Positions 1 to 64,000 of a stretch of DNA of 64,000 nucleotides are shown one piece after another. Positions within the stretch are counted from its first letter, which is position 1; each line of letters starts with the position of its first letter. The stretch spans positions 95,869-159,868 of IMG/VR virus record IMGVR_UViG_3300008259_003217, one strand, 5' to 3'. The stretch comes from a virus. The translations under genes and the position numbers were made by a program. The notes below the pieces were generated by a model. The model did no database searches. It had not been told where the DNA came from and saw only the letters and a list, made by a program, of their open reading frames with translations.

Positions 1-2
1 AA

Positions 3-191
3 AAATCACCAATATTACACATGGCTGGTGTTACCGAAAATTTAAAAAGTACAAAATTCTACAAAGGGGATTACATTAATGTCGACCCTTTAGTTAAATT
101 ATCGGAAGATATTAGACATTTTGATTATATAGATCCGGAAAGTTCCACAATAAAATACATAGAAGTGATGAAGTCATACTTAAAAAAATAA
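3..191 (+). CDS. Partial CDS, C-terminal end of an unknown protein
   Basis: An open frame runs in from the window edge and ends at TAA 189-191. An in-frame ATG lies at 21, so the gene is either cut by the edge or starts there as a 56-residue protein. The end is acidic and lysine-rich, with no recognisable domain. It lies directly before a large virion protein and may belong to the same structural operon. Function is not assignable. Confidence 0.5.
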   Translation, partial: KSPILHMAGVTENLKSTKFYKGDYINVDPLVKLSEDIRHFDYIDPESSTIKYIEVMKSYLKK

Positions 192-200
192 AAAAACGAT

Positions 201-207
201 TATTTAT
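201..207 (+). promoter_or_regulatory. TATTTAT motif, candidate late promoter element
   Basis: The heptamer TATTTAT lies 13 nt before the ATG at 221, in the orientation of that gene. The same heptamer precedes many other virion genes in the window. Promoter function is inferred from recurrence. Confidence 0.45.
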
Positions 208-220
208 TAAATAAAACACT

Positions 221-2167
221 ATGGGTGCTATATGGTCGGTTAAAAATACCGGAACAACAGTTTATAACGGATTTAATTTTGTTGATGGATACGGTACGTC
301 GAAGGTTATTAACCTACAACCAAGTCTGACCTATTTTTTATTTTCATTTTCAGTAACATCACCATCACTTGACGTTACTGTATCATTTTATAATAAGACA
401 GACACCACATATTGTTTTAGTGGTTGTTGTGATGGGGAACTAATATCCTTTAAGGGGGTAAGTACCTCCCCAGTGTTTAGTTCGGCCACAATTGGACAAA
501 CGTATTATTTTAATCAAGCCATATCATCATCAAACCCAAACCAAAATTTTAGTGGTTGTTTTGAATTGGTTAGTTTTGGTAATAACCAGAGTCCACCAAT
601 CTATAGTTGTGATCCAGACCTATATGTGGATGTGACAACATTATCGTTTGATGAGGTTTTATATTATCATTGTGTATTATGTGAACAATCAAACCCGTGT
701 CCACAACCACCAATATCACCGTCACCCACACCAACCCCAACACCAACCCCAACACCCACTCAAATACCACATGTAACCACAACCACAACAATACCATATT
801 TTAAACCAAACCCAATACCAATTAAACGAGGTAATGAGTGTGACGTACTTACATTATATCCCATGGGTGTTAAATGTTTATCGGTAGACCCGTCAACCAA
901 TACATCTTTTGATGGTCTATTAACATTGGTAATTACAGGTGGAACCCCACCATACCAAATAAATTGGGAAAATGGAAGTGTTAGTACGGTGTTAAGTGAT
1001 TTAAATGTTGGTGAATATCCAGCAACTGTTACCGATTATTATGGTGATTTTATTGTTAGAACAACCTGTATTTTAGAATCACAAGTAACTACAACAACAA
1101 CACTTATACCTGTAACCACAACAACAACAATACCGTTTGGTGAAACCTTATGTTTAACATATATTCAGTCGATAGCAATATTCAATCTAATAACAAACGA
1201 ATATGAGATTAAAGACACGGTTTATCAAGAAGTATTATACCCTAATGGATTAATAAATGGTCAACAACAATGGTTATCACTAGGTGGTGATTATGAATTA
1301 TATTGGAACACAGGAATAACATCCAATTGGATTATTGACGGACCATTCCCTGGACAATTCGTAAACTCAAATCCAGTCACACCACCAGTCGTTGGGTGGC
1401 AACCAGTTGGAGCGTCAATAATATCCTCAGTAATTGTTAATGTGGGTCAGTGTAAACCACTATCAATAATAAACTTCAAAGTAGTTGAAAGTCAACCAAT
1501 ATGTGGTAATGATGGTAGTATAATTATTAACGCAACGACAGGTGTACCACCATATGAATATTCAATAAATGGAGGAGTGACATATCAATTAGCACCAACA
1601 TTTATGAACCTATCACCAGGAACTTATTTGATCTTTGTAAAAGATTCAACAGGAAGTGTGAGTAACACAACAGCTACATTAGTACCAGCACCAACATCGG
1701 TCTATAACCTAACATTATCATTAGATGTAAATACAAATTCATTTACAATATCACTGGATAACCCACTACCAATTGGGACATCAATATCATTTGAATTAAA
1801 CCAACAAAGTGTATTTAAATATTGGAAAAGAGCTATTGATCCGGTACCAACATACGATTGTGTGGTGACAGTTAATGGTTATGGTCAATTACCAATAGAT
1901 TCCGGTACGTCAGCTATAATACCATCATTAAATGGTTGTCCACCGTTATTCACTGGTATCCAGGAAATCTATAATAGATCCGGAACATTTGTTATAACCG
2001 GAAATAACACCATAACTGGAACATATACCGACGACATTTTAACACCAAATATTGGGTTCTGTAAAGGAAACAATTTGAGTATGTCTTTATCCATCGGTAC
2101 GGTAGATGTTACCAATTGTGATTGTTGTGAAATTTTGGTCAATAATCCACCTAAAAAGATATTCTAA
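221..2167 (+). CDS. Virion protein with SprB-like repeats and Pro-Thr linker (tail/adhesin)
   Basis: 648 residues, Thr/Asn/Pro-rich with scattered cysteine pairs. An N-terminal beta-rich part (about 1-165) ends in a C-x2-C pattern followed by a (PT)n linker at about 167-181. Thr-rich runs (TTTTT) mark further domain borders. Two segments, about 230-285 and 425-490, match the SprB repeat pattern of Bacteroidota gliding adhesins: G-x-PPY, then a short loop, then L-x2-G-x-Y and V-x-D-x2-G. No signal peptide is visible, as expected for a phage structural protein. It is followed 14 nt later by another virion gene, with a TATTTAT motif before both. Exact place in the particle (fibre, baseplate appendage) is unknown. 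The SprB resemblance is read by eye. Confidence 0.75.
   Translation: MGAIWSVKNTGTTVYNGFNFVDGYGTSKVINLQPSLTYFLFSFSVTSPSLDVTVSFYNKTDTTYCFSGCCDGELISFKGVSTSPVFSSATIGQTYYFNQAISSSNPNQNFSGCFELVSFGNNQSPPIYSCDPDLYVDVTTLSFDEVLYYHCVLCEQSNPCPQPPISPSPTPTPTPTPTPTQIPHVTTTTTIPYFKPNPIPIKRGNECDVLTLYPMGVKCLSVDPSTNTSFDGLLTLVITGGTPPYQINWENGSVSTVLSDLNVGEYPATVTDYYGDFIVRTTCILESQVTTTTTLIPVTTTTTIPFGETLCLTYIQSIAIFNLITNEYEIKDTVYQEVLYPNGLINGQQQWLSLGGDYELYWNTGITSNWIIDGPFPGQFVNSNPVTPPVVGWQPVGASIISSVIVNVGQCKPLSIINFKVVESQPICGNDGSIIINATTGVPPYEYSINGGVTYQLAPTFMNLSPGTYLIFVKDSTGSVSNTTATLVPAPTSVYNLTLSLDVNTNSFTISLDNPLPIGTSISFELNQQSVFKYWKRAIDPVPTYDCVVTVNGYGQLPIDSGTSAIIPSLNGCPPLFTGIQEIYNRSGTFVITGNNTITGTYTDDILTPNIGFCKGNNLSMSLSIGTVDVTNCDCCEILVNNPPKKIF
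718..768 (+). repeat. Pro-Thr codon microsatellite (CCAACACC-type)
   Basis: Short CCNACA/CCNACC units are repeated and encode the PTPTPT linker of the surrounding virion protein. Related tracts occur in the next gene and, reverse-complemented, in the leftward gene at 5512-7380. Confidence 0.8.
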
Positions 2168-2168
2168 A

Positions 2169-2175
2169 TATTTAT
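2169..2175 (+). promoter_or_regulatory. TATTTAT motif, candidate late promoter element
   Basis: The heptamer starts 2 nt after the previous stop codon and ends 6 nt before the ATG at 2182. If it is a -10-type element the transcript would be leaderless or nearly so. Confidence 0.4.
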
Positions 2176-2181
2176 TCGTAA

Positions 2182-4800
2182 ATGGCGTACATAATTAAAA
2201 ATACAAGTGGTTTGGTAAATACCAGAGTAACAGATACCGGTAGACAGAAACTATCCCAGGGCAACTTCAATATAAAGTATTTCCAAATCGGTGATAGTGA
2301 AATATCGTACAACAAACTACCAGAGTTATATAACTACCCCAATAGTTATGTACTTGAACCACCATTTAACACACAAAATAGTACAGGTATTCCACAATCA
2401 ACAAAACACAGTATAAAATATCCATATTTTGTTGACGGTACTAGTGGGAATACATATGGTATACCATATATGGATTCGGTGGTTGATTCTGTGTATAACA
2501 GAGCACCATTAAGAGGATTTTTTACCGGGAACACAACAGCTGACACAATTAGTTGGAGTGCTTTAACTAGTGATAGGTATGTTATAAGTGCAAACTACGT
2601 TGTTGACATGTCAAAACTCGACGGGTCAAATACTATTGATGTCATATACTCTGGTTGTAATACAACAAACATTAAAAAACCAAGTGTTGGTGATATAATA
2701 ACTATTTTTTATGATGGAAAGTCATCATATAACTGTGAATGTACAAATTTACCAGTACCCACACCAAGTCCAACACCGACAATAGACTCATGTAACATTT
2801 TAACAGAATTAACTGAGAATCTAATGACCGAAAATGACGATAATTTAATTTATTGTGATGAATCATCATTAGGTATTGGAAATGGGGGTGGAAATGGTTT
2901 AGGATCACCCGAAACATCACCAACACCAACACCCACACCAACACCCACACCAAGTTCAACAAAAGATTACCCTTGTATATCACCTTCCCCAACACCTACA
3001 CCAACCAAAACACCTTGTTTGTCACCAAGTCCAAGACCTGTGTGTCCACCAGAACCAGAAGTTAGTTGTTTAGTGTCATTAAATTCATGTTATCCAATCC
3101 TAACCTATAAAATAGTTGGTGTTTGTGGTAATAAGTTAACTTTAGATAGACCAACACCAAATTTACTTGGGTTATTACCTGGATGTATCGCTAGAACGTT
3201 GATATACCCACCAAATATGACGACTTTATATGACAGTGTAACACCTAGACCACACTGGAGTACGGACGCTATTAATTTTGAAACTGTTTGTGATATTGAT
3301 GAGTTTGATGTTAAAATTTGGAATATGAATATTCCATGGACGGAGAATCCAGCTGGATTAAATTATAACACTTTTGAGGATTATACCAAGTTTGGATCGA
3401 TTGATTACATAGGTACAAAAGAGTATTTGGGTTATAACTCTAGTTTGGGACAGTCAGATACAAGTAGAACATTTTATTATAATTCATTTGATGAGATTAT
3501 TGAGGTTAAACCAGAAGAACAAAAATGTGTCTCAATAGTACACTACACCAACCAGACCATAGATTTATTTTATGGTGAAAAGTTTGCGTTGGAACCATAC
3601 GACCCAACAAACCCACAGGACACTACCGGTCAAGCTAGGAATTTTAAATTCCATGTTCCGTGGTTAATGTGGCACAAAAACCCTGAATGTTGTTTTGGTG
3701 AAACTTTTTGGGTTGACCCACCTGGATTTGATGATAAAGACCTATTTAAGGTACAATACATTAAATCCAAGAAGAATTCAGATATGAATCAACCAGGAAT
3801 TAGATATTACCATTTATGGGACACAAACCCTAATTCTGATGGTATACCAAATAGAGTTGGTAAAGTATTCCCAGACAATAAAATGGTGGTAATTGATGAC
3901 GAAGAGTTGGTAGCTGCTATGTCATACAAATCAAATAGGAATTGGACACTACCAGCACCACAAATATCACTAATAACACCAAATACATGCGATATAACAA
4001 CTAGTTTAACTGGTATTATTACAGGTAGTAGTCAAACGTTGTATGTTACATATAGGTTATCAAACACTGTGGACTTCACAAACTCCCTACACTGTAATTA
4101 TTACTCAAAAATAACAGAAAGTAACATATGTACTCCAGAAACTTCAAAAAACGTAGCGATTAGATTTGGTGGGGAATTCCAATGTTTAACACAACCTGAC
4201 TATGTACCAGTCACCACCACAACAACAATTAATCCTGTTGTCACCGAAACAACAACAATTTGTCCAACAACCTGTGACATTCCAAACGGATATTACGCTG
4301 ATACATTTGAAATTATATGTCAATTAGTACCTACAGGTCAAAGACCTGATTCATCACTTTGGAAAATAATTGATTATACATCAGCGATTTCAGATCAATT
4401 CTTAAATGGGTATGTTACGGAGACTTCACTTACCGGGACTACATTTATAATTACACCCGAATTATATAACACAGCACCGTATTATAACCTAAATGATTAT
4501 GTTGAATTGGTACCTAACGGAACGACCGGTTTGAATTTAAATTTTGGTGATGAATATTATTTTTACGGATCACTGGAGTCAGACATTCAAGCCACAATTT
4601 ACGAGATGAGGTATAAGATAAATCTGAATGATACTGAATTCCAAAACACAACAAACCCAACCTGGACCCCAGGAACCAAATCTTATATTACCGAAATAGC
4701 TCTATTGGATGAGAATAAAGATATACTTGTTATGTCGAAACTACAATCACCAACACTAAGAACCGGTATACAACAGTATTTGGTTAAAATAGATTTTTAA
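2182..4800 (+). CDS. Virion protein, tail-collar-like ends with long Pro-Thr insert
   Basis: 872 residues. The N-terminus (about 1-45; T-x2-GRQKL, then YFQIGD) and the extreme C-terminus (about 835-872; ITEIALLDENKDILVMSK) resemble the two halves of phage tail-collar/fibre N-terminal domains (DUF3751-like), where a G-D strand is followed by E-x-x-L-x-D-E-x-x-x-L. Between them lie three PT linkers (about 191-202, 247-261, 269-289) and Cys-rich beta domains, then a VTTTTTI stretch near 675. The protein probably sits at the tail tip or baseplate and displays modular domains. It is co-directional with the upstream adhesin-like gene. The collar assignment is by eye only. Confidence 0.7.
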   Translation: MAYIIKNTSGLVNTRVTDTGRQKLSQGNFNIKYFQIGDSEISYNKLPELYNYPNSYVLEPPFNTQNSTGIPQSTKHSIKYPYFVDGTSGNTYGIPYMDSVVDSVYNRAPLRGFFTGNTTADTISWSALTSDRYVISANYVVDMSKLDGSNTIDVIYSGCNTTNIKKPSVGDIITIFYDGKSSYNCECTNLPVPTPSPTPTIDSCNILTELTENLMTENDDNLIYCDESSLGIGNGGGNGLGSPETSPTPTPTPTPTPSSTKDYPCISPSPTPTPTKTPCLSPSPRPVCPPEPEVSCLVSLNSCYPILTYKIVGVCGNKLTLDRPTPNLLGLLPGCIARTLIYPPNMTTLYDSVTPRPHWSTDAINFETVCDIDEFDVKIWNMNIPWTENPAGLNYNTFEDYTKFGSIDYIGTKEYLGYNSSLGQSDTSRTFYYNSFDEIIEVKPEEQKCVSIVHYTNQTIDLFYGEKFALEPYDPTNPQDTTGQARNFKFHVPWLMWHKNPECCFGETFWVDPPGFDDKDLFKVQYIKSKKNSDMNQPGIRYYHLWDTNPNSDGIPNRVGKVFPDNKMVVIDDEELVAAMSYKSNRNWTLPAPQISLITPNTCDITTSLTGIITGSSQTLYVTYRLSNTVDFTNSLHCNYYSKITESNICTPETSKNVAIRFGGEFQCLTQPDYVPVTTTTTINPVVTETTTICPTTCDIPNGYYADTFEIICQLVPTGQRPDSSLWKIIDYTSAISDQFLNGYVTETSLTGTTFIITPELYNTAPYYNLNDYVELVPNGTTGLNLNFGDEYYFYGSLESDIQATIYEMRYKINLNDTEFQNTTNPTWTPGTKSYITEIALLDENKDILVMSKLQSPTLRTGIQQYLVKIDF
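2752..3045 (+). repeat. Pro-Thr codon repeat tracts
   Basis: Three clusters of CCAACA/CCCACA units (about 2752-2782, 2921-2955 and 2986-3030) encode PT linkers. They are imperfect copies of each other and of the tract in the upstream gene. Confidence 0.75.
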
Positions 4801-4853
4801 TAAATTATTCATTTTTTTTCGATATATATTATTTTTAAATTAAAAAGAATATT

Positions 4854-5456
4854 ATGTCAAAAAGTATTAAGAATAGTCCGAAGGTTTTGGGACTAGATAT
4901 ATCAACAAAAACGATAGGTTGGGCTCTATTTGAGATAAAAACACAAGAGTTGTTGGAGTTGACACACGTATCACCAAGACCAAAACCGGTACCCGACGAT
5001 AAGTTAAAAGAATTGATACTTAAATCTGAAATATTCTCAGAAAAATTAAAAGAATATAAAAATTTGGGAATTGTTAAAGTTATAATTGAGGAACCATTAT
5101 TAAATTCTAACAATATATATACAATTCAGACACTATTAAGGTTTAATAGTTTCATCTTTAAAGAAATATATAATATATTAGGTATCATACCAGAATTTAT
5201 ATCGACATATAACTCAAGAAAATTCGCGTTCCCGGAATTAGTACAAGAAAACGACAAAAAGAAATTCGTCTTATTTGGTGGGTTACCTAAAGATATTGAT
5301 AAAAAAATGATCATTTGGGAACATGTGGCTAAAAGAGAACCACAAATAAGGTGGTTATACACTAAAAACAACACACTAAAAAAGGAAAATTTCGACCAGA
5401 CAGACGCTTACACTTGTGTTCTAGGATATATGAAGTCCAATGAGATTTGGAAATAA
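4854..5456 (+). CDS. RuvC-like Holliday junction resolvase / RNase H-fold nuclease
   Basis: 200 residues, the usual length for RuvC-type and poxvirus-type resolvases. The first acidic residue D15 sits in VLGLDIS followed by a strand (GWALFE). A second acidic pair lies in VIIEEPLL (E79/E80), and a third acidic site in FDQTDAY (D181/D184), giving the D-E-D arrangement of the RNase H fold. This class resolves four-way junctions of replicating DNA before packaging. It stands between virion gene clusters, 53 nt after the previous gene, and is followed by a strong terminator. Another RNase H-fold nuclease is possible, but the junction-resolvase reading is the best. Confidence 0.75.
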   Translation: MSKSIKNSPKVLGLDISTKTIGWALFEIKTQELLELTHVSPRPKPVPDDKLKELILKSEIFSEKLKEYKNLGIVKVIIEEPLLNSNNIYTIQTLLRFNSFIFKEIYNILGIIPEFISTYNSRKFAFPELVQENDKKKFVLFGGLPKDIDKKMIIWEHVAKREPQIRWLYTKNNTLKKENFDQTDAYTCVLGYMKSNEIWK

Positions 5457-5481
5457 TATCGTCTAAAATAATGATAATTTG

Positions 5482-5514
5482 AAATATCGTCTTTTTAGAC
5501 GATATTTTTTTTTA
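5482..5514 (+). terminator. Rho-independent terminator between convergent genes
   Basis: A 10-bp perfect stem (AAATATCGTC / GACGATATTT) with a 6-nt loop is followed by a T run. It terminates the RuvC-like gene. The leftward gene ends immediately beyond it. Confidence 0.85.
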
Positions 5515-7380
5515 TATTGGCCCACCATCGATTATTGTCCATCCTTTTGTTAGGATTAGATAATTTCTAGCAGCTACAACTACCGGTACATTATTATATT
5601 GTGATGTACCAGCATCAAAGTATGTACCCACCGATAATGAGGAACCTAAAGAAGCCCAACCTATTAAGAGTGAACTATAATTAGTCGGTGTTAAATTTAT
5701 ACCAGTACCAGGACCACCACCGTTACCCCAGTCTATAATATCTAGACCTGAGATGTCCCAAGACCCAACGTTATTAATATTAGTAACTGAAGTACCCTGA
5801 AACATATTCCAAAGGGAACCGATATTTCCAGTTGAAATAGCAAGAGGAATATTAGGAACACCAATAGTTGATGACATATCCAAATTGTCAGCACCAAGTA
5901 AGTTATCATTCTCAGTAGGTATAAATCCACACCAAGAGTCGATACTTAATATTTTTATTTCATCACTACTACCAACACCAAAGTTTAAACCAACCACAGA
6001 CCCACCAGGGTTCGCGTAAATTTTTAATTGGTAAATATCACCAATTGGGTAGATATGAGCTACATGTGACCCACCACCAAATACATCAGTACTACCATCA
6101 CCCCACTCAACGGTTACGTCAACCCAACCCGGTGTGTTAGGGAATTTAAATCTATTTCCAGGGCTTGTCGATGGATTTGTTATCCTTGTATCAATTGTCA
6201 TCATAAACATACATGGTGGTGGTGTTTGACTAGGAGTAATTGTTGGGGTTTGTGTTTGTGTCATTGTTGGGGTTGGTGTCATTGTCCTTGTCGGTGTCGG
6301 TGTTGGTGTTGTCGGATAACAGTTAACACCTGTTGGATCCCAAGATATGTTAGATGGACCGGAAGGTTCTTTTTTGGTACATATTGTTATTGATCCATTT
6401 GGACCGATTGATTGTGTGATTAATTCTCCAGAAATACAATCGTGGTATTGGAATGAAGATTCAAACGGTATTGTGTTAGATACTATTAACTCAAGACACA
6501 CCGGAAGTGTTGTTGATGGTGTTGGTGTCATTGTTTGTGTAACTGTCGGTGTCGGTGTCGGTGTTGAATCCGGAACACAAACAATACAATTACCCTCACT
6601 AGATGGTCCAAATACCGATATAATAGTAATTTGATCAACACCGATTATATTGTCAACCAATCCGGTAAATGTCGCACATACTGAAACACTATTAACGTTC
6701 ATCTTATACACTGTACCAATTGTTAGAATATCCCCAGTTGGTAAAAATACAGATTCTGATGTGATATATTTTTGACCCGTATAACAATCAACAAATTCAC
6801 TACTATTTGGACAACGCATTAACTCATCTAAAGTATTAAAAATTACCTGACCATTAAAATTACAAGGCCTTGTAATTTCTGGTGTAACTGTTGGGGTTGG
6901 TGTTGGGGTTGGTGTTGGAGTCGAGGTTATGTAGGAAACTGTTAAATTAATACCAAAACCACCACATAAATCCGTCTCTGTTGGTGTTGGTGTGTTTGTT
7001 GGTGTGACAGTTGGGGTAGCGGTCGGTGTTGGTGTAACAGGTACAAAACAATTTAATATTGAATCAAAATCAAGAATACTACAATTAACTGTCGGTGTTG
7101 GTGTCGGTGTCAAACAAACGCCACTACCATTAAAAAAGGATGGATCAAAATCGGGACACAATGAAGTTGAACCCAATGGACCAAATTGATCACAAATTGA
7201 ACCACCAAGTACTGTTGATAAACACCACTTTGTTTCACCAGTTAAATAGTACATGTAATATGTTGGTGTTGTGTTACCAGTTAAGTATGAATATGTATCA
7301 TATGTACCAGCATTAGTATAATTCCCACTATATGGGTAACCAGGTACGTATATACAATATGGTCCACAAGATACAGACAT
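5512..7380 (-). CDS. Virion/adhesin protein: Cys modules, PT linkers, PKD-like and BspA-like C-terminus
   Basis: Leftward gene of 622 residues from the ATG at 7380 (a TTG one codon upstream is possible). Its first base overlaps the TGA of the upstream gene (TGATG). The N-terminal two thirds are about four small beta modules, each with a C-x-x-G start and a late Cys pair, separated by PTPTPT linkers. After the last linker comes a PKD-like segment (VEWGDGST, then H-x-Y and Y-x-L), then a BspA/DUF285-like end (MFQG-x-S, SWDISG, and a closing W-x-IIDGG). Such ends occur on Bacteroidota surface proteins. The Cys modules resemble the N-terminus of the rightward protein starting at 221, suggesting module exchange. 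Probably a receptor-binding or decoration protein. Confidence 0.75.
   Translation of the reverse strand: MSVSCGPYCIYVPGYPYSGNYTNAGTYDTYSYLTGNTTPTYYMYYLTGETKWCLSTVLGGSICDQFGPLGSTSLCPDFDPSFFNGSGVCLTPTPTPTVNCSILDFDSILNCFVPVTPTPTATPTVTPTNTPTPTETDLCGGFGINLTVSYITSTPTPTPTPTPTVTPEITRPCNFNGQVIFNTLDELMRCPNSSEFVDCYTGQKYITSESVFLPTGDILTIGTVYKMNVNSVSVCATFTGLVDNIIGVDQITIISVFGPSSEGNCIVCVPDSTPTPTPTVTQTMTPTPSTTLPVCLELIVSNTIPFESSFQYHDCISGELITQSIGPNGSITICTKKEPSGPSNISWDPTGVNCYPTTPTPTPTRTMTPTPTMTQTQTPTITPSQTPPPCMFMMTIDTRITNPSTSPGNRFKFPNTPGWVDVTVEWGDGSTDVFGGGSHVAHIYPIGDIYQLKIYANPGGSVVGLNFGVGSSDEIKILSIDSWCGFIPTENDNLLGADNLDMSSTIGVPNIPLAISTGNIGSLWNMFQGTSVTNINNVGSWDISGLDIIDWGNGGGPGTGINLTPTNYSSLLIGWASLGSSLSVGTYFDAGTSQYNNVPVVVAARNYLILTKGWTIIDGGPI
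6225..7112 (-). repeat. Inverted copies of the Pro-Thr codon repeats
   Basis: Five GGTGTTGG-type tracts (about 6225-6312, 6516-6565, 6888-6925, 6977-7042, 7090-7112) encode PT linkers on the minus strand. They are in inverted orientation to the tracts at 718-768 and 2752-3045. Confidence 0.75.
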
Positions 7381-7601
7381 CAAATTAAAACGGTTTGTTT
7401 AATTTCACAATCATTTGTGTCGACTACTTTTACGACAACATTTGATAGTGATGAAAATAATGGTGGTATACCTATTTGATATGGAATATCAATTGGTGTC
7501 ACCGTATTAACATAAATACAAGATGTAAAACCGGTATCACAGACGTATATGTGAAATGGTGATAAACCTGAAACTGATGTTAATGTAATACTGGTTGGCA
7601 T
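7380..7601 (-). CDS. Small virion-type protein upstream of the leftward adhesin
   Basis: 73 residues, beta-rich, with the pattern S-G-L-x-P-F-x-I-Y-V-C-D near the start and V-V-D-x-N-D-C near the end. This resembles one SprB-like or Ig-like module. Its TGA overlaps the ATG of the downstream leftward gene, so the two are translationally coupled. A TATTTAT motif lies 20 nt upstream on the same strand. It may be a chaperone-like or decoration partner of the adhesin. No known family was recognised. Confidence 0.6.
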   Translation of the reverse strand: MPTSITLTSVSGLSPFHIYVCDTGFTSCIYVNTVTPIDIPYQIGIPPLFSSLSNVVVKVVDTNDCEIKQTVLI

Positions 7602-7621
7602 TAATACTATTTGTGTTTATA

Positions 7622-7628
7622 ATAAATA
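7622..7628 (-). promoter_or_regulatory. TATTTAT motif (minus strand), candidate late promoter
   Basis: Reads TATTTAT on the minus strand, 20 nt before the leftward start at 7601. Confidence 0.4.
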
Positions 7629-7654
7629 TAGAAATAAGAAAAAACTTGTGAAGT

Positions 7655-7686
7655 TTTGTTTTATTGGAATTAAATATATATTTTTG
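7655..7686 (+). promoter_or_regulatory. Bacteroidota-type promoter TTTG-N20-TATTTTTG
   Basis: TTTG at 7655-7658 and TATTTTTG (TAnnTTTG) at 7679-7686 are separated by 20 nt. This matches the known housekeeping-sigma promoter of Bacteroidota. It precedes the primase gene by 14 nt. Confidence 0.65.
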
Positions 7687-7700
7687 TAAAAAACTTTAAA

Positions 7701-8603
7701 ATGGTTGATGAACAAGAAGCTATAGTTGATTTATTAATGGAAGTTCTTGGTGACTATGGACTACACTATGAAAACAAAGGTCAAATATCGTTTAATTGTC
7801 CTGTTTGTGATGATGGGAGAGACAAACACAACCTGGAGGTAAATTACATTACGGGGGTATATAAATGCTGGTCCTGTGGTGATAGTGAAGACACTCACGG
7901 GTCATTAAACAAGTTATTTTCTAAATATGGGGATAAATCCCATAAAAAATTATATGGTATTTTAAGACCGGAGAGTATTGTTCCAGTAAAGAAAAAATAC
8001 CAAAAAATGGTATTACCCGAATCATACACAAAGTTTAGTGAATCAAACCCGGTATACCCAGTTAGACGACAAGCGTACAATTATTTAAAAAATAGGGGGA
8101 TAACAGATGAAATAATTGAAAAATATAATATTGGTTTTTGTGACCAAGGTAGTCATTCCGGTAGAATAATTGTCCCGTCATACGATAAAAAGGGAAATTT
8201 AAACTACTATATCGCTAGAAGTTGGGACCCAAGAACTAAATTTAAATATAAGAACCCAGAAGCTGAAAAAGATAAGATCATCTTCAACGAGAGACTAATC
8301 GACTGGAAAAAAGATATATACCTGGTTGAGGGGGTATTCGATGGGTTTTTTCTAGACAACTCAATACCCATGTTAGGTAAACACATGTCGGAGTTATTAT
8401 TTGAAAAAATATACGAAAAAGCTGAAGGTAATGTGATAATCGCTTTAGATGGTGACGCTTTTAACAACGCGGTTAAATTATATAGACAATTAAACGGAGG
8501 TAAACTGTACGAAAAGATAAAAATAGTGAAGTTACCACAAGATAAAGACGTTTGTGATCTTGGGGGTAATATAGAAGAATACTTTATACAAATTAAAGAT
8601 TAA
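7701..8603 (+). CDS. DNA primase, DnaG-type (zinc finger plus Toprim)
   Basis: 300 residues, shorter than bacterial DnaG because there is no helicase-binding C-terminus. Zinc-binding cysteines C33, C36, C56 and C59 form the CPVC...CWSC ribbon. The core and Toprim follow: E210 in YLVEGVFDG, then D250 and D252 in ALDGD, giving the E...DxD metal site. It would lay down RNA primers on the lagging strand of the phage fork. A host-type promoter lies directly upstream, and a nuclease gene starts 2 nt after it, consistent with an early/middle replication operon. Confidence 0.85.
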   Translation: MVDEQEAIVDLLMEVLGDYGLHYENKGQISFNCPVCDDGRDKHNLEVNYITGVYKCWSCGDSEDTHGSLNKLFSKYGDKSHKKLYGILRPESIVPVKKKYQKMVLPESYTKFSESNPVYPVRRQAYNYLKNRGITDEIIEKYNIGFCDQGSHSGRIIVPSYDKKGNLNYYIARSWDPRTKFKYKNPEAEKDKIIFNERLIDWKKDIYLVEGVFDGFFLDNSIPMLGKHMSELLFEKIYEKAEGNVIIALDGDAFNNAVKLYRQLNGGKLYEKIKIVKLPQDKDVCDLGGNIEEYFIQIKD

Positions 8604-8605
8604 AT

Positions 8606-9502
8606 ATGGAAATAGAAAAAATAGCTGAAGAAATTAGAGAAATTCTAAATAAAAAAAGGGAAGAACTCCAATTGACCTTTGAAGAAGAAGAACATAAATA
8701 TACAATGGTTGATCTGGACGGTAATTTAAGAACTGATTTCCCATCAGTATCCAAGGTTATGAAGTTATTCTACGATGAGTTCCCGTCGGAAGAAAAAGCT
8801 TATGAAATGTCCGGTGGTGATCCAGACAAAACTGAAAGATTATTAAATGAGTGGGCTGAGAAAGGTAGAAAATCAACAAATATGGGATCCAGGGTACATT
8901 ATTTCCTTGAGGAACACGTCCTAAAAGAATTTAATATTAGTAAGGAAGTTAGACAACCAATATTTGACTGTGACGCTCAACAAATAATCGTTAGTGACAC
9001 AATGATAATAGCTGGTAAAGAATATATCAAGTTACTACAAGATAGGGGGTGTGTTTTACTTGACACCGAAATAGTACTTGGTCACCCAGAACTTGGATAT
9101 ACAGGACAACCGGATAAGGTGTGGTTGGTCGTTAGTACTAAGGGTGAGATTGGAATATTAATCACTGACTGGAAAACAAACCAAGAAAAAAACTTCTTAA
9201 CCCAAAGGTATACAAAACCAATGAAATATCCGTTTGTGTATTTACCAAACAACGCACTTGGACACTATAAAACCCAATTACCACTGTATGGTAAATTAAT
9301 ATTGAAAATGTTGGAGGGGTCAAAGTATGAAAACGTAAAACTACTTGGGTGTATCATTGTTAGATTAACCGAGGACCGTAAATATGTGGAATATAGGGTT
9401 GATAAATCAACAATTGACCTAATCCTTAATATGGATATTAAATCTAATTTGACAAAGTCAAAAAAAAGTAATATAATTAGTAAAACAAATAAACATGAGT
9501 AA
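8606..9502 (+). CDS. PD-(D/E)XK nuclease (RecB/Cas4-like exonuclease fold)
   Basis: 298 residues. The catalytic pattern is visible: D170 in TGQPDKVWL, D188-x-K190 in ITDWKTN, and the Q224-x3-Y228 helix motif (QLPLY) typical of the RecB-type subfamily. An earlier GSRVHYFLE segment supplies the usual histidine. The family degrades or trims DNA ends, and in phages takes part in recombination or host DNA breakdown. It starts 2 nt after the primase stop. The C-terminus is lysine-rich, ends with an 8-nt overlap into the next gene, and is otherwise ordinary. Confidence 0.8.
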   Translation: MEIEKIAEEIREILNKKREELQLTFEEEEHKYTMVDLDGNLRTDFPSVSKVMKLFYDEFPSEEKAYEMSGGDPDKTERLLNEWAEKGRKSTNMGSRVHYFLEEHVLKEFNISKEVRQPIFDCDAQQIIVSDTMIIAGKEYIKLLQDRGCVLLDTEIVLGHPELGYTGQPDKVWLVVSTKGEIGILITDWKTNQEKNFLTQRYTKPMKYPFVYLPNNALGHYKTQLPLYGKLILKMLEGSKYENVKLLGCIIVRLTEDRKYVEYRVDKSTIDLILNMDIKSNLTKSKKSNIISKTNKHE

Positions 9503-9677
9503 TAAAGAAACAAATGGGAGTATTAGTTTAAATATGATTTTATTCCTAATATTCCTAGTTCTAAAATTAACCGGACACATTGATTGGTCCTGGTGGTGGG
9601 TAACCTCCCCATTATGGATTGGGGCCTTGTTATTCATAATAATAGTAATAGTAATCCAAGCAATTTTTAATAAATAG
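9495..9677 (+). CDS. Small two-helix membrane protein (Fragile-X-F-like phage protein)
   Basis: 60 residues with two hydrophobic helices (about 12-29 and 38-58) joined by a Trp-rich turn (WSWWWV-x-SPLWI). Small phage proteins with this turn are often labelled transmembrane Fragile-X-F protein, with no established function. It overlaps the nuclease stop by 8 nt and is followed 2 nt later by another small gene. It could act at the host inner membrane. Confidence 0.7.
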   Translation: MSNKETNGSISLNMILFLIFLVLKLTGHIDWSWWWVTSPLWIGALLFIIIVIVIQAIFNK

Positions 9678-9679
9678 AT

Positions 9680-9895
9680 ATGAAAAAGTTAGTTTTTAAT
9701 ACGACAGATAAATTTGTCATACTTTTTTCCGACATGGAAGAAACAAAAGAAATTTTAAGAATAAGTAATACACCAACAGTAAAAGCTTGCCCTGAAGGGT
9801 TTTATGAGGTTATGGTTAAACACCCAATGAGCAGTACAAACATACCCCACGTAAGAATACCGATTAATGAGGTAATAATGTTTATTGAAATGTAA
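9680..9895 (+). CDS. Hypothetical small protein
   Basis: 71 residues, mixed alpha/beta composition, one cysteine. It sits in the tight rightward operon of small genes between the nuclease and gp47. No motif or family was recognised, and no Shine-Dalgarno sequence is present. Confidence 0.6.
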   Translation: MKKLVFNTTDKFVILFSDMEETKEILRISNTPTVKACPEGFYEVMVKHPMSSTNIPHVRIPINEVIMFIEM

Positions 9896-9906
9896 TAATA
9901 ACAAAT

Positions 9907-10122
9907 ATGGATGATATAATAAGACCAAAGATTGATCTCAGACAACAAGAGACAATTAAATGTGAAAAGTGTGAGAGTAAATTCTTTAAAGAAGTCACAA
10001 TGTTAAAGAAAGTACCTAAATTATTAACCGGAAGTCCAGAAGACACCCTAGTACCATTTCCAACCTACATGTGTAATGATTGTGGTCATGTCAATACAGA
10101 CTTTGAATTATTTGTGGACTAA
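9907..10122 (+). CDS. Small zinc-ribbon protein
   Basis: 71 residues with two Cys pairs, CEKC at about 19-22 and CNDC at about 57-60, spaced as in a zinc ribbon. A hydrophobic loop lies between them. Small phage zinc ribbons often bind nucleic acid or act as adaptors, but the partner cannot be read here. Its stop TAA overlaps the ATG of the next small gene by one base. Confidence 0.65.
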   Translation: MDDIIRPKIDLRQQETIKCEKCESKFFKEVTMLKKVPKLLTGSPEDTLVPFPTYMCNDCGHVNTDFELFVD

Positions 10123-10268
10123 TGGAGATAGGTAAAATGACAATATCCCAAGCTATGCCATATCTAGATACTATATCTAAGACATATGGATTGAGATTAA
10201 ACAGATCCAGGGAGTTTAAACTAGCTAGATTAATATTAGTAAACCTTTATAATCGAGAATTAAATTAA
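10122..10268 (+). CDS. Hypothetical small basic protein
   Basis: 48 residues with start TAATG overlapping the preceding stop. It is helical and rich in Leu, Arg and Lys (SREFKLARLILVNLYNREL at the end), and could be an oligomerising or nucleic-acid-binding peptide. The tight packing between neighbours supports it as real. No family recognised. Confidence 0.55.
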   Translation: MEIGKMTISQAMPYLDTISKTYGLRLNRSREFKLARLILVNLYNRELN

Positions 10269-10274
10269 AAAAAC

Positions 10275-10475
10275 ATGGGAAAAAAATTAGTATGGTTTGA
10301 ATCTTATACAACAATTTGTAAGTATTCTGCCGAGTTAACAGATGAGGAAGCTAAACTTTTTGAAGAAGATGAAGAAAAGTTTTACGAAGAAGTTGATTTC
10401 AGGGGGGACCAAGAATTGGAGTGGGATAAAATCGAAAATGAAGATGAATATGATTTTAATATTGAGGAGGATTAA
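10275..10475 (+). CDS. Hypothetical acidic small protein
   Basis: 66 residues, very rich in Glu and Asp, especially after residue 25. It is flanked by genes 6 and 2 nt away in the same operon. The high negative charge is reminiscent of DNA-mimic proteins, but that is only a compositional observation. Confidence 0.6.
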   Translation: MGKKLVWFESYTTICKYSAELTDEEAKLFEEDEEKFYEEVDFRGDQELEWDKIENEDEYDFNIEED

Positions 10476-10477
10476 AT

Positions 10478-10723
10478 ATGACACACAAAGAATTTTATAT
10501 ATGGTTAGATGGATTTATGACCAATAGACGTTGGACAGTTATACAACAGAGTGATATTGAAACCATTCAAGAAAAAATGAGAGAAGTAAAAGACGTTGAT
10601 CCTTTCTTCCCAAACCCATCAACAATAATTCCTCGTAGATTTGAACCAATACCTGTATCAGTAAACCCATTTAAAGAAGATGGACACGATGATTTAGGAG
10701 CACCACCAAAAATTGTAATGTAA
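10478..10723 (+). CDS. Conserved phage small protein (FxxWLxGF N-terminus)
   Basis: 81 residues. The N-terminal helix (KEFYIWLDGFM) and the later helical QSDIETIQEKM pattern recall a widespread short phage protein family of unknown role. The C-terminal half is proline-rich and probably unstructured. Its TAA overlaps the ATG of the gp47-like nuclease gene by one base, so the two are coupled. Confidence 0.65.
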   Translation: MTHKEFYIWLDGFMTNRRWTVIQQSDIETIQEKMREVKDVDPFFPNPSTIIPRRFEPIPVSVNPFKEDGHDDLGAPPKIVM

Positions 10724-11502
10724 TGATAAAAAAACTTGTACACTTTTCTGATTTACACATCAGATTATTTAAGGACCATGATCTATATCGGTCAATTTTA
10801 ACAGAAATGTTTAAACAATGGGGTGAAACAACCCCAGATAGAATTGTTTTTACCGGTGATCTAGTCCACTCCAAAAATCAAATGACACCAGAGTTAATTG
10901 AGATGGTTAGTTGGGTTTTAACGGAGTGTTCTAAAATTTGTAAAACAATCATTATCCCAGGTAATCACGATTTTTTAGTGAATAACATTGAAAGGTTGGA
11001 CGCTTTAACACCAATAATTGACTCACTTAAAGATGATAATATTGTATATTATAAAGATAGGGGTGTTTATGAGGATGATAATATTAGCTGGTGTGTTTAT
11101 TCACAATACCAAGGGAATATCCCACCAGATCTTAGTGAAGCTAAAGGAATTAAAATAGGGTTATTTCACGGACCAATATCCGGGTTAAAAACAGACCTTG
11201 GATTTGAGTTTGGTGAAGAAGCTTATGATGTTGAAAAGTTTGATGGTCTTGAAACCGTACTTTGTGGCGACATACATAAAAGAGCTGAGTTTCAGTTTGG
11301 AACTGGTAAAGGGTATATGATTGGATCCACAGTCCAAAACAATATTGGTGAAAGTATTGGAAGACACGGGTTTGGTATGTACGACATCGAAACGAAGGAA
11401 TACACATATACCGACCTATTTAATCCTAAACCATTCCTTAAATTTTTTATAACATCATACGAAGACTTGGAAAATGGATCAGAAGTTCTCAAAAATATTT
11501 GA
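10723..11502 (+). CDS. gp47/SbcD-like recombination nuclease subunit
   Basis: 259 residues. Calcineurin-type phosphoesterase motifs occur in order: D10-x-H12 (SDLH), GD at 45-46, GNHD at 80-83, LFHGP near 152, and a late GDIH. With the gp46-like ATPase encoded further down the operon it should form a Mre11-Rad50-type complex that processes DNA ends during recombination-dependent replication. It is slightly shorter than T4 gp47 (339 residues), lacking part of the C-terminal adaptor. It overlaps the next gene by 29 nt. Confidence 0.88.
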   Translation: MIKKLVHFSDLHIRLFKDHDLYRSILTEMFKQWGETTPDRIVFTGDLVHSKNQMTPELIEMVSWVLTECSKICKTIIIPGNHDFLVNNIERLDALTPIIDSLKDDNIVYYKDRGVYEDDNISWCVYSQYQGNIPPDLSEAKGIKIGLFHGPISGLKTDLGFEFGEEAYDVEKFDGLETVLCGDIHKRAEFQFGTGKGYMIGSTVQNNIGESIGRHGFGMYDIETKEYTYTDLFNPKPFLKFFITSYEDLENGSEVLKNI

Positions 11503-12097
11503 TAAAAAAACCCTGGAATCAATATCTAAATATTGTGGAACAAATAATATTTTAGACGTTGATAAGTTTGTTTTTAAATGTTTTAAACAAGGGTTTGATA
11601 TTGAAAGATACGGTTTTCTGGGTGAAAGTAATCAAACTGAAGTAAAGGAGGTTGAAGTTATTAAATATGTTGATCGTGAGGTTATAAAGGAAGTTCCGAC
11701 CCCCCCTACGGAAGTCGAAGTTATCAAATATGTAGATAGAGAGGTAATTAAAGAGATAAAAGTGGAAGTTCCTGTCGAAAAAATAGTATATATTTACGAC
11801 AAAAAAACTGAAAATGAACTAGATGAAAGTATAACTAAAATGAAAGAAGAAATGTCTAAAAAAGATGAACAATTAGATGAACTTAGACGTAATTTAGACA
11901 TTTTAAAAGAAACACCAAAAGAAAATACCGAGGAAACAAAGATGTTACAGGAAACACTACAAAAGTTAAGAAAGGAAATTAACGATAAAAACAAACAAAT
12001 TCAAGAATTAGAAAAAATAAACAAAGATCTCACGGATGAATCAAGTAAAAAAATAGCGGTTTATCTTAGGGGATCAAATATAAATCAAAAAATATAA
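11474..12097 (+). CDS. Coiled-coil protein with EVIKYVDREVIKEV repeats
   Basis: 207 residues. A short globular N-terminus is followed by two near-copies of the repeat EVEVIKYVDREVIKE (about 55-70 and 78-92) and then a long coiled coil (about 110-195). It lies between gp47 and gp46, where a structural or tethering partner would make sense, but no function is established. A related repeat (KIVEVPVD) occurs in the membrane protein at 17530. The start ATG lies inside the gp47 gene. Confidence 0.65.
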   Translation: MDQKFSKIFDKKTLESISKYCGTNNILDVDKFVFKCFKQGFDIERYGFLGESNQTEVKEVEVIKYVDREVIKEVPTPPTEVEVIKYVDREVIKEIKVEVPVEKIVYIYDKKTENELDESITKMKEEMSKKDEQLDELRRNLDILKETPKENTEETKMLQETLQKLRKEINDKNKQIQELEKINKDLTDESSKKIAVYLRGSNINQKI

Positions 12098-12098
12098 C

Positions 12099-12479
12099 AT
12101 GGAATTAATTATTTTTATTTTAGCCGCTTACGGAATGACAACAATATTGGTGTATGGATCAATATTTAACGGATTAAGAAACAAAATCCATAATTGGGGT
12201 AATAACAGATACGCTCCATTTCAGTACCTGGGTGAATTCCTATCGGGACTAATACAATGTGTTTTGTGTACCTCTACTTGGGTTGGATTTTTTCTATCAT
12301 TAACTTTTTTTTCACCGGTAACACATTTTATTGGACATAATGAATTTTTTTATGTATTCTTTGATGGAATGTTATCAGCTGGATCAGTTTGGGCTTTAAA
12401 TTCGATCATTGAATGGTTTGAAGAAAATAGACCAGTGAGGGAAATGACAAATAATAACAACGAAACAATAAACGATTAA
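12099..12479 (+). CDS. Membrane protein with CVLC motif (DUF1360-like)
   Basis: 126 residues with about three hydrophobic helices (about 2-22, 60-75, 85-110) and the motif IQCVLCTSTWVGFF, as in DUF1360-type phage and bacterial membrane proteins. The cysteine pair faces a membrane border. It is located in the replication operon, so it might anchor a complex to the membrane. That is speculation. Confidence 0.65.
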   Translation: MELIIFILAAYGMTTILVYGSIFNGLRNKIHNWGNNRYAPFQYLGEFLSGLIQCVLCTSTWVGFFLSLTFFSPVTHFIGHNEFFYVFFDGMLSAGSVWALNSIIEWFEENRPVREMTNNNNETIND

Positions 12480-12490
12480 AAATAAATAAA

Positions 12491-12844
12491 ATGGGTAAGA
12501 AAGCTAAAGAACACAAAAGAAAAGTTGAAAAAAGAAACAGAAAAATCGAACAAGAAAAGTATATGATGAAAAAACAAATTGATAAACTTTTTGAACAACG
12601 ATTGGATGGTATGAATACTCCTGATTTAAGTGTAAAACTAGGTGATAAAGACTTACCGTTTAGTTTGGTTGAAGACTCCGGTATTTTTCCAAATACAAAA
12701 CTAAACGATGAGTTGAATAATTTGGATTTTACTGATTCAAATAACGACGAAACAATAGACATCGAAGTTATTGAAAACGAACCAACACACGACAGCGCTG
12801 GGTTCACAATTGAAGATAGAAATGACACAACTGGATCTATTTAA
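12491..12844 (+). CDS. Hypothetical protein with basic N-terminus and acidic C-terminus
   Basis: 117 residues. The first 35 residues are strongly basic and helical (KKAKEHKRKVEKRNRK), and the last 50 are acidic. It overlaps the gp46-like gene by 23 nt. The split charge suggests a nucleic-acid-binding or adaptor role, but no family was recognised. Confidence 0.6.
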   Translation: MGKKAKEHKRKVEKRNRKIEQEKYMMKKQIDKLFEQRLDGMNTPDLSVKLGDKDLPFSLVEDSGIFPNTKLNDELNNLDFTDSNNDETIDIEVIENEPTHDSAGFTIEDRNDTTGSI

Positions 12845-15203
12845 TCCACCAAAACAATTTAATTACGATATAATGATAAATGAATTAGATTTTTCAAAGT
12901 TTGAGAACCCAACAATACAAGTTGTTTGGGAAGATTTACCCGAGAATTTTACTCAAGATAAAATTAAAGGGGTTAAACATTATTTTCAGAAAAAATATAA
13001 CACAACAAATGTGAATGTGTTGACAAAGTCCAAAGCAGTACAGGACGACACCCAACAAACGGTTGATGTATCCTTAAATGTTACTGATGTTAATTATCAG
13101 TTGGATTTATTGAAAAAATTCTTGGAGTCTAAGAACTATGATGATTATATTGATGATGTAATATCAATCAACAGAATGGTTGAAAATAAAATGTCGGAGG
13201 AAGAAATTGATAACACACAATTTAAAAAGTGGTACATTAGAAAAATTGAATTTTCAAATTTCCTATCTTACGGTGAAAACCAGGTTATGGATTTTGACAA
13301 ATGTAACGGTGTTGTAGTTGTCGAGTCTGATCCACCTAATTTTGGTGGTAAAACAGTACTTTCAGTTGATTTATTGTTATTCTTATTTTTTAATGAGACA
13401 ACAAAAACAACAAAAGCTGAGGAGATATTTAATAGGTTTACAAATCACGATAAAGTCACGGTAAAGGGTGAGGTAACAATTGATGGTGAGGATTACTTAA
13501 TCGTTCGTACAATCGAAAGAAAGATGTCAAAAAAGGGTGACTGGAATGTAAAAACCGATCTAGACTTCTTTAAAAGACTTTCTGATGGTCAATTACAAAA
13601 TTTTACTGGGGAACAAAGAAGAGAAACTGAAACCTTTATTAAAAATTCTATCGGGACTAAGGATGATTTTTTAATGACCATATTGACTACCGCTACTAAC
13701 CTGGAGGAACTCCTGGAATCAAAACCAACAGCTAGAGGTCAAGTATTATCTAGGTTTATGGGTTTAGAGTTTTTAAAAAGGAAGGAGGAAGTTGGTAAAG
13801 AAATTTACTCAGAGTTTAGTAAGTCTAAAATGTCAAACGTATACAATACTGAGGAGTTAAAAACAGACATTGAAAATAATTCGAATAAGATTTCCGAATT
13901 AAAGAATGATATAGTAACTTTGTCGTCAGAATTATTAGACATTGAAGATAGATTGACAACTGGTAGAAAATATCGTGACGACATGTTAAAGAAAAAACAT
14001 ACCATAGATACTGAAATTAGTATGTTGAATCCAACAAAAACAGATGAGGAGATCTCACAATTAAAGACCCAAAAAAGTGGATTTATTGTAAAAATCTCTG
14101 AATTAAATGTTGTTGAACCAAAAGAATTTTATCATGAGGATAAACACGATGAAATTAAAGATGAAATGAAGACCACAAATGGAGAGCTAGTATCTTCTCA
14201 AAACAAAGTACAAGAAATTGAAAATTTGATTAAAAAGTATGGTGACGGGATTCAATGTGAACATTGTGGGATCAAATTAATGGAAGCTGCTTTAACAAAG
14301 AAAAAGATTGATGAATTATCTGATTGGGAAATTAAAGTTGACAAACTATCAAAAAAATGGAAAGATCTTGAGGTTAAAGAAAAATCCTACACACAACTTA
14401 AAAAAGACTTTGATGAATATGAGAAAAACAAACTAATCAAAGAAAAGTATGAATTAAGTGTTGAAAGTTGTGATTTAAAAATTGAAACCTTAAATGATAA
14501 GATTAGTAGGTGGAACGATGTTCAGGATAAAATAAAGGAAAATCAACAGATTGATACACAAATAATAAAAGCTGACCTTAAAATTGAACAACTTGAAGGT
14601 GATAAAAAGGTTAAAACCCAAGAAATCACAAATAAGGAGTATCAAATAAAGTCATCTGATGAGAAAATTGATAATTACTCAAAGATTATAATCAAAATAT
14701 CTGAGGAAGAGGAAAAGGATAAGATCTACAAGATGTACCTGGAAGCTTTTGGTAAAAACGGGTTGTCTAAAATGATTATGAAAACAATGATGCCATTAAT
14801 TAATTCAGAATTACAAAGATTAATGGAAGACAGTTCATACTTTAAATTGGAGATTAGAATAAATGATAAAAATGAAGTTGAGTTTGTAATGATTGATAAT
14901 GGGACCGGAATTGAAAAATTAATGGTATCTGGGTCTGGATATGAACGAACAATAGCTTCATTAGCTTTAAGATCCGTTTTAAGTAAGATATGTAGTTTAC
15001 CAAAACCAAATATCGTTGTGTTTGATGAGGTATTTGGTAAAATATCTAACGATAACCTGGAGATGGTATCTGAATTTTTTGTCAAAATAAAAGAATACTT
15101 TGAAAAAATATTTGTCATCACCCATAACCCAATGGTTGGACAATGGGCTGATACAATTGTAAAAATTAAAAAAGTTGATAATGTGTCAAAAATAATGATG
15201 TAA
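12822..15203 (+). CDS. gp46/SbcC-like ATPase of the recombination nuclease
   Basis: 793 residues from the ATG at 12822. An in-frame TTG upstream is less likely. A Rad50-like layout is visible: N-terminal Walker A near 170 (PPNFGGKT), long coiled coil, zinc-hook CEHC near 480, second coiled coil, signature VSGSGYERT near 710, and Walker B (IVVFDEVFG) near 730. About 130 N-terminal residues before the ATPase domain are extra compared with T4 gp46 (560 residues). The P-loop lacks the usual first glycine. Works with the gp47-like subunit encoded upstream. Confidence 0.87.
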   Translation: MTQLDLFNPPKQFNYDIMINELDFSKFENPTIQVVWEDLPENFTQDKIKGVKHYFQKKYNTTNVNVLTKSKAVQDDTQQTVDVSLNVTDVNYQLDLLKKFLESKNYDDYIDDVISINRMVENKMSEEEIDNTQFKKWYIRKIEFSNFLSYGENQVMDFDKCNGVVVVESDPPNFGGKTVLSVDLLLFLFFNETTKTTKAEEIFNRFTNHDKVTVKGEVTIDGEDYLIVRTIERKMSKKGDWNVKTDLDFFKRLSDGQLQNFTGEQRRETETFIKNSIGTKDDFLMTILTTATNLEELLESKPTARGQVLSRFMGLEFLKRKEEVGKEIYSEFSKSKMSNVYNTEELKTDIENNSNKISELKNDIVTLSSELLDIEDRLTTGRKYRDDMLKKKHTIDTEISMLNPTKTDEEISQLKTQKSGFIVKISELNVVEPKEFYHEDKHDEIKDEMKTTNGELVSSQNKVQEIENLIKKYGDGIQCEHCGIKLMEAALTKKKIDELSDWEIKVDKLSKKWKDLEVKEKSYTQLKKDFDEYEKNKLIKEKYELSVESCDLKIETLNDKISRWNDVQDKIKENQQIDTQIIKADLKIEQLEGDKKVKTQEITNKEYQIKSSDEKIDNYSKIIIKISEEEEKDKIYKMYLEAFGKNGLSKMIMKTMMPLINSELQRLMEDSSYFKLEIRINDKNEVEFVMIDNGTGIEKLMVSGSGYERTIASLALRSVLSKICSLPKPNIVVFDEVFGKISNDNLEMVSEFFVKIKEYFEKIFVITHNPMVGQWADTIVKIKKVDNVSKIMM

Positions 15204-15204
15204 T

Positions 15205-15708
15205 ATGAAACATTTACTATTCGTGTATCCACATAATATTAGAAATACACAAGATTTAGCTGAAGAGATTTGTGATGTTTTATTGGGATTCTCAAACTCC
15301 AAAAACATTAAATACACTTACGGACCAAAATATATAGTAATACATTTTAGTACTGACCCAAGTGAGTTGTCCGAATTAGAGGACGTGTTATTAATCTATG
15401 GTAAACAAGTAGAGATTGACTTTACGTATTTCATAGTACAAGCTAATGACGGGTTCAGAACTAATATCTCATCAGAAATTAAAAACTATTTAAATGACAT
15501 CCAGAGTGATGAAAAATCATTACACGAATATAAATCACTTGTTGGTGAATTTTTTTTAGAAGAATTGAGTGGATTTACTAAAATTGTAAATAACATGGAG
15601 TCTAAATTAAGTGTGGACGAGATTCTAGATAAAATAAGTCAGTATGGTATGGAATCATTAACTAAACAAGAATTAAATAAACTAAACAATCAGTCAAAAA
15701 GGGGATAA
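15205..15708 (+). CDS. Hypothetical protein between gp46 and sigma
   Basis: 167 residues. The N-terminal 80 are alpha/beta with alternating hydrophobics. The C-terminus ends in a helix-turn-helix-like tail (LSVDEILDKISQYGMESLTKQEL), a motif also seen at the ends of some Bacteroidota membrane proteins. It starts 1 nt after gp46 and is followed by the sigma gene 6 nt later, so it shares their transcript. Function unknown. Confidence 0.6.
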   Translation: MKHLLFVYPHNIRNTQDLAEEICDVLLGFSNSKNIKYTYGPKYIVIHFSTDPSELSELEDVLLIYGKQVEIDFTYFIVQANDGFRTNISSEIKNYLNDIQSDEKSLHEYKSLVGEFFLEELSGFTKIVNNMESKLSVDEILDKISQYGMESLTKQELNKLNNQSKRG

Positions 15709-15714
15709 CGAAAT

Positions 15715-16515
15715 ATGAAGGAAAAAAATGGGGGTATACCAATTAATCAAGAAGAACTTTATTATTATTTAAAAGACATCAGGAAACTTAAAGTAATGAC
15801 CCCAGATAGGGAAAAAGAATTAGCTGTAAAGATGAAATTAGAGTCGACAACTAAATACGAAAGGGATAAAATTGAGGAAGAACTGTTACTCGGTAATTTA
15901 CGATTTGTAATTACGGTAGCTAAGAAATACCAAAACCAGGGTATGGATCTCCAAGATTTAATAGCTGAAGGTAACTTTGGGTTAATGAAAGCTATTAAAA
16001 ACTTTGATTGGGGTAAGGATCTTAGATTTATATCGTACGCGGTTTGGTGGGTTAAACAAAGTATTATCCAGTCATTAAATGATAACGCTAGAACCATAAG
16101 ACTCCCGGTTAATATTGTTCAGGATTTACAAAAAGCTAAAAAAGAAGTTGAAAACTCCGGTAAAAAAATGGATGACAAATTCACATCACTACCATCAATT
16201 ATTGATCTAAATATGTCGATAAATAGTGAAGGTGATACGTTGATCGATGTTATTGTTAACAATGACGCGGAGTCACCAGATTCCATTTTCAACACTAAAG
16301 ATCAATTAAAGGATAAAATGATGTCAATTCTAAATATTCTAGATGATAGAGAAAGAGTTATTGTTGAAGATTATTACGGATTAACAGGAACACCAAGAAC
16401 GTTAGAAGATATTGGATCTGACTTTAATCTAACAAAAGAAAGAGTTAGACAAATTAAAGATAAAGCTTTGCGTAGACTTAGAAACGAAAGTTCAGAATTA
16501 TTTGATTATTTATAA
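15715..16515 (+). CDS. RpoD-like sigma factor (candidate late sigma)
   Basis: 266 residues. It has a short region 1.2, a clear region 2 (GNLRFVITVAKKY, then QDLIAEGNFGLMKA, and the WWVKQSIIQS/ARTIRLPV 2.3-2.4 segment at about 105-130), a shortened region 3, and region 4 with a helix-turn-helix (LEDIGSDFNLTKERVRQI) at about 228-258. This is a group 2 sigma-70 layout, more complete than T4 gp55. Placement next to gp46/gp47 parallels T4, where the late sigma gp55 maps near 46/47. It is a good candidate to direct the phage RNA polymerase programme, possibly at TATTTAT sites. Confidence 0.88.
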   Translation: MKEKNGGIPINQEELYYYLKDIRKLKVMTPDREKELAVKMKLESTTKYERDKIEEELLLGNLRFVITVAKKYQNQGMDLQDLIAEGNFGLMKAIKNFDWGKDLRFISYAVWWVKQSIIQSLNDNARTIRLPVNIVQDLQKAKKEVENSGKKMDDKFTSLPSIIDLNMSINSEGDTLIDVIVNNDAESPDSIFNTKDQLKDKMMSILNILDDRERVIVEDYYGLTGTPRTLEDIGSDFNLTKERVRQIKDKALRRLRNESSELFDYL

Positions 16516-16520
16516 AAATA

Positions 16521-16551
16521 TTTGGAAATTAAAAAAAAACCATTATCTTTG
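16521..16551 (+). promoter_or_regulatory. Bacteroidota-type promoter TTTG-N19-TATCTTTG
   Basis: TTTG at 16521-16524 and TATCTTTG at 16544-16551 are separated by 19 nt. It starts just after the sigma stop and 22 nt before the next ATG. Confidence 0.65.
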
Positions 16552-16573
16552 GTTAAATATTTAAAATTTAGTC

Positions 16574-16789
16574 ATGGTAAAAGGTCAAAAATTTATAGCA
16601 ACTCAGGACACTTATATTCTGTACACGTTTAAAAATGGTGGTGGTATTAATGGTCGTAAAGTAAAAAAGGGTGAGGAAGTAACCTTCTTAACTCAGTCTA
16701 TTGAGATTGGTACCCGTTGTGTAACGTTCTATGAAACTCTATATAAGGTACCTATGGATTATTTTACAAAATTATTCATCAAAAAATAA
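16574..16789 (+). CDS. Hypothetical small protein
   Basis: 71 residues, beta-rich, resembling a small SH3-like barrel by pattern (RKVKKGEEVTFL, then a second strand pair). It has its own host-type promoter and a following gene 4 nt away. No family recognised. Confidence 0.6.
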   Translation: MVKGQKFIATQDTYILYTFKNGGGINGRKVKKGEEVTFLTQSIEIGTRCVTFYETLYKVPMDYFTKLFIKK

Positions 16790-16793
16790 TATT

Positions 16794-17084
16794 ATGTCTT
16801 TTTTCGATCAAATAGTTTTTGAACCACACCAGGTTGGTGAGGGGAAACAAGGTAAGTTGTTTTTACCAAATGGGTACGGTATTTCTGTCGTTAGGTTTAA
16901 AATACCAGGATCAACAAGATACGGATCTTATTGTGATGGAAACACCTGGGAAGTGGCAATAATTAAAGGGACACCGGATAATTGGGATATTACTTATGAC
17001 ACACAGTTTACTAATGATGTTTTAGGGTATCAAACCGAAGATGATATTAATGAGATTTTAAAAAAACTTAGAAGAATTCATTAA
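16794..17084 (+). CDS. Hypothetical conserved-type phage protein
   Basis: 96 residues, starting at ATG 16794. The segment GKLFLPNGYGISVVRF then Y-G-S-Y-C and an acidic helical end recalls small Bacteroidota-phage proteins of unknown function. It is transcribed with the preceding gene. Confidence 0.6.
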   Translation: MSFFDQIVFEPHQVGEGKQGKLFLPNGYGISVVRFKIPGSTRYGSYCDGNTWEVAIIKGTPDNWDITYDTQFTNDVLGYQTEDDINEILKKLRRIH

Positions 17085-17087
17085 AAA

Positions 17088-17119
17088 TTTGGCCAGTTAA
17101 AAAAAAACCTATATATTTG
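17088..17119 (+). promoter_or_regulatory. Bacteroidota-type promoter TTTG-N20-TATATTTG
   Basis: TTTG at 17088-17091 and TATATTTG at 17112-17119. It lies 30 nt before the ATG at 17150. Confidence 0.65.
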
Positions 17120-17149
17120 TTTTATATTTATTAATTTAATTTTTTGTTT

Positions 17150-17383
17150 ATGTCTGATTTACGTAGAAAAGTTGAGGTTAACTATGATATTCTTAAGGAA
17201 GGTATCAGAAAAAAAAGATTAACCATTGATGAGATTGACCACATGACTTGTGAATTAATCACGTTCTTAGCTATATTAACCGATAGGGGTTTTACCCATA
17301 TTAATCAGACCGAATCCGTGGATAGGTACAAAGATAGAGTCTGGAATATCGTCGAAAAAGCCGGACTATTACCTGAGTTGTAA
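17150..17383 (+). CDS. Hypothetical small helical protein
   Basis: 77 residues, mostly helical and charged, starting at ATG 17150 rather than an upstream TTG. It is a single-gene unit: host-type promoter in front, terminator behind. No family recognised. Confidence 0.6.
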   Translation: MSDLRRKVEVNYDILKEGIRKKRLTIDEIDHMTCELITFLAILTDRGFTHINQTESVDRYKDRVWNIVEKAGLLPEL

Positions 17384-17411
17384 ATTTGGTATCTCCCTAT
17401 ATTTCTAATTA

Positions 17412-17440
17412 CCCTACGATTATTCGTGGGGTTTTTTATT
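17412..17440 (+). terminator. Rho-independent terminator
   Basis: Stem CCCTACGA / TCGTGGGG (one G-T pair) with loop TTAT, then TTTTTT. It ends the small gene before the lysis region. The rest of the 146-nt gap holds only the next TATTTAT motif. Confidence 0.75.
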
Positions 17441-17504
17441 TTAATCCAATTAACACGGAACCCAGTTAGAAGTAGTGACATATTCAAATAAATGTCTATA
17501 ATAG

Positions 17505-17511
17505 TATTTAT
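17505..17511 (+). promoter_or_regulatory. TATTTAT motif, candidate late promoter
   Basis: Lies 18 nt before the ATG at 17530 and heads the membrane-protein/lysis gene run. Confidence 0.45.
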
Positions 17512-17529
17512 AAATAGACAACAATTGAT

Positions 17530-18708
17530 ATGAAAGAAAAATTTTTACCTTGGTTTTTATTGTTTTGTGCTCTTGGTTTATCTGGTACAGCGGCTTATTA
17601 TAGTGTTATAGGGTTATCTGTGGTATTTTCTGGAGTAGCTATACCGGTTATAATTATGGGATCATTTTTGGAAATATCCAAAATAGCTATCGCGACTTAT
17701 CTACACGACAAATGGAAACAAACTTATGGTGTTTTGAAAATATACATGACCATAGCTTTAGTTACCCTATCAATAATTACATCACTTGGTATATATGGAC
17801 TATTAAGTACCGGATTCCAGGGAAATATATCAAAACTTGAAATTAGTGAAAAACAAATAAAAAATGTTGAAGTTAAGAAAAAAAGATTTGAGGAAATAAA
17901 AAGTGAATTAAATCGAGAAAAAACAATACTTGATGGGGACATCACCAAATTACGGGATGGATTATCGACAAATACAACAACTCAATCGGTGGATAGAAAA
18001 ACCGGACAGGTAATAACAAAAGCTAATAACGCAAACCGTAAAACTTTTGAATCCCAATTAAAAGAAGCTCAAACAAGACGTGATGAATTGTCAAAAAAAG
18101 TTGATGGGTATAATGACAGTATTACAAAACTTGACGTTGAGATATTAAATATGGAATCCCAAGAGTTGTCGGGAAGTGAACTTGGAGTGATAAAATATGT
18201 GAGTGAGATGTTAGATTGGGATATAAAAAAAACTGCTAACTTTTTTATATTAATCCTTATATTTGTGTTTGATCCATTGGCAATTACCTTGGTAATTGCG
18301 ACAAATCAAGCTTTTAAAGGAAAAAGAAAAGACGAAGATACTCCACAACTACCCCACAACTACCCCACAACCACCCCCCAAGTTACCATACAAGATACCG
18401 ACCAAGTACCGACTAAGTTACCTACAAGCTCCGACCAAGCTGAACCAATAATAATTGAAAAAATTGTTGAGGTTCCGGTAGAGGTTATTAGAGAAGTTGA
18501 AAAAATTGTTGAAGTTCCAGTAGATCGAATAGTTGAGGTTGAAAAAATTGTTGAGGTTCCAGTAGACCGGATAGTTGAAATTGAAAAAATAGTTGAGATC
18601 CCAGTTGAGGTCCAACCAACCACACCAGACGAAAATTTATTCGATGAGAATAGATTCTTCAAGGATGAACAACAAGTTAAACGTTTAACATATACCAAAA
18701 ATGTATGA
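17530..18708 (+). CDS. Four-helix membrane protein with coiled coil and KIVEVPVD repeats
   Basis: 392 residues. There are three N-terminal membrane helices (about 5-25, 32-52, 68-92), a coiled-coil ectodomain (about 97-215), a fourth helix (about 236-260) and a long tail. The tail carries about four copies of an EKIVEVPVDRIVEV-type repeat (about 312-365) after a Pro/Thr stretch. It is translationally coupled (ATGA) to the amidase gene, so it is probably late and acts at the envelope. It may be a holin-like or pore protein, but the size is unusual. Function unproven. Confidence 0.6.
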   Translation: MKEKFLPWFLLFCALGLSGTAAYYSVIGLSVVFSGVAIPVIIMGSFLEISKIAIATYLHDKWKQTYGVLKIYMTIALVTLSIITSLGIYGLLSTGFQGNISKLEISEKQIKNVEVKKKRFEEIKSELNREKTILDGDITKLRDGLSTNTTTQSVDRKTGQVITKANNANRKTFESQLKEAQTRRDELSKKVDGYNDSITKLDVEILNMESQELSGSELGVIKYVSEMLDWDIKKTANFFILILIFVFDPLAITLVIATNQAFKGKRKDEDTPQLPHNYPTTTPQVTIQDTDQVPTKLPTSSDQAEPIIIEKIVEVPVEVIREVEKIVEVPVDRIVEVEKIVEVPVDRIVEIEKIVEIPVEVQPTTPDENLFDENRFFKDEQQVKRLTYTKNV

Positions 18709-19301
18709 TTGACATTATTGACATATATACTACGGATCAAGGTGAGGTAAATAACAATAAAAATAAAATAATTTTAACTCACACCGGTAGGAATTCAATA
18801 AACTATATACAGTCATTAAAATACAGGAATAATAAAAAATACAAAAAAATACCAAACTTCGTAATAACTAGGGACGGTAAAATCATCCAGACATTAAGTC
18901 CAGAAAAATACCTAAAATATTTTTCATTGGATAAGATGAATAAGGAGTCCGTGGTGGTATCACTGGAAAACCTAGGTTGGTTAGAAAAAGTACCACTTAA
19001 AAATTCATACATTAATTGGATTGGTGATATTTATAATGGGGACATTTTTGAAAGAAAGTGGAGAGATTATATTTTTTGGCAACCATACACAACAGAACAA
19101 ATGGAATCTTGTGTTTTATTGTGTAAAAAATTGTCAGAAGATATGTCAATAAAACTTAAATGTATTGGACACAATACAAAAATAAATGGAGCTGAAAGAC
19201 ATGAGGGTATTTTAACTAAAAGTAATTTTGAGTTATATAATACTGATCTTAGTCCAGCTTTTAATTTTGAATGGTTTGTAAAAAAAATTGAAGATGAATA
19301 G
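18705..19301 (+). CDS. Endolysin, N-acetylmuramoyl-L-alanine amidase-like
   Basis: 198 residues, typical of amidase_2-type endolysins. It has a zinc-ligand histidine at H26 (ILTHTGR), a strand pair NFVITRDGKIIQTL, S-V-V-V-S-L-E-N-L-G, then GHNTK and ERHEG that would supply the other ligands, and an FNFEWF end. It would cut the peptidoglycan amide bond at lysis. The ATG overlaps the membrane-protein stop (ATGA) and the gene overlaps the next by 8 nt. No signal peptide, so export would need a pore or holin. Confidence 0.75.
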   Translation: MIDIIDIYTTDQGEVNNNKNKIILTHTGRNSINYIQSLKYRNNKKYKKIPNFVITRDGKIIQTLSPEKYLKYFSLDKMNKESVVVSLENLGWLEKVPLKNSYINWIGDIYNGDIFERKWRDYIFWQPYTTEQMESCVLLCKKLSEDMSIKLKCIGHNTKINGAERHEGILTKSNFELYNTDLSPAFNFEWFVKKIEDE

Positions 19302-19890
19302 ACAAGATGAAATTAGGGATTTACTTAAAGCTTCTAGAAAGTTATTAACTAATGAATCATTAAATGAGGAATTTACACGTATTAAATCAACCTACGGTAT
19401 TATAAGTGAGGATCTGGACGATATGGACCGAAAACCGACAGGTTATGAAACAGCTGAAGTTTCTGATGAGGAAATTGAAGATAACGATGAAAAAAAATCA
19501 AAAACCGACAAGACTAGGGGATTTAAAATATCTGGTGGGATAATGATCCTACACTCAAAAGATAAGTCTCAATTACAGTTAACAAGTGACGATAAGAAAG
19601 CTTTCCAAGACAGTATGAACGAGTTCAGAACTGATGTTAGTGAACTAGTTGAATTCAACAAACTTAATGTTTATGATAATAATGTTGAATGGTCAGGTAA
19701 GATAACTGAAATGGACCTAGACTTCTTTTTCTCAATTGGTGAGTCAACAGGTGTCTATATAAATTCTGAAATGTCAAAAGTTGATGAACCTTTTATTGAA
19801 ACATTAAAAAAAATACAAACTTTTTATGAAAAATTTAAGTCAAAATGGAGTAAGGTTTTGGCTGACAGAAAAAAACTATCAGAACTATGA
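19294..19890 (+). CDS. Hypothetical conserved-type phage protein in lysis region
   Basis: 198-199 residues, from ATG 19294 inside the amidase gene. An acidic, probably disordered stretch (about 50-75) separates a helical N-terminus from an alpha/beta C-terminal domain with VEWSGKITEMDLDFFFSIGE. Similar proteins occur beside lysis or structural genes in related phages, as far as I recall, with no known function. Its last bases overlap the spanin-like gene by 4 nt. Confidence 0.55.
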   Translation: MNRQDEIRDLLKASRKLLTNESLNEEFTRIKSTYGIISEDLDDMDRKPTGYETAEVSDEEIEDNDEKKSKTDKTRGFKISGGIMILHSKDKSQLQLTSDDKKAFQDSMNEFRTDVSELVEFNKLNVYDNNVEWSGKITEMDLDFFFSIGESTGVYINSEMSKVDEPFIETLKKIQTFYEKFKSKWSKVLADRKKLSEL

Positions 19891-20240
19891 AAGAATTTTT
19901 AATTAAAAATTATAAAGAAATATTATTAATTGTATTCAGTTGTACAATTGTATTTATTTTGACAAAGTTATATAGTCAAACCACCGACAACAGTGAGTTA
20001 ATTAAATATAAATTAGAACAACTTGATAAAAATATTAATGAAGTAAATCAAAGACAAAAAGAACTGGACAAATTGATCGTAACGTATAAAAAAGATATAT
20101 CAAAAATAGACTCTACAATCAACAACATTAGAGTTGAGAAAAAAACTATAAACAACTACTACGATAAAAAATCCCAGGATATTAAAAACGCTAACGCTAA
20201 ACAGGTGGATAGCCTGTTTAAAACAAGATACAAATACTAA
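19887..20240 (+). CDS. Inner-membrane spanin-like protein (Rz-like)
   Basis: 117 residues: N-terminal transmembrane helix (about 12-28) with a short cytosolic start, followed by a coiled-coil periplasmic region. This is the layout of i-spanins, which connect the inner and outer membranes in the last step of lysis. Its position directly after the amidase and before a second secreted coiled-coil gene supports the reading. Sequence alone is not diagnostic. Confidence 0.6.
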   Translation: MKEFLIKNYKEILLIVFSCTIVFILTKLYSQTTDNSELIKYKLEQLDKNINEVNQRQKELDKLIVTYKKDISKIDSTINNIRVEKKTINNYYDKKSQDIKNANAKQVDSLFKTRYKY

Positions 20241-20244
20241 CATT

Positions 20245-20655
20245 ATGAAAAGACTCCTAGCATTTATAATTTTATTCAACACATATACGGTTTTTGGACA
20301 ATCTGGTGTTGTTGATAGTAATCAGATTTGTTTGCCGTATACTATAGGAAGACAAATACTATTAGATTTAAATGAATTAGATAGATTACGGGATGAAAGT
20401 AAATTAACCAGACTTGAGATAATTGAATTGGAAAAAAAATCAATAAAACAGGATGGTATTATCGACGTTCTAGAGGAGAAAGATAGTAATAACGTTAAGA
20501 TAATAAAAATGACTGAGGATAAGTTTAAAATTGTCAATGAAGAAAATGGAAAACTTAGAGATGATATTAGAAAATTAAAAACAAAAACAACTATTATAGA
20601 AATTGTTGGTGCTGCGATACTAACATCAATAACCTACATATTTATTTTTAAATAA
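20245..20655 (+). CDS. Signal-peptide coiled-coil protein, possible spanin partner
   Basis: 136 residues: cleavable-looking N-terminal signal (about 1-18, ending VFGQ), coiled coil (about 45-112), then a C-terminal hydrophobic helix (about 116-134). This suits a periplasm-spanning lysis factor anchored at its C-terminus. It begins 4 nt after the i-spanin-like gene. It lacks a lipobox, so it is not a classic Rz1. Confidence 0.55.
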   Translation: MKRLLAFIILFNTYTVFGQSGVVDSNQICLPYTIGRQILLDLNELDRLRDESKLTRLEIIELEKKSIKQDGIIDVLEEKDSNNVKIIKMTEDKFKIVNEENGKLRDDIRKLKTKTTIIEIVGAAILTSITYIFIFK

Positions 20656-20656
20656 A

Positions 20657-21385
20657 ATGGCGTTAACTCAGAGTGATAAAAGAGAGGTTGAATCAATTGT
20701 TAAAAAAGAGATAAAAGACTTTTTTGGGTCTAATACCTATAAACAATTTGAGGATAAAATTATTGATAGAATATCAAGGGACATTAAACGAGGAAAAATC
20801 GAGGGAAAAAAAGAAGGTGATTATTTGAGTTACTTAAATGATAGAGGTGACATTGTTAAAATTTTAAAATTGATTAGGGATAAAAAATTGTCCAATCGAA
20901 CCATTAGGATTAAAATAAAAGAATTTTTAAAGGATCCAGGGGATATTAATGATTTTCTTTTATCCGTAAAAAACAATACAAAAAAATACAAAAAAGAGGA
21001 GACTAAAGAAATCTCCACAAGTAGTGCGGCCGGAATGTCATACTCCACAAAGTTGTTTAGTGAACCCCAAAAAGTTGAGACCAAGGAGGCTACGTCAACA
21101 GCTTCTAGTGGTCAATACTCAACACCCAAGGTCTGGGCCAAGTCAACAAGTAAAAAAGATTGGAGAGGAAAATCAAAAACACAAATACCGGGAGGAAAAT
21201 TCGTTCAGGTTAAAAAAAAATGTAAACGTTTTCCATACTGTAATCAGGGGGATATTAAAGCTCTTAACATATTTGAAAATGAGGTTTTAAATAATGTCAT
21301 AAACACTGTTTCTGAAAAATACGGTATCGACGTTGACACAATTAAAACAATTATCCTATCAGAATGGAATAAACGTAATAATTAG
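20657..21385 (+). CDS. Hypothetical basic protein after the lysis genes
   Basis: 242 residues. The helical N-terminus (MALTQSDKREVESIVKKEI) resembles a common phage protein start. The middle is Ser/Thr-rich and probably flexible (about 115-165). The C-terminal part is basic with a Cys pair in CKRFPYC and a final helix. It may be a late structural or scaffolding-associated protein. No family was firmly recognised. Confidence 0.55.
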   Translation: MALTQSDKREVESIVKKEIKDFFGSNTYKQFEDKIIDRISRDIKRGKIEGKKEGDYLSYLNDRGDIVKILKLIRDKKLSNRTIRIKIKEFLKDPGDINDFLLSVKNNTKKYKKEETKEISTSSAAGMSYSTKLFSEPQKVETKEATSTASSGQYSTPKVWAKSTSKKDWRGKSKTQIPGGKFVQVKKKCKRFPYCNQGDIKALNIFENEVLNNVINTVSEKYGIDVDTIKTIILSEWNKRNN

Positions 21386-21386
21386 A

Positions 21387-21393
21387 TATTTAT
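21387..21393 (+). promoter_or_regulatory. TATTTAT motif, candidate late promoter
   Basis: Immediately after the upstream stop, 15 nt before the ATG at 21409. Confidence 0.45.
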
Positions 21394-21408
21394 TAATAAA
21401 AATAAAAA

Positions 21409-22884
21409 ATGAGAAAAGACCAATTAAAACGTAGTATATTTAAAAAACTTTTAAGGGAAAGTATGGAATCAAAAGCTCAGGAAGTTTTAGAAAAAATAAT
21501 GAACATGAAAGACATTAATCCTGATAATGAATTTGATTATACAGCTGAGAGTAAAATGTGTAACGAATGTGGGTTAGGTGAAATGGTTGAGGGTGAGTGT
21601 AACGAATGTGGGTATTCAAAAATGTCAATGGAAGAAGAAAAAACATTATCTAGAAAACAAAAGAATATCGCAAAATTAGCTGAACCTGAAGATGAAATAG
21701 ACGCTGAGGATCTTAAAGTACTAAGATCTAAAAAACGAAAAGACATGAAAGAATCTGAAGATATGGATTTTTACAAAGACTCTGATATAATGGGTGGGGA
21801 AGTACACTCAAACAGAAGTAGAAAACATGACGATGATGAAGAAATTATGTATGAATTAGAAATGGAACGTGAAATTGACGAATCTGATGTTTGGGAAGGT
21901 AATGAATTTAGTGGTGAGTTAAATAAAGCTAGAGAACGTGGCGATGAGTATTTTACTGTTGACGATAGAAAGTATAAAGTTAGAAATGAAAGTTCTGAAA
22001 AATTCATACAAAAAGACTCAAGTAAAATGGGGAAAAAAGGAACTGAAGGTAATTTTAGAAAATGGTGTGAAAGACAAGATTTAACTAATGAAGATGGTGA
22101 GGTGACTAAATCATGTATTGACAAAGCTATGAAATCAAACGACACCAAGGTCATTAAAATGGCTACATTTGCTGCTAATGTTGGTGGATTTTTAGGATCA
22201 AATAAAGGTAAGAAAAAGAAAACAGTAAAAGAATCAGCTTTATTTACCGAAAGTGAAATTATCTCAATAATTGAAAAAATTGTTAACGAGGAAAAAGATA
22301 ATATCAAGAAAAGATCACACAAAGGTTTAGATACATACAACAAGATACATAAAGAGTCTGGTAATGAAAATGATGACTATATTAAAGCTCTAACCAAAAA
22401 AATGAATGAATATCAAAAACCAGGGTCAAAAATTAAATATGATATGAATCCAGAGGAGTTCCCAATGGCTAATGGTGATATGGATAAAAAAGCTTTTGAA
22501 CTTTCTGATGAGGGTGAAGACTTTAATTATGAAATTGGTGGATTACAAATACCGGTATCCGATGGGGTTGATCACAATGAAGAGTCAATCAAAAATTATT
22601 ATCTTGGGTCTAGTAAAACCGGAAATGAACCTGGTGGAAACGCACTTAAATCAAAAGCCAACGATAGATTTCACAAATTTGAAGAAAGAAAAACATTAAA
22701 TAAGTTAAAAAACCAATCATATAAAAGGGTAACTAGCCCAGTCTTCAATGAAAAACCAGGAACCGAAAAAGGTAAAGGTATGAATATTAAATTGGAATCA
22801 GCAGAGGAAAAGAAAGTGGAAAAAATAAATGAAGAATTTAACAAGATTAAAAATTTAATATCTTACGATAGAAAAACACAATAA
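21409..22884 (+). CDS. Probable internal virion/core protein with N-terminal tag and zinc ribbon
   Basis: 491 residues, highly charged, low in hydrophobics. The N-terminus is a basic amphipathic helix ending in LLRE, as in other tagged proteins here. A C-x2-C...C-x2-C ribbon (CNECGLGEMVEGECNECG) lies at about 52-68. At about 276-296 there is a second tag-like segment (LFTESEIISIIEKIVNEE), so the protein may be a polyprotein-like chain of processed pieces. The sequence ends with long polar regions. This suits a core or internal head protein, but no homologue was recognised. It is preceded by TATTTAT and followed by a strong terminator. Confidence 0.6.
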   Translation: MRKDQLKRSIFKKLLRESMESKAQEVLEKIMNMKDINPDNEFDYTAESKMCNECGLGEMVEGECNECGYSKMSMEEEKTLSRKQKNIAKLAEPEDEIDAEDLKVLRSKKRKDMKESEDMDFYKDSDIMGGEVHSNRSRKHDDDEEIMYELEMEREIDESDVWEGNEFSGELNKARERGDEYFTVDDRKYKVRNESSEKFIQKDSSKMGKKGTEGNFRKWCERQDLTNEDGEVTKSCIDKAMKSNDTKVIKMATFAANVGGFLGSNKGKKKKTVKESALFTESEIISIIEKIVNEEKDNIKKRSHKGLDTYNKIHKESGNENDDYIKALTKKMNEYQKPGSKIKYDMNPEEFPMANGDMDKKAFELSDEGEDFNYEIGGLQIPVSDGVDHNEESIKNYYLGSSKTGNEPGGNALKSKANDRFHKFEERKTLNKLKNQSYKRVTSPVFNEKPGTEKGKGMNIKLESAEEKKVEKINEEFNKIKNLISYDRKTQ

Positions 22885-22909
22885 TTTACATTTACATATC
22901 TTTTATTAT

Positions 22910-22943
22910 AATTCTCCATAGATACCCTATGGAGAATTTTTTT
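22910..22943 (+). terminator. Strong terminator whose stem contains the next start codon
   Basis: A 12-bp perfect stem (AATTCTCCATAG / CTATGGAGAATT) with a 5-nt loop, followed by seven Ts. The right arm includes the ATG at 22929 of the next gene. Confidence 0.85.
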
Positions 22944-23393
22944 AATTACTTATCGAAAAATTTAGATCAAGATGAAGTTGACATCTGGTTTAACGCTAAT
23001 AATATAATACCGGAAAAACTGGAGTTATATTGTGATTTCACAATTTCACTATATAATTTGGTGATGGATACTTATTTAGGTGAAAATGTGGATAATGAAA
23101 CTAAAATAACTTTATCGGATGAGGATAACCAAAAACATTTTGATTGGTGTTGGAAAAAAACCGTTGATAATTTCTCCAAGGAAGGGTTGGAATTTAATCA
23201 AAATGGAGACCATTACGATTATTTTAAATCATTTTTTGATGAGATATACTATAAACAAGATAATAAAAATATGAAAGATTCTATTGGTAAATTTTTCTCC
23301 GATGTGTTTGATCGTGAAAAACCATTTACTCGGTCAGATGTGGATATGATATACACCATTTACAAGTCATTAGATAAAAATTTAAATATATAG
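22929..23393 (+). CDS. Hypothetical conserved-type phage protein
   Basis: 154 residues, acidic and aromatic-rich, all-alpha by pattern (WFNANN, then HFDWCWKKT and DIIY-type helices). Its start codon lies inside the terminator hairpin of the upstream gene, so translation depends on how that RNA is made or folded. No function recognised. Confidence 0.65.
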   Translation: MENFFNYLSKNLDQDEVDIWFNANNIIPEKLELYCDFTISLYNLVMDTYLGENVDNETKITLSDEDNQKHFDWCWKKTVDNFSKEGLEFNQNGDHYDYFKSFFDEIYYKQDNKNMKDSIGKFFSDVFDREKPFTRSDVDMIYTIYKSLDKNLNI

Positions 23394-23395
23394 TG

Positions 23396-23424
23396 TTGAC
23401 AACCAAATTAAAAATGACTATAAT
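23396..23424 (+). promoter_or_regulatory. Perfect TTGACA-N17-TATAAT promoter
   Basis: TTGACA at 23396-23401 and TATAAT at 23419-23424 are 17 nt apart, an exact proteobacterial sigma-70 consensus. It lies 29 nt before the histone-like gene. This is not the usual Bacteroidota promoter. Confidence 0.5.
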
Positions 23425-23453
23425 TAGTATCAATAAACATTAATTTTTTAAAA

Positions 23454-23624
23454 ATGGAAACTTTAGAGCAAATTAAAACATTAACTGAGTCACTAAACAA
23501 TGATACTACCAAGTTTTTTGGTGGTAATAAAAGTGCTGGAACACGAGCTAGAAAAACAGCACAAGAATTGAAAGCGTTATTACAGACGTTGAGAGGTGAA
23601 ATTTTGGAGACTAAAAAAGCTTAA
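23454..23624 (+). CDS. Histone H1-like (Hc1-type) small DNA-binding protein
   Basis: 56 residues. The pattern KFFGGNKSAGTRARKTAQELKALLQTLR matches short Bacteroidota histone-H1-like proteins (G-x-K-A-A-G-x-R-x-R-K plus a helical dimer part). Such proteins bind DNA non-specifically and may compact phage or host DNA. It has its own TTGACA/TATAAT promoter and is followed 7 nt later by a membrane-protein gene. Confidence 0.75.
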   Translation: METLEQIKTLTESLNNDTTKFFGGNKSAGTRARKTAQELKALLQTLRGEILETKKA

Positions 23625-23631
23625 ATAAATT

Positions 23632-23823
23632 ATGTTAGGGTTGGAATCAATATTGTTTTTCGTGTTTGTGTTTTCAACCCTAACACTATTTAGGTTATTA
23701 ATGGTCACATTAATATCACTGTTTAGTTCTAACCCAAAAAGTTTAGACATCGGAAACAAAGGTCTAGTATTTTACGGGTTATTACTTTCATATATAATAA
23801 CATTTTTATTTAAAATACTATGA
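23632..23823 (+). CDS. Small membrane protein
   Basis: 63 residues with two hydrophobic helices (about 4-32 and 43-62) around a polar loop. Its stop overlaps the ATG of the next gene (ATGA). No family recognised. Membrane localisation is a safe inference from hydropathy. Confidence 0.6.
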   Translation: MLGLESILFFVFVFSTLTLFRLLMVTLISLFSSNPKSLDIGNKGLVFYGLLLSYIITFLFKIL

Positions 23824-24260
23824 GCTTATTCAAGGAATTCCAACATCTATACCCATACATCCAATCCGTAAGGAAACTCAAAAACTATTTATCATTTGAT
23901 ATTGAGTTCCCACTCACCTGGAAGATACTTAAAAAGTATGTAAACGAGAAAAATGTGATTGAGAATGATAGTACAAATAAAGGAAGTAGACATTTTTCAT
24001 TTGTTTGTGAATTTACTGAGGAATCTGTTGATGATATAATTAACAGTATAACTCACATCATACAATATAACAAAGATAAAGAAGAAAAAGAAAGGTTATT
24101 TAACTCTAAAGTGGATGAGTTAAAAAGTATCTTTGAAAAACAAAGACTTGATAACCTACAAAACTTAACGTTCCTGTTTGAATCAAACAATAAAAAGATT
24201 GAACTAGATGACGATGAAGAAGATGCCGACACAACTGGAGAGCCAAGTAGACTGGCTTAA
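23820..24260 (+). CDS. Hypothetical conserved-type phage protein
   Basis: 146 residues: N-terminal helical part with aromatic residues, then a coiled coil (about 80-125), then an acidic tail (DDDEEDAD). It overlaps the preceding membrane-protein gene by 4 nt and the next gene by 53 nt. No function recognised. Confidence 0.6.
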   Translation: MSLFKEFQHLYPYIQSVRKLKNYLSFDIEFPLTWKILKKYVNEKNVIENDSTNKGSRHFSFVCEFTEESVDDIINSITHIIQYNKDKEEKERLFNSKVDELKSIFEKQRLDNLQNLTFLFESNNKKIELDDDEEDADTTGEPSRLA

Positions 24261-24420
24261 CAGTGAGATTGAAAAAGATAAAGTAGAACTTGAACGAAGT
24301 AAGTTAAAATTTATCCAACAGATAAAAAATATGGATAGATCTGAAATTCTACCAAAACCAATAGAAATCAAAAAATTAACATTATGGGAGAAAATAATGA
24401 AAGTGATAACAAAATCTTAG
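24208..24420 (+). CDS. Hypothetical small coiled-coil protein
   Basis: 70 residues, helical, charged (VDWLNSEIEKDKVELERSK). The start may be ATG 24208, 24214 or 24223. The last part overlaps the following gene by 37 nt. This nested arrangement is consistent with translational coupling. No family recognised. Confidence 0.5.
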   Translation: MTMKKMPTQLESQVDWLNSEIEKDKVELERSKLKFIQQIKNMDRSEILPKPIEIKKLTLWEKIMKVITKS

Positions 24421-24713
24421 AGGAGTTAGCAGTTGTTACTGATAAAATACAAACAACGTTCCCAAAATCAAAGTCAACAGTAATATTTGAGATGGATGAA
24501 TATGAGTTTGCTAAAACTAAAACAATATTCAACATATTCGACAGTAACCTTAAGAGGTTTAAAATAGATATATCGGAAACAGAAATTGTCTTTCTAAATG
24601 GGAGTATCTTCAACGAAGAAGAAAAATCGGAAGAACCGGAACCAGTAGAAGAACCAGTGGAAGAACCTAAGAGGGTAAGTTGGTTTCGTAAATTATTTCC
24701 TACCGGGAAATGA
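24384..24713 (+). CDS. Hypothetical protein with PVEEP repeat
   Basis: 109 residues. A compact alpha/beta N-terminus (about 1-75) is followed by a linker of Glu-Pro repeats (EPEPVEEPVEEP) and a basic aromatic tail (WFRKLFP). Such tails often bind a partner protein. It ends within the convergent gene on the minus strand. Confidence 0.55.
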   Translation: MGENNESDNKILEELAVVTDKIQTTFPKSKSTVIFEMDEYEFAKTKTIFNIFDSNLKRFKIDISETEIVFLNGSIFNEEEKSEEPEPVEEPVEEPKRVSWFRKLFPTGK

Positions 24714-25331
24714 TGTGTATTTACGATACAATTTCCTTTTACTAACACCCATATTACTTAATATATCATAAATATACTTTTTTTGTGTCTTACTAGTGTC
24801 ATAAACTAAAACACAATTTTTATTACCCGAATCGATTAAAAATTTCTCGAGTATCTCTAAAAATCTAAAGGATTCTGATTCAGTTTTAAATGTGAAAAGA
24901 TTTATGGTATCGTCATTTTGAATAGATATTTTGTTGTTTATTTTTGATATTAGTTTTAATGATCTACTAGAAATATAATCAGTTATGAATTTATTAAATG
25001 ATATTCTTTTGTTCTTTGAGACATCATAAATTAACTCCTCCAGTTTAAACGGATTTATTTTTATTATCTTATATTCAGGATCATCGACCTCAGCTTTAAA
25101 CTGTCTACCAATCTCATCCCTAATGAATACCGGAGTATGATCCACAGGTTTAAATTCAAGCAAAGACAATTCAAAAGTACAATCAACATTCTCCTCAACA
25201 ACCTTTTCAAATATAACGTCATTATTTTTAATTAATTGATCATAATATTTTTTAGCACGATCAAATCTTTTAAATTTCTTTATTATTTTCTTTCTTTCTT
25301 TATTTTTAAAGAGAACAACGATATAATTCAT
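24693..25331 (-). CDS. Hypothetical conserved-type phage protein (leftward)
   Basis: 212 residues, basic at both ends (KERKKIIKKFKRFDRAKKYY near the start), alpha/beta in the middle. It overlaps the convergent gene tail by 21 nt. Three overlapping minus-strand TATTTAT motifs lie 3-19 nt before the start, so it is likely a late gene. No family recognised. Confidence 0.6.
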   Translation of the reverse strand: MNYIVVLFKNKERKKIIKKFKRFDRAKKYYDQLIKNNDVIFEKVVEENVDCTFELSLLEFKPVDHTPVFIRDEIGRQFKAEVDDPEYKIIKINPFKLEELIYDVSKNKRISFNKFITDYISSRSLKLISKINNKISIQNDDTINLFTFKTESESFRFLEILEKFLIDSGNKNCVLVYDTSKTQKKYIYDILSNMGVSKRKLYRKYTSFPGRK

Positions 25332-25334
25332 GTA

Positions 25335-25354
25335 ATAAATATAATAAATAAATA
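25335..25354 (-). promoter_or_regulatory. Cluster of overlapping TATTTAT motifs (minus strand)
   Basis: Three TATTTAT copies on the minus strand, 3-19 nt upstream of the leftward start at 25331. Confidence 0.4.
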
Positions 25355-25360
25355 ATACAA

Positions 25361-26278
25361 ATGAATACAGAAAACTATTATGATATTTTAGGTGTTAGTG
25401 AAAAAGCGACACAAGATGAGATAAAAAAAACCTATAAAAAGTTAGCTAAGGAAAAACATCCAGATGTTGGTGGTAGTGAGGAAGAGTTTAAAAAAATATC
25501 AGTAGCTTACGATATTCTTGGTGATGAACAAAAAAGGAACCAATATGACATGTCCAGACAAAATCCGTTTGGTGGTGGTTTTCCTGGTTTCGATGAAATG
25601 TTTAATATGTTTAATAGGGGTAATCGAAGACAACAAGTACATAGTACTGTAATCACAGTTACCGTTGGAACATTAGAATCCTATTTAGGTAAAGTAAAAC
25701 AATTAAATTTTAAACGAAAATCAAAATGTGACCCATGTAATGGAACTGGAGGTGATAAATTAGTTTGTCACGAATGTGGGGGTTCCGGAAACGTCATTAG
25801 ACAAATGGGGAGTGGTATGTTTATTCAAATGGTATCTATGACATGTAATACTTGTCGAGGCTCTGGTAAGATTATTAAAAACGCTTGTCACGTTTGTCAC
25901 GGTACTGGTGATAAAGATGAGATAAAAACAATTGACATAAAATTACCACACGGAATTGACGATGGTCAATTTGTTAAAGTACAGGGGTCTGGTGATTTTA
26001 GAAACGGAGTGTACGGTGACTTGGTGGTTAGAGTACAAATAACACCCGAAAATGGGTTCGAAAAGATTTCAAATAACCTAATTTACAATAAAGTATTAAA
26101 TTTAGATGAAATCCAAAAAGATGATTTTATTGTACCACACCCGGATGGTGACATGTCAATAAAATTTCCAGACACAATCGACACCTCAAAAGCTCTAAGA
26201 GTTAAAAATAAGGGGTTTAAACAACAACCACAGGGTGATTTGGTAGTAAACTTAATACTTAAGTTCACAAGGACTTAA
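25361..26278 (+). CDS. dnaJ: DnaJ (Hsp40) co-chaperone
   Basis: 305 residues, shorter than E. coli DnaJ (376). It has a J domain (1-68) with the HPD motif in KHPDVGG, a short Gly/Phe-rich stretch (NPFGGGFPGF), and four C-x2-C-x-G-x-G zinc repeats (about 125-185) starting CDPCNGTG, CHECGGSG, CNTCRGSG and CHVCHGTG. The C-terminal substrate domain is trimmed. It should stimulate a DnaK ATPase, and the phage encodes its own DnaK at 53130. It is divergent from the leftward gene at 25331 across a 29-nt gap. Confidence 0.92.
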   Translation: MNTENYYDILGVSEKATQDEIKKTYKKLAKEKHPDVGGSEEEFKKISVAYDILGDEQKRNQYDMSRQNPFGGGFPGFDEMFNMFNRGNRRQQVHSTVITVTVGTLESYLGKVKQLNFKRKSKCDPCNGTGGDKLVCHECGGSGNVIRQMGSGMFIQMVSMTCNTCRGSGKIIKNACHVCHGTGDKDEIKTIDIKLPHGIDDGQFVKVQGSGDFRNGVYGDLVVRVQITPENGFEKISNNLIYNKVLNLDEIQKDDFIVPHPDGDMSIKFPDTIDTSKALRVKNKGFKQQPQGDLVVNLILKFTRT

Positions 26279-26436
26279 AACATCTCCAATAGGGTCTTAA
26301 ACAACATTACTGTACCATATATTGAGGATAATAAAATATATCCGGAAACTATAACAATACCTATTTGAGTTTTTGTAAATCCTTTATTACATTTACGACA
26401 TCCATTGACTTCCGTAGCTTTCTTCATTTCTATCAT
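26275..26436 (-). CDS. Small membrane protein with Cys pair (leftward)
   Basis: 53 residues from the ATG at 26436; an in-frame ATG at 26427 is an alternative start. The N-terminal part contains CRKC and a basic stretch, followed by one transmembrane helix (about 26-46). Its stop overlaps the dnaJ stop. A minus-strand TATTTAT motif lies 12 nt upstream. It fills what would otherwise be an empty 240-nt gap. Function unknown. Confidence 0.55.
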   Translation of the reverse strand: MIEMKKATEVNGCRKCNKGFTKTQIGIVIVSGYILLSSIYGTVMLFKTLLEMF

Positions 26437-26448
26437 TTTTTACTAAAA

Positions 26449-26455
26449 ATAAATA
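26449..26455 (-). promoter_or_regulatory. TATTTAT motif (minus strand), candidate late promoter
   Basis: Lies 12 nt before the leftward start at 26436. A divergent plus-strand copy is at 26497-26503. Confidence 0.4.
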
Positions 26456-26496
26456 CATTAAATTGACAAATAAATAAAAAAAGGTTATTATTAACA

Positions 26497-26503
26497 TATT
26501 TAT
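26497..26503 (+). promoter_or_regulatory. TATTTAT motif, candidate late promoter
   Basis: Lies 15 nt before the ATG at 26519. A TTGACA-N17-TATTAT match (26463-26491) overlaps just upstream. Confidence 0.45.
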
Positions 26504-26518
26504 TGATAAAATACGAAC

Positions 26519-28603
26519 ATGGAGTTAATAAAGATATTATCCGAAACGGTAGTTAAAAATATTAAAAGAAAAGATCTTTTATCGGAAGCTATGTCTGAAA
26601 AAGTTATCAAACAAATGATTGATAAATTTAGTGGTGAGACAGAGGGGGACCCAAACCCACCAACTGAGGATTATGTTAGAGAACTCATTTCAGATTTTGA
26701 AAGATTTAAACAAGCTTTTCCACCGGATAGAAGAGATATCGTACAATACACATATAACGATTTAAAAACAACAGTAGAGGAGTATAAGAAAAAACAAGAA
26801 GCTAAAAAAGCGTCTACAGAAACTTTTAAAGCTTTTATGGACAAAAATAAAGGAGCGGATATTAATCAAGTTAAGGCTAATTTTAAAGCTTTCGATATGG
26901 TTAAAGACGTATTACCAGCAAAAGAACAAAATATTTTAAATTATACCGATGTTGATCTAAATGATCTGATACAAAACCAATTCGTACCATTAATGGTCAT
27001 GAAGAGAAAAATAAAAGATCTTGAACAAATGGATCCTAGAGTATCATCACAGATACTTAAAATGCCAAAAGAAAGACTACAACAGGTATTAAACGATAAG
27101 TTTAAAGAGATTGTGGTTAGTGTTGGTTGGAAAAAATTCGCAACTGAAAATCCAGAATTAACCCCTGAAATTGTCTTACCAAGACTTGAAGCTTACGCCA
27201 CCGCTTATTCAAAAATACCATTCAACACTAAACCGTTAATGTTAATGACATTTGATGAATTCGAACATATTGTTGATGCTTTACCTGTGGACGAAGAGGA
27301 TGAAACGAAAGTAGGTATTGACCTGGATGATATCAAAACAATATATGAAGATGATGAATTATTAGTATTTTTACCAACAATAAAAAATGAATGTATCAGA
27401 ATTAGAAAAAAATACGCACCTAACTCAAGTTGGTGTACATCCTGGGATAGAGCGGGTAACTACTATTACAATTACAGATTAAAACAAAATTTAACGTTAT
27501 ATTACGTAATTGATTTAACACAACCAGCAAACTATAGAACACACCCAAATCACGCTGGTGTTGTCCTTGTTGATAGATATGGTGATAAAAGATTGGCTGA
27601 CGCTACTAACTCAGGACGATGGTCCGGAGGTCAAACAGTTAGTTGGAATGAAATCACCGAAAAGTTCCCACTACTAAAAGGTAAGGAGGATTTATTTAAA
27701 CCATTACCAATTAGTGATGAGGATAGGGAACATATGAATAGAATTGAGAGTGCTAGAGTTAGTACTGACGCTATTAAAGAATTAGGGTCTGAAGCTGAAG
27801 CTGAATTGTGGTTAGAATTGGTTGGTCCAGATTTGAGTAATAGAAGTGGTGGTTCTGAAATTTACAAGAATCTAACACCAGAACTTAAAAAGAAATACAT
27901 TGGTTTAAGTTTACCGTTAAACGCTCAAATGGTTCAGGATTCAGAACCAGATGTAGTCGCTTATTATTTGAGAGAAAAAGTAAAACAATTTGAAAATAAA
28001 TCATTAAAGGAATTAACCGAGTTAGATATCGCTCTCATCAATAGTCCGTTAATGAAAAAACACAAAGAAAAAATTAGAGAAATATACACAAAGGAAATTG
28101 AATTTGGTATTGACGAACAATTTGGTGGATCATCTTTAGAAATAAGTTACCCATCAAACATTAACGCTAAATTTTCCGCTATATTTGGATTGGAAAAATT
28201 ATTTGCTAGTGTTAAAGATAAAACCAAAATAACATATGTTTCACTTGAGAATACAAGTAAGGGATCCCTATATCTTGATTTACCAAACGAGATAGCTCAA
28301 TTTACCAACTTACAAATGTTAATTGTTGACAATTATATCAAATCAATTCCAGAAGCTATCGGACAATGTAAGTTTTTAGTTTTCTTAAACTTATTGAATT
28401 GTCCTAGATTGACAAAACTACCAAAATCAATTGTTAATTTAACTTGTTTGGAGTTTTTATCAACATCCGGATCCGGGATTGATGAAAATAGTATACCTGA
28501 ATCAGCTAAACAATATTTTATTGAGGATGAATTTATGGGTTATGTACAACCTAATTTCCCACCAGAGATGAAACAACACTGTCCAGCAACCTTTGACTTT
28601 TAA
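26519..28603 (+). CDS. Tagged protein with KWC-box domain and C-terminal LRRs
   Basis: 694 residues. The N-terminus has two tag-like elements (ILSE near 8, LLSEA near 22). A helical region (about 50-250) follows. Next is a domain (about 270-400) beginning IYEDDELLVFLP and containing SSWCTSWDR, which matches the KWC[TV]-box proteins at 41857 and 48663. After a helical stretch, leucine-rich repeats fill about 575-660 (LPNEIAQFTNLQMLIV, then LPKSIVNLTCLEFL). It is probably a late, virion-associated effector; that is inference from the tag and motif. No enzyme activity can be assigned. Confidence 0.6.
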   Translation: MELIKILSETVVKNIKRKDLLSEAMSEKVIKQMIDKFSGETEGDPNPPTEDYVRELISDFERFKQAFPPDRRDIVQYTYNDLKTTVEEYKKKQEAKKASTETFKAFMDKNKGADINQVKANFKAFDMVKDVLPAKEQNILNYTDVDLNDLIQNQFVPLMVMKRKIKDLEQMDPRVSSQILKMPKERLQQVLNDKFKEIVVSVGWKKFATENPELTPEIVLPRLEAYATAYSKIPFNTKPLMLMTFDEFEHIVDALPVDEEDETKVGIDLDDIKTIYEDDELLVFLPTIKNECIRIRKKYAPNSSWCTSWDRAGNYYYNYRLKQNLTLYYVIDLTQPANYRTHPNHAGVVLVDRYGDKRLADATNSGRWSGGQTVSWNEITEKFPLLKGKEDLFKPLPISDEDREHMNRIESARVSTDAIKELGSEAEAELWLELVGPDLSNRSGGSEIYKNLTPELKKKYIGLSLPLNAQMVQDSEPDVVAYYLREKVKQFENKSLKELTELDIALINSPLMKKHKEKIREIYTKEIEFGIDEQFGGSSLEISYPSNINAKFSAIFGLEKLFASVKDKTKITYVSLENTSKGSLYLDLPNEIAQFTNLQMLIVDNYIKSIPEAIGQCKFLVFLNLLNCPRLTKLPKSIVNLTCLEFLSTSGSGIDENSIPESAKQYFIEDEFMGYVQPNFPPEMKQHCPATFDF

Positions 28604-28609
28604 TTATAT

Positions 28610-28894
28610 ATGAAAAACGTAGACATCGAGATTTATATCTCAAATCTAATTAGGTTCTTTGAAACTAACCCAAATGACCTATTAATACTAATTGGTGAAA
28701 TCCAGAAAGAGGAATTTTACACAAAATTGAGGGAAAAATCGGAAGATAACCACAAAAAAGGTTTGGATATAATTTTAACCAGGGAACAAATTATTAATAT
28801 CGTTGTTGAAATGAAAATACCACAAATTAATGACCATTCTGAGGTTAGTAAACTGGTAATGAAAACAAAATTTGGTGATATAATAATGAATTAA
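28610..28894 (+). CDS. Hypothetical conserved-type phage protein
   Basis: 94 residues, helical (ISNLIRFFETNPNDLL, then REQIINIVVEM). This short family recurs in large phages without a known role. It follows the LRR gene by 6 nt and ends before a host-type promoter. Confidence 0.6.
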   Translation: MKNVDIEIYISNLIRFFETNPNDLLILIGEIQKEEFYTKLREKSEDNHKKGLDIILTREQIINIVVEMKIPQINDHSEVSKLVMKTKFGDIIMN

Positions 28895-28904
28895 TTTAAA
28901 AAAA

Positions 28905-28935
28905 TTTGTTTATACCAAAAAAACCCTTATATTTG
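28905..28935 (+). promoter_or_regulatory. Bacteroidota-type promoter TTTG-N19-TATATTTG
   Basis: TTTG at 28905-28908 and TATATTTG at 28928-28935, 27 nt before the DUF932 gene. Confidence 0.7.
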
Positions 28936-28962
28936 TGTTATTATTAATCTAAATTAAATAAC

Positions 28963-29718
28963 ATGATCTACACCCCAGAATTAATCAAACAAGTAGCTCC
29001 ATCAGTATTCGCTACATCAGCGTCACCAAAAATGACAAGTCGATACAAATTTGTACCGACAGATCAAATCATTGAATTTTTTGATCGTGAAGGGTGGAAA
29101 GTATCTTCAGTTAAACAAAGTGGTCGAGGAATTCATTCCCTACATGAGTTAAGACTTCGAAATGGTGAATTACCTAAAGTTGGTGATACCCTTGTTGAAG
29201 CTGTGATTAGAAACTCACACAACGGTATGTCCGCTCTATCAATTACATCTGGACTACACCGATTAGTTTGTAGTAACGGATTGATTGTACCCACCTCAGT
29301 AGCTGACAGATTTGACGTTAGACATACAGGGTTTGAGTTCGATGATGTTAAAAAGTTAACTGAGAGCTTCTCCAAAAGACTACCTAGAATCCAACAGTCA
29401 ATTGATAGAATGATGGAAAGAGAATTAACTCTAGAAGAAAAGATTGACTTTGCTATGAAATCATCTAAATTTAGATGGAATACCGGATCAAAACCGACAG
29501 ACTTGGATATTATGGACTTGTTAACACCAAATAGATCTGAGGACGAAGGTGATGATCTTTGGAAGGTGTTCAATGTTGTTCAGGAGAAGTTTGTTCGTGG
29601 TGGGGTTGGATATAAGTCAAACTCCGGTCGACGAACCAAACTTAGAGGTATTAAAAATATCTTACAGAACAATCACATAAACACAAAACTCTGGGAAACC
29701 GCTGAGGAAATGATTTAA
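28963..29718 (+). CDS. DUF932 family protein
   Basis: 251 residues. The pattern of Bacteroidota/phage DUF932 proteins is present: a GIHSLHELRLR segment, then ALSITSGLHRLVCSNGL, and a helical C-terminus. DUF932 members are common on plasmids and phages and are linked to DNA metabolism, with no proven activity. It has its own host-type promoter and a downstream hairpin, so it is a single early/middle gene. Confidence 0.75.
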   Translation: MIYTPELIKQVAPSVFATSASPKMTSRYKFVPTDQIIEFFDREGWKVSSVKQSGRGIHSLHELRLRNGELPKVGDTLVEAVIRNSHNGMSALSITSGLHRLVCSNGLIVPTSVADRFDVRHTGFEFDDVKKLTESFSKRLPRIQQSIDRMMERELTLEEKIDFAMKSSKFRWNTGSKPTDLDIMDLLTPNRSEDEGDDLWKVFNVVQEKFVRGGVGYKSNSGRRTKLRGIKNILQNNHINTKLWETAEEMI

Positions 29719-29724
29719 ATATAA

Positions 29725-29746
29725 GTGGGGGGGTAAAACCCCCCAC
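29725..29746 (+). terminator. GC-rich hairpin terminator
   Basis: Stem GTGGGGGG / CCCCCCAC with a short A-rich loop. The T run is weak (CTTTAAT). It ends the DUF932 transcript. Confidence 0.6.
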
Positions 29747-29761
29747 CTTTAATCGAATACA

Positions 29762-30082
29762 ATGTTTAAACGAGAAGAAGAATTCATTAAAAAACTTGAG
29801 GAGAATACTGGTAAGGTACATTCTGTAATACATTACTTAGATCCAGTTAAAATAACTCCAGTTATGTTGATGGAAAGAAAATATACCATTAAACATCTCG
29901 ATGGATATTCTTTAAACGGTACCATGTATCACGATGAAGCTTCGTTTATATCACCATCCGGGTTTCTAATATATTTATCCAAAAGTAGAGATGAGGATAT
30001 TTATCAAATGAAGATTATTTATAGAACTGATCAATTTGATGAGGTTAGTCTCTTCATTAAAAATTTAACAAAATTAAAATAA
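29762..30082 (+). CDS. Hypothetical protein
   Basis: 106 residues, alpha/beta, no cysteine. It starts 13 nt after the DUF932 terminator and precedes thioredoxin by 1 nt, so it may be in a redox operon. No family recognised. Confidence 0.55.
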   Translation: MFKREEEFIKKLEENTGKVHSVIHYLDPVKITPVMLMERKYTIKHLDGYSLNGTMYHDEASFISPSGFLIYLSKSRDEDIYQMKIIYRTDQFDEVSLFIKNLTKLK

Positions 30083-30083
30083 A

Positions 30084-30398
30084 ATGGAAATTAGTAGCGT
30101 TGACTTACAGGAAAAAATAAACTCTGGTGAAAAAATCATAGTTGAATTCTGGGCTGAATGGTGTGGACCATGTAGAATGATGAAACCAATATTTGAAAAG
30201 GTATCATCAGAAAATAAAACAGATGTTCACATGTTTACAATGAATGTGGATTTGAATCGTGAGATAGCTATGTCACTTGGTATTCGTAGTATCCCAACAA
30301 CCAAAGTATTTAACTCAGGTGAAAACATTGACACCAAGGTTGGTGTGTTAAATGAGTCACAAATAAACGGAATGGTAAACGAATTGATAAATGGATAA
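30084..30398 (+). CDS. Thioredoxin
   Basis: 104 residues, full thioredoxin length. The active site WCGPC has C27 and C30, and the conserved cis-proline region IPTTKVF is present. It could keep ribonucleotide reductase or other phage enzymes reduced. The stop overlaps the glutaredoxin ATG region by 8 nt, so the two are expressed together. Confidence 0.9.
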   Translation: MEISSVDLQEKINSGEKIIVEFWAEWCGPCRMMKPIFEKVSSENKTDVHMFTMNVDLNREIAMSLGIRSIPTTKVFNSGENIDTKVGVLNESQINGMVNELING

Positions 30399-30678
30399 GG
30401 TAGTTATTTTATTCACTATGGAATCTTGTCCATATTGTCACATGTTAAAAGAAATGTTGGATAAAGAGAACATCACTTATTATGATAGGGATATAAATAA
30501 ACACAAGGAAGAATATGATATGTTTGTGGAAGTCACACAGAATGAATTTGTTCCAGCGTTTATGTTGATTGAATCCCCGGAAAGTGAAGAACCTAGTACA
30601 AATTTATACGCTCCCGAAAGGGATTTTGACGACCTGGAAGATGGTGTCGGTATAATCAAAGAATTTTTTGAAAAATAA
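30391..30678 (+). CDS. Glutaredoxin-like protein
   Basis: 95 residues. The active site is CPYC at 13-16, with the helix and a VPAF cis-Pro segment. It is longer at the C-terminus, with an acidic tail. It is the second redox carrier in the operon and overlaps thioredoxin by 8 nt. A bidirectional terminator follows. Confidence 0.85.
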   Translation: MDKVVILFTMESCPYCHMLKEMLDKENITYYDRDINKHKEEYDMFVEVTQNEFVPAFMLIESPESEEPSTNLYAPERDFDDLEDGVGIIKEFFEK

Positions 30679-30680
30679 AA

Positions 30681-30712
30681 AAACCCCCACTTAAAATGGG
30701 GGTTTCGTTTTT
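30681..30712. terminator. Bidirectional terminator of the repeated AACCCCCA...TGGGGGTT type
   Basis: A 9-bp stem AAACCCCCA / TGGGGGTTT with a 7-nt loop and T runs on both sides. Near copies occur at 62813 and 63786. It separates the glutaredoxin gene from the leftward gene. Confidence 0.85.
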
Positions 30713-31409
30713 AAAATAAAATAGTATCTTTTAATCTGTCTTGGATCAGGTAAGGTTTGGATTTATTTGGATCTAGTACATCATGTATTAAATCATACTT
30801 AGTTAGTTTACTACTAAACTCTTCCAGATTAAAATCAAATACGTCCAGTATCATCGACTTAACTCTATGGTCAACTTTATCACCTTTACTTGTGATGACC
30901 CTAATTTTAAAATCATCATCCTCATCTAGTTCTTTTGTAAAATAAAAATACACCTCATCGGTACCAATTGAACTGTAACAGTGGTTGAAAATGTAGTGGG
31001 AATAATAAACCATTAATCGACCACAATTTAAACTGTGACCATACGGGAATTCAGAACTTACTGATACTTCAGATACCGGTTCCGGTTCCTCAACGTACAG
31101 TGACCTATTTACCTTAACCCACCCACGTTCAATATTCTTTATTTTTTCACCATACTTAATCAGATCGATTATATTTATGGTTTCGATATCAACATCGGTT
31201 AATACCTCACTAAACCAGTCGACAAACTCATCCCTTACTTTGTTTAAATCCAAAATTGACAAACTAGTCGTTAAACCATTAACAACGAAAAAAGGTCCAC
31301 AGTCGGTAACCTGAATTATGGAATTTTCTGTTTTATTTATTTTGGATAATACAAATTCTGAAAATAAGTTAACAACACCTCTTCTAGAATTTTTGTTTAT
31401 TAATCTCAT
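30711..31409 (-). CDS. Conserved-type phage protein with VTDCG-x-FFVVNG motif
   Basis: 232 residues. The strand pair VTDCGPFFVVNGLTT and the later FPYGHSLNCGRLMVYY recall an SAM-synthetase-like fold reported in some large phages, but catalytic residues could not be checked. It belongs to the leftward group ending at the bidirectional terminator, 47 nt after an upstream leftward gene. Treat as unknown. Confidence 0.55.
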   Translation of the reverse strand: MRLINKNSRRGVVNLFSEFVLSKINKTENSIIQVTDCGPFFVVNGLTTSLSILDLNKVRDEFVDWFSEVLTDVDIETINIIDLIKYGEKIKNIERGWVKVNRSLYVEEPEPVSEVSVSSEFPYGHSLNCGRLMVYYSHYIFNHCYSSIGTDEVYFYFTKELDEDDDFKIRVITSKGDKVDHRVKSMILDVFDFNLEEFSSKLTKYDLIHDVLDPNKSKPYLIQDRLKDTILF

Positions 31410-31456
31410 ATCTTTTTTTTACAATTGATATGAAAATTAATTTAATATATAAATAG

Positions 31457-32443
31457 TTAACTAATATAATTGTAGAAATACTCGTTCAGGTTTTTTTTCA
31501 CTAGATCACTATCAGCGTATTCCGGGTTGTATATTCTAAGTTCCTCACCACACGTAGTCATATACATTTTAACCATGTCTAAGTAGTCGTATTTATCAAT
31601 TATTGAATCTGAGTAATCCTCCATACACGTCATAAAATCCCTTAAGTCACCCTCAAAATTCTTTATTTTAAAGTAAACATCTTCGTTATCCCATATGTGA
31701 TCACCATCAAAATAATCAGAAATTTTTATTTTAATTTGTTCATATACCTCATCGTTCCACGCTTCATTATAAGATAATGAATATAGTGAATATAACTCAC
31801 TTCTAGTCTCACTTAGACTATCTAACCACATTAATTCATTAAAAACACTTTTATCAGAAAATACCTGGTCTATGTTTGTTTCATTTATGGTGAACATACC
31901 ATTATCGTCTGATTGGTCATAAAACCACTCATCATTGAAATCTTCACTATCAAACTCAACACCGGATAATTTATCCAATACAACACCCTTTAAAGTTTTT
32001 AAGTTATCATCATTTAAATCATCCACAATATCACTGTACCAATCAACATCACGACTAGAAAAAGTATACATCTCAAACCAATCTGGACTGAGTACCTCAC
32101 TGACAATCTCTTCATCAGTCATACCACGACTGTCCCCAGAATCAAATAATTTAGATAACTCAGATAAATCATCTAATTTTAAAAAATACCCGTCCTCATT
32201 TTTTTGTACATCACCAAGGTACTTCAAAAAGTAATCAGGACCATATTTATCCAAATACATTAAACACACTTGATTTATTGTACCATCATCATCATTTCGA
32301 TTAATTGATTCTATGTCAATCTTATCCAGTAATCCTTTTTTATCAAAAAAATTTATAAATGTGGATAAATCATTGTTGAATAGTTTTGAAATTTTATACC
32401 ATTCACCATTATTAAATCTATCTATTAGTTCTGAAACTTTCAT
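31457..32443 (-). CDS. Acidic leftward protein, paralogue of the upstream gene product
   Basis: 328 residues, very rich in Asp and Glu. The first 45 residues (KVSELIDRFNNGEWYKISKLFNND) are clearly related to the start of the upstream leftward protein, so the pair arose by duplication. The two genes overlap by one base (TAATG). No known fold or catalytic motif is seen. Confidence 0.6.
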   Translation of the reverse strand: MKVSELIDRFNNGEWYKISKLFNNDLSTFINFFDKKGLLDKIDIESINRNDDDGTINQVCLMYLDKYGPDYFLKYLGDVQKNEDGYFLKLDDLSELSKLFDSGDSRGMTDEEIVSEVLSPDWFEMYTFSSRDVDWYSDIVDDLNDDNLKTLKGVVLDKLSGVEFDSEDFNDEWFYDQSDDNGMFTINETNIDQVFSDKSVFNELMWLDSLSETRSELYSLYSLSYNEAWNDEVYEQIKIKISDYFDGDHIWDNEDVYFKIKNFEGDLRDFMTCMEDYSDSIIDKYDYLDMVKMYMTTCGEELRIYNPEYADSDLVKKNLNEYFYNYIS

Positions 32444-33555
32444 TATATATAATCTGAGAAAAATTCATTTATGTTGTTATTAACACGATCCCAATCAGGG
32501 TACCCAGGAATTCTAAAATCAATTTGCTCATATTCATTATCATCAAATAGGGACCTCATCATTTCAGTATATGATCCATGATACTCCAATAACCCATCAC
32601 TATAACCACGACCCCTATTTTCATAAACAAATGATTTAACATTGTTATAAAAATCACTAATTCTAATATAGGGGGTATATTTTGTTTTATCACCAGATTT
32701 TGTCATTTCCTCAGTTATTTTTGATGAGAAGAATTCATCAAGACCATCATAAACTAAATCATAACATTCACTCTCATACGCACTGTTATACGCGTTATCA
32801 TGTACATTATATAACTCACCTTTTAGTTCATCTAGGTCACCATCAAGTAATTCCTCCATAGCTTCCTGATCCTTTATTAAATCATAAATAACATCATCAG
32901 TTATTTGGAAAAAATCTTCCCTACCTTGTTGTTTCATTAATTCGTGAAAGAAATCAGACCCATAATCTTCTATGTTTAGATCCTGGTTACCGATCTCTTT
33001 GAGAATACGACTAGCTAAAACCCGTAAATTACTATCATCAAGTTCATCGATGACATCTCGGTAAACATTATCCGTGGTGTCCCAGAATCTGTCATACCAC
33101 CTATCTTCCTCCTCAAAAATACCTTTAGCTAAATCACGAGCTGTAACATCCCTACCAGTATCATCAAAAAACACCACCAATTCATCACGGTCTCTAAGTC
33201 TTAACCAATACTCACCCTCACCTCTAATCTCAACATCCGATAATATCCCACCAGATATATACTGAAGACACTCATCTGGATTTTCATTTAACCACCAATA
33301 TAAGTAATAGTTTTTAAGATCATCATCCAATGAATCGTAGTCAACGTTATCCAAAAAACCGTTCTCAGCTAAAAAATCAAATAAATTTTCATTTTCCTCA
33401 AACTCCCTCCAGGATATGTTAGATATATCCAAACGATTTGAGAATCCTTTACTAATTGAAAATTTTAAAAATGTCATTATATCATTATTGAAGAATTTGG
33501 AAATTTTTTCCCATTCACCATCGTTAAATAACTCAATAATATCTGAAGGCTTCAT
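32443..33555 (-). CDS. Acidic leftward protein, paralogue of the downstream gene product
   Basis: 370 residues, strongly acidic and aromatic. The N-terminus (KPSDIIELFNDGEWEKISKFFNND) matches the next leftward protein. The middle has several DELDD-type acidic helices. A TATTTAT motif lies 14 nt upstream on the same strand, so it is probably a late gene. Function unknown. Confidence 0.6.
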   Translation of the reverse strand: MKPSDIIELFNDGEWEKISKFFNNDIMTFLKFSISKGFSNRLDISNISWREFEENENLFDFLAENGFLDNVDYDSLDDDLKNYYLYWWLNENPDECLQYISGGILSDVEIRGEGEYWLRLRDRDELVVFFDDTGRDVTARDLAKGIFEEEDRWYDRFWDTTDNVYRDVIDELDDSNLRVLASRILKEIGNQDLNIEDYGSDFFHELMKQQGREDFFQITDDVIYDLIKDQEAMEELLDGDLDELKGELYNVHDNAYNSAYESECYDLVYDGLDEFFSSKITEEMTKSGDKTKYTPYIRISDFYNNVKSFVYENRGRGYSDGLLEYHGSYTEMMRSLFDDNEYEQIDFRIPGYPDWDRVNNNINEFFSDYI

Positions 33556-33569
33556 ACTTTACTTTTAAT

Positions 33570-33576
33570 ATAAATA
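33570..33576 (-). promoter_or_regulatory. TATTTAT motif (minus strand), candidate late promoter
   Basis: Lies 14 nt before the leftward start at 33555. Confidence 0.4.
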
Positions 33577-33577
33577 C

Positions 33578-33604
33578 AAAAAAAGGTGGAAACATTCCCA
33601 CCTT
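33578..33604 (-). terminator. Rho-independent terminator (minus strand)
   Basis: On the minus strand the stem AAGGTGG / CCACCTT with an 8-nt loop is followed by a T run. It ends the small leftward gene at 33630. Confidence 0.75.
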
Positions 33605-33629
33605 CTAAGTCTTTTAGTTGACAAAGGGA

Positions 33630-33779
33630 TTATTTCTTATTGTTATAATATCTCTCAACAATTTTTTTCACAGATTCCTGTACAGTTTGATTTTTTGTAC
33701 CCTCATTCTGAGTGTTAACTTGTTGTTGAGGAGCCGGAGCAGCTTGTTGGTTCCCTTTGTTTTTACATCCACATCCCAT
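33630..33779 (-). CDS. Small Cys-starting protein with Gln/Pro linker (leftward)
   Basis: 49 residues from the ATG at 33779; a TTG-started form 15 residues longer is unlikely. It begins MGCGCKNKG, then a Gln/Pro/Ala-rich linker and a short helix. A Cys-Gly-Cys start suggests metal binding. Minus-strand TATTTAT lies 32 nt upstream. Similar tiny proteins occur in large phages, role unknown. Confidence 0.55.
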   Translation of the reverse strand: MGCGCKNKGNQQAAPAPQQQVNTQNEGTKNQTVQESVKKIVERYYNNKK

Positions 33780-33811
33780 GACTAATGTTTTTATTAGGTT
33801 TATTTCTATAT

Positions 33812-33818
33812 ATAAATA
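33812..33818 (-). promoter_or_regulatory. TATTTAT motif (minus strand), candidate late promoter
   Basis: Lies 32 nt before the leftward start at 33779. The divergent rightward gene has its own copy at 33851-33857. Confidence 0.35.
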
Positions 33819-33850
33819 TCCCAATAAAGTTATATTTGTAAAGATTTTAA

Positions 33851-33857
33851 TATTTAT
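33851..33857 (+). promoter_or_regulatory. TATTTAT motif, candidate late promoter
   Basis: Ends 5 nt before the ATG at 33863. A TATATTTG at 33831-33838 is also present but lacks a good TTTG partner. Confidence 0.4.
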
Positions 33858-33862
33858 TATAT

Positions 33863-35410
33863 ATGAAAAAATTAGTAAGACTTAGTGAAAGTAAATTAAT
33901 TAATTTAATTAAGAACATTATCCTGGAGAATGAGGAGGACAATTACGTCGAAATCCAACCAGAGATGTATAAAAAATTATTAATGGGTGTTAATGGTAAC
34001 GCTCAATTAATTCATAACCTCCCACAATTTAAAGGTAAAAAAATACGAATCACCGGGAATTTAGATTTAAGTGATCATAAGTTTAGGGAAAAAATTACTG
34101 ATTTGGGTGACATTAGAATTGATGGTGTGGTTGATTTATCTGGTACCGGTATCAAAACGATTAAAGGAATAACAACACACTCCAATCATATCAGAGTTTG
34201 GGGAACACCGTACGAGAAATATCTTGAAAGATTAAAAAGACAACGAGAGAGAGAAGAATCTCAGGAAAGACGTGAAGAAAATGAATGGGACCTAAATAAT
34301 GGGGACACAACCGGTGAAATGGCACACGCTGTTCTTAAATTCATGGAAGACCACGATGGTTCAGTTAAACTTTTAGATGATGAAGATCAAGAAAAATTAG
34401 AAGAACTTAGAAGAAAACATAAAGAATTAGAACAAAAACTAGAAGAAGAGGAAGATGATGAAAAATCTGACGACATTGTTGTTGAAATGGATGAGGTTGA
34501 ATCTGACATCAATGATTTAATGGATGAGGTTCATGATGTCTATGATTTAGTTGAGGATGGAGGTCATTATGGTGATTTAACCATATTTAAATCTGTTAAT
34601 GACACAACTTACGGTCAAAGATACGCAGTTGGAACTGAAGACCAATTTGATGAAGCTTTAAAAGAATATTATCAAGACTGGGTTGATAGTCCCGAACAAT
34701 ATTTTGATTCAAACCACTTAGAAAGATACATAAACGGTGATGAAGTCGCTGAATACTTTGAAGATGACGTTAGAAATGACATATATGAAAGTCCAGAAAG
34801 TTATGACATTGAAAAAACTCTTAGTGGTAGTCAGGAACGTGAAATTGAACAACTAGAATATGAAAGAAGATCATTACTTCAGGAACAATTTTTAATTGAA
34901 AGAGGAGCTAGATCACCATTAACGGAAGAAGTAACTGAAAGTTTAAGGTATTTTAAATTTACCGATTACATGAATAATGAATTAATAACTCAGTACGATT
35001 CTAATCGATGGGTGATTTATCAAAACGGTAAAGAGGTTGAACAAATATACTATAGTGATGACGATGAGGATGGTGAACATGAGGAGGAAAATGAAAACCG
35101 AATAAGTGAGATTGAAGATAGAACTAGTGAAATTGAATCTGAAATTGAAGTAATTAAAGATGATCCAGATGGTGATTTAGATGATGATTCAGTGGAAGAA
35201 GCTGTTGAGGACCGATTGTCCGAGATTAGAGATAACCCGACAAGATGGTTGGATGATTATGGGATGGATTATGGTCCTTTTATTGATAAAGATGAAATGT
35301 TAGATGATTTAGTTAGTGATAGTGATTATGGTAGAATTAGTGGTTATGACGACACATATGATTACTACACAATAAATCAGGACCGATATTATGTTGTTAG
35401 AACAGATTAA
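33863..35410 (+). CDS. Tagged acidic protein with LRR-like start, probable internal virion protein
   Basis: 515 residues. The N-terminus (KKLVRLSESKLINLIKNIILE) is the clearest tag example, with LSE then ILE. Residues about 40-110 carry a leucine-rich-repeat-like pattern with LDLSD and VDLSGTGI. The rest is extremely acidic, with coiled-coil stretches (about 125-160 and 400-445). High charge without a fold suggests a core or internal protein. The tag and position downstream of TATTTAT support late expression and packaging; both are inference. Confidence 0.6.
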   Translation: MKKLVRLSESKLINLIKNIILENEEDNYVEIQPEMYKKLLMGVNGNAQLIHNLPQFKGKKIRITGNLDLSDHKFREKITDLGDIRIDGVVDLSGTGIKTIKGITTHSNHIRVWGTPYEKYLERLKRQREREESQERREENEWDLNNGDTTGEMAHAVLKFMEDHDGSVKLLDDEDQEKLEELRRKHKELEQKLEEEEDDEKSDDIVVEMDEVESDINDLMDEVHDVYDLVEDGGHYGDLTIFKSVNDTTYGQRYAVGTEDQFDEALKEYYQDWVDSPEQYFDSNHLERYINGDEVAEYFEDDVRNDIYESPESYDIEKTLSGSQEREIEQLEYERRSLLQEQFLIERGARSPLTEEVTESLRYFKFTDYMNNELITQYDSNRWVIYQNGKEVEQIYYSDDDEDGEHEEENENRISEIEDRTSEIESEIEVIKDDPDGDLDDDSVEEAVEDRLSEIRDNPTRWLDDYGMDYGPFIDKDEMLDDLVSDSDYGRISGYDDTYDYYTINQDRYYVVRTD

Positions 35411-35449
35411 TCTTTACACCAACAAGATTTATGTTTATTATTATGATTG

Positions 35450-36250
35450 ATGAAACGAAAGAAAAAAATAGAATTTTTAATGAACACCGACTGGATGTTC
35501 GAAAAACCAATCGATAAGGAACATAAAGAGTACAAGCTACTCTCGTACTTTCAAAAAATGGGTGAAAAACTAGATAATCTGGAACTGTACCCAAGTTTTA
35601 TTGAGTTGTCCCTACACTTAGCTAATGTCCAAACATTAATCAAGGATAGAAAAATCGTATACACCAATAAACGATTTCTATCAGTTGACGACGAATTGTT
35701 GGTTAGGGATTTAAAAATTAAAGACATTCCAGAAATGGATGAATCTGAAACTGAAGAGTTTATTGAAATCCTAAAATACACCGCACCAAAAATGTTGGAG
35801 TATTTCAATATCGCTAAATCAGTATGGACAATAGTGTTCGATAACGTAGAGATCAAACCAAAAAAGAATAAAAAAAATACAACAAGTACTACCGGATATT
35901 TTTATTTTATTGATAAAAACACAAATAAAAAATATGTGTGGAGATACGACATCAAACAGGTGTCCAAAAAGTCACCAGAAAAAAAGACAACAACAAATTT
36001 AATATTTTCTGACACCACAGATTTGACAATATCAAAAATTATTGATAATTTTAATACGGTTGATAAAAACACAGACGGAAAACTACCGGTATTTGAAATG
36101 ACCAGTAATGGTGAGTTCCCAATAGAACAAACATTACTACCTTTGTTTAAACGTAAGTTAATAACATATGTTGGACAAAATGAAATCATTAATAAATATA
36201 AAAAATTAAAGGATAGGTTTTCTATAGTTAACGAAGATGACGGGATTTAA
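35450..36250 (+). CDS. Hypothetical conserved-type phage protein
   Basis: 266 residues from ATG 35450. It starts with a basic patch then NTDWMFEKPID, E-Y-K-L-L-S-Y-F and LELYPSFIELSLHLANVQTL, a segment conserved among large Bacteroidota phages as I recall. The C-terminal half is basic and alpha/beta. It ends overlapping the next gene by 14 nt. Function unknown. Confidence 0.6.
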   Translation: MKRKKKIEFLMNTDWMFEKPIDKEHKEYKLLSYFQKMGEKLDNLELYPSFIELSLHLANVQTLIKDRKIVYTNKRFLSVDDELLVRDLKIKDIPEMDESETEEFIEILKYTAPKMLEYFNIAKSVWTIVFDNVEIKPKKNKKNTTSTTGYFYFIDKNTNKKYVWRYDIKQVSKKSPEKKTTTNLIFSDTTDLTISKIIDNFNTVDKNTDGKLPVFEMTSNGEFPIEQTLLPLFKRKLITYVGQNEIINKYKKLKDRFSIVNEDDGI

Positions 36251-36425
36251 TAAAAGATTTTTTAGTAAGGAAGGAATATTAAAAAATTTAGATAACATAA
36301 TGAAATACTTGGATTCAGACGCAGCTTATCTAACCGATGATTTTTCAGTGATAATATACCGAATGTTTAATGAAGGTAAAACCGAAGAAGAAATACTTGA
36401 AAAAATTAAAGAATTAAATAAATAA
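36237..36425 (+). CDS. Hypothetical small helical protein
   Basis: 62 residues, helical (FSVIIYRMFNEGKTEEEILEKI). It overlaps the upstream gene by 14 nt and precedes the methyltransferase fusion by 4 nt. The short segment resembles a winged-helix or ubiquitin-binding-type turn, but nothing certain. Confidence 0.55.
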   Translation: MTGFNKRFFSKEGILKNLDNIMKYLDSDAAYLTDDFSVIIYRMFNEGKTEEEILEKIKELNK

Positions 36426-36429
36426 TAAC

Positions 36430-37251
36430 ATGAATCTATTACCTGGAATGAAAACCGACTGTAATGAAGGAAACATTAGTTGGTTCCCAAACAGACAAAA
36501 CCTACTATCAAATTTAATAAGGGAATATAAACCTAAACAGATTATTCAGATCGGGTTTAATATGGGACACTCAGCTTTTATTATTTGTGATACAATAGCT
36601 TCAATGAGACAATCTGGTGAATACGGTGAAACACCAGTAGTAATAACTGTTTTTGATATTTGTGAACACGAATGTACGGTACCTAATTTTGAGATATTAT
36701 CGGAAGAAGTTAAAAAGTATGGTATATACATGAATTTAATACCAGGAACCTCATTAGAGACAATTCCACTGTTTCTAACTTCAAACGAAGTTCTATTTGA
36801 TTTTGTTGAGGTTGATGGTGGTCACACATTTGAATGTGTAACATCCGACACAATATTGACAGCTTCTAGATTACAACCAGGTGGTGTTATATATATTGAT
36901 GATTATAAATCCACAGAAACTAATATACCAGATGTTGATAGGGGTGTTGATAGTATTAATTGGGAAAACTTCACAATAAACAGTATTGATGGAGCTTTCT
37001 GGGCAATTAATACAAAACCAAATCAAACAACTGAACATGTAGACCACCCAAATCATTATGGTGGTGGTGAAAATCCATACGAAGCTATTAAAGTTATTGA
37101 CGCTTGGGATCTCGGGTTTTCATTAGGTAATACTGTTAAATATATTTCTAGAGCTGGTAAAAAGGACCCAACAAAAGAATTGGAAGACTTAAGAAAAGCT
37201 TTATGGTACCTAGATCACCATATTAAGAATTTGGAATCAAAATTAAACTAA
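36430..37251 (+). CDS. Fusion: class I methyltransferase-like domain plus DUF3310
   Basis: 273 residues. The N-terminal domain (about 1-190) has the Methyltransf_24 pattern: IQIGFNMGHSA (SAM-binding loop, about 40-50), acidic D76 in VFDIC, VEVDGGH (about 126-132) and YIDDY (about 155-158). The C-terminal part (about 204-270) has the DUF3310 pattern: HPNHYGG, A-W-D-L-G-F, GNTVKYISRAGKKD, D-L-R-K-A-L-W-Y-L-D-H-H. DUF3310 proteins are usually stand-alone phage proteins linked to nucleotide metabolism. The fusion might couple a sugar/nucleotide modification to it. Substrate is unknown. Confidence 0.75.
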   Translation: MNLLPGMKTDCNEGNISWFPNRQNLLSNLIREYKPKQIIQIGFNMGHSAFIICDTIASMRQSGEYGETPVVITVFDICEHECTVPNFEILSEEVKKYGIYMNLIPGTSLETIPLFLTSNEVLFDFVEVDGGHTFECVTSDTILTASRLQPGGVIYIDDYKSTETNIPDVDRGVDSINWENFTINSIDGAFWAINTKPNQTTEHVDHPNHYGGGENPYEAIKVIDAWDLGFSLGNTVKYISRAGKKDPTKELEDLRKALWYLDHHIKNLESKLN

Positions 37252-37276
37252 ACTAACCCATTTTGAATACTTAGGA

Positions 37277-37283
37277 TATTTAT
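37277..37283 (+). promoter_or_regulatory. TATTTAT motif, candidate late promoter
   Basis: Lies 19 nt before the ATG at 37303, just after the fusion gene. Confidence 0.45.
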
Positions 37284-37302
37284 AATAAATTAAGTATTTT
37301 TA

Positions 37303-38373
37303 ATGAATAAAAATCAAAAACAAATTTTGGAGGAAAAATGGAATAGACTATCAGATAATGATAAGTTATTCCTATTATCATTATGTAATGATTTATTACC
37401 AAAAAGAAAAAAAAATCTAAATGAATCACAATGGTATAACACTGTTGGTGACATATTAGGTATATTTGACCCAACTGGTGTTATAGATTTAGCTAATGGT
37501 ATCTCATACATTAATCAAGGTGATTATTTATTTGGGTTTTTATCCATGATATCGGTAATACCGTACGTTGGTGACGTATTAGCTAAACCGGTTATGGGTG
37601 CTATGAAAGTTGGTAAACCAGCGGTTAAAACATTGGATACCGCTTTGAAATTAAGTAAAGCTGGTAAAAGTGCTGAGGCTCTTGGAATACTTAAAACGTT
37701 GTCAGCGGAAAAAGGTGTTGTTGGTAATTTTGTTAGGGGGTCCGGACAGTGGACACCAAAATTAAAAGCTGCGGTTGACAATGTACCTGGTGGTGTACTA
37801 ACCAGGAGAACTAGGGGTGTACTCGGACAGTGGATAGATCTATTCTCCCAAGCTGGTACCAAAGGTAGGGTGTTAAAAGCTGAGACTGGTAATTTAGTAA
37901 AAAATTGGTCAAAAATTAGTGACGTACAGAAAATTGAAAATATTAAAAATTTACGAAAGTTAGCTGACGGATCGAGTATATTTAAGGGATATAAAAACGC
38001 CAATCCAACACTTTGGTCAGGATTAGCTGGTGGTGTTCCCAGAATATGGGGTAATAGATCTGTTAGATCACTTATGAGAAGAACTAAATGGTATTTAGGG
38101 TTTTTGGATTTTCTTGGGTTAGGTAATTGGGTTGGACCAGAAGAATTGGATGCTAAATATGGTCAGGAATATGTCAACCAAAAAGTTGGGGAGTATTCAC
38201 AAACACAACAATCACAACAGTATTATAATGACGAATTTGGGGGACAACAACCAGAAGGTGAACAACAATTAGCCGGAGCGGAAGAGATAACAACACCAAC
38301 AGAGTTATTGACTAAAAATGTGTCAAACCCAACGGTAGACCCTGTAGGTTTTTTAATTAGATCATTAATTTAG
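37303..38373 (+). CDS. Tag-like protein with hydrophobic DPTG domain, possible ejection/pore protein
   Basis: 356 residues. The N-terminus has an ILEE element (about 8-11) and a charged helix. At about 50-105 there is the pattern DILGIFDPTGVIDLANG followed by a hydrophobic helix pair (FGFLSMISVIPYVGDVLAKP), as in pre-toxin or membrane-inserting domains. The middle is basic and amphipathic, and the end is Gln/Glu-rich and disordered. The combination fits a virion protein that is ejected and enters the host membrane, but this is inference. It overlaps the convergent leftward gene by 17 nt. Confidence 0.55.
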   Translation: MNKNQKQILEEKWNRLSDNDKLFLLSLCNDLLPKRKKNLNESQWYNTVGDILGIFDPTGVIDLANGISYINQGDYLFGFLSMISVIPYVGDVLAKPVMGAMKVGKPAVKTLDTALKLSKAGKSAEALGILKTLSAEKGVVGNFVRGSGQWTPKLKAAVDNVPGGVLTRRTRGVLGQWIDLFSQAGTKGRVLKAETGNLVKNWSKISDVQKIENIKNLRKLADGSSIFKGYKNANPTLWSGLAGGVPRIWGNRSVRSLMRRTKWYLGFLDFLGLGNWVGPEELDAKYGQEYVNQKVGEYSQTQQSQQYYNDEFGGQQPEGEQQLAGAEEITTPTELLTKNVSNPTVDPVGFLIRSLI

Positions 38374-38728
38374 TTGGGTACTCAATAGACATACCCTCCC
38401 TAATATTGTATTTATCACAATCACCACCGTTAATTTCCAATACCATATCACCATAACCACGATATCTCTCACATTCAGAACCAGTACTGTCTAAACATGG
38501 TTTACAATTTTTATGTATTTTTGTGATTACATTATTGTCAATAAAAATTATATCTAAATGAACAATACAATCAACCATCCAGAACGAATGGTTGGACTTT
38601 TTCATTAAAAACAACATCCCATTAAAATCATCATCAAATTTTTTACCCATCATACCGTCACTAATGTCTTTATCGGTCATAGGACATTTTACATTAAAAA
38701 GACTATTGTTTATAATTAACTTTATCAT
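38357..38728 (-). CDS. DUF192 family protein
   Basis: 123 residues, close to usual DUF192 length. The family pattern is visible: GMMGK near 27-31, GMLFLMKKSNHSFWM, then HLDIIFIDNN and a final VLEINGG and GMSIE. DUF192 is a small beta-barrel family of unknown function also found in bacteria. It is transcribed leftward from a palindromic TATTTATAAATA element shared with the divergent Nudix gene. Confidence 0.75.
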   Translation of the reverse strand: MIKLIINNSLFNVKCPMTDKDISDGMMGKKFDDDFNGMLFLMKKSNHSFWMVDCIVHLDIIFIDNNVITKIHKNCKPCLDSTGSECERYRGYGDMVLEINGGDCDKYNIREGMSIEYPTKLMI

Positions 38729-38729
38729 A

Positions 38730-38741
38730 TATTTATAAATA
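38730..38741. promoter_or_regulatory. Palindromic TATTTATAAATA, divergent late promoter candidate
   Basis: A perfect palindrome that presents TATTTAT on both strands, 12 nt before the rightward ATG at 38749 and 6 nt before the leftward start at 38728. Confidence 0.5.
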
Positions 38742-38748
38742 TTGTCGT

Positions 38749-39171
38749 ATGGTTAAATTTAAAAGGTATTCAGGTATTATAATCAAAAACAAAGATAAGG
38801 TGTTGTTATGTAAACGATCACCAGACGAATCAATGCCAAATGTCTGGTCAATACCTTCTGGAATGATCGAAGGTGATGAAACACCAGTACAAGCTGCTTT
38901 ACGAGAATTTAATGAAGAGACAAATATTGTACTACCAGACAAATTAAAATTAGTTGGATTTATTAATAAATATGATAAAGACCAGACAACAAAACGTGGG
39001 TTAATTTATGTTTATTTACATGAAACAAGTAAAAATATAACACCAAATTTAAATAAAGCTAAAGACGGACACGAACACAGTAAATGTGGGTATTTTACAA
39101 TAGATGATCTACCATTTAGTAAAAAAAATGATCAATTAGAGGAAATTATAAAAAAAGTATTAAAAAAGTAA
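38749..39171 (+). CDS. Nudix hydrolase
   Basis: 140 residues. The Nudix box is complete: G38 in GMIEGDE (38-44), seven residues, then REFNEETNI (52-60), matching G-x5-E-x7-R-E-U-x-E-E-x-G-U. It would hydrolyse a nucleoside diphosphate linked to another group, such as dNTPs, caps or NAD. The substrate cannot be told from the box. A TATTTAT motif 12 nt upstream suggests late expression. Confidence 0.88.
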   Translation: MVKFKRYSGIIIKNKDKVLLCKRSPDESMPNVWSIPSGMIEGDETPVQAALREFNEETNIVLPDKLKLVGFINKYDKDQTTKRGLIYVYLHETSKNITPNLNKAKDGHEHSKCGYFTIDDLPFSKKNDQLEEIIKKVLKK

Positions 39172-39250
39172 GAACTTTTAAAAAGTATTGTGTATTTATA
39201 TTACACAAAACCTAATATTCCCTTTCAAAATATTGTTGGTTAATAACTAA

Positions 39251-39288
39251 AAATCTCATGGAAGTAATTTTTTATGGGATTTTTTTTT
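39251..39288 (+). terminator. Terminator with 9-bp stem and long loop
   Basis: Stem AAATCTCAT / ATGGGATTT (one G-T pair) with a 14-nt loop and eight Ts. Part of the T run is also the -33 box of the next promoter. The 167-nt gap around it holds nothing else apparent. Confidence 0.65.
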
Positions 39289-39316
39289 GCCAATTAAAAT
39301 ATATCTTGTATATTTG
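39286..39316 (+). promoter_or_regulatory. Bacteroidota-type promoter TTTG-N19-TATATTTG
   Basis: TTTG at 39286-39289 overlaps the terminator T run. TATATTTG is at 39309-39316, 22 nt before the ATG at 39339. Confidence 0.7.
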
Positions 39317-39338
39317 TCTTAACATTAACAGATACCCA

Positions 39339-39569
39339 ATGACAAAAGAACAAAGAAAATCTATCGAAACCATTAAAAAATTCCCGAAAGGTTTGAAGAT
39401 GGTATATATGACTTCCGACAAAGCGGTGGTTAAACTAATCTCAGAAGGACACTCAAATAGTGACGCTGAAGGTTGTGTAATTGAAGTACTTAAAGAGTGT
39501 GAGACCGATTTAAGACACGGAAATTACTCAGAAGTTATTATGGTTTTAAAACAAATTTTTAACGTTTAA
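39339..39569 (+). CDS. Hypothetical small protein
   Basis: 76 residues from ATG 39339, mostly helical, with one Cys pair region (GCVIEVLKEC). It has its own host-type promoter and is followed 3 nt later by the next gene. No family recognised. Confidence 0.6.
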   Translation: MTKEQRKSIETIKKFPKGLKMVYMTSDKAVVKLISEGHSNSDAEGCVIEVLKECETDLRHGNYSEVIMVLKQIFNV

Positions 39570-39572
39570 GAT

Positions 39573-39848
39573 ATGAAAAAGATTGGATACGGAATATTAA
39601 TTATCAACGAGAAGTTTGGTACATTGTTAGAGGAAGTATTTGTTGATCAGATTCAGTTTAAGTTGTTCTTGAAAATGATCCACGGATGTGTGGAGTTAAA
39701 CGAGGACCTAACGTCATTTAATGGGGATACATTCTACATTCACATACCAAGTCGGATCCTTAAGGACTGTGTTATTGTCACCTCAACCAAGGAACTTGAT
39801 ATGGTAAATCCAGTTAAAAGTAAAATTGAAGCTTTAGTTACTAAATAA
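39573..39848 (+). CDS. Hypothetical protein
   Basis: 91 residues, mixed alpha/beta with one internal Cys pair (GCVELNEDL ... KDCVIV). It is part of the same small-gene operon. No family recognised. Confidence 0.55.
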   Translation: MKKIGYGILIINEKFGTLLEEVFVDQIQFKLFLKMIHGCVELNEDLTSFNGDTFYIHIPSRILKDCVIVTSTKELDMVNPVKSKIEALVTK

Positions 39849-39856
39849 TTATTAGT

Positions 39857-40303
39857 ATGAAATTCATTTATTTAGTTTTATTTTCTTTAGTTCTACTCAC
39901 GTCATGTGTCAAGGAGAACATACAACCAAATCCACCAAATCCACCACAACCAATTATAACTGACACCACAAGTATTGATAGTGTATATACATTGTCAGGT
40001 CAAGACTGGGTCGTTACTGGTTATCGTGTTGGGGAGTTTGGTGAGGTATTACCACTTAATGACACAATATCTTTTATTGATAAGGACACATACATTATGA
40101 ACGGTACTCAGAGTGTTTATCATTTGACAGAGACCATGTCCGGAATGAACTTAAGTTTGTATTCGTTCATATGGGGGGATATGAGTGGAAGTGTGAACAT
40201 GTCAATGTTTAATTACGGATCAATACCTGGGGTACCATTTCACATTATAACACCAGGGACCACAAACAATACTAATTATTATCTTTGGATAAATAAAATT
40301 TAA
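39857..40303 (+). CDS. Lipoprotein (lipocalin-like fold)
   Basis: 148 residues. It has a signal peptide with lipobox LLTSC at about 13-17, then a Pro-rich linker (NPPNPPQP), then a beta-rich domain (about 45-148). It would be anchored in the host outer membrane and may mask a receptor or alter the envelope. It is translated 8 nt after the preceding gene. The function is inferred only from the lipobox. Confidence 0.7.
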   Translation: MKFIYLVLFSLVLLTSCVKENIQPNPPNPPQPIITDTTSIDSVYTLSGQDWVVTGYRVGEFGEVLPLNDTISFIDKDTYIMNGTQSVYHLTETMSGMNLSLYSFIWGDMSGSVNMSMFNYGSIPGVPFHIITPGTTNNTNYYLWINKI

Positions 40304-40305
40304 AT

Positions 40306-40797
40306 ATGGGGACCAATTTTTATAGAATACCTTCAGTTAAGGAACTTGAGGAAAGAAAAAACAAGTTACAGACTAAAATAAGGAAAATGGACATAAGTCC
40401 AAGATCAATTAATAATAATTTTAACATTGGTGGTGGTCCAGATGAATGGACTAACTGGTCCCCATGGGATGAATTCACCGACAACATTCTAATCCATTTG
40501 GGTAAAAGGAGTATGGGGTGGAAGTTTTGTTGGAATTTCCACGATAAAAAATTCTACACCAGTAAAGAAGAATTATTTGACTTTATTAGAAGTGGTCGTA
40601 TAATTGATGAGTATGGTGTTGAGATTAATCAGGACGAATTTATTGAAATGGCCCTTGATTGGTGTAAGGACGGATGGGACACACAGACATACTATGAAGA
40701 AAATCCATCAAGTAGAGTTTCATGGTTTGATAGTTCTAGGTATCACGATATTTATATTGACGATTTAAGAATATCAACATCGACAGAATTTAGTTAG
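40306..40797 (+). CDS. Conserved-type phage protein (MGTNFY start)
   Basis: 163 residues beginning MGTNFY, with HLGKRSMGWKFCW and DGWDTQTYY segments. A widespread phage family starts MGTNYY and has an H-[IL]-G-K-x-S-x-G-W-x-F motif; it has no proven role. It starts 2 nt after the lipoprotein gene. The short gap after it holds a CCTTGTTT/AAACAAGG hairpin without a T run. Confidence 0.65.
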   Translation: MGTNFYRIPSVKELEERKNKLQTKIRKMDISPRSINNNFNIGGGPDEWTNWSPWDEFTDNILIHLGKRSMGWKFCWNFHDKKFYTSKEELFDFIRSGRIIDEYGVEINQDEFIEMALDWCKDGWDTQTYYEENPSSRVSWFDSSRYHDIYIDDLRISTSTEFS

Positions 40798-40861
40798 TTT
40801 CCTTGTTTAGAAAAAACAAGGTGGTGGAGTCGGACACAATCTAAGTGTTGACCTAAAATTT

Positions 40862-40890
40862 AAGGGGGGATTTATTCCCCTTTAATTTTT
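40862..40890. terminator. Bidirectional terminator at the ECF sigma stop
   Basis: Stem AAGGGG / CCCCTT with an 9-10-nt loop, followed by a T run on the plus side. The stop of the leftward sigma gene lies in the loop. Confidence 0.6.
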
Positions 40891-41423
40891 TTAAGGTTTT
40901 TCTTAAAATTAGCTTTAGCTTTATGTAGGTTTGATTTTGATGTACCCTCACTAATACCCAGTTCGTCAGCTATTTCCTGGTGAGATAGACCTTCAAAGTA
41001 GTACATCTTTAATACTTTTTTATAGTTTGGTGTTAACATATCAATAGCTTTTTTAATCTCCTCCTCACTATACTCATTCATAAATAAATTTGGGTCATTT
41101 GGCTCCTCCTCTGGAGTGGACAACAGTTCACTATCTGAAGTATGTTTCATTTTATTACCCCTCATTTGATCTATTATGTGGTTTCTAATTAACCTAGCTA
41201 ACCAACCTTGAACATTACGTACATCATCAAATTTATCAAATTTCTCATACGCTTTTATAAACGCTGACTGACAATAGTCTTTAGCTAAGTCAGAGTCGTT
41301 GTTAGACATCGGATAACAGATCTTACGATACATTTCCTGGTAATACATCTTATAGATCTCCCCAAAATCCGAAGATTCAAAAAGCAGAACTCTATATTGA
41401 TTTTCTGATAATACCAATTTCAT
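40872..41423 (-). CDS. ECF sigma factor with phage-type N-terminal tag
   Basis: 183 residues from the ATG at 41423; a TTG form eight residues longer is possible. ECF layout: region 2 at about 25-95 (DYCQSAFIKAYEKF, NVQGWLARLIRNHIIDQMR), linker, region 4 at about 128-178 with helix-turn-helix (LSHQEIADELGISEGTSKSNL). The first 18 residues (KLVLSENQYRVLLFE) carry the LSE...LFE tag seen on putative internal virion proteins. A TATTTAT lies 4 nt upstream. It may redirect host RNA polymerase; packaging is inferred. Confidence 0.85.
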   Translation of the reverse strand: MKLVLSENQYRVLLFESSDFGEIYKMYYQEMYRKICYPMSNNDSDLAKDYCQSAFIKAYEKFDKFDDVRNVQGWLARLIRNHIIDQMRGNKMKHTSDSELLSTPEEEPNDPNLFMNEYSEEEIKKAIDMLTPNYKKVLKMYYFEGLSHQEIADELGISEGTSKSNLHKAKANFKKNLKKIKGE

Positions 41424-41427
41424 ACTT

Positions 41428-41434
41428 ATAAATA
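41428..41434 (-). promoter_or_regulatory. TATTTAT motif (minus strand), candidate late promoter
   Basis: Only 4 nt before the start at 41423, implying a leaderless message if it is a -10-type element. It touches the -33 box of the divergent promoter. Confidence 0.4.
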
Positions 41435-41466
41435 TTTGTTTTTTCAAAAAAAAAGATTTATATTTG
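41435..41466 (+). promoter_or_regulatory. Bacteroidota-type promoter TTTG-N20-TATATTTG
   Basis: TTTG at 41435-41438 and TATATTTG at 41459-41466. It ends 4 nt before the ATG at 41471, so the transcript may start at or near the start codon. Confidence 0.65.
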
Positions 41467-41470
41467 TCAC

Positions 41471-41860
41471 ATGGATAAAATATTATATATCGTTAGAGGA
41501 ATTCCCGGATCAGGGAAGAGTACCTTTGCTAAAACATTGGGTGGACAACACTACGAAGCTGATATGTACTTTGTAACTCCATCAGGGAAATATGAATTTA
41601 ACCCAACGAAAATCAAAGACGCACACCAATGGTGTCAAAGTTTTGTTAAAACTGATATGATCCTGGAGTACCCAAAGATAGTCGTCTCAAACACCTCAAC
41701 CCAAGAATGGGAAATGAAACCATATTTTGATTTAGCTAAGGAGTTTGGATATACCGTTTTCACCATTATTGTTGAAAACAGACACGGTGGTAAAAACCAA
41801 CACGATGTCCCAGAAGATAAAATTGAACAAATGATAAATCGTTTTGAAATTAAGTTATGA
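41471..41860 (+). CDS. P-loop kinase (AAA_33 / polynucleotide-kinase-like)
   Basis: 129 residues. Walker A GIPGSGKST lies at 10-18, followed by the ADMYF segment and a downstream VVSNTSTQEWEM strand typical of AAA_33/NEDD4BP2-like kinases, related to the T4 Pnk kinase domain. It might phosphorylate RNA or DNA ends. An RNA ligase and other RNA-repair-like genes are nearby, but the substrate is unproven. Its stop overlaps the next ATG (ATGA). Confidence 0.75.
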   Translation: MDKILYIVRGIPGSGKSTFAKTLGGQHYEADMYFVTPSGKYEFNPTKIKDAHQWCQSFVKTDMILEYPKIVVSNTSTQEWEMKPYFDLAKEFGYTVFTIIVENRHGGKNQHDVPEDKIEQMINRFEIKL

Positions 41861-42789
41861 GTAGGTTAGATAAATTAAAAGAACAACACCCAGATTTGAA
41901 TGTATCAATAATTGATATAATCTCTTATTTGGACCCAACTGATTCGTATAAGTATTTGGATTTTTTGATTAAAAACTTCAAAAGAGACAATGAGTATTAT
42001 AGTCCAAATAAAGAAGAGTTCATGGGGTATATGGGAGTGTTCTTATTTGGTTCGGGTGAGATTGAAACCCTAAATGAATTTGAGAGACACTCTAGATCTA
42101 ATAGAATTGAAAATAAAGATATTAGTTCTTATAGTAATTTTCTAGAATTGTATGAGGTTGTTAAAAAAGCCGAAGAAATTGAAAATAGGAAAAAACTAGA
42201 AAAAGAAGTTATTAAAATTTACGAGGACGATACCTGGTTTATAATAACCCCATTAAGTTTTGAGTCATCCAAAACCTACGGATCAAACACAAAATGGTGT
42301 GTGACACAAGAAAAATATTGGGTTAATTATTTATCAACACACCGATTAGTGTATGTTATAAATAAAACCACCGGTTTAAAAATAGCGTTCTCAAGAAACT
42401 TTAGGTTGGAACATCAAAGAAACAGAAACAATCAAATACAAGCTTGGAATGAACAAGATAAAGAAATAGACCCGATGTCAATCAGTGAAATCCCAGATGA
42501 ATTGTTTTTGGTTGTAAAAAAAGAATTACAAATGTATAAGACAACCGGTGAACTAGCTGGGATAGAAAATAATACATTATTAACCAATTCAGATTCATTA
42601 TACGGGACAATGGGAAATCCATACTCTATCAGTACAACAGCGACCCTAGATATCCCAAGACCAGCAAACCCAAATAGAAGTTATAATGTTGATAGGATTT
42701 CTAGACTTAGGAATATGATTAATAGTTACCCGGACTCTTCTAGATTTGTCCCACCAAGTGATCTTGATTGGTTAGATGATTTACCATAA
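41857..42789 (+). CDS. KWC-box family protein (paralogue 1)
   Basis: 310 residues. The N-terminal helical region (IIDIISYLDPTDSYKYLDFLIKNF) matches that of the paralogue at 48663. The central domain begins KIYEDDTWFIITP and contains NTKWCVTQ near 149, followed by YVINKTTGLKIAF and IQAWNEQDKEID. The end is Pro/Ser-rich. A related domain occurs in the LRR protein at 26519. No known family was recalled for it. It is coupled to the P-loop kinase gene. Confidence 0.55.
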   Translation: MSRLDKLKEQHPDLNVSIIDIISYLDPTDSYKYLDFLIKNFKRDNEYYSPNKEEFMGYMGVFLFGSGEIETLNEFERHSRSNRIENKDISSYSNFLELYEVVKKAEEIENRKKLEKEVIKIYEDDTWFIITPLSFESSKTYGSNTKWCVTQEKYWVNYLSTHRLVYVINKTTGLKIAFSRNFRLEHQRNRNNQIQAWNEQDKEIDPMSISEIPDELFLVVKKELQMYKTTGELAGIENNTLLTNSDSLYGTMGNPYSISTTATLDIPRPANPNRSYNVDRISRLRNMINSYPDSSRFVPPSDLDWLDDLP

Positions 42790-42799
42790 AAAATAGGAT

Positions 42800-43453
42800 A
42801 TGAATTTTAAAAAAATATTAACAACCGGAAAAGTTTTTATAACTTCAGACACACACTATGGACATAAGAACATAGTTAGAGGTACGACAAACTGGAGAAC
42901 ACCGGAAGGTGAGATACCAACCGACTCAACTAGAGATTTTGACACCATTGAAAAAATGAATGAAAGATTAGTTGAAGGTATTAATAGTAAGGTGGGTCAA
43001 GATGATACCCTAATAATGTTGGGTGACGTTTCATTTGGGGGATTTGAAAATATTGATATATTCCTTGATAGACTTGTTTGTCAAAACATCCACCTAATAT
43101 TAGGAAATCACGATCACCACATTGAAAATAACAGAGCAAACATCCAAACAAGATTTTTAAGTGTACAACATTACTTGGAAGTTAAAATAGATGATAATTC
43201 ATTTGTTTTGTGTCACTACCCATTACAGAGTTGGAATGGGTTAAACAAAGGTGTTATTCATCTTCATGGTCACGTTCATTTACCAGAACATAGAAAATTT
43301 GGTAATGGTAAAAAAATGGATGTTGGTGTTGATGGGAATAATATGAACCCATACACTATTGATGAAATAGTTAGAATAATGAATAAACGACCAATTGGGT
43401 CTGAAGTACTTGATGACCACCACCTGGATGATAAGGTTGGTGTTGTTGGGTAA
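42800..43453 (+). CDS. Calcineurin-like metallophosphoesterase
   Basis: 217 residues. Motifs in order: D17-x-H19 with H22 (SDTHYGH), GD in MLGDVSF, GNHD, CHYP, then HGHVH. This is the YfcE/Icc-like small phosphoesterase pattern with a metal-binding site. It may hydrolyse phosphodiesters in nucleotides or RNA, possibly a 2',3'-cyclic phosphate. The acidic/His tail (DDHHLDD) is unusual. Confidence 0.82.
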   Translation: MNFKKILTTGKVFITSDTHYGHKNIVRGTTNWRTPEGEIPTDSTRDFDTIEKMNERLVEGINSKVGQDDTLIMLGDVSFGGFENIDIFLDRLVCQNIHLILGNHDHHIENNRANIQTRFLSVQHYLEVKIDDNSFVLCHYPLQSWNGLNKGVIHLHGHVHLPEHRKFGNGKKMDVGVDGNNMNPYTIDEIVRIMNKRPIGSEVLDDHHLDDKVGVVG

Positions 43454-43492
43454 TTAATTTGTAATAAATAAACCAAAATAAAAACAAAAACT

Positions 43493-43858
43493 ATGAGAAA
43501 AGCTAGTTTATTTTTACCGATGTTTTTGATGTCGGTTATGATGAGTGGTGGTCCGGTAAAGGGAACAGCTTCGTATTATGGACAACACTGGACCGGAAGG
43601 AAAACCGCGTCAGGTGAAACATTTTACAGTGACAGTTTAACCGCAGCACACAAGTACTATAAATTTGGAACCATTGTTAAGGTGAAAAATTTAAAAAATA
43701 ATGACACAATCCTGGTCAAGATCAACGATAGACTACCAAAGTCGTCAAAGATGATTATAGATTTGTCTTATGGATGTGCTAAGAAGTTAAACATTATTAG
43801 AGCTGGAATTATTCCGGTATCTTTGGAAATTGTTGACACCGTACCTTTACGGAAGTAA
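43493..43858 (+). CDS. RlpA-like double-psi beta-barrel protein with signal peptide
   Basis: 121 residues. A hydrophobic signal-like start (about 4-20) is followed by the RlpA pattern: G-T-A-S-Y-Y-G, TGRKTASGE (E42), LTAAHKYYKFGT, IND-R (D79), and IIDLS. RlpA proteins are septal peptidoglycan transglycosylases or binders. A phage copy could loosen the cell wall or modify the host surface. No host-type promoter was seen. Confidence 0.78.
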   Translation: MRKASLFLPMFLMSVMMSGGPVKGTASYYGQHWTGRKTASGETFYSDSLTAAHKYYKFGTIVKVKNLKNNDTILVKINDRLPKSSKMIIDLSYGCAKKLNIIRAGIIPVSLEIVDTVPLRK

Positions 43859-43884
43859 ACATACTTATTGATTAATTCTAAACT

Positions 43885-43908
43885 GGGGATCTATAATGGG
43901 TCCCCTTT
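43885..43908 (+). terminator. Weak hairpin terminator
   Basis: Stem GGGGAT / GTCCCC with a 9-nt loop, followed by TTTATATTTAT. It overlaps the TATTTAT motif of the next gene. Confidence 0.5.
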
Positions 43909-43909
43909 A

Positions 43910-43916
43910 TATTTAT
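43910..43916 (+). promoter_or_regulatory. TATTTAT motif, candidate late promoter
   Basis: Ends 5 nt before the ATG at 43922. Confidence 0.4.
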
Positions 43917-43921
43917 ATAAT

Positions 43922-45160
43922 ATGAAAAATATTTTTTTAACCGAGAATCAACTTAATTATATATCAAAAAAATTGATAACTGAAGCTGTTGGAGTACCTG
44001 AAGGTATTATAGATGAAGCTGAAAAATTATATAACTTCATTTCGGAACAATTGAAAAAAATTAACACCAAAGAACCCAAATACGAATTTGGGAGTACATT
44101 TGAAATTAACATTTTGGATCTGAAATTAAAGGAACTAGAAGTTGAGGTTTCCGTTGAAACTGTCGATGAATATGATGGTGAAATGGTGATTGGGTCTATG
44201 GGTGTTTATAACCAATCTAGATTTGATACGGGTATTAAAATGGTAATTATATTACAAAATTCTAAACTAGATTTAGCTTTAAGTTTTATAGCTTCAGAAA
44301 ATTGGGAACCAAGTGATATGTATGAGTCGTTTACAAAAGATAGTATTGAAACCATCTCAATATTAGCACATGAGTTAAAACACAGATATGACAAATCCAA
44401 AAAGAAGATGGGTCAATTAGGTAAATTAGCAAAATACCAAGTATACGCGTCATCTGGAATTAGATTCGGTATTCCGGTGATCGATGATTTTATGAGAAAA
44501 TCTTATTTCATCAGTTCAATTGAGAATCTGGTTAGACCAACTGAGATAGCTGCTAGGATGAAATTAAAAGGAGTCACCAGAGACCAATTTTATGAGTTCA
44601 TAACCAATGACCCAACATTCATTGAAATTAAAAATATTAGAGATCTTACTTTTGATAAATTAATTGAAAGTATGAAAAATGAAATGGACAGAATTGATAG
44701 GTTATTAACACACGTTAAACTTGACCCAAAAAATATGTCAGATAATGAAAAAATATCAAAGATCCTTGAACTTGTATATATCAACATAGTAAACGCTAAG
44801 ATTAACATTTTCGACGATCAATTTTATAACGCTAAAGACAGACTGGACCAATTGTTTTCAAATTTTATTGGAACTTCTAGTCCATTCATAGATAAAGAAA
44901 AGGAAAGGATTAGAGATAAATACATCTCAAGAACTGTAAGGTATCAAAATGATCCTGTACAGTTTTTTAAAGATGAATGTGAAAATTTTAATAGATTAGG
45001 TAATCAAATGTTAAAAAAAATATCAAAAATTTATTCCTTAATCCCAGACGAGAAGGAACAAACAAACGAATCGATCGTGAATTGGGATTTACACCAGAAA
45101 CTTATGGAAAAGAAGTACGGTAAAAGACCAATCCAAACCACCTACAATTTCAAAAAATAA
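43922..45160 (+). CDS. Tagged zinc metalloprotease-like protein (HExxH)
   Basis: 412 residues from ATG 43922; an upstream TTG form is less likely because the tag lies at this ATG. The N-terminus KNIFLTENQLNYISKKLITEA carries LTE and ITE tag elements. HExxH is H150-E151-L-K-H154 in ILAHELKHRYD. A possible third ligand is E201 or E208 in SIENLVRPTEIAAR. A helical C-terminal half follows. It may be a virion-packaged protease acting on host proteins. Substrate is unknown. Confidence 0.65.
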   Translation: MKNIFLTENQLNYISKKLITEAVGVPEGIIDEAEKLYNFISEQLKKINTKEPKYEFGSTFEINILDLKLKELEVEVSVETVDEYDGEMVIGSMGVYNQSRFDTGIKMVIILQNSKLDLALSFIASENWEPSDMYESFTKDSIETISILAHELKHRYDKSKKKMGQLGKLAKYQVYASSGIRFGIPVIDDFMRKSYFISSIENLVRPTEIAARMKLKGVTRDQFYEFITNDPTFIEIKNIRDLTFDKLIESMKNEMDRIDRLLTHVKLDPKNMSDNEKISKILELVYINIVNAKINIFDDQFYNAKDRLDQLFSNFIGTSSPFIDKEKERIRDKYISRTVRYQNDPVQFFKDECENFNRLGNQMLKKISKIYSLIPDEKEQTNESIVNWDLHQKLMEKKYGKRPIQTTYNFKK

Positions 45161-45192
45161 TTTGTTTCATTAAAAAACATTTCTTAACTTTA
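45161..45192 (+). promoter_or_regulatory. Weak Bacteroidota-type promoter TTTG-N20-TAACTTTA
   Basis: TTTG at 45161-45164 and TAACTTTA at 45185-45192; the last base deviates from TAnnTTTG. It precedes the small Cys-rich gene. Confidence 0.35.
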
Positions 45193-45196
45193 CGGA

Positions 45197-45370
45197 GTGA
45201 AAAAACCCTGCAAAGAATGTCCTCATTTTATTCGTAATCGTCATAATGATATGATTGTGGAGTTCGGTAAAAGAACCGGAAAGAAACACAACTGTCATAT
45301 GACGGAAGGAAAAAAAGATTTGTGGAATGTAACGGATAAAAAACTTGAATGTTATGGAAGTAAAAACTAA
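45197..45370 (+). CDS. Small Cys/His-rich phage protein
   Basis: 57 residues starting at GTG, with a GGAG just upstream, unusual in this window. It has CKEC, HNCHM, LEC and the segment GKKDLWNV, as in a short phage family that probably binds zinc. It overlaps the next gene by 17 nt. Codon use (GCA for Ala, CTT for Leu) in this gene group differs from neighbours. Confidence 0.6.
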   Translation: MKKPCKECPHFIRNRHNDMIVEFGKRTGKKHNCHMTEGKKDLWNVTDKKLECYGSKN

Positions 45371-45710
45371 ATTTGGAACATATACGATGGAAACAAGAAA
45401 CAGCACAAAAATAAGCACAGATAAACTTGCAGTGTTTATTGAACGACTTAAAAAAATAGGAATAGAAGTAAAACTATCAGGAAACTTTCCTTGGATTTAT
45501 CTTGATGAAATCAATGGTATTAGAGTAACCGAAAGGTTTGCAGCAAATCACGGATTTACTGTGATGTTTCTTCCAGGAAGAAACGACTCGCCACCATCTG
45601 AATTTACAGATATCAAGGAAATCTTCAATCTTTTGAGAAAATACAAAAGAGAAAGTGCAATAGTTAAAATGATGAAAGACGACGAAAAAGACGGATTGTA
45701 TGAAAAATAA
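45354..45710 (+). CDS. Conserved-type phage protein
   Basis: 118 residues from ATG 45354. Pattern MEVKTKFGTYT, then GNFPWIYLDEINGIRVTE and GFTVMF recalls a short conserved phage family of unknown function. It overlaps the next gene by 11 nt. Its Ala codons are mostly GCA, unlike the surrounding genome. Confidence 0.65.
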   Translation: MEVKTKFGTYTMETRNSTKISTDKLAVFIERLKKIGIEVKLSGNFPWIYLDEINGIRVTERFAANHGFTVMFLPGRNDSPPSEFTDIKEIFNLLRKYKRESAIVKMMKDDEKDGLYEK

Positions 45711-46110
45711 ATTATTTTTGGATGATGTAAGAATCCCAAAAGACGCAATTGGGTTGGTCTCAGATAAACACAATCAGTTTTACTTTTCCAATGATTGGGA
45801 TATAGTGACAAACTATGATGATTTTGTTGAATACATTGAACTTAACGGAGTCCCTAAATTTGTATCATTTGATCACGACCTAGGTGATACCGCGATGGAT
45901 GAATATTTTAGAAATGTTGCAACCAATGGAACTTTGGATTATGATAACATAGAAGAAAAAACTGGTCTTGACTGTGCAAAGTTTCTTGTGGAATACTGTG
46001 CAGATGAAAACCAACCATTACCGGAGTATTTGGTTCATAGTGCAAACCCAGTTGGAAAAAGAAATATTGAAGGATTTTTAGAGAACGCAAAAAAACATTT
46101 AAACATATAA
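45700..46110 (+). CDS. Cyclic-phosphate processing receiver-domain protein (cPRR-like)
   Basis: 136 residues. Starts KLFLDDVRIP (D8, D9), then VSFDHDLGD (D58, H59, D60), GLDCAKFLV and HSANPVGKRNIEGFL, matching the receiver-like domain proposed to process cyclic phosphates in RNA repair systems. An RNA ligase is encoded 700 nt downstream. The enzymatic role is predicted, not demonstrated. Confidence 0.7.
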   Translation: MKNKLFLDDVRIPKDAIGLVSDKHNQFYFSNDWDIVTNYDDFVEYIELNGVPKFVSFDHDLGDTAMDEYFRNVATNGTLDYDNIEEKTGLDCAKFLVEYCADENQPLPEYLVHSANPVGKRNIEGFLENAKKHLNI

Positions 46111-46111
46111 T

Positions 46112-46498
46112 ATGGATCTTACAAAATTAACAATGGACGAACTTATTTCTTTGAGAAATAAAATTGAAGGACTTATTCATTCATATGAGGATGGTTATTT
46201 ATACATCTGTTCTGTCCGTCAGTTTGGCAGTGTGTGGGAAGAAAGACCAAGTAGTTTATATTCATTAAAAGAACTTTGTGGTGAATACAACGGAGACAAT
46301 GGCATTGTTGATGTTTACACCAATAACCCAAATTTGGAATTTCCTGAAATGGAGTTTTATAATTATGGCGATGTTATGTACATCAAATCGGAGGACGATT
46401 ATCGAGAGTGGGTTAAACACACTAAGTCTAAAAACTTTATTAAGGATGTAACACAACGACTTGATGAGTGGGAAAATAAAGATAACCAAGATCTATGA
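46112..46498 (+). CDS. Hypothetical conserved-type phage protein
   Basis: 128 residues with a helical start (MDLTKLTMDELISLRNKI), a central aromatic beta stretch (LYICSVRQFGSVWEE) and a helical end. It belongs to the GCA-rich gene group. No function recognised. Confidence 0.55.
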   Translation: MDLTKLTMDELISLRNKIEGLIHSYEDGYLYICSVRQFGSVWEERPSSLYSLKELCGEYNGDNGIVDVYTNNPNLEFPEMEFYNYGDVMYIKSEDDYREWVKHTKSKNFIKDVTQRLDEWENKDNQDL

Positions 46499-46547
46499 AG
46501 AAAGAGTATTCTGATGAAGATGGTGAAAATTAAAAATTTAAAATAAA

Positions 46548-46808
46548 ATGGAAGTAGAAAAATTTGAACAGGCAAAAAAAATCAAAGAGAATTTTGATAG
46601 GTTAGAAATACAAAAGTATAAACTGGAATCCGCACTTAAATCTTGTAGTTTAGGTGTAAAAGTTGAATATTCAAAGGGAGGAGTTTATCCGAGTAAACAA
46701 GAGGTGAGTCTCTATAATACAAATCTTATTAAAGAAATGATTACCAAATCACTTGAGAGGTTGAATGAAGAAATAGATTTAGTAAAAGAAGAATTTGAAA
46801 AACTATAA
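46548..46808 (+). CDS. Small coiled-coil protein
   Basis: 86 residues, mostly helical and charged, with one short Gly-rich turn (SKGGVYPSK). It shares the GCA-type codon bias of the group and precedes the RNA ligase gene by 1 nt. No family recognised. A 12-codon frame between this and the previous gene is too short to call. Confidence 0.55.
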   Translation: MEVEKFEQAKKIKENFDRLEIQKYKLESALKSCSLGVKVEYSKGGVYPSKQEVSLYNTNLIKEMITKSLERLNEEIDLVKEEFEKL

Positions 46809-46809
46809 T

Positions 46810-47937
46810 ATGGAAAATCAAAACAGTGTAGCTTATGTTGGTACGATAGGGTCAATATCCGAAATACCAAATTCAGACAATATTGAATTAGTTATGGTTA
46901 ATGGATGGAACTCCATAACCCCAAAAGGTGAATATAAAGTTGGTGACCTGGTTGTAATAGCCACAACAGACGCGATAATACCACAGGAGTTATCCGATAA
47001 AATGGGTGTGACCAATTACCTACGTAAGGGCCAAAGAGTTCGTACGGTCAAATTGAGAGGTGTTTATTCAGAGTGTTTAATAATCCCCACTAAGTACATA
47101 CCAGGTTATGGTGATCAGTATTATGACGGTATGGACATGATGGAAAAAATGGAGATCACCAAATATGAACCACCGGTAAAAACCGTTACATTAGTTTCAG
47201 GTGGACGAAAGTTTAAATATCACCAAAACCCAAACTTCCATGTTTACCATAAATTCCCGAATCAAAAAAATGTTCCGGATATGTTCACCGGTGAGGACAC
47301 AGTAGTTATAACAAGAAAACTTCATGGAACCAACGCTAGGTATGGGATAGTTAAAAAGAAAAAGTTATCCATTATTGATCGTATTAGGAGATTATTTGGA
47401 AATAAGTGGGTTTACTTTGAGTATGTATACGGATCTCATAACGTTGAGAAGGGATCTGAATCCCAGGGATTCTACTCAACAGATGTTTGGAGAACAATCG
47501 CGGACCAATACATGATTAAAGAAAAATTATGGAAATATGTTAAAACTTATTATACACCGGAAAGATTACAAAGTGGTTTAATTATTTACGGTGAAATCTA
47601 TGGATACGGGATTCAAAAAAATTATGATTACCAACTGGAGGATATTAAGTTCGCTGGTTTTGATGTTGAAATTAATGGTAACTATAAAGAATTTTTTGTT
47701 GAACGTGGGATCTTTATTGACTTGGAGTTACCAACCGTTGAATTATTATACATAGGAAAATGGTCTAAAGAAGAACAAGACGAATACGTATTTAATAATT
47801 TCATTAGAGGAACCAAAGTACCTCACGAAGGTGTTGTGGTTAAAACGATTACCGGAGAACGAAATAAGGTATCTAAAGTTATTAACCCAGATTATTTAAT
47901 TTTCAGTGAAAAACATAATGTTGGGGACTCCCATTGA
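46810..47937 (+). CDS. RNA ligase (DRB0094-like / Rnl family)
   Basis: 375 residues from ATG 46810. The nucleotidyl-transfer motif I is K170-L-H-G (ITRKLHGTNARYGI). Motif III is YFEYVYGSHN, with IYGEIYGYG further on. Motif IV is HEGVVVKTI, and motif V sits near SKVINP. An N-terminal OB/tRNA-binding-like domain (about 1-125) precedes the ligase core. It would seal 3'-OH/5'-P RNA ends through an adenylated lysine, perhaps repairing tRNAs cut by host defence. Confidence 0.85.
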   Translation: MENQNSVAYVGTIGSISEIPNSDNIELVMVNGWNSITPKGEYKVGDLVVIATTDAIIPQELSDKMGVTNYLRKGQRVRTVKLRGVYSECLIIPTKYIPGYGDQYYDGMDMMEKMEITKYEPPVKTVTLVSGGRKFKYHQNPNFHVYHKFPNQKNVPDMFTGEDTVVITRKLHGTNARYGIVKKKKLSIIDRIRRLFGNKWVYFEYVYGSHNVEKGSESQGFYSTDVWRTIADQYMIKEKLWKYVKTYYTPERLQSGLIIYGEIYGYGIQKNYDYQLEDIKFAGFDVEINGNYKEFFVERGIFIDLELPTVELLYIGKWSKEEQDEYVFNNFIRGTKVPHEGVVVKTITGERNKVSKVINPDYLIFSEKHNVGDSH

Positions 47938-47977
47938 TTTATTAAATTTTTATTTTTATACTTAAAAAAAACACAAT

Positions 47978-48247
47978 ATGGCTTACATAAGAATTGATGT
48001 TGATTTAGATGAGGTCTACCATGAAATGGATAGACGTGATAAAGAAATAATGGCGGATTGGTTACACGATGATGGAGTCTTAGAAGGACACCCAAACCCG
48101 GAAATTAGAAAAGTAGTTCGGGGTGATGAGGAATCACCAGGTGAACGTGAATTAAGAGACAAGTTAACGAAAATATGGAACTCATATTATTTGTTAACAA
48201 ATGAGGAAGAAGAATTAATTAAAAAAATATCAAGTAGATTACCATGA
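47978..48247 (+). CDS. Hypothetical conserved-type phage protein
   Basis: 89 residues starting MAYIRIDVDLDEVYHEMD, acidic and helical. A short family like this is common in large phages. It overlaps the next ATG by 4 nt. No function recognised. Confidence 0.6.
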   Translation: MAYIRIDVDLDEVYHEMDRRDKEIMADWLHDDGVLEGHPNPEIRKVVRGDEESPGERELRDKLTKIWNSYYLLTNEEEELIKKISSRLP

Positions 48248-48471
48248 ATAACCAAGTAGTGTTTGCCCTTTTAGATAAAAGGGATGAGTGTGATAAATAC
48301 GTATCATTTCACAAGTCCGAATATTCGGCAAAAGACAAATTAAAAGAATACTATAACAATATAAATTCAGGTGATGAGGAATTATTACTTAAAGAGGATA
48401 GAATTGTAAAATTAAAAACTGATCGTATTGAGGAAATATTAGTGATTGTTGAACCAATAATCGTCAAATAA
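48244..48471 (+). CDS. Hypothetical small protein
   Basis: 75 residues, alpha/beta, overlapping the upstream stop (ATGA). No family recognised. Confidence 0.5.
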   Translation: MNNQVVFALLDKRDECDKYVSFHKSEYSAKDKLKEYYNNINSGDEELLLKEDRIVKLKTDRIEEILVIVEPIIVK

Positions 48472-48473
48472 AC

Positions 48474-48659
48474 ATGTACACACTGAACTTTTTAGAGTTT
48501 TTATCAAAAAACCTATTCTGGTACTCAATATTCTCCTTAGTTTTTGGGTCGTTGGACATCACAACCTGGGAGTTGTTTAGTGGATTTTTTAATATAATGG
48601 GATTTGTACTATTTGAATTAATACTTCTTGGATCTTGTTTAACAGAAATAAATGAATAA
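48474..48659 (+). CDS. Small membrane protein
   Basis: 61 residues with two hydrophobic segments (about 14-28 and 36-55). It sits between two soluble-protein genes. Membrane location is inferred from hydropathy. Confidence 0.55.
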   Translation: MYTLNFLEFLSKNLFWYSIFSLVFGSLDITTWELFSGFFNIMGFVLFELILLGSCLTEINE

Positions 48660-48662
48660 TAT

Positions 48663-49754
48663 ATGGGGATTAAAAAATTAAAAAAAGAAAATGATCTTTT
48701 AAACATGACACTCATTGACATGTTATCTAAGTTTGATTCGACTAAAACTAAAAAATATACACAATTTTTAGTTAAAATGTTTACTAAAAAAGTATCGGCA
48801 ATCGAAAACGACAGGAGTTTTGTAAGACCATTCCGTGAAAACGACCCACTTGATGATGTAATGCCATACAGTTCTTGTGAAAACGCTCTAATTAGGGATT
48901 ATATTACTGACTGGATATTTTCTCACGGTAATATGAGTAGATTTGTGGAATTTACACAATTAATGGAGAAAGGTTTAATACAAGAAAACGATATTAGTAA
49001 ATATGATTCTTGGGAAATGTTGGAGACAAATTTATTTGAAGCTAAGAATCGTGAGATGTTTAAGAAATCAAAAAAAGAAATCCATAGGATTTATGAGGAT
49101 CAAAATTATTTGATTTTTAAACCACTAACTTATATGTCATCTTGTTCGTACGGTTACCAAACTAAATGGTGTACAGCTATGATTAATGACGATTCTTATT
49201 TCTATAACCATTCAAGAGGTATTTTGATCTACCTAATCGATAAAAAAGAAAATAAAAAGTTCGCTTTCTACAAACACTGTCCGAATTACTTTGAATTAGA
49301 GTTTAATGAACACGAAAATTACGTGTTTAAAACATTCAACCAGGAGGACAAACAAATTGATACCATACAAACGGGACTACCACTTTCCATCTTGGAAATA
49401 ATATTAAGGGAGACAGATCTTAAATTACCGACAACAATACCAAACTATAAACTATTCTCGGATGATGAGAAAAAGAAAATGAGAGGACATCATGGTAAAT
49501 TACCTGATGAAATCAACCAACCCATGATTCATGAATCGGGAGAACAAGAGGAAATTATTGACCCGGAACCTCCTGTTTGTGATATCGTAATGGAAGAAAG
49601 AGAAGTAACCGCGGTCACACGACAAGCTAGGTTGGTACCAATTCAGGTAGTACAAAGATTTACCACAGGACCTGATAATGATATGGTTTCTAATCATATT
49701 TTAAATCAAATTGAAGAACACATGATTAAACATTATGGGGAATCTGAACAATAG
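48663..49754 (+). CDS. KWC-box family protein (paralogue 2)
   Basis: 363 residues. The N-terminal helical part (LIDMLSKFDSTKTKKYTQFLVK) matches paralogue 1. The central domain starts RIYEDQNYLIFKP and contains QTKWCTAM (near 170), then IYLIDKKENKKFAF and FNQEDKQID. The C-terminal third (about 255-363) is a separate Glu/Pro/Arg-rich region not found in paralogue 1. No enzyme motif was recognised. An AAA ATPase gene follows at once. Confidence 0.55.
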   Translation: MGIKKLKKENDLLNMTLIDMLSKFDSTKTKKYTQFLVKMFTKKVSAIENDRSFVRPFRENDPLDDVMPYSSCENALIRDYITDWIFSHGNMSRFVEFTQLMEKGLIQENDISKYDSWEMLETNLFEAKNREMFKKSKKEIHRIYEDQNYLIFKPLTYMSSCSYGYQTKWCTAMINDDSYFYNHSRGILIYLIDKKENKKFAFYKHCPNYFELEFNEHENYVFKTFNQEDKQIDTIQTGLPLSILEIILRETDLKLPTTIPNYKLFSDDEKKKMRGHHGKLPDEINQPMIHESGEQEEIIDPEPPVCDIVMEEREVTAVTRQARLVPIQVVQRFTTGPDNDMVSNHILNQIEEHMIKHYGESEQ

Positions 49755-49755
49755 T

Positions 49756-50787
49756 ATGGAATGGAAAAAAGAACTAAAAGAAATTTTAAAAAAAAATAAT
49801 ATGAGTGATAAATATATTGAAGAAACACTTGAGTACACGGACGATGACCCAAGAAGATTTGACGAACCAATCATTGGTAGGGTAGTACCAGATCTAGAAG
49901 AGGGCCATAAAATTGATACAGACGTTCCTTCTTGTTGGAGTAATCTAAAAAATGAGGAATACGCTCCCGCTTATGTCACAGTACCACAAGTACCAGCTGG
50001 GGTTTATGAAATAGGTTGGAATAGTAATCTACAAACTCATACATTAAAGAAACAACCATTCAAAACGGACGAGTTATATCATTTACCGTCACCAGAAATT
50101 AAAGATATCCTGGAAGACATTGAAAACTTCTGGAATAGAGCGGACAAATACAAAACATATAATTTTATTCATAAAAGAGGAATTTTAATGTACGGTGATC
50201 CAGGATGTGGTAAATCCGGTATCATCCAACTCATATCACAAAAATTAATCGAGAGAAATGGTATTGTCATCAATGTTAAAGACGAAGAAGATGTGGATAG
50301 ATTTACATCATTCATCTCAACGTTTAGAAAGGTAGAACCAAATAGACCACTTGTTGTTTTATTGGAAGACATTGATTCAATAGCTAGTGAAAGTAGGTAC
50401 CAAACAGCTAGGTTATTAAACATCCTAGACGGGGTTAAACAAATTGAAGGTGTTGTGTATATCGCGACAACCAATTACCCAGAGAAACTCCAGGAACGAA
50501 TCACAAATCGACCATCAAGATTTGATAGACGATATAAGGTGGGGAGTCCTAATGAGGAAATTAGAAGAGCGTATATTAACCACAAATTAAATGAGGAAGA
50601 CATTAAGGGTATTGACATTGATCTGTGGGTTAAAAAAACTGAAGGGATGTCCCTATCACATTTAAAAGAGGTTGTTATTTCGGTAATTGTGATGGGAAGA
50701 ACATTTGAGGAAACAATTAGTAATTTGGAATCTTTAGCTGAGAAACCAAGAATAAAAGGATCCGGAACTGTTGGATTTGGAAAATAA
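49756..50787 (+). CDS. AAA+ ATPase (BCS1-like class)
   Basis: 343 residues from ATG 49756; an ATG at 49735 overlapping the previous gene is possible. Walker A is GDPGCGKSG (about 147-155), Walker B is LLEDIDSI (about 202-209), and an arginine-finger-like NRPSRFDRRY lies near 260. The N-terminal 100 residues hold a specific domain. The family remodels or unfolds proteins. The partner may be the neighbouring KWC-box protein; this is only positional inference. Confidence 0.82.
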   Translation: MEWKKELKEILKKNNMSDKYIEETLEYTDDDPRRFDEPIIGRVVPDLEEGHKIDTDVPSCWSNLKNEEYAPAYVTVPQVPAGVYEIGWNSNLQTHTLKKQPFKTDELYHLPSPEIKDILEDIENFWNRADKYKTYNFIHKRGILMYGDPGCGKSGIIQLISQKLIERNGIVINVKDEEDVDRFTSFISTFRKVEPNRPLVVLLEDIDSIASESRYQTARLLNILDGVKQIEGVVYIATTNYPEKLQERITNRPSRFDRRYKVGSPNEEIRRAYINHKLNEEDIKGIDIDLWVKKTEGMSLSHLKEVVISVIVMGRTFEETISNLESLAEKPRIKGSGTVGFGK

Positions 50788-50815
50788 ATAAAATATAAAT
50801 TAAAATTAAATTATT

Positions 50816-50980
50816 ATGGGAACTAGTCAAATTATTATGTATTGTTTACTATCGTTAAACTTATTATTGGGAGCTCATCTACATGGGAAACCTAAAGAGG
50901 GGAATCACAGTTTTTGGGTGACAATTATTAGTACTGGGTTATATTTTGTATTACTCTTAACTGGGGGATTTTTTAATTAA
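50816..50980 (+). CDS. Small membrane protein (MGTSQI start)
   Basis: 54 residues with two hydrophobic helices around a HGKPKEGNHSFW loop, a layout seen in short phage membrane proteins. It fills the gap between the AAA gene and the next gene. Function unknown. Confidence 0.6.
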   Translation: MGTSQIIMYCLLSLNLLLGAHLHGKPKEGNHSFWVTIISTGLYFVLLLTGGFFN

Positions 50981-50999
50981 AACATTTAAAATTTAAATT

Positions 51000-51599
51000 A
51001 TGGGATGTGATATTCATTTATACATTGAGAAAAAAATAAAAATCAATGGTGTTGAAACTTGGGTTAATTGTGATGACTTCAGAATTAATCCGTACTACAG
51101 TGAGGACGGTCAAAATGGGGAGAAATACGAACAAAGGTCAATATACCTAGGAAGGAACTACGAACTATTTTGTATTCTGGCAAACGTAAGGGGATATTGT
51201 GAGAATACAATTTCAGATCCAAAGGGATTACCGGAGGATGTTACCGAGATTGTAAAGAAACGATCAGACTATTGGGAATCTGATGGACATAGTCACAGTC
51301 ACCTAACACTAAAAGAAATTAATGATTTTTTATCTGACAACCCAACAGTCTGGGTTGAGGGTATGATATCACCAGAATCAATTGAAGAATTGGAGTCCAG
51401 TGGTAAAACACCAACAATGTCCGCTGAATTTACAACAGTTGAAGGTTGGGATTATAGAACTTGGGAAGAAGAAAGTCCATTAGCTAGGTTGGCTAATAAG
51501 ATTACCGAGAGATTAAAAGAAGAATTTTACTTATTTGATGATGAAAAAACTAAAGAGTTTGACGAGAAAATTAGAATCGTTTTTTGGTTTGATAACTAA
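51000..51599 (+). CDS. Conserved-type phage protein (MGCDIH start)
   Basis: 199 residues beginning MGCDIHLYIEKK, a start shared by a widespread phage family. The rest contains a Y-x-L-F-x-I-L-A-N-V-R-G-Y segment and HSHSHLTL. Role unknown; possibly metal-binding because of the His cluster. Confidence 0.68.
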   Translation: MGCDIHLYIEKKIKINGVETWVNCDDFRINPYYSEDGQNGEKYEQRSIYLGRNYELFCILANVRGYCENTISDPKGLPEDVTEIVKKRSDYWESDGHSHSHLTLKEINDFLSDNPTVWVEGMISPESIEELESSGKTPTMSAEFTTVEGWDYRTWEEESPLARLANKITERLKEEFYLFDDEKTKEFDEKIRIVFWFDN

Positions 51600-51753
51600 A
51601 CTTGGAATTACTGAGGTTATAGTCGACACAATATTTTCGGTGACATACCTAGTTGGGTTTTGTATGGTACTCCAGATGACCACAATTTCAATATTATTTG
51701 GATTACCGGTGATTATGATATCACTATACCACATAAAAAGAAACCTAAATTAA
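51541..51753 (+). CDS. Small membrane protein
   Basis: 70 residues from ATG 51541; an adjacent ATG at 51538 is possible. Hydrophobic helices lie at about 25-45 and 45-62. It overlaps the previous gene by 59 nt. Function unknown. Confidence 0.5.
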   Translation: MKKLKSLTRKLESFFGLITKLGITEVIVDTIFSVTYLVGFCMVLQMTTISILFGLPVIMISLYHIKRNLN

Positions 51754-51754
51754 A

Positions 51755-52186
51755 ATGAGACACCACGCTAATTTTTATACGAATCGATTAACAAATGAAT
51801 GGGTTAAAAATGGGAAAATCATCATAGCTTGTGACCTTGACGATACTATTATCCCTTACAACGAAGAAATTAAAGAGAACTGTAAAAAAATGGTTGATTT
51901 AATTTTGGAATGTCAAGAACATGGTATAGTATTTTTAATTAATACCGCTAGAAGTGAAAAACAATTGGTGAACGCTAAAAAACAAGTGGAGGATCTTGGA
52001 ATTGTTGTTCATGGTGTCAACCAAATGCACTCAGAATGGGACAAACCATATGGGTTAAATGGGAAATTGTACGCTAACATCTTCCTGGATGATAGAGGTG
52101 GATTCTGGGACTCATATTGGATATTAAGAAATTCGTTAACCATGTTAAAAATGTACAATAAAGATGGGAGTAAGAATGAACAATAA
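51755..52186 (+). CDS. HAD-superfamily phosphatase-like protein
   Basis: 143 residues. The first motif is D27-L-D29-D30-T31 (ACDLDDTIIP). A second Thr-containing strand (LINTAR) and LDDRGG further on supply the other HAD motifs. Small phage HADs act on phosphates of nucleotides or RNA ends. The substrate is unknown. Confidence 0.75.
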   Translation: MRHHANFYTNRLTNEWVKNGKIIIACDLDDTIIPYNEEIKENCKKMVDLILECQEHGIVFLINTARSEKQLVNAKKQVEDLGIVVHGVNQMHSEWDKPYGLNGKLYANIFLDDRGGFWDSYWILRNSLTMLKMYNKDGSKNEQ

Positions 52187-52712
52187 TTATTTATCCGATA
52201 AAGAATTTAATAATTTTTTAAAAAATATTGGTGGACTTAATCACGGATTTCATAAACATAAATCACCCATTTTAGAACGACACAATTTTTCCGTCAGTAA
52301 TGGTTGGTTAGGTATTTTACAAAGATTGTTTGAGACTTTAATATCAATGGGTTGGGATAAACAATTTTTAAATGTAAAACAAAAGTTTGGTGGAATGAGT
52401 ATATTCTTAGATAATTTACCAGAAAATGGATTTCATTTTGTTGTTGAAGCTGAAAAAGAAAGTTTTAATGTTTGTGAAGTTTGTGGTGAACCGGGAGTAC
52501 AACATAAAATCGGTGGTTGGATATATTGTCTATGTGATGAACACAGAGAAGAGACCTCATTAGTCAACTTCAATGGACGTAAATACTTTATTATGGAAAA
52601 AACACCTATATTGAATGGTGATTATTACTACGACGCTCTACACAATGAAATTAAAACTTGTGAAGTTGATAATTTTTTTGACCCGTGGTCGGTTAAAGTA
52701 TTGAAACTTTAA
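52176..52712 (+). CDS. Conserved-type phage protein with zinc-finger-like Cys pairs
   Basis: 178 residues from ATG 52176 (ATG 52164 possible). The pattern GWLGILQRLFETLISMGWD, VKQKFGGMSI, then CEVCGEPG and YCLCDEH is shared by a common phage family. It probably binds zinc through these four cysteines. It overlaps the HAD gene by 11 nt. Function unknown. Confidence 0.62.
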   Translation: MNNNYLSDKEFNNFLKNIGGLNHGFHKHKSPILERHNFSVSNGWLGILQRLFETLISMGWDKQFLNVKQKFGGMSIFLDNLPENGFHFVVEAEKESFNVCEVCGEPGVQHKIGGWIYCLCDEHREETSLVNFNGRKYFIMEKTPILNGDYYYDALHNEIKTCEVDNFFDPWSVKVLKL

Positions 52713-52738
52713 AAAAAAATACGTAAACTTATAATGTT

Positions 52739-53035
52739 ATGAAAAGTAAAATTATAAATTTAAAATCAAGAATCTTGGAAATGTCAAAAAAAAATAAAAA
52801 AGAAAAATCTGATAAAAAGGATGACATTGAAAACAAATATAAACCAATGTCATTTACAATAGATCCAGACCAGGTTAAAAAATTGAAAAAGTGGCAAGGA
52901 CATATAAAAGCCGTTTACGGGGAGTATGGTGATTATGAATATCGATTTACAAGTAGCGGTATAGGACCAATTGTCATAGTTTATAGTGAATTAGCTAAGG
53001 TAGAGTTAGATTTAACTGACGTTAGTACTTGGTAA
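52739..53035 (+). CDS. Hypothetical basic protein
   Basis: 98 residues. A very basic start (KKNKKEKSDKKDD) precedes a beta-rich domain (YRFTSSGIGPIVIVY). It ends before a CTGACA/TGTCAG hairpin and the dnaK gene. No family recognised. Confidence 0.55.
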   Translation: MKSKIINLKSRILEMSKKNKKEKSDKKDDIENKYKPMSFTIDPDQVKKLKKWQGHIKAVYGEYGDYEYRFTSSGIGPIVIVYSELAKVELDLTDVSTW

Positions 53036-53129
53036 ACTGACAAAATGTCAGATAATTTCATCTGGAATATTTTTTGGGAAAAATAAATCGATCTTTTAGA
53101 TCATAAATAAATAACAATAAAAAAAAACA

Positions 53130-54983
53130 ATGGGAAAAATTATAGGTATTGACCTAGGAACAACAAACTCATGTGTCGCGATTATGGAAGGTAATGAACC
53201 AGTCGTGATCACAAATAATGAAGGAAAACGAACAACACCTTCGGTGATTGGATTCGTGAAAGATGGGGAACGTAAAGTAGGTGATCCAGCTAAACGACAA
53301 GCGGTCACTAATCCAGATAAAACAATTTACTCAATCAAGAGATTTATGGGATTAAGTTACTCAGACTCAAAGTCCGAGTTGGGTAAAGTACCATACAAAG
53401 TAGTTAAAGGTGACAATAACACACCTAGAGTTGAAATTGATGGTAAAATGTATACACCACAAGAATTATCTGCGGTTATTCTACAAAAGATGAAACAAAC
53501 CGCTGAGGATTACTTAGGTGAAACTGTAACTGAAGCTGTAATTACGGTACCAGCTTACTTTAATGACTCACAACGTCAAGCAACGAAAGAAGCTGGTGAG
53601 ATCGCTGGTCTTGAGGTTAAAAGAATTATAAACGAACCAACCGCAGCTGCTTTAGCTTATGGTCTAGATAAAAAGAAGTCAGACATGGTAGTTGTTGTCT
53701 TTGACTGTGGTGGTGGAACACACGATGTATCAATTCTAGAATTAGGTGACGGAGTGTTTGAAGTACTTTCAACAGACGGTGATACACACCTTGGTGGGGA
53801 TGACTTTGACCAATCCATCATTGACTGGTTGGTATCTGAATTTAAAGATGAAAACGGTATTGATTTAGCTAAAGATCCTATGGCTTTACAAAGACTTAGA
53901 GAATCAGCTGAGAAAGCTAAAATTGAGTTATCGTCCTCATCCTCAACGGAGATTAACTTACCATATATTATGCCAGTTGACGGTGTCCCAAAACACTTAG
54001 TTAGGACTCTAACAAGATCTAAATTTGAACAACTAGTTGACTCATTGGTTAAACGAACAATCGATCCGTGTAAGTCAGCTTTGAAAAACGCTAAGATGTC
54101 TGTATCAGATATCGATGAGATTATCCTGGTTGGTGGTACAACAAGAATTCCGGTAATCCAGGAAGCTGTTAAGAACTTCTTCGGTAAAGAACCATCCAAA
54201 GGTGTTAACCCAGATGAGGTTGTAGCTTTGGGTGCCGCAATCCAGGGAGGTGTTTTAGCTGGTGATGTAAACGATGTTTTATTATTAGATGTAACACCAC
54301 TTTCATTAGGTATTGAAACAATGGGTGGAGTGTTCACCAAACTAATCGAAGCCAACACAACAATACCGACCAAAAAATCACAAACATTCTCAACCGCAGT
54401 TGAAAACCAACCATCAGTCGAGATACATGTGTTACAGGGTGAGAGATCAATGGCTAAGGATAATAAAACAATTGGACGATTCCACCTGGATGGTATTCCA
54501 CCATCACCTCGTGGTGTCCCACAAATTGAGGTAACGTTTGATATTGACGCTAATGGTATTATTAATGTATCAGCTTTGGATAAGGGAACCAATAAACAAC
54601 AAACAATCAGAATCGAATCATCCTCCGGTTTATCGAAAGAAGAAATTGAGAGAATGAAACAAGAAGCTGAAATGAACGCGGATGAGGATAGAAAGTTGAG
54701 AGAAGAGGCTGAGTTAATTAACACAGTAGACTCAACTATATTCCAGAGTGAGAAATCAATTAAAGATTTGGAAGACAAAATTTCTGAGGACCAAAAAACT
54801 GAGTTGAACACACTGCTGGAAAATTTAAAAGATTCTCAAAGTAAACGTGATTTTGATCTAATGAAATCTGGTTTGGATGAATTAAATTCTAAGTTCCAGG
54901 AAGTTAGTCAAAACCTTTATGAACAACCAAACTCCGACAATGTCGATAACATGTCTGACGTTGAATTTGAGGAGGTTAAGTAA
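53130..54983 (+). CDS. dnaK: DnaK (Hsp70) chaperone
   Basis: 617 residues, full-length Hsp70 size. Phosphate motifs of the ATPase domain are present: [13 protein letters not shown] at the start, [14 protein letters not shown] (a C and H replace the usual L and F), and VGGTTRIP. The substrate-binding domain and lid follow (about 390-600), and it ends EFEEVK. With the phage DnaJ it could assist folding of phage or host proteins. No GrpE was found in the window, so host GrpE would be needed. Confidence 0.95.
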
Positions 54984-55117
54984 TGAGAGTAGTAGTATTT
55001 GCAATTGTTTGTTTATTACTTGGTTCATGTAAATCAAAAAAAGAATCTGGGTGTGACGCTTATGGAAGTGTCACCCCAGTTCATAATGACACCACGAAAA
55101 CGGAAATTAAACAATGA
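54983..55117 (+). CDS. Small lipoprotein
   Basis: 44 residues: signal peptide with lipobox LLGSC (C16), then a polar tail. It overlaps the dnaK stop by 1 nt and the next ATG by 4 nt. It could modify the host envelope or be a lysis/exclusion factor. Confidence 0.65.
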   Translation: MRVVVFAIVCLLLGSCKSKKESGCDAYGSVTPVHNDTTKTEIKQ

Positions 55118-55620
55118 ACATCAGTAAACTAAAAGACCGGTGCGAAGTTTTACGTAGAATGTTAGTATCATTAAAAGAATTATACCCAGACCCAAACGTC
55201 AGTGACGACCAAAAGAAATTTATGGAAACCATGTTTGGGGCTGGAATATTCTACTTACCCGATTCAATCGAGAATTGGACCGGAAAAATATCCGAAGAAT
55301 GTCTAAACCAAATTAGATTAAATAAAAGTTACTCACCAACAAAAGAACATGAGTACCCAAGAAAGATTGCCGCGACACATCTACTGAACAATATAGATAA
55401 AATTGAAAGTGGTGAACTTGACCTGGTTGACTTTTATTTAAATAATTGTGGTAAATACAATTTTGTAACAAGATCTGAAAATACAAAATTAAAAGAACAC
55501 CAAAAGTTTGAAGTATTTACGAATCCGGAGACTTCTTATTTGGAAGCCAACATTAATTTAGTGGAAATATCAAAAGAAGATTATAAAAAATTGAAAAAAG
55601 GTATTGACATATTAAAATAA
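55114..55620 (+). CDS. Hypothetical phage protein
   Basis: 168 residues. Pattern KEHEYPRKIAATHLL in the middle may be a nucleic-acid-binding or nuclease-like region, but no catalytic site is evident. It overlaps the lipoprotein gene. Function unknown. Confidence 0.55.
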   Translation: MNISKLKDRCEVLRRMLVSLKELYPDPNVSDDQKKFMETMFGAGIFYLPDSIENWTGKISEECLNQIRLNKSYSPTKEHEYPRKIAATHLLNNIDKIESGELDLVDFYLNNCGKYNFVTRSENTKLKEHQKFEVFTNPETSYLEANINLVEISKEDYKKLKKGIDILK

Positions 55621-55649
55621 AATTTATATAATTTAATAAAATTAAAATC

Positions 55650-56135
55650 ATGACAATTAAACAAGCTTTAAAACTTAAAAATCGATTGGTTGGTGAGATT
55701 ACCGACACACAAATTAAAATGATGAGATACAATTCCGTATCTGAGTCAAATCAAAGACCGTACTCAACCAAAGCTCTTTTGGAACAACAGTATAATTTAG
55801 TAAACCAGTTGGTAGCTTTAAAAACTGAAATCCACAAAGCTAATTCAGAGGTATACGATAAAATATTTTTATTGTCCGAATTAAAGAGTATTGTTAAACA
55901 CTTAAAAGGGGTGGACTGTACTGATGGTGTATCAGAGGATGACTACTACGGAAGACGTTCAGATTCACCGACGATTAAAAAATCTGAAATTTCTGTAGTT
56001 GAAAGGGACTCAGAAATTAAATTTCTTGAAGCAAGAATTGATGAAATACAAGATGAATTGGATCAACATAATTCAACAACAACTTTACCTGGACTCGAAC
56101 CATCAGAAACTGATGAAGATAAAACTAACGAGTAA
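55650..56135 (+). CDS. DIP1984/septicolysin-like phage protein
   Basis: 161 residues beginning MTIKQALKLKNRLVGEI, with a long coiled coil and LLEQQYNLVNQLVALKTEIHKAN, matching the DIP1984 (septicolysin-like) pattern by eye. The C-terminal part is acidic. Such proteins occur in phages, role unknown. The gene ends just before the possible structured RNA. Confidence 0.58.
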   Translation: MTIKQALKLKNRLVGEITDTQIKMMRYNSVSESNQRPYSTKALLEQQYNLVNQLVALKTEIHKANSEVYDKIFLLSELKSIVKHLKGVDCTDGVSEDDYYGRRSDSPTIKKSEISVVERDSEIKFLEARIDEIQDELDQHNSTTTLPGLEPSETDEDKTNE

Positions 56136-56139
56136 TTGT

Positions 56140-56292
56140 GTCGTTAATTAAATGGTTATATTAAATTCTACAACTTGTTAATCGATGGTTAGATATTGAT
56201 TAGGCACTCAAAGTACAAAATTCATGAAGTTCAAAAGTTTTTTAGTCAAAATTTAACAATCATTCATACTATATAACCAATTTAATAACGAC
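56140..56292 (+). ncRNA. Candidate structured RNA closed by a 21-bp imperfect stem
   Basis: A 22-nt left arm (56140-56161) and right arm (56271-56292) pair over 21 bp with two single-base bulges. About 110 nt lie between, with smaller possible stems. A strong terminator follows at 56299. No open reading frame is evident. It may be a regulatory RNA or 3' UTR structure. Evidence is sequence complementarity only. Confidence 0.4.
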
Positions 56293-56298
56293 ATATAA

Positions 56299-56328
56299 AA
56301 AACCCTCACATTATTTGTGGGGGTTTTT
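56299..56328 (+). terminator. Strong Rho-independent terminator
   Basis: A 12-bp stem (AAAACCCTCACA / TGTGGGGGTTTT, one G-T pair) with a 5-nt loop and T run. Confidence 0.85.
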
Positions 56329-56349
56329 AATTTTTTACCAATTACATAA

Positions 56350-56356
56350 TATTTAT
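56350..56356 (+). promoter_or_regulatory. TATTTAT motif, candidate late promoter
   Basis: Lies 18 nt before the ATG at 56375 of the giant tail gene. Confidence 0.45.
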
Positions 56357-56374
56357 TTGAAAAGAAAATACATT

Positions 56375-59300
56375 ATGGCAGTAATAACAGAAATTATAAT
56401 TCAGGACAACCAGTTTTTGGGTGGTGGACAAACATCAACAGTTAGATGTGCTCTTGGTAATTTAGCTGGATCACAGTATTCAACTGTGTTCGGTGGTAGG
56501 TTAAACACTATTGTTGGACCAGACTCATCAACCACAAAATTGGATTCCTGTGGATCAACAATAGTAGGTGGTTCGTCTAATAAAATTGATAATTCATGTC
56601 AATCATCAATTATTGGTGGATACGGTAACTTAATATTCACATACAATCAAAGTATTAAAACAAATAGGTCATCGATAGGTGGAGGATTTAAAAATGTAAT
56701 TTACAAACCATGTTCTAGTATAATCGGTGGTAAAGAAAACAAAGTACAAGGTATATTTTCAAGTATTGGTGGTGGTGATTTAAACACAATCGGTAACATA
56801 AACTCTACTAGTGATATGTCAGATGGATCAACAATTGCTGGTGGTTGGGGAAATAAATTGATTGGTAATTACTCGGTAGTTCTGGGTGGTACCGACAATT
56901 ACATTAACTTGATTGCAAGTAAGAAAGTTTGTGACAACTCAATTGGTGGTGGAACTGGAAACATCATCACTGATAGTGTGGGTTCATCAATTCTAGGTGG
57001 ACAAACAAATTTAATTGAGAACGCGTGTTCTGTTATCCTAGGTGGAGCTTCCAACCTAACCAGTTTAGGAACTGGAATGTCGTCAATTGGTGGTGGAACT
57101 GAGAATAGATCATACTTTAATAGAAATACATTACTCGGTGGTTGTCAAAACGTTACTAAAGGATCGGTTAACTACATTGGTGGAGGATCCAACAACCAAA
57201 TTGGTGGTGATTCATGTGGATCTGTAATTTTTGGTGGTACCAACAACAGTATTTCACAAAATGGGTCAACAATATTTGGTGGGGATAAAAACTTTACCGA
57301 TTCAGCTTTTACAACTATTCTTGGTGGAGCTTCAAACTTTGCTGGGTCAAACTTATCATCTATTCTTGGTACAACAAATCAAATTTTATCCGGGAACGAT
57401 GGATCTAGTGTTATATCAATTAATGCGGTTATACCAAACAACTCTTCACAAAGATCAGTAATTGTTGGTGGGGACTTAATTAACACCCAATCATTAAACG
57501 GATTAACTGATTTAGGACAGATATTATCCAGTTCAAATATTAACACAGACGATTCAGTATTTACACCAAAATTACGAATTACTGATATTCCAAACAACCA
57601 AGATGTTGCTAACTTAGGTTTAGACTCAGATAACTTCGTTGTTACCGGAAATACAAACAACATATTTTTAATAGCAGCTATGGGTGAGGCTGTATCAATC
57701 GACACACCAGCTATTATCCCAAGTGTACCATCTGGAACAATTTTTGATGGTACAATACAATTACCGGTAATAACTTCACAACAATATGATGATTGGGAAA
57801 CTCTATTCCCAGCGAATACTTACGATCCAGTCACTGGTATTTGGACATGTCCACAAAGTTCACTATATAATATTAGTTTCCAGGTACACGCTACAAAAAT
57901 ACCAACCGAAGGATGTGATTGTCCTCCAGGGTATCAACCATTACCAAATGGATTGTGTTATTCTGGGGTAACGGTACCAGCAGGTAGCGGACAAACACAA
58001 AACTTAGAATTATATAGTAGTTTACTATGTGATAACAATTTACCATTTAACCCATTATTATGTAAAGAGGGTGTGGCAGTATTCCAACCAACATTTTTAT
58101 TAGATGGAACTGGACCATCAACTATGTTTAATTTTGGATGTACCTCAACATACTCTTTATTACCACAACAATGTAATCAAAATTATAGTGATTTGGAAGT
58201 TTGTTCCAGTACCGGTACTCAACCTATGATACAAGTTAGTCCATTACTTAGATTTTGGAGACGAAGAGCTTGGGATATTGGTATATGGGCTGAAAATAAT
58301 TTAAACTATGAGGGTGAATTGTGTAGATGTGAATCATTGTTTGTCCCAGAAACACAAACATATTTTATTGGGGTTTGTTCAGACGCTACAAAAATAACAT
58401 TGAATGGTACATTGATATTAGATCAAACTTTAAATCCATCACAACCATTGAATTATACATTTTGGAATGTATATCCCATCACATTAATTGGTGGTCAAAT
58501 AAACACAATTAAAATCTGTGGGGTTAATAGATCCGGAGAGGGCGTCCTAGCTTATGAAATATATAGTAACCCAAATCCAGTATCAAACGACCCAACATAT
58601 TACTTCCTTAACTCAAATACAAATGGATTACCAATAATTAATGATTATGTCATAACTAGTTCAGCTAATGTAGTTCTAGATAACGGTGTTAAAACAACTT
58701 GTGGTATTTGTCCAGATGGATATGAATTAATAGACTTAGCTCCAAAACCAGCAAAAACTGTAATTATAACACCACCATTAGAACCGGTGGTAACACCACA
58801 ATGTATTAGATTCTTTGGGGAATGTCCTCTTGGTGGTGGAGTATCTGTGAATTACGGTAGTAATTTTTATTTAACTAACACGCCGATAAATGGTAGACCA
58901 TCTTATTCTGGAACAACACTAGCGGGTGGAAATTGCCCATCTGGATGTGCAGGTTTTGACATTTTAATTTATTGGGACCCAGTACTAATTAGATGGGTTG
59001 TTGAGGACGTTACAAATAACACCATATACATGGAATTACCATTTGATTTACCGGTACCGTTAAGTCAAAACGTGACAATAAATCCAAACGGACAACCATC
59101 AGGTATTGGTGACTGGGTATTTATTGGACCATTAGATAGTTGTTACACTTGCTTCGCTTGTGGTAACCAATTCTCAGTACCAGGTAACTGTCAAATATGT
59201 TTATCTGGTGAAACAATACCATGTACACCAAATTCTGAAATATACAACGGAATGATGTCAGCTGGAATTGTGGATCCTATAAATGATATTATTTACGCTG

Positions 59301-59698
59301 GTGAACACAGGTATATTTCAGACGATAGTCAATACTTTGAAATCAATGGTTCACAAGTTAACGTATTTATATATCAAGGTCAACAACTTTGTTTAAAATT
59401 AACAAATACAACCGGAAGTAACTATGTGTATAATTCTGGTGACTATTGTAGGATGACAATACAAAAAATTAAGGAGGTTAAATTAACACCAACACCAACA
59501 CAAACACCAACTATGACACCGACACCAACAATAACACCAACACCTTCGAAACCCCCAGTACCTGTTGCAATAGCTTGTGGTGGTGAATTAGACGGAGCGA
59601 TCGCTCAAGTCCGGGATATGGATCAACAGGATTCTTCATTTACGCGGACCCAACAGGACCACCACCAAGTAATGGTACCTTGTTGGCTGGACCAATAA
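56375..59698 (+). CDS. Giant tail/fibre protein, N-terminal part (GGxxN repeats, C1q-like, PT linker)
   Basis: 1107 residues from ATG 56375; an upstream in-frame alternative start is unlikely. About 18 copies of a 12-22-residue repeat with IGGG-x-x-N (as in SSIGGGFKNVI) fill residues 30-340; this is a YadA-head-like beta-helix pattern. A C1q/TNF-like segment (YDPVTGIWTCPQSSLYNISF) lies at about 485-510, followed by Cys-rich modules and a PT linker (about 1040-1065). The last 25 residues (after GGELDGAIAQ) look out of frame, and the correct continuation is in the next frame. Probably a tail spike or fibre. Confidence 0.7.
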   Translation: MAVITEIIIQDNQFLGGGQTSTVRCALGNLAGSQYSTVFGGRLNTIVGPDSSTTKLDSCGSTIVGGSSNKIDNSCQSSIIGGYGNLIFTYNQSIKTNRSSIGGGFKNVIYKPCSSIIGGKENKVQGIFSSIGGGDLNTIGNINSTSDMSDGSTIAGGWGNKLIGNYSVVLGGTDNYINLIASKKVCDNSIGGGTGNIITDSVGSSILGGQTNLIENACSVILGGASNLTSLGTGMSSIGGGTENRSYFNRNTLLGGCQNVTKGSVNYIGGGSNNQIGGDSCGSVIFGGTNNSISQNGSTIFGGDKNFTDSAFTTILGGASNFAGSNLSSILGTTNQILSGNDGSSVISINAVIPNNSSQRSVIVGGDLINTQSLNGLTDLGQILSSSNINTDDSVFTPKLRITDIPNNQDVANLGLDSDNFVVTGNTNNIFLIAAMGEAVSIDTPAIIPSVPSGTIFDGTIQLPVITSQQYDDWETLFPANTYDPVTGIWTCPQSSLYNISFQVHATKIPTEGCDCPPGYQPLPNGLCYSGVTVPAGSGQTQNLELYSSLLCDNNLPFNPLLCKEGVAVFQPTFLLDGTGPSTMFNFGCTSTYSLLPQQCNQNYSDLEVCSSTGTQPMIQVSPLLRFWRRRAWDIGIWAENNLNYEGELCRCESLFVPETQTYFIGVCSDATKITLNGTLILDQTLNPSQPLNYTFWNVYPITLIGGQINTIKICGVNRSGEGVLAYEIYSNPNPVSNDPTYYFLNSNTNGLPIINDYVITSSANVVLDNGVKTTCGICPDGYELIDLAPKPAKTVIITPPLEPVVTPQCIRFFGECPLGGGVSVNYGSNFYLTNTPINGRPSYSGTTLAGGNCPSGCAGFDILIYWDPVLIRWVVEDVTNNTIYMELPFDLPVPLSQNVTINPNGQPSGIGDWVFIGPLDSCYTCFACGNQFSVPGNCQICLSGETIPCTPNSEIYNGMMSAGIVDPINDIIYAGEHRYISDDSQYFEINGSQVNVFIYQGQQLCLKLTNTTGSNYVYNSGDYCRMTIQKIKEVKLTPTPTQTPTMTPTPTITPTPSKPPVPVAIACGGELDGAIAQVRDMDQQDSSFTRTQQDHHQVMVPCWLDQ

Positions 59699-62600
59699 AT
59701 GTTAGTAACTTAACAGGTGCTAACTGTCCATACACAGTTAATTCACCAACAAATGTTAGTGTATTTAGGATAATCGAAACAAATGGAACGTCACCAGTAA
59801 ACTGTTATACCGATCTTTCGGCAACGACATTTAACTTCTGTGATAATTGTGATTTTTCTTTTACTAACGTCACACAAAGTGGTATTGGTACAATTTCCGT
59901 TGGGAATTTAATAACAGTCCCGGTTTCCGGTTCAACAGAACCATGTACTTTAGACGCTTATGTTGTTTATTGGTATGACCAAAATAATGTCTTATCTTTT
60001 ATATCCACCGGACCAAGTTCTTCATCAATAAACCTATTTTTATTACCGAACCCATTAGGACCAGGAAACGCAAGTTCAAATTATACCCACCCATTAACCG
60101 GAGCTGCTTCAGCTACCGTCCCTCCAGGTCAATATACACCAATAGTTGTGGCTATTAGAATTAACAATATTAATTTTATTAGAAATGGTTATGAAGGGGT
60201 TAATTCAGTTGGAATAGTTAGTGACAACTTTGAATGTTTAACCGGATTAGTACCTGAATTTACAGTTTTAGGTGCTTCATGTCAGACAACAGACCCAACA
60301 TCAAACTACCCAGAATATTATACATATAGAAAATTACAAAGTAGTTTCGCTTCGACCGCACCAGCTGCACCAATTGGGTATCAATATTTAACACCAGACG
60401 CATCTACAAAATATATAGCTTTCGCTTTCAAAACCGAATTGGTTGCCGATAGATTAACCGTTAGATTTTTTGGTTCAAATTATTCATTTAGTCCGATAAC
60501 ACTTGAAGATATTTATGTTGGGAATTACCAGAATATTGGATTAAACAATCCAAATACAACACCCAAGTACATAAATATGAGTACAACAAATTACTTTAGA
60601 AAAGTAATACCAATAAGTGGATTAACGATAGACCCAACTACAGATTTCTTTGAATTCAAAATAACACCAAACGTAAGTCAAACCAGTACACAAACAAACT
60701 GGGATTTATATTATACTTGTTTAGATGACTTTGATTGTTTATTGTGTGATAATGTTAATGATGAGTACAAAATATGTGCGGATAATTTTAAATTAACATA
60801 TACCGAAGATCAACTATGTACCAGTTGTAGTCCAGTACAACAATGTTTATATGATGATACTCAAATAACTTTTAAACCGGTTAGAAATTGTGTTGAAACA
60901 AACTTTGACCCAATAGTGTATTTAAACTCAAACATACCATTCTTGGGTACACAAAATTGGTTACCAACAGGAATTACAAGTGCACATACATATTCTAATC
61001 AATATCTGGGTGGTGGTAATGACTGGAGTTGTTCACCTTGTGACCCAATATTACCATCATGTACCTTTACAGCTAATCAAACATGTCCAAATGAAGGTTG
61101 GCAAGATTTAGGTGGGAATAATGGATACTATATACAAAATTTAGTCCCTCCAGGTTGTTGGAATTGTACCGGAAGTCAAACACAGCACTGTACTGGACAA
61201 TCAACACAATTTGATAGATCAATCAGATACACTAAAGACTTTAACTCATTAACTAACACAAGTACGATTGTACTCGAATTTGGATCAAATCCAAATTCAT
61301 CAATCGATAGAACTAACTACATTACCAACTGGACTAACGCTGTTAATTTTTATTGGGTTGGAGCTTTCCAAGGACCATCTGGAATACCAACACCACAACA
61401 AGCTAAATATTATAGATGGATAAAAATGGCTGTTCCATTAGGGTTTGGGTCAGTTGTTAATTCCGGACCAAATACCGCTTGTGGTGATAATGTTGAGTTC
61501 TACAGTCAAATATACATACACCCAACCGCGGTTATGGATACATCGAATCCAAATACAATTGTTTGGACTTGGCAAACGATAACGAATCAATATGTACCAC
61601 CATTTAATGGGTGTGGAACCTGTATGTCAGCAAACGTAAATCAATTATTAAATACAGCTAATTCATTTGCACAGAGAGCTTATAATCCAACAGTGGACCC
61701 ATTTACTGATATTATAAACAATACTTGTCCAATATTAGACTGGACAAGTAATGATAGGTTCATTTCACCATGTTATACTTACAAAAATTATAGAGCTTTT
61801 TACGCATGTGCGGTATTTACCGAAAGTGGACCAACAGCACCAACACTAAGTGGTAATACTCTTTCAAGTCCACATTGTTATGGTGACCCATATTATAGTG
61901 TTGAAATATTAAAATATAGTCAAACCTTACACGCTTTCAGTGGGACAACTCCACTACCAGCACTAAGTGGTGAAGTTTGTGATTTTTCATCGTATATGAA
62001 TTTACAACAAACACCAACTAATATAAATAATTGTAATTATAATCAAATAACACAAAGTAACGGAACAGTAACCGATAGATTTGTTTATCGACGATTAAAG
62101 TATTGGTACAAATGGTTCCTAGTTAACCCAACAGTGGATGAAAGGTGGGTGAAGTTAGTGACCAAAGACATTGATTCTAATGGACTTTTAACTGGACCAG
62201 AAATAACAATATTTGAAAGAGATACAAACACTATTATTGTACCACCAACAAACCCACTATATTTTGAGTGTATACAACCAAACGCAATAAACGCGACTTC
62301 ACAACAACTACAAATATTACCGGCTACGGGTGTACTAATGTTAACACCATTTTATAGAAGTGGGTCTTGTGCACCAGCTAATCCATGGTGTACTCCTGGT
62401 GGATGTCAAAACAAAAATCCAGGATTTATTTGGACAATGACTAATGGATTAGATAAGTCAGATGTTATAAATTACGGCGTGACTTGTGAGAAAGTTGGAA
62501 TACCTGGATCAGGACCAAATGGTTGGTACTTGGTTTGGAATGTTACAAACATAAACCCAGCAATACTACCAAATATAAACGCTGGAATTTCCATTACCGC

Positions 62601-62793
62601 AAGTGGTACTGGAACCATAAACCCTACAGATTGTGTGACTGGAGTTAATACGACTTCAGGATGGTGTGGATCATGTCCAACAACTACAACACCACCTTTA
62701 CAAGAATACTTGTTTACCGTTACAGCTAATTTAGAAGCTGGAGTTGGTGGTGGATCATTAGTTGACACATTTAGTGTGTATGACTTCAGTTAA
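59680..62793 (+). CDS. Giant tail/fibre protein, C-terminal part in shifted frame
   Basis: 1037 residues counted from a TTG; the frame is open from 59587. Before the TTG it continues sensibly back as PGYGSTGFFIYADPTGPPP, so the natural joint with the upstream gene is near 59605-59615. No plausible ATG occurs until about 60577. Cys-rich beta modules and a TTTTTPP stretch near the end are like the other virion proteins here. Either a programmed -1 shift or a 1-base sequence error joins the parts. It ends before a terminator. Confidence 0.6.
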   Translation: MLAGPINVSNLTGANCPYTVNSPTNVSVFRIIETNGTSPVNCYTDLSATTFNFCDNCDFSFTNVTQSGIGTISVGNLITVPVSGSTEPCTLDAYVVYWYDQNNVLSFISTGPSSSSINLFLLPNPLGPGNASSNYTHPLTGAASATVPPGQYTPIVVAIRINNINFIRNGYEGVNSVGIVSDNFECLTGLVPEFTVLGASCQTTDPTSNYPEYYTYRKLQSSFASTAPAAPIGYQYLTPDASTKYIAFAFKTELVADRLTVRFFGSNYSFSPITLEDIYVGNYQNIGLNNPNTTPKYINMSTTNYFRKVIPISGLTIDPTTDFFEFKITPNVSQTSTQTNWDLYYTCLDDFDCLLCDNVNDEYKICADNFKLTYTEDQLCTSCSPVQQCLYDDTQITFKPVRNCVETNFDPIVYLNSNIPFLGTQNWLPTGITSAHTYSNQYLGGGNDWSCSPCDPILPSCTFTANQTCPNEGWQDLGGNNGYYIQNLVPPGCWNCTGSQTQHCTGQSTQFDRSIRYTKDFNSLTNTSTIVLEFGSNPNSSIDRTNYITNWTNAVNFYWVGAFQGPSGIPTPQQAKYYRWIKMAVPLGFGSVVNSGPNTACGDNVEFYSQIYIHPTAVMDTSNPNTIVWTWQTITNQYVPPFNGCGTCMSANVNQLLNTANSFAQRAYNPTVDPFTDIINNTCPILDWTSNDRFISPCYTYKNYRAFYACAVFTESGPTAPTLSGNTLSSPHCYGDPYYSVEILKYSQTLHAFSGTTPLPALSGEVCDFSSYMNLQQTPTNINNCNYNQITQSNGTVTDRFVYRRLKYWYKWFLVNPTVDERWVKLVTKDIDSNGLLTGPEITIFERDTNTIIVPPTNPLYFECIQPNAINATSQQLQILPATGVLMLTPFYRSGSCAPANPWCTPGGCQNKNPGFIWTMTNGLDKSDVINYGVTCEKVGIPGSGPNGWYLVWNVTNINPAILPNINAGISITASGTGTINPTDCVTGVNTTSGWCGSCPTTTTPPLQEYLFTVTANLEAGVGGGSLVDTFSVYDFS

Positions 62794-62812
62794 AAATAAT
62801 TAACTTAAAAAG

Positions 62813-62840
62813 AAAACCCCCACCTAAAATGGGGGTTTTT
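62813..62840. terminator. Repeated-type terminator AACCCCCA...TGGGGGTT
   Basis: A 10-bp stem AAAACCCCCA / TGGGGGTTTT with loop CCTAAAA and a T run. Almost identical copies are at 30681 and 63786. Confidence 0.85.
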
Positions 62841-62890
62841 ACTTTAGTAAAAAAAAGATTGGGTCATGGTGAAAGTTTCATGGTATTTTT

Positions 62891-62921
62891 TTTGTATATT
62901 AAAATATTTATTGTATATTTG
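62891..62921 (+). promoter_or_regulatory. Bacteroidota-type promoter TTTG-N19-TATATTTG
   Basis: TTTG at 62891-62894 and TATATTTG at 62914-62921, 19 nt before the ATG at 62941. A TATTTAT also lies in the spacer. Confidence 0.7.
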
Positions 62922-62940
62922 TAGAACAAAACCAAACAAA

Positions 62941-63120
62941 ATGGACACTAATAAGATTTTTGATTTTAATTACACCAAAGAACAATCAGAAAAATTTCGC
63001 AAAGAATTACGAGAGTCATCCGATCGTCCGATGAAGAATCCATATTTCTATACCACTTGGAATATGGCAACATATGGTACGAAAGAATATGACGAGAGGT
63101 TTAAGAAAATTAAAAAATGA
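62941..63120 (+). CDS. Hypothetical small protein
   Basis: 59 residues from ATG 62941, basic and aromatic (NPYFYTTWNMATYGTKEYDERF). Its stop overlaps the ATG of the next gene (ATGA), so the two are expressed together. No family recognised. Confidence 0.6.
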   Translation: MDTNKIFDFNYTKEQSEKFRKELRESSDRPMKNPYFYTTWNMATYGTKEYDERFKKIKK

Positions 63121-63779
63121 GGGATGTAATTAGAAAAATTCTCAGAGAGATATCCTTCTCAAAAGAGGGGGCAAAAAAAATTAAAAGTGACTATAATTGG
63201 AGGTACGCACAAAACCTACCAACTAAAGATGATGGTGGGAACTTTGTTGGTGGTAAAATATTTACATTTATTACACCTGAAAGAACTGAAATGGTTGATG
63301 GTGAACCCAAAACATATTCCGGATTTAAATACATTGTTGAGATTGAGGAGTATAAATATGATTTCTTCATAATCTCATTCTACCCAAAACTCCAACCTGG
63401 GTTTCATTCAAGACAAAGTAAATTAGCGTCAATGGGGTTAGAGTATAGAGACAAGTATTCATATAGAACTAACGAGAAGATAACCCTTAAGATATTATCA
63501 ATAATGATTAGTGAAATTGAAAGGATATTATCTGAGAGACCAAACTCGTCATTCGCTTATTTTGGCGCTCCAGACAAGAAAACAGGAACTGATGAGGACA
63601 TGGAAAACACAAAGAGGGTTAGAGTTTATAACAACGCCCTTGGTGAACACTTCAAGTCAACACATGAACTATTGTCTGAAGAGAAATTTAGTGGGAGTAT
63701 TTTAATTAACCGTGAAGTTAAAGAAGTACATCCGGAAATTATTGATTATTATTTGGACATTTTAATGTCACATCTATAA
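63117..63779 (+). CDS. Tagged phage protein (MRDVIRKILRE start)
   Basis: 220 residues. It begins MRDVIRKILREI, the short form of the tag found on other probable virion proteins here. The body is alpha/beta with SFAYFGAPDKKTGTDED and RVRVYNNALGEHF near the end, a pattern seen in large phages. Its upstream promoter is of host type, so the packaging idea is weaker here. Function unknown. Confidence 0.6.
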   Translation: MRDVIRKILREISFSKEGAKKIKSDYNWRYAQNLPTKDDGGNFVGGKIFTFITPERTEMVDGEPKTYSGFKYIVEIEEYKYDFFIISFYPKLQPGFHSRQSKLASMGLEYRDKYSYRTNEKITLKILSIMISEIERILSERPNSSFAYFGAPDKKTGTDEDMENTKRVRVYNNALGEHFKSTHELLSEEKFSGSILINREVKEVHPEIIDYYLDILMSHL

Positions 63780-63785
63780 CCAGTT

Positions 63786-63818
63786 AAACCCCCACCTAAA
63801 ATGGGGGTTTTCTTTTTA
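63786..63818. terminator. Repeated-type terminator AACCCCCA...TGGGGGTT
   Basis: A 9-bp stem AAACCCCCA / TGGGGGTTT with a 7-nt loop and T-rich tail, third copy of the type. Confidence 0.82.
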
Positions 63819-63830
63819 AATTAAAATTCT

Positions 63831-63838
63831 TATATTTG
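63831..63838 (+). promoter_or_regulatory. TATATTTG -7 element
   Basis: TATATTTG ends 4 nt before the ATG at 63843. The -33 TTTG is not clear (TTTTC only). Confidence 0.4.
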
Positions 63839-63842
63839 AACC

Positions 63843-64000
63843 ATGAAAGTAATATTTTTAGATCACGATGGGGTTATTTGTCTCTCCAACAATTGGGGTG
63901 GACGAACAAAGAAATGGGCTAAGTACCGTAGTGAAAACCCTGACAGTAGTAAGGAAAAAAAAGACGCTCCAGTATCTTTTCGTTTTGATGATTTTGACAC
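63843..64000 (+). CDS. Partial HAD-domain protein (RNA-repair HAD_SAK-like)
   Basis: N-terminal 52 residues are visible. They start MKVIFLDHDGVICLSNNWGG, with the HAD motif D7-x-D9, the pattern of HAD domains in bacterial and phage RNA-repair proteins. The gene runs off the window end. Its near-leaderless TATATTTG promoter is unusual. Confidence 0.65.
   Translation, partial: MKVIFLDHDGVICLSNNWGGRTKKWAKYRSENPDSSKEKKDAPVSFRFDDFD

Follow-up and report, generated by a model that had tools for sequence, protein, structure and literature searches.

The window analysed here is a stretch of 64,000 nucleotides that forms the end of a 160 kb T4-like phage contig (IMGVR_UViG_3300008259_003217), and it raises the question of why several of its proteins begin with a similar short stretch of residues. 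The initial annotation had quoted seven such N-termini, all of which are present as given, and had likened them to the targeting peptides that T4 gp21 cleaves from internal head proteins. We confirm that the shared tags are real, and their extent is larger than was first seen. Judged from sequence comparison, it is quite probable that they are T4-type capsid-targeting propeptides, expanded and modular, which would bring cargo into the prohead and be cut by an S77 protease, the cargo then probably reaching the next host.

Tagged proteins of the window

Three tag classes (A, B and C) were modelled as PSSM profiles, and the scores of N-termini were judged against those of 10,018 internal segments; none of the profile seeds came from the window's own contig. 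The claim of a tag shared beyond chance holds by profile for five of the seven proteins (P < 0.001). The other two, 26519 and 37303, do not reach this level, yet they are rescued by their homologues, which keep the junction site. A TATTTAT box lies within 60 nt upstream of six of the seven genes, in agreement with the statement that most tags follow this sequence. In what follows, a slash marks the junction between tag and body.

The class A profile recognises 33863 (33,863-35,410, plus strand; 515 aa; tag MKKLVRLSESKLINLIKNIILE/NEEDN; P = 0.0004; box at 33,851-33,857), with tags of class A or of class C on its homologues, which keep the junction in 7 of 8 cases, with five others dropped. The same profile recognises 43922 (43,922-45,160, plus strand; 412 aa; tag MKNIFLTENQLNYISKKLITE/AVGVP; P = 0.0004; box at 43,910-43,916), a putative zinc metallopeptidase with an HELKH motif, in whose homologues differing tags stop at one junction (5/5). 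Residues H150, E151, H154 and E201 of this protein are invariant in 6 of 6 sequences; it matches no Pfam family, its AlphaFold model is poor (pLDDT 64.5) with no PDB fold match at E 0.001, and tblastn returned no match. Class C tags begin 21409 (21,409-22,884, plus strand; 491 aa; MRKDQLKRSIFKKLLRE/SMESK; P = 0.0008; box at 21,387-21,393), with the junction kept in all four homologues whose N-terminus is covered (one dropped) and a body that matches neither Pfam nor PHROGs, and 63117 (63,117-63,779, plus strand; 220 aa; MRDVIRKILRE/ISFSK; P = 0.0005), with the junction kept in 2 of 2 homologues and no TATTTAT within 60 nt upstream. The entry 41423 marks where a gene on the minus strand begins (40,872-41,423), which encodes an ECF sigma factor of 183 aa with a class B tag (MKLVLSENQYRVLLFE/SSDF; P = 0.0008; box at 41,428-41,434).

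The two proteins with weaker scores are 26519 (26,519-28,603, plus strand; 694 aa; tag MELIKILSETVVKNIKRKDLLSE/AMSEK; borderline P = 0.011; box at 26,497-26,503) and 37303 (37,303-38,373, plus strand; 356 aa, with a hydrophobic domain; P = 0.045, not significant; box at 37,277-37,283). The first has its site at residue 23, kept in 4 of 4 homologues with one displaced by one residue, and carries C-terminal leucine-rich repeats (an LRR_14 match below the Pfam cut-off). For the second, the cleavage site ILEE proposed earlier was misplaced: homologues put the site at residue 41, after a long N-terminal region that ends in KNLNE/SQWYN, in 7 of 7 cases (one dropped). Several of these homologues carry class B tags, and the protein has no Pfam match. 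Two further proteins of the contig lie outside the window, at contig positions 10,182-10,643 (minus strand) and 65,916-66,611 (plus strand), each with the site kept in 4 of 4 homologues and neither reaching P < 0.001 by PSSM.

Tag classes and the junction site

In IMG/VR the class A core, searched with a pattern that did not fix its position, lies 6-8 residues after the nearest ATG in 98 of 98 cases among the matches listed, and 95 of these 98 are N-terminal when the most upstream ATG is taken. Two such tag scans were made, with 80 loci each taken among the matches listed. Residue 22, which is outside the search pattern, is Glu in all 88 unique copies among the matches listed, and residue 20 is I, L, V or M in all 88 (I or L in 83). 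Residue 21 is variable, and the information drops to less than 0.6 bit at residue 24 and beyond. The residue following the Glu is Gln in 34 of these 88 copies and Ala in four of five T4 sites compared, a difference that speaks against the T4-type reading. Class B tags are N-terminal in 84 of 85 matches listed, and [LIVMF]xE occurs within 12 residues in 55 of 60 of them versus 21% of internal 12-mers; a class C DNA pattern scan gave one match, in which the reading frame is interrupted by stops. The exact class A pattern has zero matches in the genomes of 84,980 species, which leads us to reject a bacterial origin of the tag, and coincidence is ruled out by this absence together with the N-terminal placement and the fixed Glu 22. 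A tblastn search of GenBank phages with a 23-aa tag found no match, which is weak evidence given the short query, and a literature text search with tag strings returned only papers that, judged by their titles, deal with other topics.

Five large contigs encode 20-47 profile-tagged proteins each, with gene starts taken from a simple purpose-made gene caller. The class C count for the relative contig G001 is circular because the class C seeds were taken from it, and the tag counts for G012, G016, G019 and G021 are slightly circular because each supplied one of the 69 strings on which the class A profile was trained (G001 supplied none); only six distinct nine-residue strings stand behind the class B profile.

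To the homologues of nine proteins, the window's seven and two further families of the same contig, we applied a count of the tag/body junction. An [LIVMF]-x-E site lies within three residues of the junction in 39 of 40 homologues, 37 of them exactly, compared with a background of 16.7%. The count covers homologues only, which are not independent; seven without N-terminal coverage were dropped, as were those with identical first 45 residues, and the window junctions were placed by eye, that of 37303 after its homologues were seen. The one homologue without the site counts against packaging. Across homologues the same body is seen with class A, B or C tags, and 16 body families carry at least two tag classes (by single linkage with loose cut-offs, many members scored as untagged resembling weak tags).

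Head genes of the tagged relatives and rival readings

The initial annotation had called for the rest of the genome to be searched for a prohead protease. The protease, the portal and gp23 were not detected in the 160 kb contig that contains the window, nor in ten other records (fragments of 43-84 kb), which speaks against packaging; since the same searches were also silent in every control genome, absence from the window's contig is not proven. Among the tagged relatives, 12 of 15 contigs longer than 100 kb encode both an S77 prohead protease and gp23, and so does G001, which is not counted among the 15. In the remaining three the S77 protease was not found, which speaks against packaging. 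The His, Ser and Asp that we take to be catalytic are conserved in 13 of 13 proteases, and the protease N-termini themselves contain [LI]xE-[SN] in 13 of 13. All 13 capsid precursors contain LINE/A, aligned with the T4 gp23 cut FLTE/AE at residue 65, where 65 residues are removed from gp23 (PMC9958956). Thus a hydrophobic-x-Glu site recurs at the end of the tag, at the capsid-precursor boundary and at the N-terminus of the protease, and with S77 and gp23 in relatives it supports the proposed likeness to gp21-cut peptides. Flavobacterium phage immuto (NC_055915), a cultivated relative, has an annotated prohead protease, a capsid precursor with ENQAKQIVSE/A and three proteins with a common start resembling MENFDLKKFLVEN. 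One cultivated relative that encodes an S77 protease speaks against packaging, as only 2 of its 205 proteins pass the profiles.

Because the tags end at the cut site expected for a head protease, they probably load proteins into the head. Tagged proteins would be made late in infection, and the tags would direct otherwise unrelated cargo into the prohead core, where the gp21-type S77 protease would cut after [LI]-x-E and release mature cargo that stays in the head with the DNA and perhaps passes on to the next host cell. Packaging and cleavage would be the well supported part of this scheme, whereas injection is what we infer from it. The scheme is favoured by the TATTTAT box, which stands before 90 of 159 tagged versus 430 of 1,593 untagged genes in six contigs (Fisher P = 1 × 10-13) and also before the protease, scaffold and capsid genes of G001; in two of the six contigs, G016 and G012, the enrichment lacks significance, a point against packaging. 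As in the T4 peptides of IPII and IPIII, which gp21 cuts, a short N-terminal peptide ending in [LI]-x-E precedes diverse proteins, a gp21-type protease and gp23 occur in the tagged relatives, and a promoter-like box is shared with head genes. Unlike in T4, there are several tag classes, swapped between bodies and carried by many proteins in each of the five large contigs, and the tags are about 11-23 residues long (one about 41) rather than about 10. IPII and IPIII start MKTYQEFIAE/A, and by eye the tags resemble this peptide only in the MK start and the end motif; this lack of further homology counts against packaging, and the T4 string gave no match in a literature text search. In SPN3US and phiKZ-type phages, according to the portions of PMC10052503 consulted, the prohead protease removes N-terminal propeptides from several head proteins (14 cut sites in nine substrates) and many internal proteins are thought to be ejected. 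The propeptides described there are mostly long (111-254 residues, with two of 20 and 24), whereas the tags here are short, modular and common to many proteins.

A less probable reading, to which we give little credence, is that the tags address another part of the virion or the host membrane and remain on the mature protein. The helix predicted with low confidence for residues 8-22 of 43922 would suit it, as would the abundance of cell-wall enzymes among recognised bodies. Of 294 body representatives, the longest 140 were scanned with Pfam and PHROGs, and cell-wall domains make up 10 of the 20 cargo families recognised; such proteins could do their work at lysis without being packaged and to that extent count against the packaging of cargo. 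However, conservation in class A ends directly after the Glu, tags that differ in class and length stop at one junction, and the same motif stands at the capsid-precursor boundary aligned with the T4 cut, all of which argue against this reading.

It is more improbable still that the common gene starts serve recombination or translation initiation, with conserved DNA or RNA aiding gene shuffling or leaderless translation. The bodies are indeed shuffled, and among genes preceded by a TATTTAT box it lies 3-8 nt before the ATG in 50 of the 90 tagged versus 119 of the 430 untagged ones. Yet tag codons differ threefold more at third than at second positions (0.369 versus 0.116) and 87 of 87 tag DNAs are distinct while encoding 72 peptides, so that the peptide is conserved and not the DNA; on this synonymous variation we reject conservation at the DNA level. 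Residues 20 and 22 are likewise conserved as amino acids, and classes B and C are unlike in sequence but keep the end site. The least probable reading, ordinary paralogous families with a conserved first helix from which the tag is not separable, accounts for some true tandem paralogues (e.g., the class B genes grouped together at 238-243 kb in G001), but it is opposed by the 86 class A bodies, which diverge past the tag into 63 families among the matches listed, and by the body families with more than one tag class.

Phage group and cargo

The tag-bearing phages are large and T4-like and probably infect freshwater Bacteroidetes. The window's contig has a GC content of 32.9%, and the bS21-encoding freshwater Bacteroidetes phages described in the consulted part of Chen et al. 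2022 (PMC9723584) have genomes of 293-331 kb with 31.0-33.7% GC; the window phage and its tagged relatives very likely belong to that group. We found bS21 at E ≤ 0.001 in 11 of 15 contigs (14 relatives and the window's own), nine of them over the Pfam cut-off, and in each of the 11 its gene sits directly upstream of the one for the protease, in the opposite orientation. The portions of Chen et al. 2022 (PMC9723584) considered here suggest that bS21 might be packaged in the virion, and they make no mention of a tag system. As tagged cargo bS21 is rejected: by eye it has no tag in 11 of 11 cases, and none of the six scored passes any profile, so the tags lend no support to that suggestion.

Injected proteins are hard to determine for uncultured phages, and if the present reading of the tags is true, such proteins could be read off the genome by their tag sequence, making the cargo listable for a phage group common in metagenomes. 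Candidate counter-defence or take-over proteins could then be selected via their tags, and swappable tags would suggest that the packing code can be transferred to other T4-type heads of laboratory phages. A bolder form of the reading, on which we are evenly divided, is a system of interchangeable tags by which 20-47 profile-tagged cargo proteins per large contig would be set free in the capsid by the head protease and injected along with the DNA; in the window's phage one of these would be a late-made ECF sigma factor, supplied in finished form and able to redirect the RNA polymerase of the next host straight away.

That sigma factor, 41423, is the boldest case among the tagged proteins. Among the window's tagged bodies almost nothing else matched Pfam or PHROGs, and both of its sigma regions exceed the Pfam cut-offs (Sigma70_r2, E = 1 × 10-10; Sigma70_r4_2, E = 5 × 10-18). 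A search of IMG/VR returned three identical copies only. Two divergent homologues, in two relatives, are both tagged fusions with an [LIVMF]xE site directly before the sigma region.

Conserved N-terminal tags in the window contig and its relatives

The initial annotation held that seven proteins of the window, named here by gene start (21409, 26519, 33863, 37303, 41423, 43922 and 63117), begin with a similar stretch resembling a capsid-targeting and cleavage sequence, and all seven N-termini match that description. Residues 1-36 of each called protein were scored with position-specific profiles for three tag classes (A, B and C), a tag being a short N-terminal peptide ending in [LIVMF]-x-E and the body the rest of the protein; the background was 10,018 internal segments of equal length, drawn from six contigs. 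The class A (69 strings) and class B (6 strings) seeds were taken without the related contig G001, and class C was built from G001; no seed came from the window contig, and one class A string came from each of the relatives G012, G016, G019 and G021. At p < 0.001, 5 of the 143 window-contig proteins are tagged (21409, 33863, 41423, 43922 and 63117; about 0.4 expected), all of them among the seven, and the relatives carry 43/350 (G001), 47/350 (G021), 20/290 (G019), 24/331 (G016) and 20/288 (G012), with about 1 expected in each. The other two members of the set, 26519 (p = 0.011) and 37303 (p = 0.045), fail the profile test taken alone, but their homologues keep a tag-like stretch closing with [LIVMF]-x-E, at residue 23 in 4/4 for 26519 and at residue 41 in 7/7 for 37303, which moves the end of the 37303 tag away from the ILEE originally proposed. 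By eye, a tag-like stretch also lies inside 21409 (residues 277-295, window 22237-22293), and several segments scoring high within G001 and G021 proteins (L097, L098, L406, L411) give the impression of two tagged units joined together.

The class A core was sought across IMG/VR with a loosely degenerate DNA pattern for TESDLTRI-x-[KR]-R, its position left free, which gave at least 120 stretches, with 80 loci listed. Among the matches listed, 98/98 begin 6-8 residues past the nearest ATG, and 95/98 keep that distance when it is counted from the ATG lying furthest upstream in the frame. After removal of duplicates, the 88 copies among these listed matches all have Glu22 and I, L, V or M at residue 20, both positions lying outside the search pattern, with a variable residue 21 and less than 0.6 bit of information from residue 24 on, and 86 bodies from the same listed matches fall into 63 families. 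The exact pattern has no match in GTDB, represented by a single genome per species (84,980 species; contigs of at least 3,000 bases). Pairwise, class A codons differ at 36.9% of third positions vs 11.6% of second positions, so selection acts on the peptide. Class B, with the core K-[IV]-[IV]-I-T-E-x-Q-Y, sits at the N-terminus in 84 of the 85 matches listed; no in-frame ATG was found for the remaining one. In this class [LIVMF]xE falls within 12 residues in 55/60, compared with 21% of internal 12-mers.

Exchange of tags between bodies, and the proteins that carry them

Single linkage with loose cut-offs placed 834 tagged bodies of at least 50 residues, from all fetched loci, in 283 families. 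Of these, 65 vary in tag state, and 16 include members from at least two tag classes. The clearest case of exchange is the family of 43922, in which tags of differing length and class precede one junction (LITE/AVGVP, LISE/AVGVP, LLNE/AVGVP, LITE/KLGVP, LITE/ALGVP and VLLE/RLGVP, the slash marking the predicted cut). Among homologues of nine window-contig proteins (the seven named and two outside the window; 7 homologues without N-terminal coverage dropped), [LIVMF]xE lies within 3 residues of the aligned junction in 39/40, exactly so in 37, against 16.7% for random positions. The family groupings and alignments show that the tags are interchangeable between bodies and end at one junction.

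The longest 140 of 294 body representatives were scanned with Pfam and PHROGs. Pfam matched 20 families, namely 10 with cell-wall binding or hydrolysing domains, 7 from the sigma factor of the window and 3 others (GIY-YIG, AAT and Glyco_transf_11), and endolysins make up most of the named top matches in PHROGs. The sigma factor is 41423, an ECF type encoded on the minus strand (40872-41423), and two divergent homologues among the fetched loci (L287, L316) are fusions in which a class B tag is followed by a hydrophobic domain related to 37303 (37303-38373), a second [LIVMF]xE site and the sigma region (by Pfam on one of them), a layout that resembles modular delivery proteins. Just ahead of the sigma region, [LIVMF]xE is present in 3/3 (41423 and the two fusions); a second sigma-70 protein of the window (15715-16515) has no tag by profile scoring. 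HExxH and a later Glu are kept in 6/6 for 43922, which may be a metallopeptidase, an identity that its predicted structure is too poor to decide. Open frames at 53130-54983 and 25361-26278 of the window resemble, by eye, the chaperones DnaK and DnaJ.

Head genes, cleavage sites and the phage group

The source, an IMG/VR virus record, is linear and 159,868 bases long, the window being its positions 95,869-159,868; the contig has a GC content of 32.9%, encodes a T4-type tail sheath, a T4-type DNA polymerase and a head-tail adaptor, and is probably incomplete. Models of the S77 (gp21-type) prohead protease, the capsid precursor gp23 and the T4 portal found no match in it, and since these searches matched no control genome either, absence of the three is not proven. 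The close relative G001 (296,330 bases, with 85% identity in the tail tube) carries both S77 (E = 5e-23) and gp23 (E = 3e-64), neither of which appeared in ten other records searched with it (43-84 kb each). Of 15 contigs above 100 kb among the 80 class A loci listed, G001 apart, 12 have S77 and the identical 12 have gp23; G012, one of the remaining three, is probably a fragment, because it has none of six compared G001 head-region proteins. The protease that the initial annotation proposed to seek elsewhere in the genome was not found in the window contig itself but is present in G001 and in these 12 tagged contigs. The portal-like gene of G001 (L101:2873-5968, G001 162873-165968; 1,031 aa) has an insert not in three relatives that, by eye, looks like an intein judged by its edges.

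As a yardstick, the T4 sites are LTE/AE at 65 in gp23, LIE/TW at 9 in gp21, IAE/A at 10 in the internal proteins IPII and IPIII, and ITE/A at 19 in IPI; PMC9958956 has gp23 losing 65 residues, gp21 removing its own nine, and IPII and IPIII bearing a capsid-targeting sequence (CTS) of about 10. The capsid precursor of the present lineage has ENQAS[FH]LINE/A in 13/13, aligning with T4 GSFLTE/AE, and [LI]-x-E-[SN] stands at the N-terminus of its protease in 13/13. A count over 1,752 proteins gave 15 instances of the motif E[NS]Q-x3-[LIVMF][LIVM]-x-E, of which 7 fall within residues 1-20, 4 belong to the four capsid precursors and 4 lie elsewhere. The class B tag may therefore be a mimic of how the capsid propeptide ends. 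We consider it likely that the N-terminal tags serve targeting plus cleavage, and regard injection of the tagged proteins as moderately likely. The principle is already known, since T4 internal proteins are described as diverse with the CTS alone conserved (PMC3012670); differing from T4, and new as far as searched, are the classes of tag, how many tags each contig carries and their exchange between bodies, together with the lineage and the tagged sigma factor. No description of the tag system was found in the open-licence full texts searched.

Ribosomal protein bS21 was found at E ≤ 0.001 in 11/15 contigs (14 relatives and the window's own; 9 over the cut-off), its gene adjoining the prohead protease on the opposite strand (G019 116341-116496, minus; G023 98627-98782, minus; nine others), with no match in the window contig or G001. 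In carrying bS21 the group agrees with the phages of freshwater Bacteroidetes described by Chen et al. 2022 (PMC9723584), a paper that raises the question of whether bS21 itself is packaged. We rejected bS21 as tagged cargo: by eye none of the 11 has a tag, and 0/6 scored pass a profile. The Flavobacterium phage immuto (NC_055915), a more distant cultivated relative with an S77-type protease by annotation, has 2/205 proteins passing the tag profiles and three proteins with a different common tag-like start (MENFDLKKFLVEN and similar; L454-L456), two of them adjoining the terminase gene, so classes A, B and C are not general to Bacteroidetes T4-like phages.

TATTTAT boxes

TATTTAT lies within 60 nt upstream of 37/143 genes in the window contig (3.4 expected) and 105/350 in G001 (11.3 expected), where it precedes the terminase, portal, protease, scaffold and capsid genes (terminase, portal and scaffold assigned by eye). 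Across six contigs it stands ahead of 90/159 tagged vs 430/1,593 untagged genes (Fisher p = 1e-13), an excess that is not significant in G016 alone or G012 alone. We interpret TATTTAT as a late promoter box, which is supported but not proven, since a few genes resembling replication genes also carry it. Boxes stand ahead of many genes (for example at window 33851-33857 and 43910-43916), and their spacing to the ATG is bimodal, at 3-8 nt and 12-17 nt. With the shorter spacing, found more often ahead of tagged genes (50/90) than of untagged ones (119/430), transcripts would have no leader or almost none.

Follow-up and report, generated by a model that had tools for sequence, protein, structure and literature searches.

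A large T4-like phage, whose host is probably one of the Bacteroidota, encodes an ECF sigma factor headed by a short peptide that recurs on unrelated phage proteins and ends in a candidate prohead-protease site. We propose that this sigma factor is packaged in the virion: a tag resembling the capsid-targeting sequence (CTS) of T4 would bring it into the head, a prohead protease would trim it, and the product would be ejected to act on host RNA polymerase. We regard this reading as a whole as likely, though well short of assured. The comparative evidence behind it, all drawn from sequence, consists of the ECF sigma itself, its tag, the conservation and sharing of that tag, an (L/I)xE site at the junction and a promoter class; T4-type protease and capsid protein genes are likewise present in relatives with the tagged sigma. 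From these comparisons we strongly infer packaging and cleavage. Ejection and action on host polymerase we infer by analogy, because T4 CTS cargo and ECF sigmas behave in this way.

The window, the 64,000-nucleotide stretch of DNA analysed here, covers bases 95,869-159,868 of a 159,868-bp IMG/VR record. A Bacteroidota host is suggested by a host-type promoter word and by the closest named capsid matches, which include Flavobacterium phages. Of cultured relatives whose flavobacterial host is known, Flavobacterium phage immuto is the nearest by capsid protein.

A tagged ECF sigma factor

The first-pass annotation had named an ECF sigma gene with an N-terminal tag and a TATTTAT motif, and domain matches, a profile score and the position of the motif 4 nt from the ATG bear out all three (Table 1). 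Pfam Sigma70_r2 (1e-10) and Sigma70_r4_2 (4.7e-18) and NCBIfam TIGR02937 sigma70-ECF (1.3e-31) match the 183-aa product, which PHROGs likewise assigns to ECF-type sigma factors. Regions 2 and 4 are found without regions 1.1 and 3, the arrangement that defines ECF (group IV) sigmas, and domain searches gave sigma domains only, with no polymerase catalytic subunit. Foldseek against PDB returned ECF sigmas as top matches to the predicted structure (7e-7 and weaker), as expected of a two-domain ECF fold, and region 4 fits M. tuberculosis sigma region 4 (3hug) with an rmsd of 0.4-1.8 A across ~59 residues. Mean pLDDT of the model is 73.9; its domains float (pTM 0.45), which keeps TM over the whole chain low. 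Three further IMG/VR contigs carry an identical (100%) gene, and a search for cellular relatives found only one distant MAG locus. Inspection by eye of the neighbouring genes in six loci revealed no anti-sigma-like gene. The span marked at first, 40862-41434, takes in a terminator and the promoter-like motif besides the sigma gene.

Table 1. Features of the sigma locus and of other tagged or sigma-related genes in the window (window coordinates)
Feature	Position	Strand	Basis or remark
ECF sigma factor gene	40872..41423	-	ATG at 41423, stop ends 40872, 183 aa
Sigma region 2 (residues 27-91)	41151..41345	-	PF04542, 1e-10
Sigma region 4 (residues 121-171)	40911..41063	-	PF08281, 4.7e-18
Tag, residues 1-16 (MKLVLSENQYRVLLFE), proposed capsid-targeting sequence	41376..41423	-	Profile score; tagged homologues aligned
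Proposed prohead-protease cut, E16/S17 (LFE then S)	41373..41378	-	(L/I)xE in 17/17 tagged ECFs
TATTTAT late-type promoter element	41428..41434	-	AAGT between motif and ATG (4 nt), leaderless arrangement
TATATTTG, host-type promoter element of divergent P-loop kinase-like gene (41471)	41459..41466	+	Contrasts with the sigma's TATTTAT
Terminator hairpin, 3' end of sigma gene, mainly serving the convergent + strand	40860..40885	+	
Tagged protein with HExxH motif (MKNIFLTENQLNYISKKLITE, then AVGVPE)	43922..45160	+	TATTTAT 5 nt upstream
Tagged protein (MKKLVRLSESKLINLIKNIILE, then N)	33863..35410	+	TATTTAT 5 nt upstream; tagged homologues in L375, L384
Tag-like N-terminus (MELIKILSETVVKNIKRKDLLSE, then A)	26519..28603	+	TATTTAT present
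Tag-like N-terminus (MRKDQLKRSIFKKLLRE, then S)	21409..22884	+	TATTTAT present
Second sigma-70 family gene, beside gp46/gp47-like genes	15715..16515	+	phrog_351, 1.8e-49

The tag is distinct from the N-termini of untagged ECF sigmas. The protein begins with the 16 residues given in Table 1, followed by SSDFG, and this peptide replaces the residues found N-terminal to region 2 in untagged ECFs; the model places it, with low confidence, apart from the sigma fold. Scored on a profile of tags from unrelated non-ECF phage proteins, built without any ECF sequence, the window tag reaches 20.0 bits, against -14.5 to -26.5 bits for untagged ECFs and a maximum of 14.7 bits among 40,000 shuffled N-termini. 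A blind scan of IMG/VR for the tag, using a pattern without sigma information, recovered three ECF genes (L198, L230 and L239). The tag takes a short form in relatives, MKIIITESQYxxLxE, and a long form, MKKIIRLTESDLxRIVxRVIxE; in a scan of IMG/VR, at least 120 stretches matched the short form.

Tagged ECFs recur across related phages. A homology scan produced 31 loci with 17 distinct tagged ECFs, 37-49% identical to the window sigma, in which M1, K2, E7, Q9 and Y10 are invariant (n = 17). All 17 keep (L/I)xE. Fifteen keep E16 itself; in the remaining two the tag core is followed by an insertion, and LIE or LKE precedes the sigma domain. Each of the 29 upstream regions inspected has TATTTAT at 4 nt from the ATG. 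The tagged ECFs form one group in the sigma-domain tree, a single change with modest support (75/81). In many phages the gene stands alone, on the strand opposite to its neighbours; in the G052 group other tagged genes lie around it. The tagged ECF gene is accessory. A search for relatives through UvsX (37 records, mostly fragments) gave three ECF matches, all on contigs already known via ECF, and no tagged ECF gene among the newly found relatives.

Sharing of the tag and the candidate cleavage site

A short N-terminal peptide of this kind is common to non-homologous proteins of the same phages. Its bearers in relatives include a DHH phosphoesterase-like protein, a lysozyme with LysM, an exonuclease, an HExxH protein and unknowns, and several other window genes begin with similar peptides ending in (L/I)xE (Table 1). 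TATTTAT accompanies 31 of 47 non-ECF tags, compared with 23% of background (P about 6e-10). The tagged window protein at 43922 had no match in named phage records.

The tagged proteins seen in relatives hint at further cargo. The DHH phosphoesterase-like protein is tagged in many phages (among them L195, L197, L232, L247, L102 and L387), with tags of 7 to 16 aa, and is a candidate injected enzyme. Five other loci (L241, L244, L223, L255 and L211) hold tagged nuclease-like proteins, one an exonuclease by Pfam and the others so judged by eye, and a lysozyme with LysM, which together may form an injected set. A 365-aa ORF at L005:1206-2303 on the minus strand (record 41206-42303), with TATTTAT 5 nt upstream, seems by eye to be a fusion of a putative HExxH metalloprotease with a superoxide-dismutase-like domain.

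The (L/I)xE site tends to mark the boundary between tag and protein. The tag search pattern did not include (L/I)xE, yet 36 of 47 non-ECF tags contain it, compared with 29.5% of background N-termini (P about 3e-11); the remaining 11 have none within residues 11-30. It lies directly before the conserved body in 11/11 members of the GVPE family and in 13/13 readable members of the SGIR (DHH) family, where the 14th match is a stop-ridden frame. Tag length in these two families spans 7 to ~23 aa, yet (L/I)xE stays at the junction (24/24 readable). In the structure model of the window sigma, E16/S17 falls in coil between predicted helices 7-15 and 20-39, outside the sigma fold, and cleavage there would spare both region 2 and region 4.

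A protease of the T4 type is encoded alongside tagged sigmas in two relatives. T4 gp21 cuts after L/I-X-E, a T4-type prohead protease works inside the prohead, and a protein can be directed into the T4 capsid by as few as 10 N-terminal residues (PMC9026906). In these two relatives, G052 and G055, the contig with the tagged ECF also has genes for a T4 prohead protease (PF03420, about 1e-23) and for Gp23 (about 1e-64); genes for a T4-type prohead protease and for Gp23 are present in further relatives too. The capsid protein of G052 and G055 has HLINE, then AT, before its conserved body, which matches the (L/I)xE site. Neither protease nor Gp23 was found in the window's own 159,868-bp record and no head genes were seen there, so the record is probably a fragment; other parts of it hold T4-type replication, sheath and baseplate genes.

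The TATTTAT promoter class

TATTTAT is a recurrent upstream element in these phages. The window contains 70 copies where 48.3 are expected, and no other 7-mer is as over-represented upstream of genes in the window's record (32 regions versus 4.9 expected); upstream counts in three other genomes are 50 versus 9.4, 51 versus 8.6 and 80 versus 13.8 expected. It ranks first among upstream words in five of six genomes, and in the sixth, G054, it is still enriched, with the host-type word higher. The distance from TATTTAT to ATG peaks at 4-7 and at 11-19 nt (G000, G019, G029, G052, G054, G056 and G074), which suggests leaderless and short-leader late messages; the nearer peak would fit a -10 element of leaderless messages. 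Chance in AT-rich DNA was rejected as an explanation, given the excess in the window, the leading rank in five of six genomes and the two preferred spacings.

The gene content of the class is largely that of late functions. Protease, scaffold, core, tube and baseplate genes carry TATTTAT. It is absent from polymerase, SSB, UvsX, RNR, gp46, gp47 and the second sigma; gp41 is an exception to this pattern. The sequence directly upstream of the terminase, portal, Gp23 and sheath genes has no TATTTAT. Judged by this content and by its own TATTTAT, the sigma gene would group with the late-type class. De novo upstream words comprised only TATTTAT and the host-type TAT(A/C)TTTG; no third promoter class, read by the ECF, was found. 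Like the T4 late sigma gp55, the ECF would be a phage sigma using host polymerase, but the better gp55 counterpart is the second sigma-70 gene at 15715-16515, a candidate gp55-type late sigma that may read TATTTAT.

Proposed route, alternatives and known systems

We propose the following route from one host to the next. The sigma gene would be transcribed late from its TATTTAT promoter, probably as a leaderless message since the motif lies so near the ATG. Residues 1-16 would act like a T4 capsid-targeting sequence and draw the sigma into the core of the prohead, where a gp21-type prohead protease of the phage would remove them by cutting after L-F-E. The trimmed sigma, beginning SSDFGEIYKMYY just ahead of the first region-2 helix, would remain in the head with the DNA and enter the next host with it. 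There it would bind host core RNA polymerase and guide this enzyme to phage promoters ahead of all phage protein synthesis. The packaging half of this proposal, raised in the first-pass annotation, holds that the N-terminal tag targets the capsid and is processed and that the sigma shares its promoter class with head and tail genes; comparison across 17 homologues and many unrelated tagged proteins supports it well. We found no virion proteome for tagged-ECF phages, that of Flavobacterium phage immuto is absent from open papers, and the open-access literature yielded no report of a packaged phage sigma factor.

The tag could mark virion cargo while the sigma is a pro-sigma active in the producing cell, held inactive by its N-terminal peptide until the prohead protease or another protease takes the peptide off late in infection. 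The late-type promoter would suit such a scheme, as would a tag that occupies the pre-region-2 stretch, where an inhibitory peptide could sit; yet the same tag is found on lysozyme, exonuclease, DHH and HExxH proteins, which need no such control, and a T4-type protease acts inside the prohead (PMC9026906). We consider this quite improbable. A packaged pro-sigma, whose tag both targets the prohead and silences the sigma in the producing cell until the protease arms it inside the capsid, is unlikely in our view; if true, control over transcription would pass between infected cells inside the particle.

Other readings concern what the protein does on arrival and whether it has a tag at all. A packaged and ejected sigma might serve only to tie up the host core polymerase and shut down host genes, or be left-over core material. 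The lack of a detected ECF-type promoter class is compatible with this, as is the likeness of the other enriched upstream word to a host-type promoter, which would need no phage sigma, but regions 2 and 4 are both conserved, as expected of a promoter-binding factor, and we give such a fate a rather small chance. That the N-terminus is a normal first ECF helix, similar to other proteins by chance, is scarcely credible. A short helix before region 2 is common in ECF sigmas and the length here is about normal; an ordinary ECF N-terminus was nevertheless rejected on the profile score and shuffles, the blind recovery of ECF genes by tag, and conservation in 17/17 that persists after insertions.

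The packaged and ejected sigma we favour has partial counterparts in known phages. In T4, the CTS and the internal proteins (IPI, IPII, IPIII and Alt) also combine a short N-terminal peptide on unrelated proteins with an L/I-X-E end, and relatives with the tagged ECF share the gp21-type protease and Gp23. T4 CTS cargo is cut by gp21 and ejected to act on the host, where Alt modifies host RNA polymerase (PMC9026906). The likeness is one of layout; both tag forms here appear to differ in sequence from the T4 CTS. Unlike Alt, the cargo here is a sigma factor rather than a polymerase-modifying enzyme, and its packaging is predicted. Virions of N4 and phiKZ-like phages carry RNA polymerase and allow early transcription without prior synthesis (PMC4496689, PMC13282480). 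Here too a transcription component would, by prediction, travel in the particle, but theirs are whole polymerases and this is a specificity subunit only, which must borrow the host core enzyme. ECFs of crAss-like and other phages (cr10_1, cr1_1 and L172-L183) share a homologous ECF domain at about 26-38% identity but lack the tag and TATTTAT. Host-type sequences like TATATTTG lie upstream of the untagged L172-L183 genes, with TATATTTG itself in the L172/L180 type.

Particles with whole RNA polymerases (N4, phiKZ) or with a polymerase-modifying enzyme (T4 Alt) represent two ways of taking over transcription from the outset; a carried sigma, if true, would add a third, at the lowest cost in mass. 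The tag also offers a simple rule, based on sequence, by which the injected proteins of an abundant group of uncultured T4-like phages can be listed, and by which a large set of unknown genes gains a testable role. Flavobacterium phage immuto, a cultured T4-like phage (L406-L409), is a possible culturable model for the tag: two of its proteins start MKKQILSEQFxRMQxLAGIITE, then S, and TATTTAT is among its leading upstream words.
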